From positions 22,575,338 through 22,639,337 of the forward strand of contig CM039505.1 in the NCBI GenBank assembly GCA_022432975.1: DNA of 64,000 nucleotides. Direction: 5' to 3'. Shown one piece after another: positions 1-64,000 of the stretch; the stretch's first letter is position 1, and the number at the start of each line of letters is the position of its first letter. Origin of the DNA: Begonia masoniana (taxonomy: Eukaryota > Streptophyta > Magnoliopsida > Cucurbitales > Begoniaceae). The notes beneath the pieces are model-generated. The model saw only the letters and a list, made by a program, of their open reading frames with translations. It did no database searches and was not told where the DNA came from. A program made the position numbers and the translations under genes.

Positions 1-1819
1 TCAATAAGATTTTTGAAATTGAGTGTGATGCTTCAGGACTTGGGATTGGGGCTGTGTTAATGCAAGAAGGTAAAGCAATTGCCTATCATAGTGAGAAGCT
101 CAAAGGGGCCGCACTCAATTACTCTACTTATGACAAAGAATTCTTTGCCATTATAAGAACTTTGGTGGTATGGCAACATATCTTCTACCAAGGGAATTTG
201 TTATACATTCGGATCATCAAGCTCTCAAACATATCAAGGGTCAAAACAAGCTCAATAGACGGCATGGAAAATGGGTGGAGTTTCTTGAAAGATTTTCTTA
301 TATCATTAAGTACAAGAAAGGAGAACTCAATGTTGTGGCCGATGCATTGTCTAGAAGGAATGTTCTTTTGATCGAATTAAATACCAAATTCTTGGGATTT
401 AATTGGATTAAAGAAGCATATGAAGAAGATAAGGACTTTGGGGAAGTATACAAATCATGTCTACAAGGAAAAGAATGTGGACATTTTCTTAAAGATGGGT
501 ATTTATTCAAAGGTGGAAAACTTTGTATTCCACAAAGTACTTACGACATTCATTGATTATGGAAGCTCATAGTGGAGGCTTAGCTAATCATTTTGGAGAG
601 AGGAAGACTCTTGAAGCATTAAAGGAGCATTTCTATTGGCCGAAAATGATGAAAGACATACATCGAATTGTGGAGAGGTGCATTGTTGCAAGAAGGCCAA
701 AAGTCACCTTTTACCTCAAGGGTTGTATTTACCATTGCCAACTCCTAGTCATCCATGGGCCGAATTAAGTATGGACTTTGTATTGGGACTTCCAAGGACA
801 AAAAGGGGAAAAGAAGCAATTATGGTAGTAGTTGATCGATTTTCAAAAATGGCTCACTTCATCCCATGTACAAAACCGACAATGCCATGCAAATTGCTGA
901 ATTATTCTTCAAAGAGATTGTTAGACTTCATGGAGTACCAAAAACCATAGTCTCGGATCGTGACACAAAATTCTTGAGTTCTTTTTGGAACACCTTGTGG
1001 AGAAGGCTAGGAACAAAGCTTTTATTTAGCACATCATTCCATCCACAAACCGATGGACAGACCGAGGTGGTTAACCGAACTTTGGGTTCTTTGTTAAGGT
1101 GCATCATTGGAGAAAGGTATGGAGATTGGGATATTCAACTTCCCTATGTGGAGTTTGCTTATAATAGAAGTATTCATAGTACCACTAATAAAAGTCCATT
1201 TGAGGTAGTGTATGGATTCAATCCATTAACTCCATTGGATTTAATTCCTTTACCAAGCAAAGACTATGTTAATACCGATGGAGAATCCAAGTCAAAGGAA
1301 GTTAAAGCTATACATGAAGAGACTCGAAAGGCCATTGAAAAGAAGAATGCATCTAATGCTAAAGCTGCAAACCGAGGAAGAAAGGAGGTTATATTCAAAG
1401 AAGGTGATCAAGTATGGTTACATTTAAGGAAGGAGCGGTTTCCTCACTTGAGAAAATCAAAGTTATCTCCAAGAGCCGAGGGACCTTTCAAAATTCTTAA
1501 GAAGATCAACAATAATGCATACAAGCTTGATCTACCTGAAGAGTATGGAGTATCCAACACATTTAATGTACAAGACCTTTCATTATATCAAGGTGAAGAT
1601 GAACTTTCGGATTTGAGGTCAAATCCTCAATTACCCCGGGAGGATGATGTGATGAGGAGACCAATCACTAGGGCCATGGCCCAAGTTCTATCTAACAAGT
1701 TTGTTCATTTTGTAGGGAACCTTAATTTTGAAAAAGAGGTCCTACAAGGAGACAAAGAAAAACCCTTTCACATGCTAATTTGGGAGGAGGACAAGAAGGA
1801 CCATCAAACCGATCCTTAA
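1..1819 (+). pseudogene. Ty3/gypsy chromovirus-like pol, RNase H to integrase, broken and 5'-truncated by the window edge
   Basis: Remnant of a retrotransposon polyprotein that would reverse-transcribe and integrate the element. Reading through several frames, the segments run: RNase H ([18 protein letters not shown] near 20-80, then SDHQALKHI near 210), the VADALSRR linker near 340, the integrase zinc finger (HSGG..H near 566-590 with a disrupted C-x2-C near 680-690), the integrase core ([10 protein letters not shown] near 770, [12 protein letters not shown] near 953, [15 protein letters not shown] near 1040-1085) and a basic C-terminal tail ending at 1819. Frame breaks lie near 170, 530-560, 690 and 870-900, so no full protein can be made. 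The integrase wording is of the chromovirus type. The element continues leftwards outside the window. The noncoding 3' region to about 3130 belongs to it. Confidence 0.9.
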
Positions 1820-2021
1820 GATGGATGAAGAACAATCAAGAAGAAGGAGAACTATAAGTTAGCATTTATAATTTGCTTAGTTGCATTAAATGGAAGTGAT
1901 TTTAATCCATTCCTTCATTTAATGTAACTAAACTACTTAAGTCTCAACTTTAGTTTATTTAATTTAGCAAGATGTCAAGTTAATTTAGTCTTTAATTTTC
2001 GTGATTAAGTGCTATTTTGAA

Positions 2022-2689
2022 AGGTCATTAAGTGAGTCAAAGTTGTATTAAATGTTTAGTGGTGAAATAAATCACTAAACATGTCTTATTGTTTCATTAT
2101 TCGTTGGTCACTAAGTGAGTCAAAGTTGTATTAAATGTTTAGTGGTGAAATAAATCACTAAACATGTCTTTATTGTTCACTAAGTGAGTCAAAGTTGTAT
2201 TAAATGTTTAGTGGTGAAATAAATCACTAACATGTCTTTATTGTTTTCATTTATTTCGTTGGTCACTAAGTGAGTCAAAGTTGTATTAAATGTTTAGTGG
2301 TGAAATAAATCACTAACATGTCTTTATTGTTTTCATTTATTTCGTTGGTCACTAAGTGAGTCAAAGTTGTATTAAATGTTTAGTGGTGAAATAAATCACT
2401 AACATGTCTTTATTGTTTTCATTTATTTCGTTGGTCACTAAGTGAGTCAAAGTTGTATTAAATGTTTAGTGGTGAAATAAATCACTAACATGTCTTTATT
2501 GTTTTCATTTATTTCGTTGGTCACTAAGTGAGTCAAAGTTGTATTAAATGTTTAGTGGTGAAATAAATCACTAACATGTCTTTATTGTTTTCATTATTTC
2601 GTTGGTCACTAAGTGAGTCAAAGTTGTATTAAATGTTTAGTGGTGAAATAAATCACTAACATGTCTTTATTGTTTTCATTTATTTCGTT
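2022..2689 (+). repeat. 86-bp tandem repeat, eight copies
   Basis: Copies start at 2022, about 2104, 2174, 2261, 2347, 2433, 2519 and 2604. The central ones are exactly 86 bp apart and look identical, while the first three are shorter variants. Each unit contains GTGAGTCAAAG and an inverted repeat (TGTTTAGTG ... CACTAAACA, shortened to CACTAACA in later copies) able to form a hairpin. It lies between the pol stop and the putative TATA box, so it is probably in the 3' UTR or U3 of the LTR. Confidence 0.95.
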
Positions 2690-2732
2690 TTAGGTTCCTT
2701 GAACACTCCTTGTTCTTGGTTCGAATTAGAGT

Positions 2733-2740
2733 CTATATAA
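2733..2740 (+). promoter_or_regulatory. TATA-like box of gypsy LTR
   Basis: CTATATAA followed by GGG, just downstream of the 86-bp repeats and upstream of leader-like sequence. The position suits an LTR promoter. This is inference only. Confidence 0.45.
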
Positions 2741-3328
2741 GGGTCTTAGATTGTATTATTCAGCATTGAATCATTATTATAAATCTCATTTTGTCTTTGA
2801 CAATTTCTTCGAGTTTCATTACTCATATTCGGCCAAGCTTGTAAGGTGAGTATATCCGAACAAGTGTAACCAAAACTTGCATCTCTATTTTGGGTTTTTG
2901 TTGAGAGTTGCATTTTATACCTTTACTTTCCACCTTTTTCGAAGGTATTCCCTAGTGAAAGAAAGGATCAACATCCCTTCATTAGTTGGAGGTTTCTTGT
3001 TGCAAAGATTCCATCAAATACAAGTGGTATTATCAACCACCGAAAACCAACTTGAAGCCATTACCATTTCCGTCCGATTCTTTTGTGAATCCATCATCAT
3101 CTTTCCATTGTTTACATCACATCACTAGACTACAAAATGAATGGCAGCAGGAGAAATGAAACAGTGTAATTGGCAGTACCAGGAAACAGAAAATGAAGGC
3201 GGAAGACTTAGTTTAAGAGGTGGCAGCGGGTGAATTCAAATAAGACAAATTGAACAGTGACGGTGGATCAAATGTGAACAGGGTTCAGCGGACGAAGAGA
3301 ACTGGATAAAACTGGGCAGAAGAGGTGG

Positions 3329-3473
3329 TGACGTCAACCGGAAGATGGGTGACGTCAAGCGGAAGACACAGACGGTAACTGAGATCGGATGAGGAGATGA
3401 CGTCAGCCGGAAGAGGGATGACGTCAACCAGAAGATAATACGCATTATACGGCGGAAGACTTGGGTGACGTCA
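3329..3473 (+). repeat. Cluster of five TGACGTCA sites
   Basis: Five TGACGTCA octamers with short degenerate spacers containing CCGGAAGA-type sequence, just before the 28-bp array. It resembles a degenerate form of the 38-bp arrays in LTRs A and E3. TGACGTCA is a known plant bZIP (C-box/CRE-like) binding sequence; whether it is used here is unknown. Confidence 0.7.
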
Positions 3474-3494
3474 CCCGGACGACGGGGTTTTACA

Positions 3495-5630
3495 CTTGGC
3501 GGATGACTGAATTGACTGGGGCGGATGACTAAATTGACTTTGACTGGGGTGGATGACAAATTGACTTTGTCTGGGGCGGATGACCTAAGGCATGTAACTG
3601 GGCGGATGACTAATGACTTGACTGGGGCGGATGACTTTGACTGGGGCGGATGACTAAATTGACTTTGACTGGGGCGGATGACTAAATTGACTTTGACTGG
3701 GGCGGATGACTAAATTGACTTTGACTGGGGCGGATGACTAAATTGACTTTGACTGGGGCGGATGACTAAATTGACTTTGACTGGGGCGGATGACTAAATT
3801 GACTTTGACTGGGGCGGATGACTAAATTGACTTTGACTGGGGCGGATGACTAAATTGACTTTGACTGGGGCGGATGACTAAATTGACTTTGACTGGGGCG
3901 GATGACTAAATTGACTTTGACTGGGGCGGATGACTAAATTGACTTTGACTGGGGCGGATGACTAAATTGACTTTGACTGGGGCGGATGACTAAATTGACT
4001 TTGACTGGGGCGGATGACTAAATTGACTTTGACTGGGGCGGATGACTAAATTGACTTTGACTGGGGCGGATGACTAAATTGACTTTGACTGGGGCGGATG
4101 ACTAAATTGACTTTGACTGGGGCGGATGACTAAATTGACTTTGACTGGGGCGGATGACTAAATTGACTTTGACTGGGGCGGATGACTAAATTGACTTTGA
4201 CTGGGGCGGATGACTAAATTGACTTTGACTGGGGCGGATGACTAAATTGACTTTGACTGGGGCGGATGACTAAATTGACTTTGACTGGGGCGGATGACTA
4301 AATTGACTTTGACTGGGGCGGATGACTAAATTGACTTTGACTGGGGCGGATGACTAAATTGACTTTGACTGGGGCGGATGACTAAATTGACTTTGACTGG
4401 GGCGGATGACTAAATTGACTTTGACTGGGGCGGATGACTAAATTGACTTTGACTGGGGCGGATGACTAAATTGACTTTGACTGGGGCGGATGACTAAATT
4501 GACTTTGACTGGGGCGGATGACTAAATTGACTTTGACTGGGGCGGATGACTAAATTGACTTTGACTGGGGCGGATGACTAAATTGACTTTGACTGGGGCG
4601 GATGACTAAATTGACTTTGACTGGGGCGGATGACTAAATTGACTTTGACTGGGGCGGATGACTAAATTGACTTTGACTGGGGCGGATGACTAAATTGACT
4701 TTGACTGGGGCGGATGACTAAATTGACTTTGACTGGGGCGGATGACTAAATTGACTTTGACTGGGGCGGATGACTAAATTGACTTTGACTGGGGCGGATG
4801 ACTAAATTGACTTTGACTGGGGCGGATGACTAAATTGACTTTGACTGGGGCGGATGACTAAATTGACTTTGACTGGGGCGGATGACTAAATTGACTTTGA
4901 CTGGGGCGGATGACTAAATTGACTTTGACTGGGGCGGATGACTAAATTGACTTTGACTGGGGCGGATGACTAAATTGACTTTGACTGGGGCGGATGACTA
5001 AATTGACTTTGACTGGGGCGGATGACTAAATTGACTTTGACTGGGGCGGATGACTAAATTGACTTTGACTGGGGCGGATGACTAAATTGACTTTGACTGG
5101 GGCGGATGACTAAATTGACTTTGACTGGGGCGGATGACTAAATTGACTTTGACTGGGGCGGATGACTAAATTGACTTTGACTGGGGCGGATGACTAAATT
5201 GACTTTGACTGGGGCGGATGACTAAATTGACTTTGACTGGGGCGGATGACTAAATTGACTTTGACTGGGGCGGATGACTAAATTGACTTTGACTGGGGCG
5301 GATGACTAAATTGACTTTGACTGGGGCGGATGACTAAATTGACTTTGACTGGGGCGGATGACTAAATTGACTTTGACTGGGGCGGATGACTAAATTGACT
5401 TTGACTGGGGCGGATGACTAAATTGACTTTGACTGGGGCGGATGACTAAATTGACTTTGACTGGGGCGGATGACTAAATTGACTTTGACTGGGGCGGATG
5501 ACTAAATTGACTTTGACTGGGGCGGATGACTAAATTGACTTTGACTGGGGCGGATGACTAAATTGACTTTGACTGGGGCGGATGACTAAATTGACTTTGA
5601 CTGGGGCGGATGACTAAATTGACTTTGACT
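3495..5630 (+). repeat. 28-bp minisatellite, 71 perfect tandem units plus degenerate leading copies
   Basis: The unit begins GGGGCGGATGACTAAATTG and is exactly 28 bp. From 3643 to 5630 there are 71 units with no difference visible by eye. Degenerate copies precede them from about 3495 (with short deletions near 3570 and 3625). The unit is not a multiple of three and contains TGA in each rotation, so it is noncoding. CGGATGACTAAA is shared with the minisatellite of LTR C, so both probably grew from the same ancestral LTR segment. The uniformity implies very recent expansion or strong homogenisation. Confidence 0.97.
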
Positions 5631-5959
5631 GGGCAGGAAGGTATAAGTGGGAAGAGGAGCTGGCGAACAGGGAGTACATGCCACAACAGGACATAACAGG
5701 AGTACATGACAGGATGCCAGTCCTCGTCCACACTTAACCATACATTACACTATAGGTTTTATCTTACTTAACTTCAAAACCGGTGCAGAAAACCTTTTCA
5801 TGACTTTCAGAGAAAAACGTGTATGCATGAACATTTATAGACAGGCAACAGAATAATAAGCAGAATATAAAACAGAACACACTTAACCTAGAACATAACC
5901 TTGGCTTAACTACCCAACAGAAATCCCAACAACATAAACCTAGTACCTCCGTATTGTAG

Positions 5960-5994
5960 GGCCTTAAGGGCCAAACCTATACGTATGAACTTAC
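5960..5994 (-). other. Donor-like site and hairpin of the conserved LTR module (LTR D)
   Basis: Read on the minus strand: AG|GTAAGTTCAT, then GGCC-CTTAA-GGCC and CTACAAT. The arrangement matches LTR C, but the acceptor half of the module is absent in D. Confidence 0.6.
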
Positions 5995-6516
5995 CTGTGG
6001 TCCGAAATGCAGCAAACTTGAACGCACGAGCACTGTGGTTCACGAACCTATAGCATGCATAAACGGACATTAACCCTAAACATCACGAAACTAGCAAATA
6101 AATAAGCTAAAAATCATTTTCTATCTAAGATGATTACCTTAGACCGAAAAGCAGGAGGAAAATCAGAGAAGGAAGAAACCCTTGCGTTGGTTTTCTTCAA
6201 CCGAAAGAGAGAAGCAGAGAGGAAAATGAGAGAGAGCAGAGAGGGAAATGTCTCACGTAGGAGGAAGAGAAGGAAAAATGATCTTGGCTTCCTTAACAAG
6301 TTTTGGACAAGTGTCAATCATCTATTTGATTTCTCCCACCAACCTTAATTACTTCCACATTTGCCCTTCCATTGGTTTTTAATCAAATTGGTTTGTTTGA
6401 TTACACAAGGTTGGTTTTCCAATTAAACGTCCAAACAAATAAAAGAAAATATCTATTGTATTAATATACAATTTATCCCGCTTAAATGACCACGTGGCAA
6501 AAATGCCGGGTGTTAC

Positions 6517-6867
6517 AGCCACTACCACTAGCATTTAATAATCTTTGTGTAGGATCTCTAACTTGCTCGTTTAAGTGACACTTTTAATAATGTTTATTTA
6601 GTGAGGTAGTTGAATTACCCGAAATATATGCATAATTTTTAATACAATATTTACATTGAGTTCTAGATTCTACTTTTCTATCAATTTTAATATCTTTTAT
6701 TACAAAATGTTTCCATACCTTAGATGTTTTATTTCTTTTTTTTTTTTAGGTGATGAAGTGGATGTGGATGCTTGTGCAGATGATTGTCCTATTGAAAATG
6801 CAGGATTTATATTCCTAATTTCCTCAATATCATCATCAAAATCAATATTATAATCACGTGGATCCAT
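6517..6867 (-). pseudogene. hAT transposase N-terminus with BED zinc finger, truncated
   Basis: Minus-strand start MDPRDYNIDF at 6867, followed by an acidic and then Ser/Thr/Lys-rich stretch. A frame break in a poly-A/poly-T run near 6735-6745 is followed by a recognisable BED zinc finger: SKVWKHF, then CKYC, then SLNKH and CH. BED fingers bind DNA at the ends of hAT transposons, and this N-terminal placement is typical of plant hAT transposases. A stop interrupts the finger near its end, and the reading is cut at 6517 by the end of LTR D. The catalytic and dimerisation regions are missing, so this copy is dead. The upstream sequence to 7796 looks like the same element's 5' region. Confidence 0.75.
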
Positions 6868-7430
6868 AATTAAAAATAATGTCAAATAAAAAAATAATAC
6901 CACACAACCGATTTCCAACAAGAGCTTGTATGTGGCGTTGTGAATTGATCACTCACTTAGATGAAAGCTATTAAAAAAAGTTAATGTAAAAAATTTGTTA
7001 GTATAACTATTAAATATAAATAAAAATGATGTAAATATATGTAAAAAAAAACTAAAATTTACCTTGTTGAATGAATTAGAGCATAAGAATGGATTGGGAG
7101 CAGATTACGGAGAGAGCAGACAATCAAATGAGTAAATGAATTGAATTGTGAGATTGAAAGAGATTGAGGTAAAAAAAATAAAGGGAGGAGGAAGAATTTA
7201 TAGAAAAAATGAAGTGAAGGGGGAGAGAGAGGCCGAAAGTATTTCTGATGGGAGCAACGGTCAAAAGACGAGTCACCAGACCGTTGATGAGAATCTCAGC
7301 GACTCAGCCAGAGCAATGGTCTTGTTACCGTTGCATTATTACCGTTGCATGCAACTGTCTGATAGCTGTTGGCGTTGCCCTCTGTTTTTTTGTTTTGAGA
7401 ATTTGAGTAACTACTAACTAGTAAATGACA

Positions 7431-7530
7431 GAGGCGATCGATCGCCTCTCATTGGGCGATCGATCGACTATGTTTGTAAAACACTAAAACTATTTTCGTT
7501 GATGTAAATTGTGCCCATGAGCACCGATCG
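7431..7530. repeat. GATCGATC palindrome cluster
   Basis: Contains the perfect 18-bp palindrome GAGGCGATCGATCGCCTC at 7431-7448, then GGGCGATCGATCG near 7456 and CCGATCGATCGG near 7525. Similar clusters occur in the Gypsy-2 LTRs and at 63.4-63.7 kb. Confidence 0.8.
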
Positions 7531-7982
7531 ATCGGTCATACCTCTGTGAAACGAAATCACAGACGCAAAACTCCAACCCAGTCACCGAACTGAGGGCATC
7601 GTCTGGCGTCAGAGAGGCCAAGAGTGCTCAAGGCCCCGAGCTGGGCTTGACGAGCCAGCTCGCGAGCAGGCTCGCGAGCGGGATGGCTGAGCTCGGCTCG
7701 GCTCGCCTGTGTGACCCGAGCCAAACCCGCTCGTTACAAGCTCGACCCGCTCTAGTAACTAGCCGAGCGGGCCAGCCCGCCCGTTTAACATCTCTAGGTG
7801 AGACTTTAGCTCGTAGACTAACGTCATTGTAGGGGAAAAACCCATCTAACGGTGTGCAAAGAGCACATCATGTCATACCTCTAATCTTATTTTCTAGTCG
7901 ACTCCTATCAAATTGTTGAATTTTTTTCCCCAAGATCAGATATGAACCTAGTATAACAGATGGACATTTTATATTGTTTTTA

Positions 7983-9501
7983 GCTCCAAGGCATCTACTC
8001 TGGTTAAAGCTGAAGTACAGAAGGCATCACCAGCCATCGAAGTCCCTGCATTATCTTCTTAAGAACTTAAGGAAAAGACAGATAATTTTGGTTCCAAATC
8101 ATTGATTGGTGAAAGATCGTATGGTAGAGTATATTATATTATGCAAGCCTAGATAGTGGAAAAGCTGTGGCTATAAAGAAGCTCGATGTTTCATCTGAGC
8201 CTGACTCAAATATTGAGTTTTTTACCCAGGTTTGTTTTGTGTTTAGAAAGATAGACACCTTAATAGTTTACAACTTCAAAGCTGAAGAAAGAAGTTATAT
8301 GACAATCAGTTGTTTCACATGTTAACAAAAATTATAAATTCTGCCGTTAATAACTTTGATTTCAGGTTTCGATGGTGTCAAGATTGAAACATGAAAATCT
8401 TGTTGAGTTGCTTGGTTATTGTGTTGAAGGAAATCTCCGCGTACTTGCATATGAATTTGCAACCATGGGTTCTCTACACGACATATTGCATGGTATACAT
8501 ACCATCTTACTCTCAAAATGGTCACTAGTTTGTTTCTTTATAGAAATAAGCCCTCCCTTGATATGGTTTCTCTCTGCATGTGTAGGCAGAAAGGGAGTGC
8601 AAGGGGCACAGCCAGGTCCTGTTCTTGACTGGATACAGCGAGTGAAGATTGCAGTTGATGCAGCAAGAGGCCTGGAATACTTGCATGAGAACGCTCAACC
8701 TTTTGTTATACACAGAGATATAAGATCTAGCAATGTGCTTCTCTTTGAGGACTTCAAGGCAAAGGTTGGAGATTTCAACCTTTCAAATCAAGCTCCTGAC
8801 ATGACAGCTCGCCTCCATTCTACTTGAGTTTTGGGAACCTTTGGCTATCATGCTCCGGAGTAATATTTCAGAACTATTTTTGTACTACTTGTTACTAAAT
8901 TGAATGTGTATGCCCTTTTTTGATATAAAGTTTATATTGTTATGAAAAGAAAATTCGTTTCTTTTTCTGTTACAGGGATGCAATGGCTGGACAATTGACA
9001 CAGAAAAGTGATGTATATAGCTTTGGAGTGGTTCTCCATGAGCTTATCACTGGTAGGAAACCTGTTGATCATACAATGCTCGTGGTCAGCAGAGTCTTGT
9101 TACTTGGGTGAGTTTTTTTTTCTTTAAATCTATTAAATTAGCCAAAAAGGAACCATTTTAAGAGAAATCTTCATTTGTAAATTACTATGACTTCATCTAG
9201 TAATAGTTTTGATATATTCAATTAATTTAGGCAACTCCAAGGCTCAGTGAAGACAAAGTTAAACAGTGTGTAGATCCAAAGCTGAAAGGAGAATATCCCC
9301 CTAAAGGAGTTGCGAAGGTAAGCTCTAATTAAAGCAATTTGCTAAGAGGTTTAAAATATAAAATGTGAAACAGATTTCTCTCTTTGGATGATGCAGTTGG
9401 CGGCTGTTGAAGCCCTGTGTGTGCAGTATGAATCTGAGTTCAGGCCGAATATGAGCATTGTGGTCAAAGCACTTCAACCCCTCCGGCTCCAGAATCTTGA
9501 G
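7983..9501 (+). pseudogene. PTI1-like receptor-like cytoplasmic kinase pseudogene
   Basis: Serine/threonine kinase of the PTI1-like family (RLCK VIII; cytoplasmic signalling kinases acting with OXI1/AGC kinases). Exon-like blocks: 7983-8230 (VKAEVQKAS, ELKEKTDNFGSKSLIG), 8369-8491 ([15 protein letters not shown]), 8585-8860 ([46 protein letters not shown]), 8976-9110 ([15 protein letters not shown]), 9231-9318 ([20 protein letters not shown]) and 9396-9501 ([14 protein letters not shown]), with GT/AG junctions kept. Lesions: TAA near 8060 before ELKEK; a 5-bp ATTAT-type duplication near 8132-8142 in the glycine loop; TGA near 8825 in place of an Arg after LHST; a 1-bp deletion near 9079. The glycine loop also reads GER rather than GEG. 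DFN instead of DFG is normal for PTI1-like kinases. Introns are retained, so this is a decayed genomic copy, not a retrocopy. The 5' end lies before 7983 and was not found. Confidence 0.9.
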
Positions 9502-10329
9502 ATGCTCGGGAAGGTTTTTCCCTATTTTCTTTCATTTGACTCCGGATTCTGTCGCTTAAATTTATGAATTTTTGTCTGCAAAATACTGTACATGAGTTAA
9601 GGCTGTAGTTGTGTTGGTCAGTTGAAATTTGGTGTTGAAAAACACGAGACATCTTTTTCTGAGTGGTGGAAATCCATTGGTTGTGGACAGCACATGTTAG
9701 TGAGAATCATTGCTTCTGTGATTGTGCTGAGCCGAGTAGCGTCTTAAAGTTTCGTAGAAGATGGAAATGTGCAGATAGATTCACTAAGCACAGCATTAGT
9801 GGGTGATGAATCCATTGGCTGAAGAAGTCATTTGGCCTGCCATTTTTGCTAAGCTGACTACTTTCTGCACAACTTGTGATATTCATTTTGTAATTGTGAT
9901 TTATTTCTTTTTTGATTCTTTCCCGTTGAGCAAAAATTAGAGAAAAAATCCTCTATTTTCTTTTATTGAGAACTGCCACGCTCATCTTCAAAAAATTATT
10001 TCAAAACATTGTTCCTGCAAAACGTTGAACATAGATCGGTAACACAGTTCGATTGTGACATCCCAAGTCATCGTATAGGGTCTTACTGCAGATTCATTAA
10101 TCTAGCCATAATGAAGACGGGCCATAAAAATCTCCACAGGACTCTTCTAGGTGGTGGAGTATTTCCAATGAAGTCCCATAATATTGACGATGAAAAAATC
10201 ACTTGAATAAATAATAATCACACTCAAACTCGAAATAATGCCGAGACCAGATTATTGTAGGCATCATGTTATGATGATTTGTACGTGAAGCCAAGGGTGT
10301 GCTAAAGGAGGTACCACTTACAAGAAACT
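9502..10329. other. Noncoding interval between kinase and transporter remnants
   Basis: AT-rich sequence without a convincing ORF, TE end or RNA gene. It probably includes the 3' flank of the kinase remnant and the 3' UTR of the convergently oriented transporter remnant. Confidence 0.5.
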
Positions 10330-12223
10330 TTAGGTGGGAAGAAGAGGTTGTCGCTCATCAGATCCAACTCGATGACTAATCTGAAAATGATGAAAGAAGA
10401 TTATGATTTCTCGTGATAAAAATAATAGTACAAATATCACGAATAAAAGAAGCAAAAAAAATGTCTAAGAAAAAAAGTTGATTTTGAATTCAAACCTCTT
10501 CATTTGCTCCTGCAGTCATATTGATAAAAGAATCTTTCGATCTGAAAAGTAAAATGAAATACAGAAATTAGTACTTCTCCACACGTCACACAGTTGTCAC
10601 CCAATACCATTAAATATGTTCATCTGGCTGCTTATTAAGACACACTCATACATGATGGGGAAAAACTATGTCAATCAGAGCCTTTGTTGAATTGGTAATT
10701 ACTATAATATGCTTATACCTGCGATTATCATGAACATCCACCAATTCCATTCTCCCATTTGGTAGTTCATCTCTCACTTTTGAAAGAGGTGAAAAGAACT
10801 GAAAGCACAAGGTAGTAATCGAATAAATTTCTTTGTAAAGTGACAATGAATTGGCGAGCAACATTTAAAGTAAAGTAACAACGAAACAAATTTCATTGTT
10901 GCAGAGTTACGTGATGCATTGAGATGAACACGATAGAAATTCCTAACGTGAAATTCATGGTTAATTTATGACCAAACAAGACAGCAGATGCTCTGCCGGT
11001 AAAGATTGTTGCAACTGTTGATGAGTACTTCTTCAAAATTGTGTCTAATGGATCAATTGCACCATTAATTAAATGTGCGAACTCAAAAACCATGTGAAGG
11101 AAGCAACAAAAACATATACGGCTGAAATATTTAGCACCTCAATGATCATGTAGTTTATTACTAGTTTTGGTTCGGATACAGATTAAAGAATAATACCAGA
11201 ATTTAATCCATAACTTACCTGCATATTTGAAGAAAAAAGAAGATAGAATGCCCTGAGCTGCATTATTAGCTATTAGCAGCATTGTAGCTTTTGCATGGCC
11301 TTGGAGGATATCAAAGCTACTAGGACCTATCACATGCAAAATGAAAAACATGAGGCCCATTGAAAATTATTGTATCTACTAACGCAAAAACAGACAACAC
11401 AAATTTTTTTTTTTTTTTGGAATTTCAATTGCCTCCCCTTTTACATCCATCTAATAAACCATATCACTGAACATGGAAGCCAAATTTTGAAAGAGTAAAT
11501 TATGTCTAGTGATTTTTGCAAAGCCTAATTTTTCGTCGTGGTTATCAAATTTTAGCAATTTCATTTTTGTAACAAAATTTATCATAAAATGTGAACCAAA
11601 TTGCAACTCAGGAAGGTCATTGCACAAACAATAGTCTGTCTACTTAAAATGTATGTATGATGTTTACAAAATGGATATCAATTTTTTACGAAGAAGTAAA
11701 ATGCTATTGGTGGAAAAAGAAAAGAGAAACAGAGGCAACGATCGTTTTAAAAAATGAAGATTTAACTTCAAACTTTTTAAAGTGATACTTATTCTTTCAC
11801 AGGATTGACTGACAATTACATAACAAACCAAATCGTTGTCTTTCTTTTTGCACGTAGTGTTTATAATTGGGTTATGATGTTGAACCATGTTAGGGCAAGA
11901 ATTATTTGATTAGCCAGAAGACTGGAAGAAGGAACTTCTGAGAATCCATCTTAACTCCAACAAAAAAGAGAAAGCCACCCCACAAAATAGGTTAACCTTT
12001 ATTCTAACTAAAAGGATTTTTCTTCAGAGACAGCTACGAGTACTCATTCATACAAAGATTAGTCTTGTGGTCAAATTTTTCAAAAAATAATAAATTCAAT
12101 AAAGCAAACCAATAGCCTATTGAGGCCCAATCAAAATACAATGGCAACTGACCTTTGATGACGACAGTTCCTAATATTCCCAAAAAAATTGAAAATGGCG
12201 CCATAACCATATAAAAATAGGTT
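10330..12223 (-). pseudogene. CMP-sialic-acid/nucleotide-sugar transporter-like gene, last six exons
   Basis: Multipass Golgi nucleotide-sugar transporter of the plant CMP-sialic-acid-transporter-like group. Exons read on the minus strand with AG/GT borders: 12223-12153 (NLFLYGYGAIFN), 11326-11219 ([29 protein letters not shown]), 11044-10911 ([33 protein letters not shown]), 10798-10719 (FFSPLSKVRDELPNG), 10541-10496 (RSKDSFINMTAGANEE) and 10380-10330 (SHRVGSDERQPLLPT then stop). These form the last transmembrane helices and cytosolic tail of the family. The first exon shown has a run of seven A (plus strand, 12182-12188) where six would keep frame, so its end is frameshifted. The upstream exons encoding most membrane helices were not found to the right. 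It is therefore a 3' fragment, probably a pseudogene. A sequencing error in the homopolymer could explain the frameshift but not the missing exons. Confidence 0.82.
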
Positions 12224-14437
12224 CTGCATTTGAAAAAAAAAAAACTCAGTGATCAAATGATTATATGCTAAAAAGTGCTAATGCATCAAAGATACCAATT
12301 TTTTTTATTCAAGTTATAAAATTTCATCAATAAGACAGAATGCATGGAAATTTCTAAACCTTATCAAAGTGATGTGACAAAAATGAAGATGACACGCTAA
12401 AGATAAATTGACAGACACTTTCTTAATCAATAGAAAAATACTAATGCATGATATTAAAACGAAAACGATTATACAGAATTTTTGAGAGATCGTGAATTCA
12501 CCCAAGAACTTGATGCCTCAAAATCACATAATGTCCCCTCCAAATCTCAAACACCTCTTTAAATTCTTACACCACCAGAATATTGACCAACACACCCAAG
12601 TACCCAAAATAGCAACATAATTTAAATACCAACAAAAAGTAATTAAATAGATAAAATAACATAATTAACCATTTAAACTTCCCTTCTTATGCATTGAATA
12701 TGTGAATCGAATTGCAGGATTCCTACAACCAAACCAGATTTCTATATAAAAAAAAAAAAGATGTATTTGTGAACGTACACGAAATTCCAGACTTTGACAT
12801 CGAAAGACAAAGTGGTTTGACATTTGTTAGATTTTAGTGATCTGAATTCTTTTAGGTCTCACTGACGCACTTGCATTACAGATCTCCTATTAGAGTTTTA
12901 TTTTACCCAATAAATTCATATATACTTAAGTCGCAAAACCGGCGATTGTATTTTGGTTTTTGTAATAGATATTCCACCCTACTCGTGGTTTTTTTTCCTG
13001 CCAGGTTCTTTCTACGTTAATTTTAGTGTCAAATTTCACATTATCTATTTTGCTATGAGTTCAATAGCTAATAATCTGTTGAGACATTGAACTCTTTCAG
13101 TTGAATTTTTTGGTGTTTCGTATATTAACAATTTTTGACAATTTTAAATTGTAACTTTTTTGAAAAAGAAAAATGATGGAAATAAAACAGCTCCACTGAA
13201 ATAAAACAACACATAAACAGAAAAACCTTGTAGGTCTGACAAAAATTCAGCTCGGAAAAAAATCACAAAATTTCTCACTCGAAAACTCTAATATTCTACT
13301 AAGGATATTTCAATCATCAATATTCATCATAATTTCCAAATCTCCAAATCATCAATACTATGCGAGCTATGCATTTGGATGCAGTTTTGTTGGATCCTAA
13401 GAAGATGTTTTCATCTTGGTTTAAACATTGCTTGAACTTAGTCAATATTAGTTATTGAATTTGCCATTGAGGATTTTTGGAGCTCAATTATCTTTTTTTT
13501 TTTTTTTAAATCGGACTGATGAACCCGCATTATGGATCTCCTTTAGGTTTTGTGGGAGAGGAAGATTTGTTAAAAATTTGAAATATTGTTCCTTGCATTA
13601 GAATTATTGTCAATGTGGAAGTTATTTGAATTCGATGTCTTGTATTCTTTTGGGGTCACGTTGAAAAGTTTGCACTATAAATTTCTACTATGGACTTATT
13701 GTCAATGTGAAGATTGCTAGATTTTGGTGACCTAAATTATTTGGATAAGCAAATGAGTCCGCACTACAGATTTCCTTTTAAGATTATGTTTTACTTTATA
13801 CGTAAGCTAGAGTAACAAAATTAGCAATTGTATTTTGATCTTTACAGTACATATTTTCTTCTACCCACTGTTTCTTTTTTGACCGAATTTTTTCACAATA
13901 AGTCTCAGTGCTACATTTCATATTTCTTTTTTAGTTATTCAATTTTAAACAGCATTAAAGCAAGAAAGAGGACTTATATGTTCGGAAATAAATTATGGGG
14001 GTATTTTTGAAAATAAGGTTAAGGGGAATCATTATAAATATAAAGGAGAGAGAGTGAGATTAGATTATTATGAAGATTGAAGAATGAAATGTTCTTACTA
14101 GTTTGTTAGGGTTTTTCAAGTATTTGAAATTATTACTCGGTTTATGATTAGATTTATGGTTCTCATTATTTCCATTATTGTTTATTTTGCACTAATGGTG
14201 TTCTCTACTCATCAGTCTACAACTAAGAATCTGAACTTAACTATTCGTAAATGGAAGAGTTAGGAAAGTAAAAATTATTTTCGAAAATCATGGAAATAAC
14301 CAACAACGCTGTTAGAAATCACCTAGAGATAGATGCTAGTATCATATTGACTCTTCATAGTATATTCATTGAACACCGAGACCACAGACGGAACAGTTAG
14401 CTATAAAATATATTCCCATCTTGTATAATATATATGG
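12224..14437. other. AT-rich noncoding region with old degenerate duplications
   Basis: No coding exon recognised. Blocks near 12824-13000 and 13725-13900 resemble each other: AGATTTT.GTGA, GCACTTGCATTACAGATCTCC versus GCACTACAGATTTCC, then GCGATTGTATTTTGGT versus GCAATTGTATTTTGAT. A third partial copy lies near 13505-13560. They look like diverged copies of one unknown repeat. Confidence 0.5.
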
Positions 14438-14806
14438 GGTGTAAAATTTAAATTAATAACTGTATTTCTAGAAAAAATTAATCTATGCATGTTAATAAGA
14501 GTTATCGCAAAGTCTTATCACAAAACAAGAGTCATTGCAAAGTAGAAGATCACTCACAAAAACGCAAGTGTAAATGGTATGGACTTAAAGCTAACGGAAA
14601 CCCAACAAAATTGGATCTTCAGGTAAAGATTGCAATTGATTAACACTTATCCCAATAAGTAATAGCGCACGTGCTTCCCACTGAAACCAATGACTTTATC
14701 AGTTTTCCATGTAATACAAATGATATAAATTACTGATAGTAGAAATAAGGGTCTCTAACCTGAATTACAGAAAATTGACGCCTCATTATTATCTTCAGTA
14801 ATATAG
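14438..14806 (+). repeat. Direct repeat, copy 1 (369 bp)
   Basis: Starts GGTGTAAAATTTAAATTAAT and ends CTTCAGTAATATAG. It is nearly identical to 14871-15236, differing by a few single-base indels. The copies are separated by 64 bp of TA-rich and AAAT-repeat sequence. No coding content. Confidence 0.95.
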
Positions 14807-14870
14807 ATATATAATATATAATAAATAAATAAATAAAACCTGATAAGAGAAAAAGGAGAGGAAAACAGTG

Positions 14871-15236
14871 GGTGTAAAATTTAAATTAATAACTGTATTT
14901 CTAGAAATATTAATCTATGCATGTTAATAAGAGTTATCGCAAAGTTCTTATCACAAAACAAGAGTCATTGCAAAGTAGAAGATCACTCACAAAAACGCAA
15001 GTGTAAATGTATGGACTTAAAGCTAACGGAAACCCAACAAAATTGGATCTTCAGGTAAAGATTGCAATTGATTAACACTTATCCCAATAAGTAATAGCGC
15101 ACGTGCTTCCCACTGAAACCAATGACTTTATCAGTTTTCCATGTAATACAAATGATATAAATTACTGATAGTAGAAATAAGGGTCTCTAACCTGAATTAC
15201 AGAAAATTGACGCCTCATTATTATCTTCAGTAATAT
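14871..15236 (+). repeat. Direct repeat, copy 2 (366 bp)
   Basis: Second copy of the 14438-14806 block, same strand. Only small indels and substitutions were noticed, so the duplication is recent. Confidence 0.95.
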
Positions 15237-15987
15237 AGCAATTACTAAGACCTGCGTGTACACATTCAAACAACAAAAGAAAATGTATAAGTGAAGTGTG
15301 AACTGTCCTTCTAACAACATAGTTACATAATACTCTTATTTGATCTAAGTTAGCTTTAGAGGAGTTGAAAGATGAATGGAAGATAAGTTCATAACAGTAT
15401 GGAATAAATAAGTACATTCAACAACTTTAGCATGCAAGTGCGTCTTTCGTATCATGCCTGCTAGCAATTCAAAATGTTGTGATTGCACATCTTTAAAACC
15501 TCAAATCATACTAAATTGAACATCATTGTCATAGCGGGAAACTATAATCCTTTCTTATAACTATCACAGAACTAGAAGATGATATATATACTCCTAACTG
15601 GCCTACATGAAAATATAGATCTAAGTAAAACAAAGAGAGAATAATAAACTAGAAATATTTAAATTGTTAGACAAGAAAGACAATAAGTGAACATAATAAT
15701 TTGAGAGCAAACAATTGAAAGAATGTAGGCCCACACCAGAATCACCAATCAAGCTTTCTTTTGTGATACACATATAGCAAACCAGTCTAACCCTCATAAA
15801 GTGTACGACGAGTATCGAAATGGACCATAGAAATGATACCAACAAAAGCACACACTACGTAAAAGAAAACACAACAGGTCCGGTGAAACACCGGCCTGAA
15901 AACTACCATGAGTTAACACTTGGAATAAACTACCCGAAGCAATACTAGCTGTAGAAAAAATTTCAGAATTCCCTCTCCTCTATTCTT
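15237..15987. other. Noncoding interval upstream of Copia-1
   Basis: AT-rich; no ORF with recognisable similarity, RNA gene or repeat seen. Confidence 0.5.
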
Positions 15988-16293
15988 TGTTGAAATATAT
16001 TATTTAATTATTCGCAGACAAAGTACAAGTTGACCAAGTCTTTAGGATGCGCATGTTCTACATAACACATTGTCTTTAGATATTTCCTGTTATGCACTAG
16101 CCTTATATTAAGACACCAGTAGTCAAAAATAAAAAAAGCACCAGTAGTCAAAAATAAAAAAATCTACTTAGTGCCTTGTCTCCAGGTATTTCCAGTTATG
16201 TACTAGCCTTATATATAAGGCACTAGTAGTCAAAAATAAAAAGGTAGAAAAAACATTTTCTCTTCATTTTTTTTTTTTTTTTTTTTTTGCGTT
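15988..16293 (+). mobile_element. Putative 5' LTR of Copia-1
   Basis: TGTTGAAATAT is a common copia LTR start. It contains two ~72-bp direct repeats (near 16063-16136 and 16170-16243), each with CTAGCCTTATAT and AGTAGTCAAAAATAAA. The end adjoins the PBS, but the terminal CA is not evident. Confidence 0.5.
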
Positions 16294-16298
16294 AACTA

Positions 16299-16311
16299 TG
16301 GTATCAGAACC
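16299..16311 (+). other. Primer-binding site of Copia-1
   Basis: TGGTATCAGAACC, a near match to the initiator-Met tRNA complement TGGTATCAGAGC used by many plant LTR elements. Confidence 0.75.
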
Positions 16312-16367
16312 AAGGTGTAAGTGAGAAGTGTTATATTTTGCAGCAGCAAAACTAATATTCTACAGCA

Positions 16368-17981
16368 ATTTGGCAACCAAAAACTTTATTCAAGCAACGA
16401 TTTCTTGTTTTGATGATCATTATGACCATTGGAGCATGCTGATGGAAAATTTTATGTGGTCAAAATAATACTGGCAAGTTGTCTCTAAAGGAACTATTGA
16501 GCCAACAACAGGCACAAAAATGACAAATGCTCGGAGATCAGAACTTGAAAGGGTACAGTTAAAGAATCTCAAGACAAAGAATTATCTCTTTCAAGCTATT
16601 GATCATCCAATCTTGGAAACCATTCTATCTAAAGACACTTCAAAGCAGATTTGAGATTCTATGAAAAAGAAATTCCACGGATCGGCAAGGCCTAAGAGGC
16701 AACAACTTTAATCGTTTCACCAAGATTTCGAATTATTCCAAATGAAGTCAGGATAGTCAATTTTTGATTTTTTCTCTAGGACAATGGCAATTGTCAACAA
16801 GATGCAGGTTCATGGTGAGAGGATGCAGGATTGGATTGTAGTCGAGAAAATCCTTCATTCAATGACATCTAAATTTAATTATATGGTCTGCTCAATTGAA
16901 AAATCAAAGGATCTCGATCTTCTTTCCATTGATGAACTACAAGGATCTTTGCTAGTTCATGAGCAGAAAATGAACAAGACAAAGAAGAACAAGCATTACA
17001 AGCCTCAATTTATCATTTTTTGGGTGCAAAGAGGGAGGCTGAGGTCGAGGTCGAGGTCGAGGCTGAGTAAGCTATGAAGGTTAGATGCTCAAAGCAATCT
17101 CAGAATGATCAAAACTCCACATTTCACAGAAGAGGAAGGGGCCGTGGAAGCTACCAAATCAACAAATAGTAAGTCAAAATCAATAGACAAGTCGAATGTG
17201 GAATGTTATCGATGACATAGGTATAGACATTATCAAAATGGATGCAGAACCAATTTATCTTATAATATTGGAGAAAATTCCAATTTTGTAGAAACACAAG
17301 ACGAGATATTCTTATTGATGGGTTGCCACACCAAGGAAGAAACCAACAAACACTTGTGGTACTTAAACACTGGTTGCAGCAATCATATGTGTGATGATAA
17401 AGCAGTATTTTCCAATCTTGACGAGTCATATAAAGATGCTGTGAAGTTTGGCAACAACAACAAAATTTCAGTTTTGGGAAAATGTCAACTTACCATAAGA
17501 ACAAATGGGAACAATATTTAAACAACTTCCAATGTGCTTTTTGTTCTAAATTTAAAAACTAACATATTGAGCATTGGGCAGTTGCAAGAAAATGGCTATG
17601 AAATTGAAGTCAAAGATGGTGTATGCCACGTTCATGATGACAATTTTGGTTTGATTGCTCAAGTTAAAATGACAGCAAGCAAGATGTTTCCTCTTTATTT
17701 GCAGAAATGTTCACAAACTTGCTTCTCAACAAGAATCAAAGATAATGCTTGGTTATGCCATTTTCAATATGGTCATATGAATTTCAATAGTTTGAAGATA
17801 TTCCAACAAAAGAAAATGGTGGCGGGTCTTCCAATATTCTTGACTTCAACAGAAGTATGTGAAGAATGTGTTATTAGCAAACAACACAGAGATCCATTTC
17901 CAAAAGGAGAAACGCAGAGCGAGAAAATTGTTGGAGATTGTGCACTCTGATCCTTGTGGGCCGATTAATCCTAAATCAAAT
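16368..17981 (+). pseudogene. Copia-1 gag, protease and integrase N-terminus
   Basis: The gag-like region (YDHWSMLMENFMWSK, ELERVQLKNLKTKNYLF, DSMKKKFHGS, SKFNYMVCSIEKS) matches the UBN2/gag domain of copia elements, with stops near 16470, 16650, 16710 and 16760. A zinc-knuckle remnant is near 17200. The protease motif reads WYLNTGCSNHMC near 17358, with Asn where the catalytic Asp is expected. Then come the pre-integrase domain (WLCHFQYGHMNFNSLK near 17750) and its CEECVISKQ near 17857. A frame change near 17900 leads to the first integrase Asp (IVHSDPCGPI near 17935). The coding sequence breaks at the CAAAT duplication and continues at 25952. Noncoding today. Confidence 0.88.
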
Positions 17982-18204
17982 TGTGACAGCCTGAAACCCG
18001 ATCGGGGTTCGAGAGCCGTCACTCCGGGTGATTTAACGGGAAACGAGCACATATATATATATTTTTTTTAAACTTTATACTTTTAAAACCTTAACAGAGA
18101 GTATAAACCTTCTCTGGAAGTTAAACTGGAAACACATTTAAGCTGGATGTGAATAAACAAAGAAAACAGTGGATGTGAATAATGGATAATGAGAATAAGA
18201 CAAA

Positions 18205-18549
18205 AAGTGAACAGTGACCGGATGATTAAAAACGTGAACAGTGACCGGATGACTAAAAAAAGTGAACAGTGACCGGATGATTAAAAAAAATGAACAGTGA
18301 CCGGATGACTAAAAATGTGAACAGTGACCGGATGACTAAAAAAAATGAACAGTGACCGGATGACTAAAAGAAGTGAACAGTGACCGGATGACTAAAAATG
18401 TGAACAGTGACCGGATGACTAAAAATGTGAACAGTGACCGGATGACTAAAAAAGTGAACAGTGATCGGATGACAAAAAAATGTGAACAGTGACCGGATGA
18501 CTAAAAATGTGAACAGTGACCGGATGAGTAAAAATGTGAACAGTGACCG
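18205..18549 (+). repeat. ~27-bp minisatellite of LTR C, left part
   Basis: Unit GTGAACAGTGACCGGATGAC plus TAAAAAAT, about 12-13 imperfect copies varying in the A-run. LTR A inserted within it and the array resumes at 24116. CCGGATGACTAAA is shared with the 28-bp unit of LTR D. Confidence 0.95.
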
Positions 18550-18954
18550 TGTAACGCCCCGAATCCTTAAACTCGGTTTGTTACTAAACTCGTGACGTAA
18601 CTTGATCATAATAGTCCACATATTTATTCATCTATATTTTTTTTTTGACTTAACATAACTTAAAACATCTCATTCAATTCACTGAATATATCCATTATAA
18701 CTCTCACTCCTGCCGATCACTAAACGACGAGCTTCTAGTTGATCTGCCGGTCAGCACGTGCATCCCACATGATTCATTAAACATCTATCGGCAGGCACAC
18801 ATATTTGCATCTGCCGACAGTCACGTGCAACCCGTGTGATCAATTAAAACTTCGCGTGGTTCATTAAAACTCACTTTCTCTACCGGTCAATAAACGACAA
18901 AGAACTCACTTCCTCTACCGGTGAGTAAACGACAAGGAACTCACTTCCTCTACC

Positions 18955-20018
18955 GGTGACGTCAGTCGGAAGACAAACCTACCCGACTTCCATCACAATT
19001 CTTCTACCAATGACGTCAGCCGGAAGACAAATACTTTTCCTCTTCCGATGACGTCAGCCGGAAGACAAACTCTCCCGACTTCCATCACATTTCTTCTACC
19101 GATGACGTCAGCCGGAAGACAAATACTTTTCCTCTTCCGATGACGTCAGCCGGAAGACAAATACTTTTCCTCTTCCGATGACGTCAGCCGGAAGACAAAT
19201 ACTTTTCCTCTTCCGATGACGTCAGCCGGAAGACAAATACTTTTCCTCTTCCGATGACGTCAGCCGGAAGACAAATACTTTTCCTCTTCCGATGACGTCA
19301 GCCGGAAGACAAATACTTTTCCTCTTCCGATGACGTCAGCCGGAAGACAAATACTTTTCCTCTTCCGATGACGTCAGCCGGAAGACAAATACTTTTCCTC
19401 TTCCGATGACGTCAGCCGGAAGACAAATACTTTTCCTCTTCCGATGACGTCAGCCGGAAGACAAATACTTTTCCTCTTCCGATGACGTCAGCCGGAAGAC
19501 AAATACTTTTCCTCTTCCGATGACGTCAGCCGGAAGACAAATACTTTTCCTCTTCCGATGACGTCAGCCGGAAGACAAATACTTTTCCTCTTCCGATGAC
19601 GTCAGCCGGAAGACAAATACTTTTCCTCTTCCGATGACGTCAGCCGGAAGACAAATACTTTTCCTCTTCCGATGACGTCAGCCGGAAGACAAATACTTTT
19701 CCTCTTCCGATGACGTCAGCCGGAAGACAAATACTTTTCCTCTTCCGATGACGTCAGCCGGAAGACAAATACTTTTCCTCTTCCGATGACGTCAGCCGGA
19801 AGACAAATACTTTTCCTCTTCCGATGACGTCAGCCGGAAGACAAATACTTTTCCTCTTCCGATGACGTCAGCCGGAAGACAAATACTTTTCCTCTTCCGA
19901 TGACGTCAGCCGGAAGACAAATACTTTTCCTCTTCCGATGACGTCAGCCGGAAGACAAATACTTTTCCTCTTCCGATGACGTCAGCCGGAAGACAAATAC
20001 TTTTCCTCTTCCGATAAC
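18955..20018 (+). repeat. 38-bp TGACGTCA array of LTR A
   Basis: Perfect units start at 19101 and recur every 38 bp to 19975 (24 units). Three looser copies precede them near 18957, 19010 and 19047, giving 27 TGACGTCA octamers in all; a final degenerate copy reads GATAACGTAG at 20013. Within each unit CTTCCG and CGGAAG flank the octamer, making a ~23-bp near-palindrome. Confidence 0.97.
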
Positions 20019-20889
20019 GTAGACCTCGTAACTTAAATCTTAATGGCCAAAACTCATCGGAATAAACCATAAATTCATTCAAACTCACACAGCGGAAGAC
20101 TTAGGTAAAATAACTCATTCTATATCTTCACAAATATTTTCAGACTCAGTACTCATATTAGAGAGACTTAAAGCTCAATATTCGCAAGTAAACTCATCAT
20201 ACTTAGACTTCCTTGTTCATAAACATTATTAAAATCTTAAAAGCTTAAACCAGAGAGTCATGTTCGCCATCCAGCCACAGATTTTCCACCCTGATCACTT
20301 CCAGCAACCGAACTCAGACACTTTCATCAATCTTGAAATCCTCACCTGATATTTCTTCACCTACATCATAAGGTGTAACTGTAAGCCTAAGGCTTAGTAA
20401 GGAATGCAAACTATTATGAGTTCATGAATGCATAACTTGGAGAAAAACATGCTCATGAGTCTTTTCTTTTCGTGTACTTAGTCTTAATCATCATTCATAA
20501 TCGTATCTCGTATTCATTGATCATAATCATCATTCATGGACATGCTCATATTCATCATTCGTATTCTTCATTACATTATGTGGATTAAGAGAGGATTTGT
20601 GCTGGTAAAGGGGGTTCGACAGTGAGTTTGATCATGGTCCCTACTTCGGGTCGTATTCATATGTCCTACTGCGGACTGTGACATACGCCGAACCACCCCC
20701 AACCCTCACTTAACCACGTTGCATAAGTTTTATGTAACGCCCGACATTTCGGCCAGGTGATTTTCTGACCATTCTCATTGTTACCCTTATTTAACCTTTA
20801 TGATTAAATTTAACGTTGAGGCAAATTCATTACAAGTTGAGTAAAACTAGGTTGAGTGGCAATTTTGTAATAAAGAGTGAAGGATTAGG

Positions 20890-20897
20890 TATAAATA
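20890..20897 (+). promoter_or_regulatory. TATA box of LTR B
   Basis: TATAAATA about 157 bp inside the LTR start, followed ~30-50 bp later by a pyrimidine-rich leader (CTCGGCGACTCCCTTCTTCT). The same box is conserved in LTR A near 23950. Confidence 0.7.
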
Positions 20898-21387
20898 GAA
20901 AATGGAAACCTTAAATCTCATTTAAAACCTCACTGCAGCCGACATTTCCTCTCGGCGACTCCCTTCTTCTCTGGAGCCTTTTTCCTCCCCAGCAACTGGT
21001 TTTTCAGCCTCCACTCCGATAACCCGCATTCTAGGTAAGATTTTGACAATGTAGATGCCGGGTAGTCATTTAGAACTCTGTTTTCAGTTGAACTTGTACT
21101 TTCGGGCTCTTCAATGGCTGAGTCAGTTGGTTATCGTTCTTTATCTTCATTTGGTAATGTCACCCTTAAATCGATTCTGGACCTTTTATATAACCGACCC
21201 CGTTTAATCGATAGCTATATCTAGCTGTTTCGGTTTTGGATTTCAGACTGCACAGAGAACCTTAGCTGTTAGATTCTAGGATGACTTTCGATTAGAACTT
21301 TTAGGACTTTATTTTAACTACTGTAATGTGAAATGTGTTAGGTGAAGAAGTTAAAGAGAAGGTGATTCAAGTTGCTAAGGAATCCAG

Positions 21388-22009
21388 GTAAGTGAATGTA
21401 CTAAGTTTCCGGCCAATAGGGCCCTACATCAAAGGACTATGTTAGATTTAGTGAACGTTGTCTGCTATATGTTTGATGAAATGTCGATGGATATGGTTCT
21501 GTTATTCTCATGTACTCCCCTGTCTTAGTTCGATGATTAAGTGCATTTATGTTATGCATCATGTTTTACTTCTCAAGCATATGAAAATGTTTTGAAATAT
21601 GTTTTCTCATGAATAAGGTAAGAAGATAAAACTTATGCAACGTGGTTAAGTGAGGGTTGGGGGTGGTTCGGCGTATGTCACAGTCCGCAGTAGGACATAT
21701 GAATACGACCCGCAGTAGGGACCATGATCAAACTCACTGTCGAACCCCCTTTACCGGCACAAATCCTCCCTTAAACCACATAATGTAATGAAGAATATGA
21801 ATGATGAAAGGAATGATGAATATGAGCATGTCTACGAATGATGATTATGAACAATGAATACGAGATACGATTATGAATGATGATTAAGATAAGTACATGA
21901 AAAGAAAAGACTTATGAGCATGTTTTTCTCCAAGTTATGCATTCATGAACTCATAATAGTTTGCATTCCTTACTAAGCCTTAGGCTTACAGTTACACCTT
22001 ATGATGTAG
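21388..22009 (+). other. Conserved intron-like LTR module of LTR B
   Basis: Donor-like CCAG|GTAAGT at 21388. Hairpin GGCC-AATAG-GGCC at 21411-21423, then CCTACATCA. Branch-like TACTAAG at 21971 and acceptor-like GATGTAG|GTG ending at 22009. Nine bases after the hairpin are complementary to the acceptor, with a further four after a bulge. 622 bp. Use as an intron is inferred, not shown. Confidence 0.65.
21683..21720 (+). other. Paired mini-hairpins with GCAGTA loops
   Basis: GTCC-GCAGTA-GGAC at 21683-21696 and CCC-GCAGTA-GGG at 21709-21720. Conserved in LTR A near 20640-20690 and LTR E3 near 55863-55902, where loop bases vary but the stems remain. Confidence 0.55.
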
Positions 22010-22359
22010 GTGAAGAAATATCAGGTGAGGAATTCAAAGTTGATGAAAATGTCTAAGCTCGGTTGCTGAAGGTGCTCAGGGTGGAAAGTCTGTGGCTGGA
22101 TGGCGATTATGACCCTCTGGTTTTACTCTTAAGGTTTTAATGATAACTATGAACATAAAAGTTTAAGTAGGATGATGTTATTTATGATTATGGAGCTTGA
22201 ACTTGTCTAGCTTGAATACTGATTATGAGTATATTATAAGAATATAGAATGAGTGATTTTAACTAAGTCTTCCGCTGTATGAGTTTTAATGAATCTGTGG
22301 TTTATTCTGTTGGTGTCCCAGTATTAAGTTTGAAGTTATGATGTTTGTGCTGCCGGTAG

Positions 22360-22860
22360 ACGAAATGTATTTGTCTATCGGAAGGTGTGAGTGTTATTAT
22401 GGAGTTTAGAAATCGGTAGATGAAGTTTGCTTGTCTACCGGAAGAAGAAGATGTTAGGTTAATGTTTAGTAGTCGGTAGATGAAAGTACTTGTCTATCGG
22501 CAGGAGGATTGTGATGGGAGTCGGGTAAGTCTGTCTTCCGGAGGACGTCATCGGAAGAGGAAAAGTATTTGTCTTCCGGCTGACGTCATCAGCAGACGAT
22601 ATGCCTAGTGATCGGCATGTGTAGTAGGTCAAGTTACCGGAAGATGGAAATGTCATTCCGCCTTACCGGAAGATGTAGTGCCACGTCATCGGCAGATGAT
22701 GTGAGTTAATCTACCAGAAGATGTAGTGCCACGTCATCGGCAGATGATGTGAGTTAATCTATCGGAAGATGTAGTATAAATGCCATCGGCAGATGTTGTG
22801 TGTTGCCATCGGCAGATGGAGTGCCTTGTCATCGGTAGATAAGTCAGTCTTTTGTCGTTG
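22360..22860 (+). repeat. Degenerate TGACGTCA/CGGCAGATG repeat region of LTR B
   Basis: Loose repeats of CATCGGCAGATG, TACCGGAAGATG and CTGACGTCATC, in the position where LTRs A and E3 carry homogeneous 38-bp arrays. It represents the unamplified state. Confidence 0.75.
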
Positions 22861-24115
22861 TAATTGAGTGATGATTTAATTGGTCACGCGTGATGCACGT
22901 GACCGTCGGCAGATGCAAATATGTGTGCCTGCCGATAGATGTCTAATGAATCATGTGAGATGCACGTGCAGGCCGGTAGAACAACTGGATGTTTGTCGTT
23001 TAGCGACCGGCAGGAGTGAAAGCTAAATGTGGTTGTTCAGCGAACTTAAGTTAAGTTAGAATGAGATTTGATATATATATATAAAAAAAATAATATACAC
23101 CGATTACAGAGGTATAAAAGTACGGATAAGTTTAAAGGAAAGTCATGACACGTGACGATCCTCCTCGGGTCGTTACATTTTATCTTCTTATTTTATTCAT
23201 GAGAAAACATATTTCAAAACATTTTCATATGCTTGAGAAGTAAAACATGATGCATAACATAAATGCACTTAATCATCGAACTAAGACAGGGGAGTATATC
23301 AGAATACCAGAATCATATCCATCGACATTTCATCGAACTTATAGCTGACAACGTTCACTAAATGTAACATAATCCTTTGATGTAGGGCCCTATTGGCCGG
23401 AAACTTAGTACATTCACTTACCTGGATTCCTTAGCAACTTGAATCACTTTCTCTTCAACTTCTTCACCTAAAACATTCCACATTACAGTAGTTAAAATAA
23501 AGTCCTAAAAGTTCTACTCGAAAGTCATCCTAGAATCTAACAGCTAAAGTCATTCCGATTCCACTGTTTGACACACTGCAGTCTGAAATCCGAAACTAGG
23601 TGGACAGGTTTTACCATTGATTAAATCCGAGTTGGTTACTTTAAAATGTTCAGAATCGATTTGGGATGGCATTTCTACTCTCAGACTTAAAAGAGTCTAA
23701 AACTACTCGGCCACTGCTAGAAATCCGAACTCAAATGCCGAGTTGAAAGCAGAGCTTTAATCACTAATAAATGACTACATTGTCCATTTCATACCTCGGG
23801 TGCAGATTGCAGAGAAAAGCAGGCTGAAACCAGCCGTCGGCAAGGGGAGGTTTTGATAGCCGAGAGTAAAAGCTTGGGAGAGAAGGAATCGCCGAGAGGG
23901 AATGTCGGCTACAGTGGTAATAAATGAGGTTTAAGGTTTCCATTTCCTATTTATACCTAACCCATAAATTTTAATTACAAAACTGCCACCCAACCTAGTT
24001 TTACTCAACTTGTAATAATTTTATCTTAACATTAAATTTAAATCATAAAGGTTAAATAAGAGGGTGACAATGAAAATGGTCAGAAGATCACCTGGCCGAA
24101 ATGTCGGGTGTTACA

Positions 24116-24240
24116 GACCGGATGAGTAAAAATGTGAACAGTGACCGGATGAGTAAAGATGTGAACAGTGACCGGATGACTAAAAATGTGAACAGTGACC
24201 GGATGAGTAAAGATGTGAACAGTGACCGGATGACTAAAAC
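24116..24240 (+). repeat. ~27-bp minisatellite of LTR C, right part
   Basis: Continuation of the 18205-18549 array beyond nested LTR A, about four to five units of GTGAACAGTGACCGGATGA plus TAAA. It begins with the duplicated GACCG. Confidence 0.93.
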
Positions 24241-24829
24241 TTAAAAGACAAAACTGGCAACTTTTAACATGATTTCATGAAAACAAAAGTTGTGGAAACA
24301 GAATGTATGAAAACTTCAAACTTTAGAAAATGATTCTAAACATGATTTTGAACATATCGGGAAAAACACGACGGAAATTTAAGGAAAAACAAATTTCATG
24401 GATGGCTCTAACATGACAGAAACTTATGAAAAATCACACTACATGGATAGCTCTAAAAACCAAAAACTGTCTATGCACAGACTAACAGAAAATATTCCAA
24501 ACAAATTCCAGAATACTTCAAAACATAGTTCAACTGTCAAATACAGAGATTTTAAACATCAATACAGAATCTATACATTGTTTCAAAATTTCAGAGACAG
24601 TACAAAACGTGACATACATTTACAGAAACTCCCAAAACAGAAGTTTTCTACAGGATCTTTAACACAAAAACAAGAATTTCATAAAAACTTTACAATACAG
24701 ACTATTTTTTAAACTTGGACCTCAGAACAGGATTATGTCTATCTGCAACAACCACCATGTGAGCTCGATCTGCCAACTACATCAACTCATCTGCTTGAGT
24801 CACAAGCTCCTCATCTGGAGGATCCATAC

Positions 24830-25309
24830 CTACAAAAGGAGTTCAACTATGAGCCTAGAGCTCAGTAAGAACATGAAATGCAGTGATGCATGGATGCATG
24901 AACTTTTGAAATACATGAACTATACATTACATAACATTACGTTTCACTGGACAGGAAAGGTATAAGTGGGAGAAGGAGCTGGCGCAACAGGATGTACATG
25001 CCACTTCAGGACATAACAGGAGTACTTGACAGGATGCCAGCCCTCGTCCACACTTAACCATACATTTTCTTTACAGGATTTTATCTTACTTACTTCAAAA
25101 CCGGTGCTGAAAACATTTGCATGATTTTACAGGAAACGTGTATGCATGAATAAGTGTGATGCTCAACATAAATGACAGAATAAATGCAACAGGGAGAATA
25201 AAACATAACAGGAGCAAGTTTAACTTAAACTCTATCTACCCGAACCAGACCAGACCTAGTACCTCCAAGTTGTAGGGCCTTAAGGGCCAACGTAGATGCA
25301 TGAACTTAC
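24830..25309 (-). other. Conserved intron-like LTR module of LTR C
   Basis: Minus strand: ACAG|GTAAGT donor-like site at 25309, hairpin GGCC-CTTAA-GGCC, CCTACAA, then CTTACTGAGCTCTAGG and acceptor-like TTTTGTAG|GTA ending at 24830. CCTACAA pairs with TTGTAGG, with a further GGAG/CTCC match after a loop. 480 bp. Confidence 0.6.
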
Positions 25310-25951
25310 CTGTGTGTAGCCAAGTAGTATGCTCGAACGCCTCTGGAAAGCTCGGACCTGGAGCATGAATGTTCAGGGTTTAAATACACTACAAATGCTA
25401 ACTAATATCACGTAGGAAATGCAGCAAACACATTTCAACTCTTTAGAAAACACACCAACGTGTTTTCACCCAAAAACAGTGAGTTTTCACCAATTGTCGA
25501 AACCCTAAATTTCGGTAAAAACTCACATTAAACTCATCCAAATTTTTTAGCATTAAAAGACGCTCACCTTTGCTGAAGAAGACGGGAAATTACAGGAGAA
25601 ACAAAGCGTGGAAGTTTTGTTTCAAACACTTGGAAGAGAGAAAGCCGAGAGAGATGGGAGGAAGCAGAGAAGTGAATGAAAATTCACGTAGGAGGAAGAA
25701 CTTAGCTTCTTCAACAAGTTGCCACTTGGCACTCATCCATTGGCTTTCTCCCACCAACCTTAATTCTTACCTATTTTACCCTTCCATTGGTTTTTAACTA
25801 ATTTGCTTTGTTTTGGTTACACATTAGTTTAGTTTCACTAAATATTTCCAACAATTCAACCAAAACATACGTTGTATAAATATAATGTTAATCCCGCATA
25901 AATGATTCGGGAAAACAATTACATGGCAAAAATGCCGGGTGTTACACAAAT

Positions 25952-26148
25952 GGAGGTAAATGGTATATTATCACTCCCATTGATGATTTCAGTTGAAAAA
26001 CCTGAGCTTATTTTTTATATGAACAATCTGAAGCTTTAATTGCTTTCAAAAGCTTTAAAGCAATTGTTGAGAAAGAAATAGGTCATCACATACAAGTGTT
26101 ACGCATAGATCGTGGTGGAGAGTATAACTCACATGAATTTGTAGATTT
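25952..26148 (+). pseudogene. Copia-1 integrase fragment, right of nested LTR C
   Basis: Continues the integrase core interrupted at 17981: YIITPIDDFS, then EQSEALIAFKSFK, VLRIDRGGEYNSHEF near 26105-26135, which carries the second catalytic Asp. Stops occur near 25995 and 26010. The frame ends near 26148 at a junction with a foreign fragment. The catalytic Glu region is missing. Confidence 0.85.
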
Positions 26149-26239
26149 TTGCCCAACTGTAGAACTCGGATCATCAACATTCTCTGGATCTTTTTCTGGA
26201 ACTCCTTCCGTGACATCAGGTGGAACATCAGATTCATAA
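26149..26239 (-). pseudogene. Fragment of SIRE-like env-like ORF
   Basis: The minus strand reads VPPDVTEG and ENVDDPSST, matching the C-terminal VPPDVMEGDAENIDDPNST of the env-like ORF at 50193-50801. A ~90-bp stray piece inserted between a copia integrase and a gypsy RT piece. Confidence 0.75.
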
Positions 26240-26345
26240 TGGTACATTTTGATGATATTCTACTGTATAGTGTGGATCTACAAACACACTTAGGTCACCT
26301 TCAACAACTAATTGAGACACCTAGAGCAAAACTCCTGAGAATAAT
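26228..26345 (+). pseudogene. Gypsy reverse transcriptase fragment
   Basis: Reads MVHFDDILLYSVDLQTHLGH, the FDDILxYS catalytic box of gypsy RT and the following helix. Only about 35 residues remain. Confidence 0.75.
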
Positions 26346-26591
26346 TTAATTAACCCAATAGCTAACCTAACTTAAATTAATTAAATTAGCCTGAAAAATT
26401 TCCAGAGTATTACAAAATCTGACTTTGCCACAAAAAGCCTCAATAATTAACAATGCTAGATACTATACTCAGGTTTTCCAAAACTAGTTCTGTCCATTTC
26501 TCTTTTCCTTCAAATTCTCACCTCTCTAATGGCCATTGTCTCCTTTTCGTCAAAATGAAAACTAGGTTTAGGTTTGTTAAGTGTGGCTTAA
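26346..26591. other. Noncoding spacer before the TRIM
   Basis: AT-rich; no feature recognised except the CTTAA target duplication at 26587-26591. Confidence 0.5.
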
Positions 26592-26670
26592 TGTAACGAC
26601 CCCTTTTCCCAGTAAGATATTGTCCGCTCTGGGGATTGAGCCGTAGCCCAATATCCTCCCCTCATGACTT

Positions 26671-26782
26671 TGTTTGGCGAGGACTTCCCAGTCGGTCACC
26701 CAACTTGGTACTACTCTCGCTGAAGCACTTTTAACTTCGGAGTTCTTAAGGGATCCGTTATCAATTGTGCTCCAAAACGCGT
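26671..26782 (-). ncRNA. 5S rRNA-like segment in TRIM LTR, copy 1
   Basis: The minus strand resembles plant 5S: GGATCC, GAACTCCGAAGTTAA, then GCGAGAGTAGTACC and TGGGTGACC, GGGAAGTCCTCG. These cover the internal pol III control region. The 5' third is diverged, so this is not a genuine 5S gene. Confidence 0.85.
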
Positions 26783-27065
26783 CTTACTATCTTGGGAGGG
26801 TCTCTTTACATATGTTTCATTTTCACATACTTCCCCAAGCGATGTGGGATTGTGACGACCCCCTTTTCTACGACCGAACCCTCCGGCTCAAGTCCAACCT
26901 GGGATCCGCGGAGTTTTAACCCTGCACGTCACCCTCCGGCCCAAGTCCCACTCGGGATTCGCAGAGCACTGGGTGGTTCCTCCTCATCCGTGTCCATTCG
27001 GGTCATCACAATCACCCCCCCTGGGGGCCCAACGTCCTCATTGGCCACATTTTCAGTTGGGTACA

Positions 27066-27078
27066 GACTCTGATACCA
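27066..27078 (-). other. Primer-binding site of the TRIM
   Basis: The minus strand reads TGGTATCAGAGTC directly beside the 5' LTR end (27081), matching the initiator-Met tRNA complement. Confidence 0.85.
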
Positions 27079-27159
27079 TTTGTAACGACCCCTTTTCCAG
27101 TAAGATATTGTCCGCTCTAGGGATTGAGCCGTAGCCTAATATCCTCCCCTCACGGCTTT

Positions 27160-27271
27160 GTTTGGCGAGGACTTCCCAGTCGGTCACCCAACCTGATACT
27201 ACTCTCGCTGAAGCACTTTTAACTTCGGAGTTCTTATGGGATCCGTTGTCAATTGTGCTCCAAAACGCGTC
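27160..27271 (-). ncRNA. 5S rRNA-like segment in TRIM LTR, copy 2
   Basis: Counterpart of 26671-26782, offset exactly 489 bp, with the same GAACTCCGAAGTTAA and GGGAAGTCCTCG blocks and a few substitutions. Confidence 0.85.
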
Positions 27272-27503
27272 TTACTATCTTGGGAGGGTCTCTTTACATA
27301 TGTTTCATTTTCACATACTTCCCCAAGCAATGTGGGATTGTGACGACCCCCCTTTCTACGACCAAACCCTCCAGCTCAAGTCCAACCAGGGATCCGCGGA
27401 GTTTTAACCCAGCACGTCACCCTCCGACCCAAGTCCTACTCGGGATTCGCGGAGCACTGGGTGGTTCCTCCTCATACGTGTCAATTCGGGTCATCACACT
27501 TAA

Positions 27504-28580
27504 ATATCGACCTGGGTTCTCTGCTAAGAAAATGCTTATCAGCCACATAAAATTTCATTTGTAACCTATGTATTTCACGAGTTCTCAAAGTTACAAGAAA
27601 AACTGACTTATACAAATAAAGACTCCCTCTTATCTTTGTCGCCGCCACTTCCTAACTTCCGCAATGAAACTGTTTTTGTGAGCTCCCATCGTTTTTAGAT
27701 CGATCTCTCTCGAGATTTAAAAGCAACAAGATCCCATTGTTGTAGATGACTCCACCTGTAATCCGTGTTATGTCAATATCCCCTTGCCCACGATCAAATT
27801 GACAAGCTCCCCTTGTCGATAATATGAACTCCTCCCGAGTTCCAATGCAGCCTCCTCCCGAGACTGAGCTTCAATGAAGAATAATGAAGATTGCTTCCTA
27901 TGACACCGTTTGGAATACCAAGTCGTTGTCTTCGGATGCAATAAATCAACACACTCGTATAATCAATGAAATCCACAGCATAAGCAGAGTGTGTATAATA
28001 ATCATTCAAGAACTGAATGAACAATAAACAAACTCATATGCAAAAGCGTTGGGAGAGAAAGAACGGCGACGACTCAATGATGAAGAAATCTCCTTCCGTG
28101 AATAATAAATTCGTCAGTTGTTTCCACAGAAACGAAGGCTTAAATATGATTGATAACTTCTATATCTTCGATTTAATTCAGATACCAAAACAGATTTAAC
28201 GCCGCAAGGAATAAGGAATCAAATCTCAACAAAATCGATTGAGTGACACCTCGTGTGACATTTTAGGAAAGTTCCACCAACTACTTGGTTATGGATACCA
28301 AGGACTTAGAAAAGTATCCCATAATTAATGTGATTTGGAAGCCTAGTATAATTCAACAAATCTTTATCAATTCGGCTTACTAAAAGAAAGTTTTCCAAAA
28401 AACAAATGCCTCTAGAAAATCAAATACTTTTCACTTTCACCGTCGGTAAATCCCTCGGTTTACAAAAGGGAAAATCCAAATATTACTGAAGACGTTGTTC
28501 CAATCCGACAAGTAGACTTGTCGGAGATTTAACAGAAATTTCAAAAATCAAGGGGAGACAGATTTTAAATGAGTTCAGTG
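27504..28580 (-). mobile_element. SIRE-like copia LTR, partial
   Basis: Closely parallels 48710-49540 of the SIRE-like 3' LTR: TTTCACGAGTTC.CAAAGTTAC, AATAAAGACTC.CTCTTATC, TTTGTCGCCGCC, GATCCCCTTGTTG-type blocks, GCCGCAAGGAATAAGGAA, GTGTGACATTTTAGGAAAG. The ends are not clear. The left part was entered by the TRIM. Probably a truncated or solo LTR. Confidence 0.75.
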
Positions 28581-28649
28581 TCTTGGAATTAGAAACCTAT
28601 ACTTGATTGTGATTTGATTTATGACTTACACTATTCACACACATTCACA

Positions 28650-28888
28650 TGGTCTCATCTTTCTTCGGAACTATCAAGGAAGCCACGACATAAGAATTTA
28701 AGGAATTACAGATGTATCCCTTATCAAGAAGCTCTTTGACTTACTTGTGCAATTCTTTTACTTGTTTTGGATTCATTTGGTAGTACAGACAATTCGGAAG
28801 TACCACTCCGGGGACCAAATCTATTTGATGCTCAATTCGTCTAAGTGGAGGGAGGCCTTATGGAAGCTCTTATAGAAAGACATCTTTA
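28650..28888 (-). pseudogene. Gypsy pol fragment upstream of the RT domain
   Basis: The minus strand reads GLPPLRRIEHQIDLVPGVV, then QVKELHK, a stop, VKELLDKGYI and IVPKKDET, i.e. the linker and first RT block of a gypsy polyprotein. It carries an in-frame stop and ends abruptly on both sides. Confidence 0.8.
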
Positions 28889-29057
28889 TAACATTACGGT
28901 TGGTCGTCGCCATGCATTTTGATGGGGAAGTTTTTTGTCAGGTTAGTGTTTTGTTTGTGTCGTTGTTATCTTTCTTTTCTCTTGAATCTGTTCTCTCCCT
29001 TTTGTTTGATTTTGGGTGTTTGATTGTCTTCTTGCTACTGTCTTTGACTATCCTAGT

Positions 29058-30133
29058 TAGGGGTGAGCAAGAACCGACCAGAATCAAGAACTGAACCAGA
29101 ACCGACATATTTGGTCTGGTTCTTGTTGGTTTTGAGCCTAAAATAATTAAATTTTGTTTTTCTTTATCCAAACCAAAATTTTTGATTCGGTTTTCGAGTT
29201 TGATGATAGAAAACTGAAAAACCCAAACTGGACCATTTAACCCTAATTTATTAACCCTATTTGTATTCTGTTATTCTCTGGCTTTCTCAGTCTCTTTCTC
29301 GCCAGTAGCTGCTGCCTTGCTCCTCTCTTCGACAACGGACAGAACAAACGCCTCTCGCTTCTCATAGAGTCCTCGACAATGGACAATCGATAGTCTCACT
29401 CTCGAAACTTTATTCTGTGGTAGGTTTCTCTCTCGCATTTGATCTGTTTCTCGAAACTCTCTTTCTGTGGTAGGTCTCTCTCTTGCATTTCTGTGTTTTC
29501 GATTGTCCACTGTGGTAGATCTGTTTCCCAAAACTTTATTCTGTTTTTTGCAAAGAAATCTAGCAGCTTTGTGAGGTTATAGCCCAAAGTTTGGTTGCTC
29601 TGCAATTGTTAGTTTTCTTTTTGCAGTTCTCGATTTTTTTTTTAGTTCTTTTTTGTTTTGCTCTGCTCTGCAATGTGATTGTGGGTTAAATGTTAGCAGC
29701 TTCAATTAGGTGTTTGTTATTTTGGAAAATTGTTTTGAAATCGATGAACCTTAGATTGTGGATTATCTGTTTTGGGGAACAACTTGTAATGGAATGCAGA
29801 GATTATGATTAGAACAATGAAGATTTTTTTTATAGATCATGTGATATTTTGTTGGAAATTGGAAACAGAACCAAACATATTAGTTAATTTTTTTATTTTT
29901 TTACTTAAGTGTATTGATTTTTTTTACATATTGGTTCAAATTTTTGTCAAAAATTAAAAAAATTTTGAACAAAAGTGGGAGAACCAGAACCAGAGCAGAA
30001 CCGAGACCAGATTTCTGGTCCGGTTCTGGGAAAAAAAATTGGCTTATTTATATAAAAATTTAAAAATCAAATTTTAGTTGTCCGGTCTTAATTTCTCTAA
30101 AAACCAGACCAAACTGGACCATGCTCACCCCTA
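29058..30133. mobile_element. Non-autonomous hAT element, 8-bp TSD
   Basis: 12-bp terminal inverted repeats TAGGGGTGAGCA at both ends. Flanking 8-bp duplication ATCCTAGT (29050-29057) versus ATCCTGGT (30134-30141), one mismatch. Subterminal GAACC/GGTTC-rich repeats (29075-29130, 29975-30030) are typical of hATs. No transposase ORF. 1076 bp. Confidence 0.9.
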
Positions 30134-30180
30134 ATCCTGGTGCTTGTTTTTTCTTTTTTCTTTTTTTTTTTTCTGAAATA

Positions 30181-30480
30181 AACTGGAGCAAACTGGGATA
30201 GGGATAGAGGTATAGAAAAAAAATATGAGCCTGGTCGGTATCGACATAAGGACCGATCTAATGACTGGATTAGGGAGCGTGATCAATCTTAAGACTATGA
30301 TATGGAGAGGGAAAGACATATGAACATGGACGTGATCAAGCAAGGGATTTCTTGGATACAGATAGGGATCTAGACAAAGGCTTGGAGGATAATGAACGAG
30401 AGCAGAGTCATGATTGTGAAACATATCTAGAACTAGAAAGAGGCTATGATTTTGAATAGGATCTGGATAGGGGCATACCA
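30181..30480 (+). pseudogene. Arg/Asp-rich coding remnant, unrecognised
   Basis: The plus strand reads WDRDRGIEKKYEPGRYRHKD, then RSNDWIRERD, a stop, DYDMERERHM; after a one-base frame change near 30330, RDFLDTDRDLDKGLEDNERE. The RD/RE/ER-rich composition is that of disordered nuclear or RNA-processing proteins, but no family is assigned. Stops, a frameshift and the nearby Gypsy-1 insertion suggest a dead exon or processed fragment. Confidence 0.45.
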
Positions 30481-30676
30481 ATGGCTATGCAAAAAATGAT
30501 AAAAACCTAAATCAAGACAGAATGGGTGGGACGGTCTCTGTAACACTCGATTCTATTGGACTAATTCTCTATTCTTTTTAAATTAATGGCACACTTTATT
30601 TGGTAATAATAAAAGTAGGGTTAGTGGATGACTAGGCAAAGACATAAGAGTAATTGAAATTTAAAAGTGGATAACG

Positions 30677-30684
30677 TATTTAAG
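30677..30684 (+). promoter_or_regulatory. TATA-like box of Gypsy-1 5' LTR
   Basis: TATTTAAG about 138 bp inside the LTR, a similar spacing to the TATA box of LTR B, followed by a pyrimidine-rich leader. Confidence 0.5.
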
Positions 30685-31079
30685 GAAAGAAGTTTGGGTT
30701 TAATGCATTTGTAGCCGCCACTATTCCCTATTTTCTCTCTTTCGGTCTTCAGCTCAAGCAGCAGAGCTCTCTAGGCAAATCTTCTACTCGAATCTTCTCC
30801 GAACTAGGTGAGCCCTATTTCGATTTCTTGCTGTACTGGTAGCTATCGATGATTGGAGAGAGTATAAATGTGAGTTTTGTAAATGCTGTATGGGTAAGCT
30901 AGTCCGGGTTTTGTGGTAAATCGGGAATGTGCTATGAACTAAACTTCCAAACTAGTTTTCCTAGATTTCTGGATAGATTAGAAGGAGGCTTAGTAGAAAT
31001 TTGATTAATATTCTGTTTATGACTTAGCTGAACAAAACTTCTGAAGTAGTTTGAAACCGAGCATTTCCAGGAGAGCCAG

Positions 31080-31558
31080 GTAAGTGAAGTATGCTTGTGC
31101 CTTCGGGCCTACATCACAAAACAGTAGGATTGTGTATAGCGTGATTGTGTTTGTATGTCATGCATCATATTTTGAAAGTATACGAAAATGAATTTACATG
31201 AAATGACATGGTAAGGAATGAACAGACTGTGACAGTTGTTAAGGGAACTAATCCGCCCCTTAATCAAGAGAGAGGATGTATGACTTTGGGGGAAGTGATC
31301 CAAACCCCAATTTTACAGGGGGATCTGAACAGTTTGTTAAGGGAACTAGTCCGCCCCTTAATCGAGAGAGAGGACGTATGACTTTGGGAGAAGTGATCCA
31401 ACTCCCAATTTCACAGGGGGATCAGATCAGAAATGAATGCATATGCAACTGAGATGAGAAAGTAGAAATTTGCATGTTTAGGAATTTATGTTCAACATTT
31501 CATTCATTACTGCTTTACTTACTTAGCATTAGGCTAATATATGAGTTTTGTGATGTAG
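31080..31558 (+). other. Conserved intron-like module, Gypsy-1 5' LTR
   Basis: Donor-like GCCAG|GTAAGT at 31080; hairpin GCC-TTCG-GGC at 31099-31108; CCTACATCACAAAAC at 31108-31122 perfectly complementary to GTTTTGTGATGTAGG at 31545-31559, which spans the acceptor TGTAG|G. CTTACTTAGCATTAGG precedes the acceptor. The interior holds two ~110-bp repeats beginning GTTAAGGGAACTA. 479 bp. Confidence 0.7.
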
Positions 31559-32634
31559 GTGCTGAGCATTCAACAGGTTAATTCCCTGAGTTTACTGAGG
31601 AATAGGTGAAGTTGGAAGAGCACTTCTATGCTACGGTTAGGTGCTCTGATGAGGCAGTTTAACTTTTGTCTGAATGAGAGTTTTCAGTGGTTAGGTATTC
31701 TGATGAAGTGTTCTGAGAATTTTAAATGATAGTAGAAGTTTGATACTACTTTTAACGCTTCGGTGAACTTTTTTTCTGGATTTAGAAATATAATTTGATT
31801 TCGATTGTAGCTTACTATTCTGAATTTTTAAGAATTGTGGAATTTGTGTTGATCAGAATGATTTCAGCAAAATGTACAAAAATCGTTTAGCAGTCGGGTT
31901 TGCTCCTTATTAGAGTCTCTTTTGGTCTATCGGTAGAAGTTGGGTGTTTTGTCTGCCGACAGATGTTGGAGGATTGAATCATCCGACTGACGTCATCGGA
32001 AGAATGTCTTCAGTAGAGGCCATCGATGATGTCTTCAGTAAAAGTCATCGGAAGATGTAGGTAGTAAATTTGTCGTTTAGTGATCGGGTGATGTGTTTTT
32101 ATTTTGTGAGTGAAGGCTTTTGTCATTTTGTGATCGGTGTGAGTTAAATGAGTGAATTATCCGGCTTACGTCATCGGTAGAAGTGTATAATAAGTTTGTC
32201 GTTTTGTGATCGGTGTGAGTTAGATGAGTGAATCATCCGGCTTACGTCATCGGTAGAAGTGTATAATAAGTTTTGTCGTTTTGTGATCGGTGGAAGCCTT
32301 CAGTTTCTGTTTCCGCCCTTTTCGTTGACTTTGCTTATCGGCAGATGTGCTTGACTCTTACGATTTTCAAGTTTTCACGCTTAAGTCTTGATCTCTTCTG
32401 GCCGAATTATTTCTTAATATTTTAACCGATTATGCAAACATTGTTTCTTAGCTCTGCTTAATTCTGTTTTGCTCAAAAGAATTTTTCGCTGCAAGATTTT
32501 AAATATTTTGAGACTTTAGAAAAATGTCAAATTTTGACTTTCGAGCGAAGTTTTAAATTTAGTCCAAAGTTTCTTAGTTATGTTCAGATTATGTGTAACG
32601 AACTGGGTTCAGAGGACTCGGGGCGTTATAGTAT

Positions 32635-32646
32635 AGTATCAGAGAC
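32635..32646 (+). other. Primer-binding site of Gypsy-1
   Basis: TAGTATCAGAGA, four bases after the LTR. Two mismatches to TGGTATCAGAGC. Confidence 0.65.
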
Positions 32647-32882
32647 ATTCAGTTAAACCGTTTAAAAGATTACTCATCAGTGCCGATCGTTGCATGAGAG
32701 CACTCCAACAACTGTAAGTGTTTATGTTAACCTTAGTTATTAGATGTTTATGAGAGTAGTTAAACTTGAACAGGAGTATAGAAAATGGACTAGACGACCA
32801 GGAAGACCAAGAGTACTAAGAGAGATGCCCAACTTAAGAGCTGAGGAAGATCCTAGCGTGCATTAGGCAGCTGACAGATCTG

Positions 32883-33545
32883 GTGCGTCAGCCAACAGAC
32901 TTAGTGCGTCAGCAGTCCGATCAGTTAGGTGTGCTGTTGAACCGAGAGGTACAAGGAAGTGCCAACTCGAGTTCTAGCAATGAACATTCTGGAGATAGAT
33001 TCAGGAGGCTACGACCACCCACGTTTGATGGACAGTCGTCTGATCCGGTTATTGCTGAAGGGTGGCTTAGAAAGATTGAGAGTATGTTTAGGTGTGCCAA
33101 CATTGGAGAGGGAGACAAGGTCACGTTGGCAACATTTCATTTGGCTGGTTATGCTCAACTCTGGTGGGAAACAATAGAGACCACCACTGATATTTTGGCG
33201 ATGACTTGGTCACAATTCAGAGACATTTTCTATGAGAAGTATTTTAGCAGTACTGTCCAAACTGCAAAGAAGTTAGAATTTCTAAACTTGAAGCAGACAG
33301 GGTCTGTGGCCGAGTACAGTAGGCAATTCGAGTCCCTGTCCAGATTTGCTGGACATTTTGCTCACAGGGACGAGGATAAGGTGTTCAAATTTGTGCATGG
33401 GCTGAAGCCGGAAATTTACCGAGGAGTTAAATTTTGTGGTATTAAAGGCTTGACATTCAGTGAAGTTGTGTCTATTGCTCTGGAAGTGGAAGAAGCTGAA
33501 AGGAAGTGTGCTGGACCAAAAGAGGTCCCACAAAAGTTGGTCTAG
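32883..33545 (+). pseudogene. Gypsy-1 gag (capsid region)
   Basis: Structural protein that packages element RNA. Retrotransposon gag domain: FDGQSSDPVIAEGWL, FHLAGYAQLWWE, WSQFRDIFYEKYF, LKQTGSVAEYSRQFESL, then a charged C-terminal part. It is read from the first Met of the open frame; upstream codons in the same frame (RQLTDLVRQ) suggest the original start lay further left. A TAG at 33543 separates it from the zinc-knuckle and protease part, which continues in the same frame. Confidence 0.9.
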
Positions 33546-34154
33546 CCACACCAACAAAGAGGAATGAAGAGGCCTAGTGAAGACCAAAGTAGCCAAGGAA
33601 CAGGAGGGAAGATACAGAATGTCAGGAAATTCCCCCAGTGTCCTAAGTGTTTGAAGTACCACCCGGGCGAGTGCAGATTGGGCTTTGGGAAGTGTTTTAA
33701 TTGTGAGGAGGTTGGACACACGATCAAAGAATGCCCGAAGCCTAGAATCACCAGATGCTACAATTGTAACGAGGTCGGCCATATTAGCAGAGACTGCCCA
33801 ACTCCTAAGAATGGCCCTTCTATGGTTAAACCGCGGATATTCTCCATGATGGAGTCGGGTGAGGAACAGCCCGCTGTTGTATCAGGTACTATATTGATCA
33901 ACTCTATACCTACTTTTACTTTAATAGATTCTGGTGTAACACATTCATTTATAGCATCTGCATTTGCTGTTAAGCTAGATGTACAACCTACGCTATCTGA
34001 GCATATGCTTAATGTCACGTTACCCTCTGGTGAATGCATGCACTCTAGCCGAGTGATACTTAATAGTGTGGTGATAGTGGAAAATAAGAATTTACCTGCT
34101 GATCTCATTATTATGGATATAATGGGATTTGATGTAATCCTAGGGATTGACTAG
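33546..34154 (+). pseudogene. Gypsy-1 CCHC zinc knuckles and aspartic protease
   Basis: Two nucleic-acid-binding knuckles, CFNCEEVGHTIKEC and CYNCNEVGHISRDC, follow a Cys pair (CPKCLKYHPGEC). The protease active site reads LIDSGVTHSF near 33925, with the catalytic Asp kept and Val in place of the usual Ala. The domain ends LGID then TAG at 34152-34154, where the family has Trp (a G-to-A change). It would process the polyprotein if read through. Confidence 0.88.
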
Positions 34155-35685
34155 TTGTTTAAGCACCACGCCACAATTGATTGTAGGACTGGAATAGTTA
34201 GCTTCCAACCCCCTGGTAGTTTGAAACATACCTTTCAAGTTTCGAAGAAGAATAAGAAAATGTATGTGATGACTTCTATTAACACTAGACCTTCCCCGTG
34301 TGGGGAGTATTCGTGCTTCTTAGCTAGCGTTTTAGACACACAACTTGTAGGGGAGACAAATCCACAAAATGTCTTAGTTGTCCAAGACTTTTCTGAAGTA
34401 TTCTTAGATGACCTTCCTAGTTTGCCACCAGATAGGAAAATTGAATTCGTTGTAGATGCTTACCCCGGCACTGAGCCTGTGTCTAAAAATCCATATAGAT
34501 TAGCACCAACAGAACTTAAAGAATTAAAGAAATAGTTGGAGGATCTATTGGAGAAAGGGTTCATACGCCCTAGCTTTTCACCGTGGGGTGCACCTGTTCT
34601 TTTTGTCAAAAAGAAAGATGGATCGATGCGTATGTGCATTGATTATAAGGAATTGAATAAGTTAACTGTCAAGAACAAGTATCCATTACCGAGGATTGAT
34701 GACCTATTTGACCAACTCCGTGGTGCACGAGTTTTCTCTAAGATTGACTTGAGGTCAGGTTACTACCAACTGAAAGTCAAATCAGAAGATATTCCTAAAA
34801 CAGCTTTTCGTACAAGATATGAACATTATGAGTTTTTGGTTATGTCCTTTGGGTTGACAAACGTACCAGCAGCCTTTATGGTTCTTATGCACAGGATGTT
34901 TCACGAGTATTTAGACAAGTTTGTTATTATGTTTATAGATGACATTTTAATCTATTCACATTCTAGTAAAGAACATGCAGAACATTTGAACTTAGTATTA
35001 GGGGTACTAAGACAGCACCAACTTTATGCTAAGTTTTCCAAGTGTGAGTTTTGGTTGGACAGAGTTCACTTTCTTGGTCATGTGATCTCTGGAGATGGGA
35101 TATCTGTCGATCCAGCCAAGGTTCAAGCAGTTAAGGAGTGGCCCCAACTGAAGAATGCTGCAGATATTCAGAGTTTCCTTGGGTTAGCATGATACTACAG
35201 GAAATTATTGAAGGATTCTCGAAGATTGCTACACCCCTCACTCAGTTAACTAGGAAAAATATTAAGTATGCATGGACTGAGGAATGTGAATCCAGTTTCC
35301 AGACTTTGAAACAGAAACTAACCAATGCCCTAATATTAACCCTTCCTGTTGATGATGGTAAATTTAGCATTTACTGTGATGCAACCAAGATTGGACTTGG
35401 CTGTGTCTTGATGCAAGAGGGAAAGGTAATAGCTTATGCCTCTAGACAGTTGAAAACACATGAGAAGAATTACCCTACACATGACCTAGAATTAGCTGCA
35501 GTGGTATTTGCACTTAAGATTTGGAGGCATACTTGTATGGACAAACTTGTGAAATATTCTCAGACCATAAAAGTCTAAAATATATCTTCACACAGAAGGA
35601 ATTAAACATGAGGCAACGTCGATGGTTGGAATTTGTAAAGGATTATGATTTCTAGATTAAATACCATCCTGGCAAAGCAAATGTT
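34155..35685 (+). pseudogene. Gypsy-1 reverse transcriptase and RNase H
   Basis: Copies element RNA into DNA. RT blocks: [71 protein letters not shown], and the catalytic FIDDILIYS near 34940. RNase [19 protein letters not shown] near 35373, [12 protein letters not shown] near 35470. Lesions: TAG at 34533, TGA at 35190, a 1-bp loss near 35206, a frame change near 35530 and a TAG near 35653. The domain order is normal for chromoviruses. Confidence 0.9.
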
Positions 35686-36834
35686 GTGACAGATGCTTTG
35701 AGTAGAATAACAACTTCAGCCTCAGCCCTGATTCTTGACGTACCATTAGCCTTAGAGTCTGAATTCCAAAGGTTTAATCTAGAAGCAGTGCATAGTGTGT
35801 CAGCCATGCTTACTGCAATATCCTTAAGACCGACCATTCTTGAAAGAATAAAGGAAGCCCAGATAAATGATGTAGAGTGCAACAAGTACAAGTTAAGCAT
35901 GGATTCTGCGGACAAATCAAATTTTAACTATTCTGCTGAAGGAATCCTTAAGTTTAGAAATAGATGGTTTGTTCTTGCCATTAAAGAACTTCGAGATGAA
36001 ATTCTTTCCGAGGCACATTCTTCAAGATTCTCTGTTCACCTTGGAAGTACAAATATGTACAAGGATCTTAAACAACATTATTGGTGGCCAAGTATGAAAA
36101 GGAGTGTGACAAAGTATGTAGGATCATGTTTGTGTTGTCAGAAAATTGAAGCTAAGCATCAGAGACCCTCGAGATCATTGCAACCCTTACCAGTTCCCAA
36201 ATGGAAATGGGAACAAATAACGTTGGACTTCGTTGTGGGATTGCCTAGAACAGCAAAGGGATGTGATGCAATCTGGGTAATAGTAGATCGATTAACCAAA
36301 TCCGCCCACTTTCTGCCAATAAGGATGACATACTCGATGGATCAGCTTGTTGAGCTGTATGTGCAAGAGGTTGTTAGATTACATAGAGTTCCAAATACCA
36401 TAATTTCAGACCGAGATTCTAGATTTACGTCCATGTTTTGGAAGAGTCTGCACAAGGCTATGAGTACGCAACTCAACTTTAGCACAGCCTTTTACCCTCA
36501 GACAGATGGACAATCTGAAAGGACTATACAGACATTGGAAGATATGCTTCGTGCGTGCGTTTTAGATTTTCAAGGATCATGGAGTAAATACTTATCATTG
36601 GTGGAGTTTTCCTATAACAATAGTTTTCAGGCAACTATAGGTATGGCACCGTATAAGGCATTGTATGGACGTAAATGCAGATCTCCTTTGTACTGGGATG
36701 AAGTTGGTGAAGCACAGTTGCTTGGTCCTGATATTGTGCAACAAACTGTTGAGAAGGTTGCCCTCATCTGCCAGAGGATCTTAACAGCTCAAAGACAACA
36801 GAAAAGCTATGCCGATAGAAGAGCAGAGAATTAG
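35686..36834 (+). pseudogene. Gypsy-1 integrase
   Basis: Inserts the cDNA. Zinc finger H..H..C..C: HSSRFSVHLGSTNMYKDLKQ and SCLCCQKIEAKH. Core: LDFVVGLPRT, ISDRDSRFTSMFWKSL and FYPQTDGQSERTIQTLEDML supply the D, D and E residues. MAPYKALYGRKCRSPL follows. The open frame ends at 36834 through a frame change shortly before the GDEVFLK block. Within this frame the catalytic triad is intact. Confidence 0.92.
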
Positions 36835-37243
36835 AGTTTGAAATAGGTGATGAAGTTTTTCTTAAGATATCAATATTCAAAGGAGTTGTGAGATTTGGTA
36901 AGAGAGGCAAGTTGAACCCCAGATTTATTGGACACTTTTTAATCTTAAAAAGGATCGGGAAGACAGCTTACGAATTAAAGCTACCCACCTCTATGGAAGG
37001 AATCCATAATGTGTTCCATGTATCTATATTGAAGAAGTGTGTACGAGATCCATTACAGATTGTGGAACAGCAGAGTATTAAAATTCATCCTACCCTTACT
37101 TATGAGGAGAAACCAGTAAGGATCTTAGACTATGCTGTGAAGGTGTTGCGCAACAAAGAAGCTCCACTGGTGAAAGTCTTATGGCATAACTAGAAAATAG
37201 AGGAGACAACTTGGGAGCGCCAGCAAGACATGATGGACTAATA
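36835..37243 (+). pseudogene. Gypsy-1 integrase C-terminus and chromodomain
   Basis: GDEVFLKISIFKGVVRFG, then RGKLNPRFIGHF and GIHNVFHVSILKKCVRDP form the C-terminal integrase region. PVRILDYAVKVLRNKE, VKVLWHN, a stop at 37191, then IEETTWERQQDMMD are a class II chromodomain, which in chromoviruses guides insertion by reading chromatin. A TAG replaces a residue in the chromodomain. The polypurine tract AAGAAGGGTAGAT precedes the 3' LTR at 37301. Confidence 0.87.
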
Positions 37244-37300
37244 TCCAGAGTTATTCAGGTATTGAATTTTAAGGACAAAATTCTTTTAAGAAGGGTAGAT

Positions 37301-37392
37301 TGTAACACCCGGTTCTATTGGACTAATTCTCTATTCTTTTTAAATTAATGGCACACTTTATTTGGTAATAATAAAAGTAGGGTTAGTGGATG
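37301..37392 (+). mobile_element. Gypsy-1 3' LTR, first part
   Basis: Starts TGTAACACCCGG directly after the polypurine tract. The first 92 bp match the 5' LTR, then Gypsy-2 interrupts after GTGGATG. The LTR resumes at 46399. Confidence 0.95.
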
Positions 37393-39253
37393 TGTAGCGA
37401 CCCTAATACTGTACCCAATATCCATACCATATTATTATTATTATTATTTTTAACCTAATATCTTTACTTAAACTCTAGGCGGAACCTAAACCGAAATCGA
37501 AACCAGAATCGAAATCGGAATTGAAATCTATCTTTAAAAACATTTAAAACAACTTAAAACAATTAATATAAAACCTTTTAAAAACTGTAAAACTATTAAA
37601 TAAACTTTAATTAAAATGGGAGGACAAAACTGTCCGGGCCGTGACAAAAATGGGCAGCGACCAGTCGCTGCTATAGGCAGCGACTGATCGCTGCACTTGC
37701 TGCAGCGAGCAGCGATCGATCTCTGCATTGCTGCAGAGATCGATCGCTGCACACTCTGCAGTGCAGCGATCGCCTCGTGCGATCCTTAGCCACCCTTTCT
37801 GTTTTTCCTTCATTCTGTTCTTTTTATTTTCACAAGTGCTCTCTGGAATCCAGAGAGAAAATCAAACAATTCAACCCTGATCCTAACAACTTATCAATTT
37901 ATAACTTAAACTCAACCAAAATGTATTCTAAACTCAATCAACTCGCGGCGGACTTTACGAAATCCCACTGCGTGGATATATCTAAATACCGAACATATCC
38001 TCCTGTTTTCAAATCACTAAACAATCACAAAACGTTTAAAAACATTAACATGTAAACCTATCAACTACCGGAACCAAGCACCCTATAATGTCTATACAAT
38101 TTTCCTATTCTATCCAAAAATAGCTTTCAAAATCTATACATACTGTCCCCACGGGTCAAATAAGCCTCGACTGCGCCAGCACGCCACCACGGCCATCCTC
38201 CGTCAACTGGACTCAAGCCTCAGGAGGAGGAATCCAATCCTCACCTGGTTCCTCGATATCTAGATCACCTACACCATACAATACACTATGAGATGAAATC
38301 CTAGTAAGCTCTACGTAAATGCAATGCATGCTGTGCGTATGAGTTCGATAAACCATGCTTTATTTTATCTTACTATGCAATGCTCAATAGGTGTCACCGA
38401 GATCCTATCCCTCTAACCGGAGAGAGCTCATCCAGCGGCACCTCAAATTCCAATTTACGAGTTATTCCTAAAATCTCGAAAATCCCTAATTTTTAACATT
38501 TTCACGAATTGATTTAACTTCGTCCAATAACGTCGAATACGTGCAATATATACTTAATCACGGCTAACCTATTAATTACGAACCCTAATTCGCGTTTTAA
38601 ATCGAAACCCTAAACGAACCTAATTGTTTAAAACTCCGAAATCATCGAAATAAAAGCTCTAAGATTGTAGGTTCATACCTAGAGCGTCGATTGAAGGAGA
38701 AATCACGAAGAAAACGAAGCGAACGGAGGTCGGATCGGAGAGATTAGTCGCGGCCAGAGGAGAAGTCGCGAAGGAGGAAAAAGAAATGCTCTCTGGAAAT
38801 CGAAGAAGGCAGGGACGAATGAAGAAAGAAAATAGATTTAGGTTAGTTTTATAATTTTGATTTGAAAAATTATTAAAATGCCCTTCTTTGATTTTTATAT
38901 AAGTTTCATCACTCGGTTAGTTAATCGTCCAGCTATTCGGTTTCACCAAATCTCCTTATTTCACCAATATATCCAACTTATTATTTGAGATTTAATAAAA
39001 CTGTCTGTTCTCAATTTGGACCTCATTTACTATTTTTACTAAAACATCCTTTATATTACGATGGAGGGAATTACTCGGAATATAGCTATATTATTCCAGA
39101 AATTCTCGTAAATTCTTTAAAATTCCAATTAGTCGTTAGGATCGTAATGACACTTCCTTTTCGTGAAACGAACCTGATTTGACACATTTACAAAAATGTC
39201 ATCTAATAATATAATAATAATATTCTAAAAATCCGTACGAGCCGGATATTACA
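37393..39253 (-). mobile_element. Gypsy-2 3' LTR with 598-bp internal deletion
   Basis: 1861 bp against 2459 bp for the partner LTR. Sequence equivalent to about 45000-45597 is missing between AGCGG and CACCTC, with CGG at both breakpoints in the intact copy. The deletion removes the donor side of the conserved module; the acceptor side remains at 38269. The minus-strand start TGTAATATCCGG adjoins the polypurine tract AAGGAGGGTAGA. Confidence 0.94.
37655..37790. repeat. GCGATCGATC/GCAGCGA palindrome cluster, Gypsy-2 3' LTR
   Basis: Interleaved GCAGCGACC, GCGATCGATC, AGAGATCGATCGCTGC and GTGCAGCGATCGCC elements, mutually complementary and able to fold as stacked hairpins. Repeated in the other LTR at 44197-44335. 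Confidence 0.85.
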
Positions 39254-39286
39254 TTCTACCCTCCTTATTTAGAATTTTGTCCACAA

Positions 39287-40947
39287 AATTAAACTATACA
39301 AATAATTCAGGATATCTAGTCATCATATACTGCTGTCGTTCCCACGTCGCTTCTTCCACCTCATGATTCCGCCATAGAACTTTAACTAGCGAATTTCTTT
39401 GTTGCGCAAAATCTTGATGGAAGTCTCCAAAATACGTACCGGCCTCACCTCATAGCTCAAGGTAGGCTGTACCTCAATCTCTATAGCCTCCACGATATGC
39501 GACAGATCGCGCAAGCACTTCCGAAGCATGGATACATGAAATACGTCGTGGATACCCTCTATAGAAGCTGGAAGCTGTAGTCTGTACGCCAACTTCCCGA
39601 TTCTCTTCAGAATAGGAAAGGGCCCCACATAACGAGGGTTTAACTTACCCCTCCTTCCGAATCTCGCAACGCCTTTGAACGGAGAAACTTTAAGATAAAC
39701 TTCGTCACCTTCCTCGAACTCCAGCTCTCTCCGTCTAGTGTCAGCATAGCTCTTCTGTCTGCTCTGAGCTACCTCTATACGCTGCCTAATAATGGCAATC
39801 TTCTCTGCCGTTTGCTGTAGAATCTCAGGACCAACGATGCTGGCCTCACCAACCTTGTCCCAGTATAACGGAGACCTACACTTCCGACCATACAATGCCT
39901 CATACGGAGCCATGCCAATAGTAGCCTGAAAGCTGTTATTATAAGAGAACTCGATCAGAGGCAAATATCGGCTCCACGAGCCCTGAAACTCCAGCACACA
40001 AGCTCTGAGCATATCCTCAAGTATCTGATTTGTCCTCTCTGTCTGACCATCAGTCTGAGGATGGAATGCCATGCTGAAATTAAGCTGAGTCCCCATAGCT
40101 CTGTGTAAACTCTTCCAGAACTTCGATGTGAATCTCGGATCTCTGTCTGAGACAATAGAAACTGGCACTCCATGCAATCTCACAATCTCCTGTACATAGA
40201 GCTCTGCGAGCTGATCCATAGAAGACGCCATCTTCACAGACAAGAAGTGGGCCGACTTTGTCAATCGGTCCACAATAACCCATATGCCGTCATGGCCCTT
40301 CGTCGTCCTCGGGAGCCCCACAATGAAATCCATGGAGATCTGCTCCCATTTCCACTCCGGAATCGGCAGTGGCAATAACGTTCGGCCGGCCTCTGGTGCT
40401 CTGCCTTTACCTATTGATATACTAAACAGGTCTCAACGTACTTGGCAACCTCCCTCTTCATGTTCGGCCACCAGAAGTGTTGTTTCAGATCCCGGTACAT
40501 CTTGGTACTTCCCGGGTGTACAGAATATGCCGAAGAATGTGCCTCGGCTAATATCTCCTTCTTCAGATCCTCGTCGCTAGGCACGTACCACCTATGCCTG
40601 AACTTCAGAATACCATCCTCCGATAAATGTAAATCCGACAAGTCTCCCAATGTCATGCTGGATCGAACCTCCTCACACTCCGTATCATTCTGCTGAGCCT
40701 CACGGATACGATCTAGTGTAGTTGGCCTGAGAGAAATGTTGGTGAGCATACTGGACAACTCTGCCACTATCTCCACATCGAATCTCTCAATCTCACACTG
40801 CAGCATAACTGACATCGCTGCTAATGAAGGCTGACTCGCAGAAGGCACTCTACTCAAGGCATCAGCAACCTTGTTCGCCTTTCTTGGATGGTACTTGATA
40901 TCAAAATCATAATCTTTGACGAACTCAAACCATCGTCTCTGTCGCAT
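39287..40947 (-). pseudogene. Gypsy-2 RNase H tail, integrase and chromodomain
   Basis: Minus strand from 40947: [20 protein letters not shown] and VADALSRV, then the zinc finger (HSSAYSVHPGSTKMYRDLKQ, ETCLVYQ, where the second Cys is Tyr). After a break near 40380-40410 comes the core: [59 protein letters not shown], with D, D and E intact. Then GDEVYLKVSPFKGVARFG, GIHDVFHVSMLRKCLRD and the chromodomain, which loses frame at 39386 but continues (VLWRNHEVEEATWERQQY) to about 39287. The lesions are few, so this copy decayed recently. Confidence 0.92.
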
Positions 40948-40968
40948 GTTCAGCTCCTTCTGCGTAAA

Positions 40969-42193
40969 CTAGTACTTCAGGCTCTTGTGGTCGGAAAATA
41001 TCTCGCACTGCTGCCCATATAAATAATGTCTCCATATCTTCAGTGCGAAGACCAAAGCTGCTAACTCAAGGTCGTGCGTAAGGTAATTCTGCTCATACGG
41101 CTTCAACTGTCGAGAAGCATATGCAATAACTCTACCCTCCTGCATCAATACACAACTCAGTCCCACTCCAGATGCATCGCAGTATATACTGAATCTAACA
41201 CCTTCAACAGGTAGCGCCAGTACTGGAGCGGTGGTCAATCTCTGCTTTAACTCCATAAAACTATCATCACAAGCAGACGACCATATAAACCTCTCGTTCT
41301 TCCGAGTCAATCGTGAGAGGGGAAGTGCGATCTTCGAGAATCCCTCTATAAATTTCCGATAATAGCCAGCTAATCCGAGAAATCCACGCATCTCACGTAT
41401 GTTCTTCGGCTGTGGCCAATCTCTGACCGCCTGAACTTTGCTCGGATCAACAAAAACTCCATCCTGAGATATGACATGGCCAAGAAAACTGACCTGATCC
41501 AACCAAAATTCGCATTTAGAGAACTTCGGATACAACTGGTGCTGGCACAGGGTCCTCAGAACAATCCTCAGATGCTCCTCGTGTTCTCCCTTCGTTTTAG
41601 AGTAGATCAATATGTCGTCGATGAAAACCACCACGAACTTGTCCAGATACTCCTTGAAGACACGGTTCATCAGATCCATAAACGCTGCAGGGGCATTAGT
41701 AAGTCCAAAAGACATGACAAGGAACTCATAATGCCCATACCTCGTTCGGAAAGCCGTCTTTGGTACATCATCCATCCGGACCTTCAACTGATTGTAACTC
41801 GAGCGTAGATCAATCCTCGAAAATACTCGGGCACCTTGTAGCTGGTCAAACAAATCGTCAATCCGGGGTAGTGGATACTTATTCTTCACCGTCAATTTGT
41901 TCAATTACCTGTAATCAATGCATATCCTGAGGGCCCCAGTCTTTCTTCTTGACGAATAGAACAGGAGCACCCCAGGGTGAGACACTGGGTCGAATAAATC
42001 CCTTCTCTAATAGCTCATCAAGCTGAGTCCTTAGCTCTCTCAAGTCAGCTAGGTGCCAACCGATACGGGTTCTTGAACCTCGGCGCGGAGTTTGGATAGA
42101 CATCGATAGTGAACTCGATCTCCCGGTCTGGTGGTAACCCGGGAAGATCATCAAGAAAGATCCCAGAGAACTCTCTGACGATAGGAATGTCAC
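40969..42193 (-). pseudogene. Gypsy-2 reverse transcriptase and RNase H
   Basis: Minus strand: [20 protein letters not shown], then a frame break at KKKD near 41940 and a stop near 41907, [46 protein letters not shown] (catalytic), the thumb region [20 protein letters not shown], and RNase [40 protein letters not shown] near 40967 joins it to the next frame. The RT active site is preserved. Confidence 0.92.
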
Positions 42194-42199
42194 TCGGCT

Positions 42200-42742
42200 T
42201 CAATCCCCTGAGCAACTGACAATCAAATACAAGGCCAAATAAATAGGGCACGCACCTTTAAACTGCTCGTTGACCTTCATGGAATAAGAAATAGGCGAGC
42301 TACTCAATCTGCTAATCGCCTGATAAGAAAACTCAGCTTTACCCTGGGGTCGAAATATCACAATCCCGGATCGACAGTCGATGGTGGCGTAGTGCTGCGC
42401 AAGCCAGTCCATCCCTAAGATAAGATCATAGTGCTCGATGCCCATAACAATAAGGCGAGCATAGATGGTTCTGTCCCTAATCGAGATAACATTGCCCTGG
42501 ACTACACGACCTGACTGCATACGCTCTCCTGAAGGTAGCATCACACTATACTCGCATTCTGCTAACTCAGGTGCAAGCCTCAATCTCGACACACAAGCGG
42601 TGGAAACAAAAGAATGTGTAGCCCCCGTGTCTAATAAAGAAAATACAGGAACACCAGTAACCCATATAGTACCTGCTATCACGGCAGGCTGATCCTCATT
42701 ATCAACATCACCAGGCTCGATAAAAGCGAAGATCCTGGGCAT
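42200..42742 (-). pseudogene. Gypsy-2 aspartic protease region
   Basis: MPRIFAFIEPGDVDNEDQPA, then LLDTGATHSFVSTA (catalytic DTG), LPSGERMQSGRVVQGNV, LILGMDWLAQHYATIDCRSG. The open frame runs into PR-RT linker sequence and ends by frameshift. The next frame at 42251 carries [20 protein letters not shown], the usual start of the RT region. Confidence 0.92.
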
Positions 42743-42772
42743 AATCCTCCTCTGATCACTTGCTGGCTGATC

Positions 42773-42958
42773 TCAACCACGCTTCGGGCAGTCTTTAGCA
42801 AAATGGCCTGGCTCACCACACCAATAACATACATTCGTGCCCATCCTGCACTGACCAGAGTGTTCCTTCTGACATTTAGGACAAACAGGTACCTGAGAAG
42901 CAACCTGTACTTGTTTCCCCTTTCCCCGATCATTACCTCCCTCAAGAGGTCTCTTCAC
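42773..42958 (-). pseudogene. Gypsy-2 CCHC zinc knuckle
   Basis: CPKCQKEHSGQC followed by CYWCGEPGHFAKDC, the nucleocapsid-type knuckle, then a stop near 42773 before the protease frame. Confidence 0.9.
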
Positions 42959-42967
42959 ACCCCTCTG

Positions 42968-43773
42968 CTACTGCTGGGGCTGTGCTCTCGGCTGCCAACC
43001 TCGGTTCAGTGACTGAGGTCGGATCTCACGGAAGAAGCCCTTAGATGGCTCCCTCGGTCTCGAAGAACTCTGCTCAACAGCCTCAATATCAAGTGCCCTG
43101 GCCACAATCTCATCATAGGATACATGTCGTACCCCAGATATAGTAAGACGCATCCGGAACTCCTGGCTAAGTCCCTGTAAGAATCGGCGTACCTTATCCT
43201 CGTTTACGCTGACCTGTCGTGGTGCGAATCGGGACAATGCCTCAAACCTCCTCACGTACTCGGCAATAGTACCAATCTGCCGCAACTGCATAAACTCAAC
43301 CATCTTCGCCTCTCGCACGGTATGGCTGAAATATTTGTCGTAGAATAATTCTCTGAATCTCTCCCAGCCCATAATAGTCACATCGGTGGTCGTCTTCACA
43401 GTGTCCCACCAAAATCGGGCATCTAAGCTAGGTGGTAAGTCACCAACGCCACCCTCTCTCCATCCTCTATGCTAGCATACGCCAGCATGTCCTCCATAGT
43501 GCGAATCCACTCCTCGACTGAGGAGGGATCAGTAGACTGTCCGCTGAATATAAGGGGCTGGAGCTTCTGAAATCTCTCCATCCCCCGGTTAACCGGAATG
43601 GCTGTCTCTCGGGCTCTAACGCCCTCGCGGTCTATCAGAGTACCCAACTGCTGAGACTGCCTCTCCATCTGCTGAGCCTGTCTCTCCATATGCTGAGACT
43701 GTTGGGCAATAAAGTCCTTAAGAGTGTCAATCGTATCGTCGCGGTCATCTCGATCGTTTCGTGGACGCACCAT
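42968..43773 (-). pseudogene. Gypsy-2 gag
   Basis: Starts MVRPRNDRDDRDDTIDTLKD, followed by a Gln/Met/Glu-rich coiled-coil-like repeat (HMERQAQQMERQSQQ), FSGQSTDPSSVEEWI, VALVTYHLA. A one-base frame change and stop near 43425 interrupts the FWW motif. It continues WERFRELFYDKYFSH, LRQIGTIAEYVRRFEAL, EDKVRRFLQGLSQEFRM to 42968. An otherwise complete retrotransposon gag. Confidence 0.92.
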
Positions 43774-43923
43774 ATTTATAAAATTCTTATATAAAAGTTA
43801 AAACAAATATTCTAAGAAACTAGAAATCGAATAAACCTATAAACATACTTACAGTTGATGAAGAATGTCCGCGTAGTGGCTGTGCAGTAGAGCAGTCTAT
43901 AGAACCGATTTTAAAACCCGGGG

Positions 43924-43935
43924 GCTTTGATACCA
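43924..43935 (-). other. Primer-binding site of Gypsy-2
   Basis: The minus strand reads TGGTATCAAAGC, four bases after the LTR end at 43940; one mismatch to the initiator-Met tRNA complement. Confidence 0.85.
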
Positions 43936-44196
43936 TATTTGTAGCGACCCTAATACTGTACCCAATATCCATACCATATTATTATTATTTTTTTTAACCT
44001 AATATCTTTACTTAAACTCTAGGCGGAACCTAAACAGAAATCGAAACCAGAATCGAAATCGGAATTGAAATCTATCTTTAAAAACATTTAAAACAACTTA
44101 AAACAATTAATATAAAACCTTTTAAAAACTGTAAAACTATTAAATAAACTTTAATTAAAATGGGAGGACAAAACTGTCTGGGCCGTGACAAAAATG

Positions 44197-44335
44197 GGCA
44201 GCGACCAGTCGCTGCTATAGGCAGCGACTGATCGCTGCACTTGCTGCAGCAAGCAGCGAGCAGCGATCGATCTCTGCATTGCTGCAGAGATCGATCGCTG
44301 CACACTCTGCAGTGCAGCGATCGCCTCGTGCGATC
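44197..44335. repeat. GCGATCGATC/GCAGCGA palindrome cluster, Gypsy-2 5' LTR
   Basis: Same cluster as 37655-37790, with one extra short GCAGCGA-type unit (AGCAAGCAGCGAGCAGCG), an in-array size change since the LTRs were made. Confidence 0.85.
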
Positions 44336-44827
44336 CTTAGCCACCCTTTCTGTTTTTCCTTCATTCTGTTCCTTTTTATTTTCACAAGTGCTTTCTGGAA
44401 TCCAGAGAGCAAATCAAACAATTCAACCCTGATCCTAACAACTTATCAATTTATAACTTAAACTCAACCAAAACGTATTCTAAACTCAATCAACTCGCGG
44501 CGGACTTTACGAAATCCCACTGCGTGGATATATCTAAATACCGAACATATCCTCCTGTTTTCAAATCACTAAACAATCACAAAACGTTTAAAAACATTAA
44601 CATGTAAACCTATCAACTACCAGAACCAAGCACCCTATAATGTCTATACAATTTTCCTATTCTATCCAAAAATAGCTTAAAACCCTCAAAATCTATACAT
44701 ACTGTCCCCACGGGTCAAATAAGCCTCGACTGCGCCAGCACGCCACCACGGCCATCCTCCATCAACTGGACTCAAGCCTCAGGAGGAAGAATCTCATCCT
44801 CACCTGGTTCCTCGATATCTAGATCAC

Positions 44828-45405
44828 CTACACCATACAATACACTATGAGATGAAATCCCAGTAAGCTCTACGTAAATGCAATGCATGCTGTGCGTATG
44901 AGTTCGATAAACCATGCTTTATTTTATCTTACTATGCAATGCTCAATAGGTGTCACCGAGATCCTATCCCTCTAACCGGAGAGAGCTCATCCAGCGGGCG
45001 GACTACTCTTTCCAGCTAGAGGCGGGGGTGCACGCTTACAACACGTACAACAGTGCCTGAGCCCCACCTCGCGTGACCAATACGCCTTTCGGCCAATACG
45101 CCTTTCGGCCAATACTATGCTCAATACGCCTTTCGGCCAGTGCTATGCTTTACGTTATCTTTAAAACTCTGTGCGGAAGTTCATTTTCATGCTTTTCTTT
45201 AAAACAAGTGATGCGTGAACAATTCAATATCATACAGTAAACAAGAAATAATATGTACCATCAAGACTGTAAAGCGTAAACTATAAACTCCTAAAACCTA
45301 GCTACCCAAGCCAAATACAATTAAACAAACGCATCTCCAAAACTCCTCGAGACGACACGACGTACGGTGTAGGCCAATCGGCCAAAGAAGATCACGAGAA
45401 CTTAC
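44828..45405 (-). other. Conserved intron-like module, Gypsy-2 5' LTR
   Basis: Minus strand: donor-like CGAG|GTAAGT at 45405, hairpin GGCC-GATT-GGCC, CCTACACCGTAC (45373-45362). Acceptor side GTATGGTGTAG|GTG (44838-44827), preceded by CTTACTGGG. The two ends pair over 12 positions with one G-U. 578 bp. Confidence 0.68.
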
Positions 45406-46040
45406 CTCGTGTCCAAAGCAGCTCAAGCTCCGTCCACGAGCGTTGTTTGACTGAAGCAAAACACAAGGATTTACGTTAAAACGTGTTTGAGTTAATAAAC
45501 GTCCAAATTGTCAAAACCTTAACTAAAGAATTTCCTAAAGCTCTAATTCGATTCGTTGCACTATTCTATCGAGCAATTTACGCTCGGCACCTCAAATTCC
45601 AATTTACGAGTTATTCCTAAAATCTCGAAAATCCCTAATTTTTAACATTTTCACAAATTGATTTAACTTCGTCCAATAACATCGAATACGTGCAATATAT
45701 ACTTAATCACGGCTAACCTATTAATTACAAACCCTAATTCGCGTTTTAAATCGAAACCCTAAACGAACCTAATTGTTTAAAACTCCGAAATCATCGAAAT
45801 AAAAGCTCTAAGATTGTAGGTTCATACCTAGAGCGTCGATTGAAGGAGAAATCACGAAGAAAACGAAGCGAACGGAGGTCGGATCGGAGAGATTAGTCGC
45901 GGCCAAAGGAGAAGTCGCGAAGGAGGAAAAGGAAATGCTCTTTGGAAATCGAAGAAGGCAGGGACGAATGAAGAAAGAAAATAGATTTAGGTTAGTTTTA
46001 TAATTTTGATTTGAAAAATTACTAAAATGCCCTTCTTTGA

Positions 46041-46050
46041 TTTTTATATA
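46041..46050 (-). promoter_or_regulatory. TATA-like box, Gypsy-2 5' LTR
   Basis: The minus strand reads TATATAAAAA about 350 bp inside the LTR start. The same sequence is kept in the 3' LTR near 38898. Confidence 0.5.
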
Positions 46051-46398
46051 AGTTTCATCACTCGGTTAGTTAATCGTCCAGCTATTCGGTTTCACCAAAT
46101 CTCCTTATTTCACCAATATATCCAACTTATTATTTGAGATTTAATAAAACTGTCCGTTCTCAATTTGGACCTCATTTACTATTTTTACTAAATCATCCTT
46201 ATATTACGATGGAGGGAATTACTCGGAATATAGCTATATTATTCCAGAAATTCTCGTAAATTCCTTAAAATTCCAATTAGTCGTTAGAATCGTAATGACA
46301 CTTTTTTTTCGTGAAACGGATCTGATTTGACACATTTACAAAAATGTCATCCAATAATATAATAATAATATTCTAAAAATCCGTACGAGCCGAATATT

Positions 46399-48391
46399 TG
46401 ACTAGGCAAAGACATAAGAGTAATTGAAAATTTAAAAATGGATAACGTATTTAAGGAAAGAAGTTTGGGTTTAATGCACTGTAGCCGCCACTATTCCCTA
46501 TTTTCTCTCTTTCGGTCTTCAGCTCAAGCAGCAGAGCTCTCTAGGCGATTCTTCTACTCGAATCTTCTCCGAACTAGGTGAGCCCTATTTCGATTTCTTG
46601 CTGTACTGGTAGCTATCGATGATTGGAGAGAGTATAAACGTGAGTTTTGTGAATGCTGTATGCTAGTTCGGGTTTTGTGGTAAATCGGGAATGTGCTATG
46701 AACTAAACTTTCAAACTAGTTTCCCTAGATTTCTGGATAGATTAGAATGAGGCTTAGTAGAAATCTGATTAATATTCTGTTTATGACTTAGCTGAACAAA
46801 ACTTCTGAAGTAGTTTGAAACCGAGCATTTCCAGGAGAGCCAGGTAAGTGAAGTATGCTTGTGCCTTCGGGCCTACATCACAAAACAGTAGGATTGTGTA
46901 TGCTTGATTGTGTTTGTATGTCATGCATCATATTTTGAAAGTATACGAAAATGAATTTACATGAAATGACATGGTAAGGAATGAATAGACTGTAACAGTT
47001 GTTAAGGGAACTAATCCGCCCCTTAATCAAGAGAGAGGATGTATGACTTTGGGGAAAGTGATCCAAACTCCAATTTCAGAGGGAGATCTGAACAGTTTGT
47101 TAAGGGAACTAGTCCGCCCCTTAATCGAGAGAGAGGACGTATGACTTTGGGAGAAGTGATCCAACTCTCAATTTCACAGGGGGATAATATCATAAACGAA
47201 TGCATATGCAACTGAGATGAGAAAGTAGAAATTTGCTATGTTAGGAATTTATGTTCAGCATTTCATTCATTACTGCTTTACTTACTTATCATTAGGCTAA
47301 TAGATGAGTTTTGTGATGTAGGTGCTGAGCATTCAACAGGTGAATTCCCTGAGTTTACTGAGGAATAGGTGAAGTTGGAGGAGCACTTCTATGCTACGGT
47401 TAGGTGCTCTGATGAGGCGGTTTAACTTTTGTCTGAATGAAAGTTTTCAGTGGTTAGGTATTCTGATGAAGTGTTCTGAGAATTTTAAATGATAGTAGAA
47501 GTTTGATACTACTTTTAACGCTTTGGTGAACTTTTTTTCTGGATTTAGAAATATAATTTGATTTCGATTGTAGTTTGCTATTCTGAATTTTTAAGAATTG
47601 TGGATTGTTGCTGATCAGAATGATTTCAGCAAAATGTACAAAAATCGTTTAGCAGTCAGGTTTTCTCCTTATTAGAGTCTCTTTTGGTCTATCGGTAGAA
47701 GTTGGGTGTTTTGTCCGCCGACAGATGTTGGAGAATTGAATCATCCGACTGACGTCATTGAAAGAATGTCTTCAGTAGAGGCCATCGGATGATGTCTTCA
47801 GTAAAAGTCATTGGAAGATGTAGGCAGTAAATTTGTCGTTTAGTGATCGGACGATGTGTTTTTATTTTGTGAGTGAAGGCTTTTGTCGTTTTGTGATCGG
47901 TGTGAGTTAGATGAGTGAATCATCTGGCTTACGTCATCGGCAGAAGTGTATAATAAGTTTGTCGTTTTGTGATCGTGTGAGTTAGATGAGTGAATCATCC
48001 GGCTTACGTCATCGGTAGAAGTGTATAATAAGTTTTGTCGTTTTGTGATCAGTGGAAGCCTTCAGTTTCTGTTTCCGCCCTTTTCGTTGACTTTGCTTAT
48101 CGGCAGATGTGTTTGACTCTTACGATTTTAAAGTTTTCACGCTTAAGTCTTGATCTCTTCTGGCCGAATTATTTCTTAATATTTTAACCGATCATTCAAA
48201 CATTGTTTCGTAGCTCTGCTTAATTCTGTTTTGCTCAAAAGAATTTCCGCTGCAAGATTTTAAATGTTTTGAGACTTTAGAAAATTATCAAATTTTGACT
48301 TTCGAGCGAAGTTTTAAATTTGGTCCAAAGTTTCTCAGTTATGTTTGGATTATGTGCAACGAACTGGGTTCAGAGGACTCGGGGCGTTACA
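46399..48391 (+). mobile_element. Gypsy-1 3' LTR, second part
   Basis: Resumes at TGACTAGGCAAAG and runs to GGGGCGTTACA. Very similar to 30629-32630, with scattered substitutions and small indels. Confidence 0.95.
46844..47321 (+). other. Conserved intron-like module, Gypsy-1 3' LTR
   Basis: Same elements as 31080-31558: GCCAG|GTAAGT, GCC-TTCG-GGC, the 15-base sequence complementary to the acceptor, CTTACTTATCATTAGG and TGATGTAG|GTG. 478 bp. Confidence 0.7.
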
Positions 48392-48396
48392 GTCTC

Positions 48397-48578
48397 TCTC
48401 CATATTAAATTGATATTAGCTTCTCTTAAACTTTTTATTAGCTTAGTTTAAACTGCTGTGATATCAAGTATTTAAGTTTTGTAGTTAAAATTATCTTTCG
48501 GAGTGTTCTTATAAATTGTAACTCCAGAGATGCTTGTAGCAACCTTTGTTATTGAAAGATTAAGATCAGTTATACGAT
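48397..48578. other. Spacer between Gypsy-1 and the SIRE-like element
   Basis: AT-rich noncoding flank of the Gypsy-1 target site; nothing recognised. Confidence 0.5.
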
Positions 48579-49765
48579 GTCACACAGGGTGTTACGTGTG
48601 ACACCGATAATTAATGCAATGATGGATAATATAAATATGCAGAAATAAATGAGACAGGAGGTTGGTAACGCAGTTTGGCAATCCGCCCACGTCTGCGGGG
48701 CCACGCCCAGATATAAAAACATTTCACGAGTTCACAAAGTTACAAGACAATCGGACTTATACAAATAAAGACTCTCTTATCTTTGTCGCCGCCTCTTCCT
48801 AACTTCCCCAATGAAACTGTTTTTGCGAGCTCCCTTCGACTTAAGATTGATCTCTCCCGAGATATAGAAAGCAACAAGATCCCCTTGTTGTTGGCGACTC
48901 CTCCCGGAATCCATGTTATGACAAGATCCCCTTGCTCATGATCAAAATGACAAGCTCCCCTTGTCGATAAACAGAACTTCTTCTGAGTTCGAATGCAACC
49001 TTCTCCTGAGACTGAGCTTTAATGAAGAATACGAAGGTTGCCTCCTACAACACCGTCTGTAACACTAGGGCGTTGTCTTTGGACACAATAAATCAATACA
49101 CTCCGATAATCGATGACATCATCAGCATAAGAAGAGTGTGTAAAACAATTACAAACCCATACGCAGAAGCGTTGGGAGTAAAAGAAAAATGATGGCTTGA
49201 AAAACGAAGCAAGACTTCTCTCGTGAATAACCAGAAGTCCGTTTGTAGCTTCCACAGAAACGAAAGCTTAAATATGATTGGTAACTTCCATATCTTCGAT
49301 TTAATTCAGTTACCAAATCGAATTTAATGCCGCAAGGAATAAGGAAACCAAATCTCAACAAATCGGTTGAGTGACACCACATGTGACATTTTAGGAAAGT
49401 TCTTCCAACAACTTGGATATAGATCCAAAAACTTAGGAAAGCATCCCATGATTCATGTGATCTCGAAGCCTAATAGATTTCAACAAATCTCTATCAAATC
49501 GGCTTACGAAAAAAAAGTTTTCCAAAAAACAAGTGCCTTTAGATTTTTCAACAACTTTTCTAATATTCACGCTTCCTTATTTTTCACTTCAACAATATTT
49601 TCATGATCTGCAATATTAATTCATCCAATAATCTGAATATATTATTTATTGATTACCAAGAAAGAAACTACCACTTTGGAAAATAGTGGAATAAAATATT
49701 ATCTCCATAAATATAATTTGTCAAAAAATCAATGCCAACATATTTGCAATATATTTGCATTTACA
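48579..49765 (-). mobile_element. 3' LTR of the SIRE-like element
   Basis: Minus-strand start TGTAAATGCAAATAT beside the polypurine tract. The far end is uncertain, with TG dinucleotides at 48579 (TGTCACACAGG) or 48590. Related to the partial LTR at 27504-28580. Confidence 0.75.
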
Positions 49766-50192
49766 ATCTCCTCCTTTGGCATTTTTTGGCAAAATCAATA
49801 AAACCAATAACTTCAATAACTCCCATTGAATTAACTACCCCTGGATGGTGGCTTTAATCATCATAAAAATACATCAATCATCATCATATCAAAATATGGT
49901 ATCATAGAGCATATTCCCCAAAATACTTCCCCTTTTTGCCATAAAAGGAGAAAAAAAAATATTTAGGAGAATATCAACTACTATAAAAGCATCATAATCA
50001 CCAAATAATCATCATAGGGAGATAACCAATATCAGAAAATATAATATCCAGATAAGCACCAGAGTCGTCATGTGAGAACCGTAGCCAAAGTATAATATCC
50101 AAATAGTAAAAAGATTATCTAGGGAAAAATATTCATAGCCAGACATCTACTTCAAGAAATAGAAACAGTGTAGAAATATTCAATAAATGAAA
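49766..50192 (-). other. 3' noncoding region of the SIRE-like element
   Basis: Polypurine tract at the LTR border (49766-49790), then AT-rich sequence without an ORF between the env-like ORF and the LTR. Confidence 0.6.
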
Positions 50193-52045
50193 TTATTCTG
50201 GAGAAACTCGCCTATCTGTAGAATTTGGATCATCAATATTTTCTGCATCTCCTTCCATGACATCTGGTGGAACACGGGATGGACCAGCTCCTTCATTTGA
50301 CTTGAGATGTGAACTCGAGGCTTCCATGTGCGGGTTCTTTTGGTAGATATCATTCAGAAGCATAGAAATTACAGATTTATGTTTTTCAAGATCAGAAATT
50401 TGGATGCTTAGGGATTTCGACATATCCACTAAAAATTTGACAAATCGAGCCAAAAGTACCAAATCAGTTTTGGACTTAGAGATTGGCAGGCCTTCAACAA
50501 AACCTTCTAAATCATTTATGTGTTCTCCCACCTGTAGTTTATAACTAATACGGATCTCCTCTTTTTCAACATATAAAATTTCATTCTCTCTGATGATAGA
50601 CAGTTGAGCAGATAAAATGCCATATATAAGTGAGGAAAATGGGAGAGCCAACCTTGTATTCTTACCATCTTCATGCTTCATGATCTGTTCAAAGAACAGC
50701 TTGCCAAAATCAACAGATATTGAATTTTCAATTTTAAATAATAATGCTGCCATTGTCTTGTTAACTCTGGTTCCATGAGAAGTCGACATCCAGTTTCTCA
50801 TGGCTATTTTATGCAGAATGCCATACTTAACTGACAGTTGTGCAACTAGAAAATTTTACCATGGGGCCAGATTCATCTGACACCCCCAGTGACATCGAAA
50901 ATTATTGCATTGTAGTCCGACACAAATTTGTCAGAGTCACTCATCTTTTAGTACAAGTAATCATTAATAACAGATGTGGTAAAATTAAAGATATGTCCTC
51001 GAACATATACACGGCCAAAACTGGGATGAATTGGATTTTTCACATCAGAATCCAGGTTGCAATAAAGTTCGAGAATGACTTTCCAAACAAACGGTTTAAT
51101 ATCTCTTAAGGTTTTCTCCAATCCTAGACTCATGAGATGGTATACTAATGCCTCACATTGTGAAAAATCACTTTCATAAATTTTTCTTTAAGTCCAAATA
51201 GTTCTTTTTGAAAAACTAGGCCATCGACTAGCATGAATTTGAGATTTAAAATCTTCAGCAGTAACTTTATAAGAGGACTTACCGGTTTTCGTGCTAGACT
51301 CACCTTGATTGGTTGTTTTGGAGCAAGAGGAGGCCTTAATTGATGGACTTATGCTGGATTTTTGCTTTTTGGAATGTTGAGCTTTGGATGGAGCAAGCTT
51401 GGGTGACTTAGAAGTATCAGACTTTGAAACAGAGGACTTGGGTGTTTTTGGTGCAGCAGACTTTTTGGATTTCGGAGCAGTGGACTTTGTACGCTTGGGA
51501 GCAGCGATCCTGGAAGATTTTTAGGTCGATTTTTCTGGTGATTTTTCAATGATTTCTTCTTCATCATCGATATTGACTTCAAAGACATCTTCTTGAAGCC
51601 ATGAATTGTCTGACGAGGATTCTTTTTCTACTCTCGGTCTTTTTCTTTTCGAAGCCGAGGAAACTTTTGAATCTTTAGGTGCCTTGGGAGGCACAGAGCT
51701 TGTTTTAAATATATCTCTGGTGGGTTTTCGAAATCTTCGTTTAATCTCTGAAGAATCTATCTGAGTAATAGGAACAGCTTCTGCAGTAATTTTCGGAGTA
51801 ACCCTTTCAGTAACAAAAGGTTTTACCAGTGGTGAAAACGGTGAATAAATCACAATAGCATAATCCGAGCTCGGCATTTTCTCTTCGACGGTCACTGGAA
51901 CATTGCCTAAAAATTGCGCATCAGAAACTTCTTTGATGATCACCATTGTGAGAGGAGCGATAGAAAGCCCTAGAAAACTGATTGTAGAACGAGCAGAAAC
52001 AGAAAGAGAGTATTCTGGAAATCTCTCAAATTTGAAATATATCAA
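50193..52045 (-). pseudogene. Env-like / plant-transposon-domain ORF downstream of pol
   Basis: Extra ORF in the position where SIRE elements carry an env-like gene; function unknown. The N-terminal part (52045-51521) has MVIIKEVSDAQFLGNVPV, then a basic Lys/Arg/Ser-rich segment (SSASKRKRPRVEKE) and an acidic stretch. The middle is Pro/Ser/Lys-rich and read in shifted frames (51588-51349). The C-terminal part reads HPSFGRVYVRGHIFNFTTS (near 51010) and MRNWMSTSHGTRVNKTMAAL, resembling the 'putative plant transposon protein' domain, then GPSRVPPDVMEGDAENIDD and a stop at 50193. Frame changes near 51520, 51200 and 50870 disable it. No signal peptide or clear transmembrane segment was seen, so a true envelope role is doubtful. 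Confidence 0.7.
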
Positions 52046-52449
52046 TCACATTCCATAAAAAATATAAAATCCCAGAAATAAATAAAATCCCAGATTTTAA
52101 GTAAATTTTCAGAAAATAAATCCGAGAATCTACCAAATTTCCATAAATCACATAATTAAACTCTCATGAATCTTTGATGAATAATTCTGATCTCTGTAAG
52201 ATGGGAAATAAACCCAATAGAATAATACTGCTCCAATTTTCATCGAAAATAAACTTTCAAATTTTTATAAGAATAGTCAGAATTTCTCATGTTACACATA
52301 GTGTTGTTCCATAAAATCAGCATAGTATCAAAAAGAATTATTTTCAGCATAAGGTGAGCCTAGGCACAGTAGATTGGCAAAAAAAAATAAAAAAAATGCC
52401 TAATGCAAGTGGCGATTTTTTTTATAAATAAATAAAAGCAATAAATGAC

Positions 52450-53565
52450 TTACATAACACAGAGGCCTAGAGCAGACCTCAGCTCTTCAAATCTTATACC
52501 ATTCAATGCTTTGGTAAAAACATCGGCAATTTGTTTTTCGGTCATCATATGCTCAAAATTAATAATTTTGTCCTCCACAAGAGATCGAATAAAATGATGT
52601 CGTATATCAGTATATTTTGTCCGAGAATGCTGAACAGGATTTTTAAAAATATTGATAGCACTCAAATTATTACAGTAGAAGGTCATGATATCCTGTGTGA
52701 CACCATAGTCTTTCATCATTTGTTTCATCCAAAGAAGCTGCGTACAGCTGCTACCTGCTGCAATATATTCTGCCTCAACAGTAGACAGAGAAATAGAATT
52801 TTGCTTCTTGCTAAACCATGACACCAAGTTGTGTCCAACATAAAAACATCCACCCGAAGTGTTTTTTCGATCATCAGAACTACCTGCCCAGTCAGCATCA
52901 CAATAACCCACCAGATTTACATTAGATTCGAATGAATACCATATACCATATTCGGTTATTCCGCTAACATATTTGAGAATTCGCTTGACTGACACAAGGT
53001 GAGACTCCTTTAGATTTGCTTGAAATCGAGCGCATAAACCCACGCTATAACAAATATCGGGTCGATTGGCAGTTAGATATAGGAGACTTCCAATCATACT
53101 TCTATATAAACGTGGATCAATAGCAATGCCCTTCTCATCTTTGGAGAGTTTCTCATGTGTCCCAATGGGTGTTCTACTCGGTCATGCATTATCAAGTTGA
53201 AATTTTTTCAATAAATTCTTGGCATATTTGGCTTGAGAAATAAAAATACCATTATTTTCTTGCTGAATTTTAACTCCAAGAAAATAATTGAGTTCTCCAA
53301 CTATACTCATTTCAAATTCTCTAGTCATTTGAGCTACAAATTCATCCATCATCGCCTGTGACACCGAGCCAAACACTATATCATCAACATAAATTTGAAC
53401 GAGTAAAAATCGACCTTTGTCAAGGCGAACGAAAAAGGTTTTATCTACTCCCCCTCGCTCATATCCCTTGGTTAATAAATATTGTGTGAGTCTTTTATAC
53501 CACGCACGAGGAGCTTGTTTAAGTCCATATAACGCCTTTTTCAATTTATAAACATACTCGGGATG
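52450..53565 (-). pseudogene. SIRE-like RT C-terminal part and RNase H
   Basis: Minus strand: KKALYGLKQAPRAWYKRL, FLLVQIYVDDIVFGSVSQ (catalytic YVDD), GELNYFLGVKIQQ, QAKYAKNLLKKF to 53182. After a break near 53110-53180: MIGSLLYLTANRPDICYSVG, GYCDADWAGSSDDRKNTSGG, SLSTVEAEYIAAGSSCTQL, KYTDIRHHFIR and ADVFTKAL, the copia RNase H. The upstream RT half lies at 56929-57532 beyond solo LTR E3. Confidence 0.93.
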
Positions 53566-53977
53566 ATGAGTGTAACGACCCGGGAAGGATCGCCACGTAA
53601 TTCATGACTTTACTCACTCCTTTCACTCTTTTATATATTTTTTTTTTACTAAGCAGCGGAAATACTAATTCTGTAGTCACATGTAGGACATGGACAATGA
53701 AATAAGACATTTGGCTGGGGGATTTAAAAAAAAAAAGGCATCTGCCGAACTCAACGACAAAACTTCACTCTCATCTGCCGATCGCTAAACGACAAGGCAG
53801 GAGAGGGCTCACATCTACCGATAAACCAAAGCTACATCTTCCAGGTGATCCCGTGCATTTCACATGATTCATTAATCACCCATCGGTAGATGTAAGTTCT
53901 CACATCAACCGACAGTCACGTGCATCCCACACAATTCATTAAACGTTCGTCGGCAGATATACAAACCGCATCTGCCG

Positions 53978-55041
53978 ATGACGTCAGCCGGCAGCTAATC
54001 AAACCGCGTCTGCCGTTGTCGTCAGCAGGAAAGGTATATAAACTGTATCTGCCGATGACGTCAGCAGGAAGATAAACAAACTGTATCTGCCGATGACGTC
54101 AGCAGGAAGATAAACAAACTGTATCTGCCGATGACGTCAGCAGGAAGATAAACAAACTGTATCTGCCGATGACGTCAGCAGGAAGATAAACAAACTGTAT
54201 CTGCCGATGACGTCAGCAGGAAGATAAACAAACTGTATCTGCCGATGACGTCAGCAGGAAGATAAACAAACTGTATCTGCCGATGACGTCAGCAGGAAGA
54301 TAAACAAACTGTATCTGCCGATGACGTCAGCAGGAAGATAAACAAACTGTATCTGCCGATGACGTCAGCAGGAAGATAAACAAACTGTATCTGCCGATGA
54401 CGTCAGCAGGAAGATAAACAAACTGTATCTGCCGATGACGTCAGCAGGAAGATAAACAAACTGTATCTGCCGATGACGTCAGCAGGAAGATAAACAAACT
54501 GTATCTGCCGATGACGTCAGCAGGAAGATAAACAAACTGTATCTGCCGATGACGTCAGCAGGAAGATAAACAAACTGTATCTGCCGATGACGTCAGCAGG
54601 AAGATAAACAAACTGTATCTGCCGATGACGTCAGCAGGAAGATAAACAAACTGTATCTGCCGATGACGTCAGCAGGAAGATAAACAAACTGTATCTGCCG
54701 ATGACGTCAGCAGGAAGATAAACAAACTGTATCTGCCGATGACGTCAGCAGGAAGATAAACAAACTGTATCTGCCGATGACGTCAGCAGGAAGATAAACA
54801 AACTGTATCTGCCGATGACGTCAGCAGGAAGATAAACAAACTGTATCTGCCGATGACGTCAGCAGGAAGATAAACAAACTGTATCTGCCGATGACGTCAG
54901 CAGGAAGATAAACAAACTGTATCTGCCGATGACGTCAGCAGGAAGATAAACAAACTGTATCTGCCGATGACGTCAGCAGGAAGATAAACAAACTGTATCT
55001 GCCGATGACGTCAGCAGGAAGATAAACAAACTGTATCTGCC
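53978..55041 (+). repeat. 38-bp TGACGTCA array of LTR E3
   Basis: 26 identical-looking units start at 54054 and recur every 38 bp to 55004. One looser copy at 53978 makes 27 octamers. The unit aligns without gaps to that of LTR A (GATGACGTCAGC.GGAAGA.AAA) but differs in the other half, so each array was homogenised separately. Confidence 0.97.
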
Positions 55042-55570
55042 TACATCACCCGATATAAACACACTGTATCTACCGATAGAAATCTCGTTACTTCTACCGA
55101 TAGCAAAAGAAAATCCTTTATATTTACCGACTGATAACATACTACAGCTACCGATAGAAAACACCCTGCATCTACCGATAGAAAACACATCACTCCTACC
55201 GGTAGGACTAAACAACATCTCCCAATAGACATAATCATGAACAAGTCTCAAACTTTCTAGACTTAACATTTCTGTAAACAGAAATCAATGATTCCCTCAG
55301 AGTACATATATCGGAAGTCTTAAACAAAAGATATTCAATAAACTGTACCATCCTCTATCCAGTGAGCATCCAGATAATTTCCAATCCCAGTACTATGAAA
55401 TAACTTCATTCTACTTATACTTCCATATTAAAATCATTAATAATGTTCATAGAGCATAAACCAGAGAACTTATTCGCCAATCCAGCCTTCACTGCCACAC
55501 TGAGCATTCTCCAACAGCCAAACTTAGACTTCCTCATTTAACTTGAATCCCTCACCTAAAAACTCGTCAC

Positions 55571-56223
55571 CTACATCAAAGGTTTAAACTATAAGCCTAA
55601 TGCTTAGTAAGGAATGCAACAATAACATGAATGCATGAATGCATAATTCAGAGAAAAACGTGGTCATGAGTCTTTTCTTGTTCATAATCATTATTCCATA
55701 TTCATCATTCATAACATAATTCACATTGCTGAAACACATTCATCGTTCGTATTATAGTCCATATCGCTGAACCATATTCGTTATTCATATCATTGTTCAT
55801 GTTGCGTGGGATGAGAGAGGATTTGTGCCGGTAAAGGGGGTTCGACAGTGAGTTTGATCATGGTCCCTACTGCGGGTTGTATTCATATGTCCTACTGTGG
55901 ACTGTGACATACGCCGAACCGCCCTCAACCCCCACTCATCCACGTTGTAGGGATTTTATCATCTTATCTTGTTCATGAGAGAACATGCTTTTAAAACATT
56001 TTCATGTGCATAAAACATTGATAATGCATGAGCATGGGGTTCTTTAACCCGTCCAAGCTGTAGGACAGAACATTCAGCCAGTATGAAAAGCTTACTATCG
56101 AACCAATCGTCGACATAAATGCTAGACAGTAACATGAAAGAACTACTAATCATCGTACGAGTTTCTACTTAGCATCCTTTGATGTAGGGTCCTATTGACC
56201 GAGAAACCTATACATTCACTTAC
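55571..56223 (-). other. Conserved intron-like module of LTR E3
   Basis: Minus strand: CCAG|GTAAGT at 56223, hairpin GGTC-AATAG-GACC, CCTACATCAAAGG (56188-56176) perfectly complementary to CCTTTGATGTAGG (55582-55570) spanning the acceptor. Preceded by CTTACTAAGCATTAGG. 653 bp. Compared with LTR A/B the stem has C-G replaced by T-A. Confidence 0.7.
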
Positions 56224-56928
56224 CTGGTCTCCTTAGCACTTTGAGCTCTTTCTCTTCAAACTTCTTCACCTAAAACATTCACATTGCAGTAGTTAAAACA
56301 AAGTCCTATAAGTTCTAACCTCAAGTCATCCTAGGGTCTAATAGACAAAGCCATCCTGAATCCTTAGTCTAACGCTCTGTGCAAAACCTGAAATCCAAGA
56401 ACTGAAATAGACAGATTCGACTATCGGTTACTCAGGGTTGATTGTTTTTAAATGTCCAAAACTGATTCGGAATGACATTATCACTCTCAGATTAACAATG
56501 AACTATATTATTACCCTGTTGTTTAAGGATTTGAGTTACGGGTTCAAGCTGAAAACAGAGCTAAACGATTAACTGATAACTACATTGTCTAACTCATACC
56601 TCGAGCGTAAGGTAACCGAGAAATAGCAAGGGAACTGGTCGTCGAAGGAAGGATTACAGGCAGGCAGAGGGCGAGAGCTTGCGAGAGAAGGAATCGCCGA
56701 GGATGGAGGATGTCGGCTACAGTGAGTTAATGAGGTTTAAATCATTTCCACTTCCTTTAAATATCGGTCTAAGCCCTCTATTATTACAACTTTGCCACTC
56801 GACCTAGTTTAAACCCACATGCAATTAATTACACTTGTCTTAAAATTCTAAACGGCGAAGATTAAATATTCATGACCGTTAATATAGTTAGGAAAATTAC
56901 CTAGTCGTAACTCGGGTGTTACAATGAG

Positions 56929-57532
56929 GGTCTTCAAAACCCTTTGGTTGAGCAAGATAAACTTCTTCATTAAGAAAACCATTGAGAAAGGCACTCTTCA
57001 CATCCATTTGATATAGCTAGAACCGCTTAACACACGCAAGAGCCAATAAAAACCGAATAGATTCAAGACGAGAAACCGGAGCAAATGTTTCATCAAAATC
57101 AATTCCTTCAATTTGAGAATACCCTTGAGCAACTAACCGAACTTTGTTGCGAGTGATGTTGCCATGCTCATCGCTCTTGTTCTTGTAGATCCACTTAGTA
57201 CCAATAACATTCACATCGAGAGGACAAGGTACTAAGTCCCAAACTTTATTTCGGGAAAATTAACTGAGTTCTTCTTGCATAGCTTCTATCCAGTATTCAT
57301 CTAGGAATGCTTCTTTCACATTCTTGGGCTCGATTGTTGATGTAAAACATGACATTTGAATCATTTCTCGATAATTCACTCTTGGTTTATCTCTGGTTCG
57401 TATACCATCATTCAGATCACCAATAACCTCATATGTAGGATGATTCTTCTGAACACGTGTGGATGGTTGCCTATTGTGTGTCAACTGTCTCTGTTTGATC
57501 TGTGACACCGCTTGAGACACAATCTGTGACAC
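56929..57532 (-). pseudogene. SIRE-like RT N-terminal part
   Basis: Minus strand: REMIQMSCFTSTIEPKNVKE, LDEYWIEAMQEELS then a stop near 57260, VIGTKWIYKNKSDEHGN, RLVAQGYSQIEGIDFDETFA, SRLESIRFLLALACV, a stop near 57017, then [17 protein letters not shown] sequence to 56929, where LTR E3 begins. Both stops look like single-base changes. It contains the first RT catalytic region. Confidence 0.92.
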
Positions 57533-58298
57533 CGGTTAGAACACTAGAGCCTTCACTATTTGAAATCTCTTTTCTATCTTCTTTTGGATAATAAGCTATG
57601 TCCAAAGAGTCGTCTACTTGAACATTTTCAGATTCAATGACAGTGCGAGTTCTTTTGTTGTAAACTCGATAAGCACGGCTATTGGTAGCATAACCTAGAA
57701 AGATAGCCTCATCACTCTTGGGATCAAATTTCCCTCTGTGTTCCTTGTCATTCAGCACAAAGCAGGTACTGCAAAACAGATGAAAATAATTAAGATTCAG
57801 AGTTTTACCTTTCCATATTTCATAGGGTGTCATAGAAGTTTTGCAACGGAGATACACCCGATTTATGGTATAACAAGCTGTATTCATATTTTCAGCCCAG
57901 AATTTTTGAGGAGCATCCCTTTCGTGTAACATTACTCGAGTCATCTCTGCCAATGTACGATTCTTTCTTTCAACGATTCTGTTTTGTTGAGGAGTCTTAG
58001 GTGTCGAGAATTCGTGAGCAATTCCTAGCTGTTTACAGAAATCCGAGAATTCAGAATTTTCAAACTCTCTCCTAAGGTCACTGCGGATACGAATAATATT
58101 CATGTTGACACAATCTTTTTCACGTTGGAGTCGAGTACACATTGATTTGAAAACTTTGAACGTTTCAGACTTTTCTCTAAGAAACTCCACCCATGTGTAG
58201 CATGAGAAATCATCAACAGTAACGAAGACATACCGTTTTCCTCCAATACTTTCAACAGGCATTGGACCCATTAGATCCATGTGGAGCAATTCAAGCAC
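57471..58298 (-). pseudogene. SIRE-like integrase core
   Basis: Copia integrase: HMDLMGPMPVESIGGKRYVF (first Asp), IIRIRSDLRREFENSEF (second Asp, with LR where HG is usual), STPKTPQQNRIVERKNRTL (catalytic Glu), then MTPYEIWKGKTLNLNYFHLF and AIFLGYATNSRAYRVYNKR. The end is Ser/Thr-rich. Otherwise open for 275 codons; the upstream frame is cut by a stop near 58320. Confidence 0.93.
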
Positions 58299-59124
58299 AC
58301 TAGTAGTTGTGGAAGACTGTTACATCGGGTGTGACACCTTGGTTTGCTTTCCAATTTGGCATGGTCTACATAATTTGTCTTCATCAAACTTTAATATAGA
58401 AATTCCTCGGACAGCACCTTTTGAAATAATCTTTTTCAGCATTCTAAAATTCACATGTCCAAACTTTCTATACCATAGAATAGTGTCCTCTATACTCGAT
58501 CGAAAGCAGGTAGATGAGGAAGAAATAATATAGCAATTGTCTGATGATCTAACTCCTTCAATAACACACTTGTTGTTGATCGGACACAACATATTTTTCA
58601 CGTGTGAATTGCACATTCATATCTTGATCACACAGCTGGCTAATACCGATTAAATTAGAATTCAGACCATTTACCAAAAGAACATTACTCAACTTTTGTA
58701 GACCAGGAACATTTAGCATTCCCCTTCCAATGACATCCGTTGAGACACCGTTGCCGAATCTTACTTTTTCCACGATTTCAGGTATGATGTCCTTCAAATA
58801 TTTCTCTTCACCTGTCATGTGTCTAGAACATCCGCTATCAAAATACCATGCATTCGTTGTGGTTGCCTTCAAAGAAAAATGTGTAACATTACACTTCAAA
58901 CTTGATTTTATCACCCATTTTTGATAAGGGAATCTGTAAGAGGAAATATTTCTAACAACACCTAATCTTAGGTTAGCAAGATAGGTGAAGCATTTAGGGC
59001 GAATATGACCATGTCGATTGTAATAATGACACACAGAACCATATTTGTTACCTTTACTGCTTGAAGCATGATAGAAGGACATAGAAATTTGATTTTCTGT
59101 CAGTTCTTTGAGTTCTGTTTGCAA
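58299..59124 (-). pseudogene. SIRE-like protease and pre-integrase domain
   Basis: A knuckle-like CHYYNRHGHIRPKC near 59030, then protease WYFDSGCSRHMTG near 58840 (catalytic DSG), VRFGNGVSTDVIGRGML, LNSNLIGISQLCDQ. The frame changes near 58600 to the pre-integrase domain: LWYRKFGHVNFRMLKKI, KLCRPCQIGKQTK. A stop near 58320 precedes the integrase. Confidence 0.92.
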
Positions 59125-59462
59125 CTTGCTTACCTTTGTAATTAAATCCCTTGACTGACACTAGCTGTGACACTATGCTTTCCCTCACGAATTTCATCAC
59201 AGAGCGATTTTCCTAAACTGCTACAGTATGTGAAACTGAACTTTCATTTGAACCCCAATCTAGACTGATTTACACTTGATTTGCCGACGTTTAGAATATC
59301 ATCTAGTTTAGAAGAACCTGAATTCAACATTTTGACATTCTTCTTCATGAAACTTATCTCATTGGTTAGATCATTAACTTCATCCTAACTTGTTTTCAGT
59401 TTGGTTTCCAAATTAACAATCACATTTTGAAAATTGTTCTTTTCGTCTTTCAAATTTCTAAT

Positions 59463-60503
59463 CTAGATGTGTAGATGCTGATTTACTTTGACAAGTTTGG
59501 TCCATTTTTCATGAAGAAATTTGTATTCTCCAATTAGGTCTTCTTCTGTGACTACTTCTTCGTCTTCATCCCTACTATTGAAAAAGTTGTTTGTGACACC
59601 GGGTATAACACCACCACTTTCTTCACGTTCTGTCTTTCCAACAAGCGCCACATGGTTGCTCTGAAATTCATCTTCCTTCTCTGAATCATCCTCACTCCAA
59701 GTTGCGTTCAGAGAATTCTTCTTTTTCTTCAAGGTATTAGCACATTCTGCTTGTATATGCCCGAAACCTTCACACTCTCTGCACTGAATGCCTTTGTTCT
59801 TGAATGTTTGATCAAACACATAAGTTTCTTCCCTGGGCTTCTTGTTGCTTGAAGAACCATTTTTGAAGTTAGTGACATCGTGCTTGACACCGCAAGTATT
59901 TCTTCATAACTCTGCTGAAATTCTTTGAAAGCAGAACTAGAGATTTCTCCAAGTCATCTTTATCATGTTCGTTGAAGCTCTGTACCTCAGTTTTTAGAGC
60001 AACGCCTTTTGCCTTCTTTATTTCAGTGTCTCCTCCAAGATTCGAAGGTTCTAAGAGATCCATCAATTCTTCTAACTTCATTTTAGAGACATCTTCGGCT
60101 TCTTCTATGGTAGTGACTTTATAGGCAAATCGTTATGGCAAAGACCTTAAAATTTTTCTTACAAGTTTTTCTTTAGAAAACATCTCACCTAGAGTAAACG
60201 CTTCATTCGCTATGTCACATAGTTTGGCGTTGAACTCACTAATAGTCTCATCTTCATGTATTTTCAGATTCTCAAATCTAATAGTTAGCATCTGCATTTT
60301 GGACAGCTTTACGGTTGATGTTCCTTCGTAGGTAGTTTGAAGAATTTCCCATGCCCTTTTGGCCGATTCTAATATGGAGATGAGTCTGAACTGAATTGGA
60401 TCCATGCTATTAAAGATAGCATTTAGAGCCTTTGAATTACTGTGTGCCAAAGCATCTTCATTTACAGTCCAATGTTCTTCGGGTTTTGGAGATGTGATAT
60501 GAT
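59463..60503 (-). pseudogene. SIRE-like gag with zinc knuckle
   Basis: Minus strand from 60503: EEHWTVNEDALAHSNSKALN, FRLISILESAKRAWEILQTT, MLTIRFENLKIHEDETISEF (UBN2/gag domain), a stop near 60133, MKLEELMDLLEPSNLGGDTE, LVLLSKNFSRVMKKY, then a frame break near 59870 and knuckle CRECEGFGHIQAEC near 59780 with an acidic tail. The N-terminus is missing: similarity stops near 60503. Confidence 0.9.
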
Positions 60504-62041
60504 GTGCAAAGGAGGTCCATAATTAGGTCACAACCTAAGGCCCTTGAATTACTTAGCATTTTAACTAATGAAAATTATTTTCTTTTATTGCAGGAAGTTG
60601 ATGATCGTGATGGAAACCTCACTTGGAGCACTTGGAAGGATCTACCACCCGGCCCATGGGAATTTGTCTTCCCGACCCTTTTAAATTTGTAATTTTTATT
60701 TTTGAACTTAATTGGCATACATTAGCCTTTTTGTATGAATTATTATATTTGCATCATGCATTAGATTGTGTGATTAGGGTTAGATTAATGTGGTGGATTA
60801 TGAGTTGAAGGCTTGGCCATCCAAGTTAAGAAGCTCCCCACACTTATGGATTTTCTCTTCAATAAAAGGAGCCCAAAGGAAGTCTTAGCCTAAGGAAGAA
60901 CCCACATTTAAGGTAAGGAATTTTGTAGGTACAAAATGGGTGGCAACATGGATCCAAGAGTTGGAAAAATCTCATCCATTGGCTAAAGAAGGGCTCGGAT
61001 GAAAGATTGAAGCTGGCTAGGTGCGCGTGGGCAGCATCGGGCAGCAAGACAGGGTGCCGCAGGCAACATCCTCGACCATCAGGTGGGCGCGCACGCTTGC
61101 GCATCACCATCGCTGATCAGCGCGCCCCGGATTGCTGCGCTGGCTTCCCTCAACCGCTGATCAGCACCCATAAGATTGCTGCACTGGCCAATGATGTGGT
61201 GCACCCAGCGCACGGATCAAGCTCAGTGCCGCTGATTAGCACGCCAAAACGCATTTGGTGCGTTTGCGCCCACAGATTCTCCTCTTCTTGGGCACCGATC
61301 TCCACCTCATTCAAGGGCTCTCCTTCACTCTTGCACCTTTCCAAACCCTAATCCACCTTAGGTTGCCTATAAATGTATAGCATTGGTGCTTGTAAAAGAA
61401 CTTTTGCCCAATTTATAAAATACCTATTTTCCTAGACTTGGTGTTGGTTTGCCTTCGGGTTTCCTCGATTCTTGAATCGAGTGGAGTAGCCCCCCATTGT
61501 TAACCTAGCTTAAGGTTGCTAGGTTAACTCTTATCTTTTTCCCTCACCTTTCGCCATTGGGAGTTAGGAGTTGAGGACGAAAACCTAGGCCTACGGTGGT
61601 CGTTTTCCTCCGAGAAAACGTGCACCCGAGAGCTTAAACATGAGATAGCTCCTCGGGTCCGCCAAAGGTATTTTCATTTCTTCATTTCCATCACATTTTC
61701 ACACACCTATCACCTTTAATTTTCGGCCTCACCATTTACACACTTCACCTTTTATTTTATTGCATTTTCATTTCATCTCCACCTCTCATTGCTTCACCCT
61801 TTTCACACACTCCACTTTTCCTTTATCTTACCTTATTCCTCTTCATTTCTTCCATATTTCTTGCTATTATATTTCAAATGAAATTCGGCAACCATTACAT
61901 TTGATATTTCCTTTATTTTAGTTGCATTTCACCTTCATCTATCACTTATTTCACTTCGGTTTTGTGCACACTATCACACAAGCACTCTTGCTCATTTTTG
62001 TGGGTTTACACGGCCCCTTTTCTAAGGGTCACCATGTCAAG
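60504..62041 (+). mobile_element. Tail and LTR of another LTR retroelement (tentative)
   Basis: Begins with a pol-like C-terminus (RSIIRSQPKALELL, like the PITRAMA tail at 1660), a poly-T/TTGCAG stretch and a short frame ending WKDLPPGPWEF at 60690. Then noncoding sequence with GC-rich GCTGATCAGC repeats (61090-61240), a CTATAAATG TATA-like box near 61368 and a C/T-rich leader to a PBS at 62042. This suggests pol end, LTR, PBS in series. The LTR borders were not found. Confidence 0.45.
61368..61376 (+). promoter_or_regulatory. TATA-like box
   Basis: CTATAAATG followed by a leader-like region, inside the putative LTR. Confidence 0.4.
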
Positions 62042-62053
62042 TGGTATCATAGC
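62042..62053 (+). other. Primer-binding-site-like sequence
   Basis: TGGTATCATAGC, one mismatch to the initiator-Met tRNA complement, followed by ACAAGGTGCTTCC. Confidence 0.65.
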
Positions 62054-63220
62054 ACAAGGTGCTTCCCGTGATGCTGTTTTGATGCATTTGGCTCGGCCAT
62101 GGCACCATGGTTCTCGAGTCCAAAACTCTAGCACAAAACCAGGGATAGCCGTTCTTCTTTCTATTACTTTATGTTCTGTTTTCATTGCTGAATATTAGCT
62201 ATGTTATCATCATATTTACAGCATGTTTCTCCCTCATTGTATTGCCTTCCAACCTAAGAAAACCTAGGGTAAAAATCGGCCAAGGTAATCTTCTTTCTTC
62301 CCCTCGGTTTTCCTTATGTTGTTCTCGGTTTTAGCTTGATTTTATTGCTTCGATTGTCTATCATATTTTGTTATATGTTGGACTATGATTTCCATCCAAA
62401 TGTTGATCAATAACCTAGAGATTAAATCTAATTTTTGGATGCATGAAATTGGCCTAAAACTAATGCTATAAAATCGGTTTACATATGTTGAAATTCTTTT
62501 CGGTTTTATGTCTAGTTTAGCTTCGGTTTTGCATATTTCCTTGCCTCGGATTTTCTATCCATTTATGATTAGATTTGAACCATGATTTTTCATCTAAGAT
62601 TAGCCTATAAATTAGTATAAAATCTGGTCATGTCCATGTTTACAAAATCGGCCTTAATGATAAGTTATCTTCTCGGTTGCTCTATTGTGTTATGCTCGGT
62701 TTTCATGTTATGTTGGCTGATTATTGTTCTTCAATTTTTCTTATGACTCATCTATTATATGCTAGCATTTGAGCACACTAACTGACTTACAAAATTGTGT
62801 TAAAATCGGCTAAATTAATACTATGAACTACATGAAAATTCTCCTCTTAAACTGAAATTCCAGCATGCTTAACTTGAGTAGAATTGGTGTTTTAACATTA
62901 TTCCTTGCTGATTTTTGAAGTTATTTAGTGGTATTAATATTATTTGAGTGATTCTAGCTTAAAGTTGATTAATTTTTGAAGTTTGGTTGAAATTGTGGTA
63001 TTGGAACGTTATTGAAATTTCATTTCTGAGTTAGTTTGCTAAGTGTTATTGAAACTTCTAAGTTGTTTAATTGATTTCAAAATTTTAAATGTGAATTGTG
63101 AGCATGATTTTATCTATTATTGTCCTAGCTAGGATTATTCCTTAGTGCCAAAATTTCTTCTAAGACATTAATAAGATAATCACCTCACTAACTTAAAATA
63201 AAACAATTTAGAAAAGAGTT
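62054..63220. other. AT-rich noncoding region
   Basis: No gag or other coding sequence recognised. Many TCGGTTTT and AAATCGGC words. It may be 5' internal leader of the element whose PBS is at 62042. Confidence 0.4.
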
Positions 63221-64000
63221 TGTAGCGACCCCAAACCGTACCCTTATTTTCCCATATTATTATTTTTTATACTTAAACTTTAAACCTAACGATCGAGCAG
63301 AAATAAAACTTTCAACAATCGGAATCGTTGAAGTTTATGCTTTTAAACCATTTAACAAAACTTAAAAACAATTTAAATAAAACTTAAATTAAAATTAAGT
63401 AAACAATCGGCCAAAAGCAGGGCAAAAAGGGACATTTGTCCCAAAAGTGATGGGGCGATCGATCGCACAATACAGGCGATCGATCGCCATTATTAGAATA
63501 GGAGGGGCGATCAGATCACCCCTCATTGTGGCCATCGATCGCCCCGCGATCGATGGTCAAGCGATCGATCGCCCCTTTTTGGGCGATCGATCGCCACACT
63601 CTCTGGATTTCTCCAGAGAGTGGCGACCAAAAGAGGCGATCGATCCCCACCTTAGGAGATCGATCGCCACCCTCCCTGGAATCCGAAATTCCAGGGAGTT
63701 GCTCCCTCTCCCTTTCTTTCTTTTCTTTCCTCTTCCCCTGCACATATTTCTCACCACATATACCCCTTAGATTTCAACATAAATCACTCCATAAACGTGA
63801 ACATACAATAGCTCAAACCTCACCCCTTTTCACATTTCGTCACTCACCCAATAAACGACTCAAAATACATTTAAAACATAATCCGATTTTATAAAAACGA
63901 ACTGCGTGGTTCAGTTTAAAAACTAAACATTTCCTCCTGCTAAAATCACCAAGCAGTTCATAAAAGTCCAGATAAAAACCTTAACAAAACGTTTTATAAA
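63221..64000 (-). mobile_element. Partial LTR related to Gypsy-2, cut by window end
   Basis: Left end TGTAGCGACCCCAAACCGTA parallels Gypsy-2 (TGTAGCGACCCTAATACTGT), followed by the same order of AT-rich block, GATCGATC cluster, CTCTCTGGA-type leader and CTCACAAAC-like stretch. The right end is outside the window. Confidence 0.75.
63450..63672. repeat. GCGATCGATCGCC palindrome cluster
   Basis: Six GATCGATC cores plus two near copies within ~220 bp, mostly as GGCGATCGATCGCC, alternating with short spacers and an inverted CTCTCTGGA...TCCAGAGAG pair. Occupies the same LTR position as in Gypsy-2. Confidence 0.9.

Follow-up and report, generated by a model that had tools for sequence, protein, structure and literature searches.

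The two ends of a candidate intron inside the long terminal repeats (LTRs) of Ty3/gypsy retrotransposons covary as a predicted helix of 14 positions, with position 10 mostly unpaired, which would span the whole 3' splice site. We estimate at roughly 50% the probability that this intron (intron 2) carries a splicing attenuator which masks the 3' splice site and separates translated from genomic RNA pools. The module comprises a 5' splice site, a hairpin (H1) and a CCTACA arm, followed 478-653 nt on by CTTACT, a second hairpin (H3) and a complementary arm that covers the 3' splice site. In the candidate LTR leader, exon 1 and intron 1 would be followed by a mini-exon, which measures 45-53 nt in the copies of the window, and then by intron 2 and exon 3. 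In the window, that is, the whole stretch of 64,000 nucleotides of Begonia masoniana DNA that was analysed, these features were located as follows.

31080..31558, plus strand: intron 2 of the G1 5' LTR, 15 consecutive pairs; H1 31099-31108, 5' arm 31108-31122, CTTACT 31518-31523, H3 from 31523, 3' arm 31545-31559.
31028..31079, plus strand: putative G1 mini-exon 2 of 52 nt, with AG before and a donor after it, placed by position and by analogy with other clades.
30808..31027, plus strand: candidate intron 1 of G1 (gtgagc..cttag); no G1 copy lacking it was seen.
46844..47321, plus strand: intron 2 of the G1 3' LTR, 15 pairs, one broken pair in H3; 5' arm 46872-46886, 3' arm 47308-47322.
46578..46791, plus strand: candidate intron 1 of the G1 3' LTR, then a putative mini-exon at 46792-46843.
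21388..22009, plus strand: intron 2 of LTR B, 9 pairs, then 4 past a bulge; H1 21411-21423, 5' arm 21423-21437, CTTACT 21969-21974, 3' arm 21996-22010.
21035..21341, plus strand: candidate intron 1 of LTR B, then a putative mini-exon at 21342-21387.
20361..23421, minus strand: intron 2 of LTR A, split by the insertion of LTR B; 5' arm 23372-23386, 3' arm 20360-20374.
24830..25309, minus strand: intron 2 of LTR C, 7 pairs, then 4 past an internal loop; H1 25276-25288, 5' arm 25262-25276, CTTACT 24864-24869, 3' arm 24829-24843.
25358..25567, minus strand: candidate intron 1 of LTR C (agcaaag|gtgagc .. ctccag|gt), with the mini-exon at 25310-25357; the end of exon 1 is similar to that of genomic copies without intron 1.
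44828..45405, minus strand: intron 2 of the G2 LTR, 13 pairs, G-U included; H1 45372-45383, 5' arm 45359-45373, CTTACT 44862-44867, 3' arm 44827-44841.
45451..45827, minus strand: candidate intron 1 of the G2 LTR; putative mini-exon 45406-45450.
55571..56223, minus strand: intron 2 of LTR E3, 13 pairs; H1 56188-56200 (GGTC/GACC), 5' arm 56174-56188, CTTACT 55606-55611, 3' arm 55570-55584.
56270..56599, minus strand: candidate intron 1 of LTR E3; putative mini-exon 56224-56269.
5946..5994, minus strand: donor side of LTR D; H1 5960-5972, 5' arm 5946-5960, satellite 3512-5633 in place of the acceptor.
38269..38330, minus strand: the other G2 LTR, with branch motif, H3 and acceptor only; the donor side is absent.

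A sequence-only reading had described the order AG|GTAAGT, hairpin, CCTACAYC or CCTACAAC, CTTACT and TGTAG|G in seven copies, and all seven carry it at the coordinates given. Its spacing of 480-650 bp holds for six of them (introns of 478-653 nt) and fails for LTR A, whose intron measures 3,061 nt because LTR B inserted within it. The coordinates that it assigned to LTRs are those of introns, the G1 LTRs being at about 30629-32632 and 46399-48393. When pairs were counted consecutively from the CCTACA/TGTAGG anchor, G-U included, the runs reported for G1 (15), E3 (13), B (9) and C (7) were reproduced, the Gypsy-2 run rose from 12 to 13, its G-U included, and LTR A gave nine. By eye, A and B gain four pairs past a one-base bulge and C four past an internal loop. 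The statement that arm variants are matched at the acceptor applies to CAAC in LTR C only in part, its A being paired and the following C unpaired. We also found an eighth donor, in LTR D at 5994 on the minus strand, that the earlier reading lacks and whose acceptor was lost to a 28-bp satellite, as well as a second G2 LTR which kept its acceptor (38269, minus strand), about 590 bp holding the partner's donor being missing. This gap was rejected as a trace of splicing, its borders not being GT-AG by eye. When arms were swapped in every way among the four divergent groups, the runs were 6-9 long, none exceeding its own matched pair, with the A and B arms tying at nine with the G1 and G2 acceptors. 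Over the next ten positions, compared ungapped, the T-rich G1 acceptor out-paired the own acceptors of the A, B, C and D arms. Because this acceptor pairs better with foreign arms, the seven copies of the window carry little weight on their own, and the larger set decides.

That set was drawn from 119 loci, of which 98 were kept after one without the donor pattern and 20 without an acceptor were set aside; the acceptor rule used the branch motif, H3, GYAG and exon GT, and left pairing out of the choice. Among 73 distinct copies with acceptors placed in this way, helix positions 7-14 were paired in 425 of 584 cells, compared with a mean of 359 and a maximum of 385 in 5,000 partner shuffles, which leave relatedness in, and with 209-323 in slid registers of the helix. 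Position 15 was paired in only 8 of the 73, so that the helix ends sharply at position 14. For the tree and the splice-signal sets, 13 more of the 98 were removed (fewer than five of the first six pairs), leaving 85 copies. On this tree both partners changed and the pair was kept on seven branches, six of them at positions 7-12, where slid registers gave 0-1 such changes. Three double changes broke their pair, and one-sided changes were divided between 50 that broke a pair and 53 that kept it. Compensatory change beyond relatedness is supported by both the pairing count and the tree; covariation in a larger alignment is what the sequence-only reading had proposed to look for.

H1 sits beside the end helix, and H3 directly follows the branch-like CTTAC. 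Stem variants of H3 change in step (TGAGC/GCTCA, TAAGC/GCTTA, TTAGC/GCTAA, TGGGAT/ATCTCA), and its outer stem has at least five pairs in 44 of 62 copies; two earlier acceptor sets, chosen partly by pairing, were used for H3 alone. For H1 covariation is thin, with a single clear double change (E3). The GT-AG borders and branch-site spacing of a U2-type spliceosomal intron are present (AG|GTAAGT .. CTTAC .. TGTAG|G). The presumed branch A lies 36-38 nt from the intron end in 78 of 85 copies, a figure to be read with the donor pattern fixed as GGTAAGT and with an acceptor rule that settled ties towards about that distance. The 18 nt upstream of the acceptor are 54% pyrimidine, and the longest run is 6 in 69 of 85 copies. 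The 5' splice site is near-consensus in appearance, and the 3' site, which has no long pyrimidine run and would be sealed in the helix, is one that we judge to be weak. The motif [AG]TGAGGA occurs in 57/85 copies within 40 nt of the start of exon 3, versus 2/946 intron windows, and this purine motif just downstream of the acceptor could be an enhancer.

Upstream of donor 2, the 44 nt contain 6 ATG compared with 62.6 expected, 92 of 98 copies being free of ATG, while an equal-sized stretch at -110 to -66 contains 63. Exon 3 is not ATG-poor (274 versus 202 expected), and the 90 nt upstream of donor 1, as picked by a noisy weight matrix, are barely so (70 versus 83.7 expected). The spliced leader would therefore meet AUGs ahead of gag, or more splicing exists than we found. 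As the donor-1 matrix was noisy in many copies (1 of 62 was skipped), inspection is the basis for candidate intron 1 of G1, G2 and A/B/E3. A coding mini-gene was considered, since exon 3 of 41 copies resembles an acidic tail that is conserved and stops at much the same point. It was rejected: only 27 of the 41 have an open exon 2 frame (25 and 18 for the other frames), and by eye the window copies have no common start codon in exon 1. The shared exon 3 block looks conserved as DNA (TGAGGA).

Exact absence of introns was observed in genomic copies. Aligned to copy L140, copy L237 gave three blocks delimited by the borders of the two introns, both being exactly absent from L237; the two intron-1 borders in L140 had been predicted ahead of the search for intron-less copies. 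Copy L137 lacks intron 1 and retains intron 2, and L241, which came from another version of the exon 1-exon 2 pattern, lacks intron 1 and retains the intron 2 donor; its intron 2 acceptor was not found with a simple pattern. One exon 1-exon 2 join had seven genomic matches and none in the controls; L137 and L237 were read in sequence, and the other five are 20-base matches only. Intron 1 may thus be missing in up to seven copies besides L237. These absences (both introns in L237, intron 1 in L137 and L241) suggest reverse transcription of spliced RNA, although for intron 2 of L237, where AGGTA stands at both borders, a microhomology deletion could yield the same product; the intron 1 borders have just AG in common. 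Two other matches to the pattern for joined exons 2 and 3 were discarded: in one (L238) the intron is intact and its acceptor mutated, and in the other (L239) different LTR sequence, reversed, extends up to exon 3. That pattern, which admits exon 2 ends of the types ACAG and CCAG together with a single exon 3 form, gave one true intron-2-less copy (L237) versus 3,518 intact acceptors. In another clade a second pattern gave none versus 10,121 intact donors, a loose denominator given that this pattern also allows one exon 3 form. Since such copies are very rare, the RNA that is reverse-transcribed is normally unspliced at intron 2. Collectively, covariation, exact intron absence and the ATG-poor mini-exon upstream argue for the LTR-leader intron with paired ends that the earlier reading had suggested.

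With its near-consensus donor and helix-sealed acceptor, intron 2 would be spliced slowly or partially. Spliced RNA would shed the ATG-rich introns and could act as mRNA, and unspliced RNA would retain the structure, be packaged and reverse-transcribed, and so allow the introns to persist in new LTRs. Alternatively, the end helix may join the splice sites and promote splicing despite the poor pyrimidine tract, with helicases later opening the acceptor. Structures that bridge splice sites are described in the consulted part of the literature (PMC11802352), and the acceptor does lack a long pyrimidine run, so we regard this as possible, if doubtful. Against it, helices usually conceal a splice site that they contain, and nearly all reverse-transcribed copies are unspliced at intron 2, which packaging alone could account for. 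We judge restraint of splicing more likely than help, since the helix contains the 3' AG|G itself.

It is also conceivable, but unlikely, that the structure, confined to unspliced RNA, serves to mark the genome for Gag in packaging or dimerisation, as psi does in retroviruses, with selectivity coming from its overlap with the splice site. A conserved structure in a region removed by splicing, and the origin of almost all copies from RNA unspliced at intron 2, are in keeping with it; Gag binding is putative, and an influence on splicing accounts better for the exact coincidence of helix and 3' splice site. The packaging and attenuator readings are compatible.

That these are ordinary LTR introns, complementary at their ends as a side effect of shared ancestry and of conserved splice signals, appears very improbable. 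Among the collected copies CCTACA and TGTAGG hardly vary, splice signal makes up part of the acceptor half, many copies are closely related and some swapped window arms pair equally well; however, positions 7-14 lie outside the core signal and are paired across divergent clades, the helix shows double changes at branch level and it ends sharply at position 14. The fossil MITE that the earlier reading named against itself, with the arms as terminal inverted repeats of an insertion in an ancestral LTR, is scarcely credible, for although the inverted ends stand about 450-620 bp apart and AGGT(A) at both intron 2 borders can be read as a target-site duplication (it cannot separate the two readings because it is also splice consensus), the arms are unlike between clades, matched within each and covarying, the interval missing from L237 is bordered by splice sites and begins at GT, 28-35 nt ahead of the 5' arm rather than at an inverted repeat, and the upstream intron is also gone from L237.

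The host elements have gag, RT and integrase in Ty3/gypsy order between two LTRs. Between its LTRs (30629-32632 and 46399-48393) G1 matched Retrotrans_gag/Ty3_capsid, RVT_1, Integrase_H2C2 and SH3_Tf2-1, and G2 matched RT, RNase H and SH3_Tf2-1, with an rve match under Pfam's cut-off. A chromovirus (Tekay/Del) assignment is plausible; the Chromo profile, run on four pieces in which reading frames are broken, gave no match up to E = 5. At gathering score, the window's only Rfam matches were two to 5S rRNA, and the module matched no family. In the 795-Mb genome from which the window comes, the donor-side pattern matched 17,631 times and its reversed control 4 times, an excess beyond chance; the module is present in thousands of copies in these plant retroelements. 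Pattern scans of viral contigs yielded 0, at least 120 and 2 stretches; five of 123 loci among the matches listed also fitted a loose acceptor pattern and were taken by eye as chance. An RT search of viral contigs confirmed no relative, and the sole match in genome contigs, within a Bacteroidales contig, was deemed chance by eye.

In retroviruses, unspliced and spliced RNA are kept in balance, psi lies past the major splice donor and unspliced RNA is packaged. The present module may be a plant counterpart of this leader switch, one fold in an LTR intron both masking the 3' splice site and marking RNA for packaging, a tentative idea that we hold to be rather improbable. The fold would be a packaging mark since it survives in unspliced RNA only, and folding of the nascent transcript would set its fate as messenger or genome. 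Both systems would share a leader donor, packaged unspliced RNA (here proposed only) and a structured region removed by splicing; here, in contrast, the LTR encloses the entire intron, and the helix includes the acceptor.

Few introns of plant LTR retrotransposons are reported, and none inside an LTR in the portions consulted of three sources (PMC12786077, PMC6317226, PMC3735527); no published description of an LTR intron with paired ends was found in the literature searched. If these LTRs do carry two introns, the leader of an abundant group is misread by standard annotation. A compact covarying structure allows tests of how a single transcript can act both as mRNA and as genome, and exact intron-less copies provide a natural tally of reverse transcription of spliced RNA. 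In Ogre, according to the consulted parts of two papers, an intron between gag-pro and RT separates coding regions (PMC6317226; PMC12786077), whereas the introns described here are inside the LTR and intron 2 has a covarying end helix. As in BARE1 and EVADE (Ty1/copia), splicing would yield RNA for translation beside full-length RNA, but their introns are in the coding part, with neither paired ends nor an LTR intron described in the sections seen (PMC3735527; PMC12786077). Spliced Ty3/gypsy transcripts are known in plants from CRR, where splicing takes out rt, and Bagy2, where it makes env RNA, neither being presented as an LTR intron in that part of the source (PMC3735527). Long-range RNA pairing within introns, which bridges or masks splice sites, governs their use in Dscam1, MAPT and human conserved complementary regions, as far as the excerpts describe (PMC11802352; PMC8052449); those are host genes, whereas here a mobile element bears the predicted structure in thousands of copies.

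We compared the Ty3/gypsy LTR copies of the window (Gypsy-1 and Gypsy-2, hereafter G1 and G2, and A, B, C, D and E3). The sequence-only reading had described in all of these except D an intron-like module in which AG|GTAAGT is followed by a small hairpin (H1), a CCTACA-initial arm, CTTACT and TGTAG|G, and this arrangement was borne out in every copy that it had named. The spacing to the acceptor end, given as 480-650 bp, was 478-653 nt from the donor in six of the seven copies, the seventh (A) being interrupted by LTR B. In each of them, a second hairpin (H3) and then the complement of the 5' arm lay between CTTACT and TGTAG|G. The window contained eight donors and eight acceptors, one of the two G2 LTRs being without the stretch that bears its donor. 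Window self-comparison distinguished four divergent LTR groups (G1; A/B/E3; C/D; G2). The module was located inside the LTRs, and the G1 internal region carried gag, RT and integrase pieces.

Features of the window
3512-5633: 28-bp satellite, 76 copies, which took the place of the acceptor half of LTR D
5994: donor of D, whose acceptor was lost to the satellite
19090-20020: 38-bp tandem array, 24 copies
26592-27498: pair of direct repeats of 419 bp (95% identity), separated by about 70 bp, each with a 5S rRNA match (minus strand); TGGTATCAGAG directly follows the first repeat
30590-30628 and 37340-37392: one sequence in two places, first ahead of the G1 5' LTR, then ahead of the G2 insertion
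about 30629-32632 and about 46399-48393: G1 LTRs
53955-55041: 38-bp tandem array, 29 copies

The A and E3 acceptors are followed, after a few hundred bases, by the 38-bp arrays, apparently in the 3' part of these LTRs, and a similar TTCCG..GACGTCA core was observed in arrays of other LTR copies. Because one sequence occurs ahead of both the G1 5' LTR and G2, G2 lies at the G1 3' LTR edge, and what stands ahead of the G1 5' LTR is itself G1-internal-like, perhaps from a tandem element. The 419-bp repeat pair looks like a Cassandra-type TRIM element.

Upstream of the module, a candidate intron was detected in the window copies, ending 45-53 nt ahead of the module donor, which would give a split leader of exon 1, intron 1, a mini-exon (exon 2), intron 2 (the module) and exon 3. 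ATG was scarce in the mini-exon (4 observed vs. 46.5 expected, 61 copies) and in the last 44 nt ahead of the intron 2 donor (6 vs. 62.6, 98 copies), whereas intron 2 contained 1,457 ATGs vs. 671 expected; with 274 vs. 202, exon 3 was not ATG-poor.

In the window copies, matched intron 2 arms gave paired runs of 7-15 vs. 6-9 for swapped arms, but when pairs over the next ten positions were counted ungapped, the T-rich G1 acceptor was favoured by the arms of several other copies; the pairing evidence from these copies alone was suggestive. We therefore describe the helix between the arms, numbered from the CCTACA/TGTAGG anchor, over 119 loci (113 genomic and 6 from the window), in which acceptors were placed by branch motif, H3 and splice-site appearance, pairing not being used (98 placed, 20 not placed, 1 without the donor pattern). 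The claim that the ends pair across divergent LTR groups held among the 73 distinct arm pairs: positions 7-14 were paired in 425 of 584 cells, compared with a mean of 359 and a maximum of 385 in 5,000 partner shuffles, and with 209-323 in slid registers. Position 10 was paired in 22/73 and position 15 in only 8/73, so that the end helix comprises 14 positions with one mismatch; positions 1-6, towards which both the donor pattern and the acceptor rule were biased, are little informative. In a tree of 85 copies built with the arms left out, both partners had changed with the pair kept on seven branches and with the pair broken on three, and one-sided changes kept the pair in 53 cases and broke it in 50. 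At positions 7-12, six double changes kept the pair, vs. 0-1 in slid registers.

The hairpins were also examined. Several matched arm pairs were found in H3, the outer stem being at least 5 in 44/62 copies. Of 88 distinct spacers, 59 carried an H1 stem of at least 4 and 22 no stem, compared with 504 of 1,760 shuffled spacers with at least 4, part of the H1 3' arm being fixed by the search pattern itself. By eye, the donor GTAAG is complementary to the branch-site CTTAC in the window copies, and this pairing together with the end helix would form a predicted pseudoknot.

The whole 3' splice site of intron 2 falls within the end helix and has no extended pyrimidine tract (pyrimidines make up 54% of the preceding 18 nt). 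H3 directly follows the branch motif. In 78/85 copies the intron ends 36-38 nt beyond the presumed branch A, a spacing towards which the placing rule was also biased. The combination of a strong donor and a hidden acceptor suggests that intron 2 is only partially spliced: part of the RNA would become messenger after splicing and the remainder would stay as genome. The structure may also act in packaging, which may hold together with such attenuation; bridging by the end helix may instead be an alternative to it. Within the first 40 nt of exon 3, [AG]TGAGGA was present in 57/85 copies vs. 2/946 intron windows. At the exon 3 start (loci L124-L236), the motif reads AG|GTGAGG in several clades, a possible further donor after an exon of 15-24 nt.

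In the window's own genome (795 Mb), the donor-side pattern (GGTAAGT, 8-38 bases, GGCCYTACA) matched 17,631 times and its reversed form 4 times; an earlier version with a fixed gap had given 114 matches vs. 25 for its control, many of those copies lacking H1 by eye. Inspection of the fetched loci revealed two clades beyond the window groups, and same-strand module copies elsewhere, separated by 6-9 kb and with about 97-98% identity, have the appearance of LTR pairs. For one exon 3 form, 3,518 matches had an intact acceptor vs. 1 true copy without intron 2, and another clade had 10,121 intact donors vs. 0 joined copies. These counts point to copied RNA in which intron 2 is nearly always retained, or to splicing that is rare there.

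A search for joined exon 2-exon 3 sequence identified three places in the genome. The LTR copy L237 aligned with its relative L140 in three blocks (exons 1, 2 and 3), both introns being absent at their borders, and both L140 intron 1 borders had been picked ahead of this search. L137 lacked intron 1 only; L241 lacked intron 1 and kept the intron 2 donor, and no intron 2 acceptor was found when looked for in it. A single form of the exon 1-exon 2 junction occurred at seven genomic places, L237 and L137 included. Upstream of exon 1, about 190 bp of the upstream LTR part is also missing from L237, relative to L137. Reverse transcription of spliced RNA would be the simplest cause of the intron-less copies; deletion between AGGTA repeats could remove intron 2, but would not so easily mimic the loss of intron 1, because the borders of intron 1 share only AG.

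In open-access titles and abstract starts, we found no description of an LTR intron with paired ends, a weak absence because only open-access literature was covered. The available text of the LORE1 paper (PMC2832683) contains no word starting with "splic", and that of the CRM1 back-splicing paper (PMC7010299) reports spliced reads and no LTR intron. The Ogre intron is the sole one mentioned in the accessible part of a classification survey (PMC6317226). According to the corresponding part of a 2025 review (PMC12786077), plant LTR retrotransposons are generally without introns, Ogre and EVADE being the exceptions named, to which the BARE paper (PMC3735527, likewise in part) adds Bagy2 and CRR.
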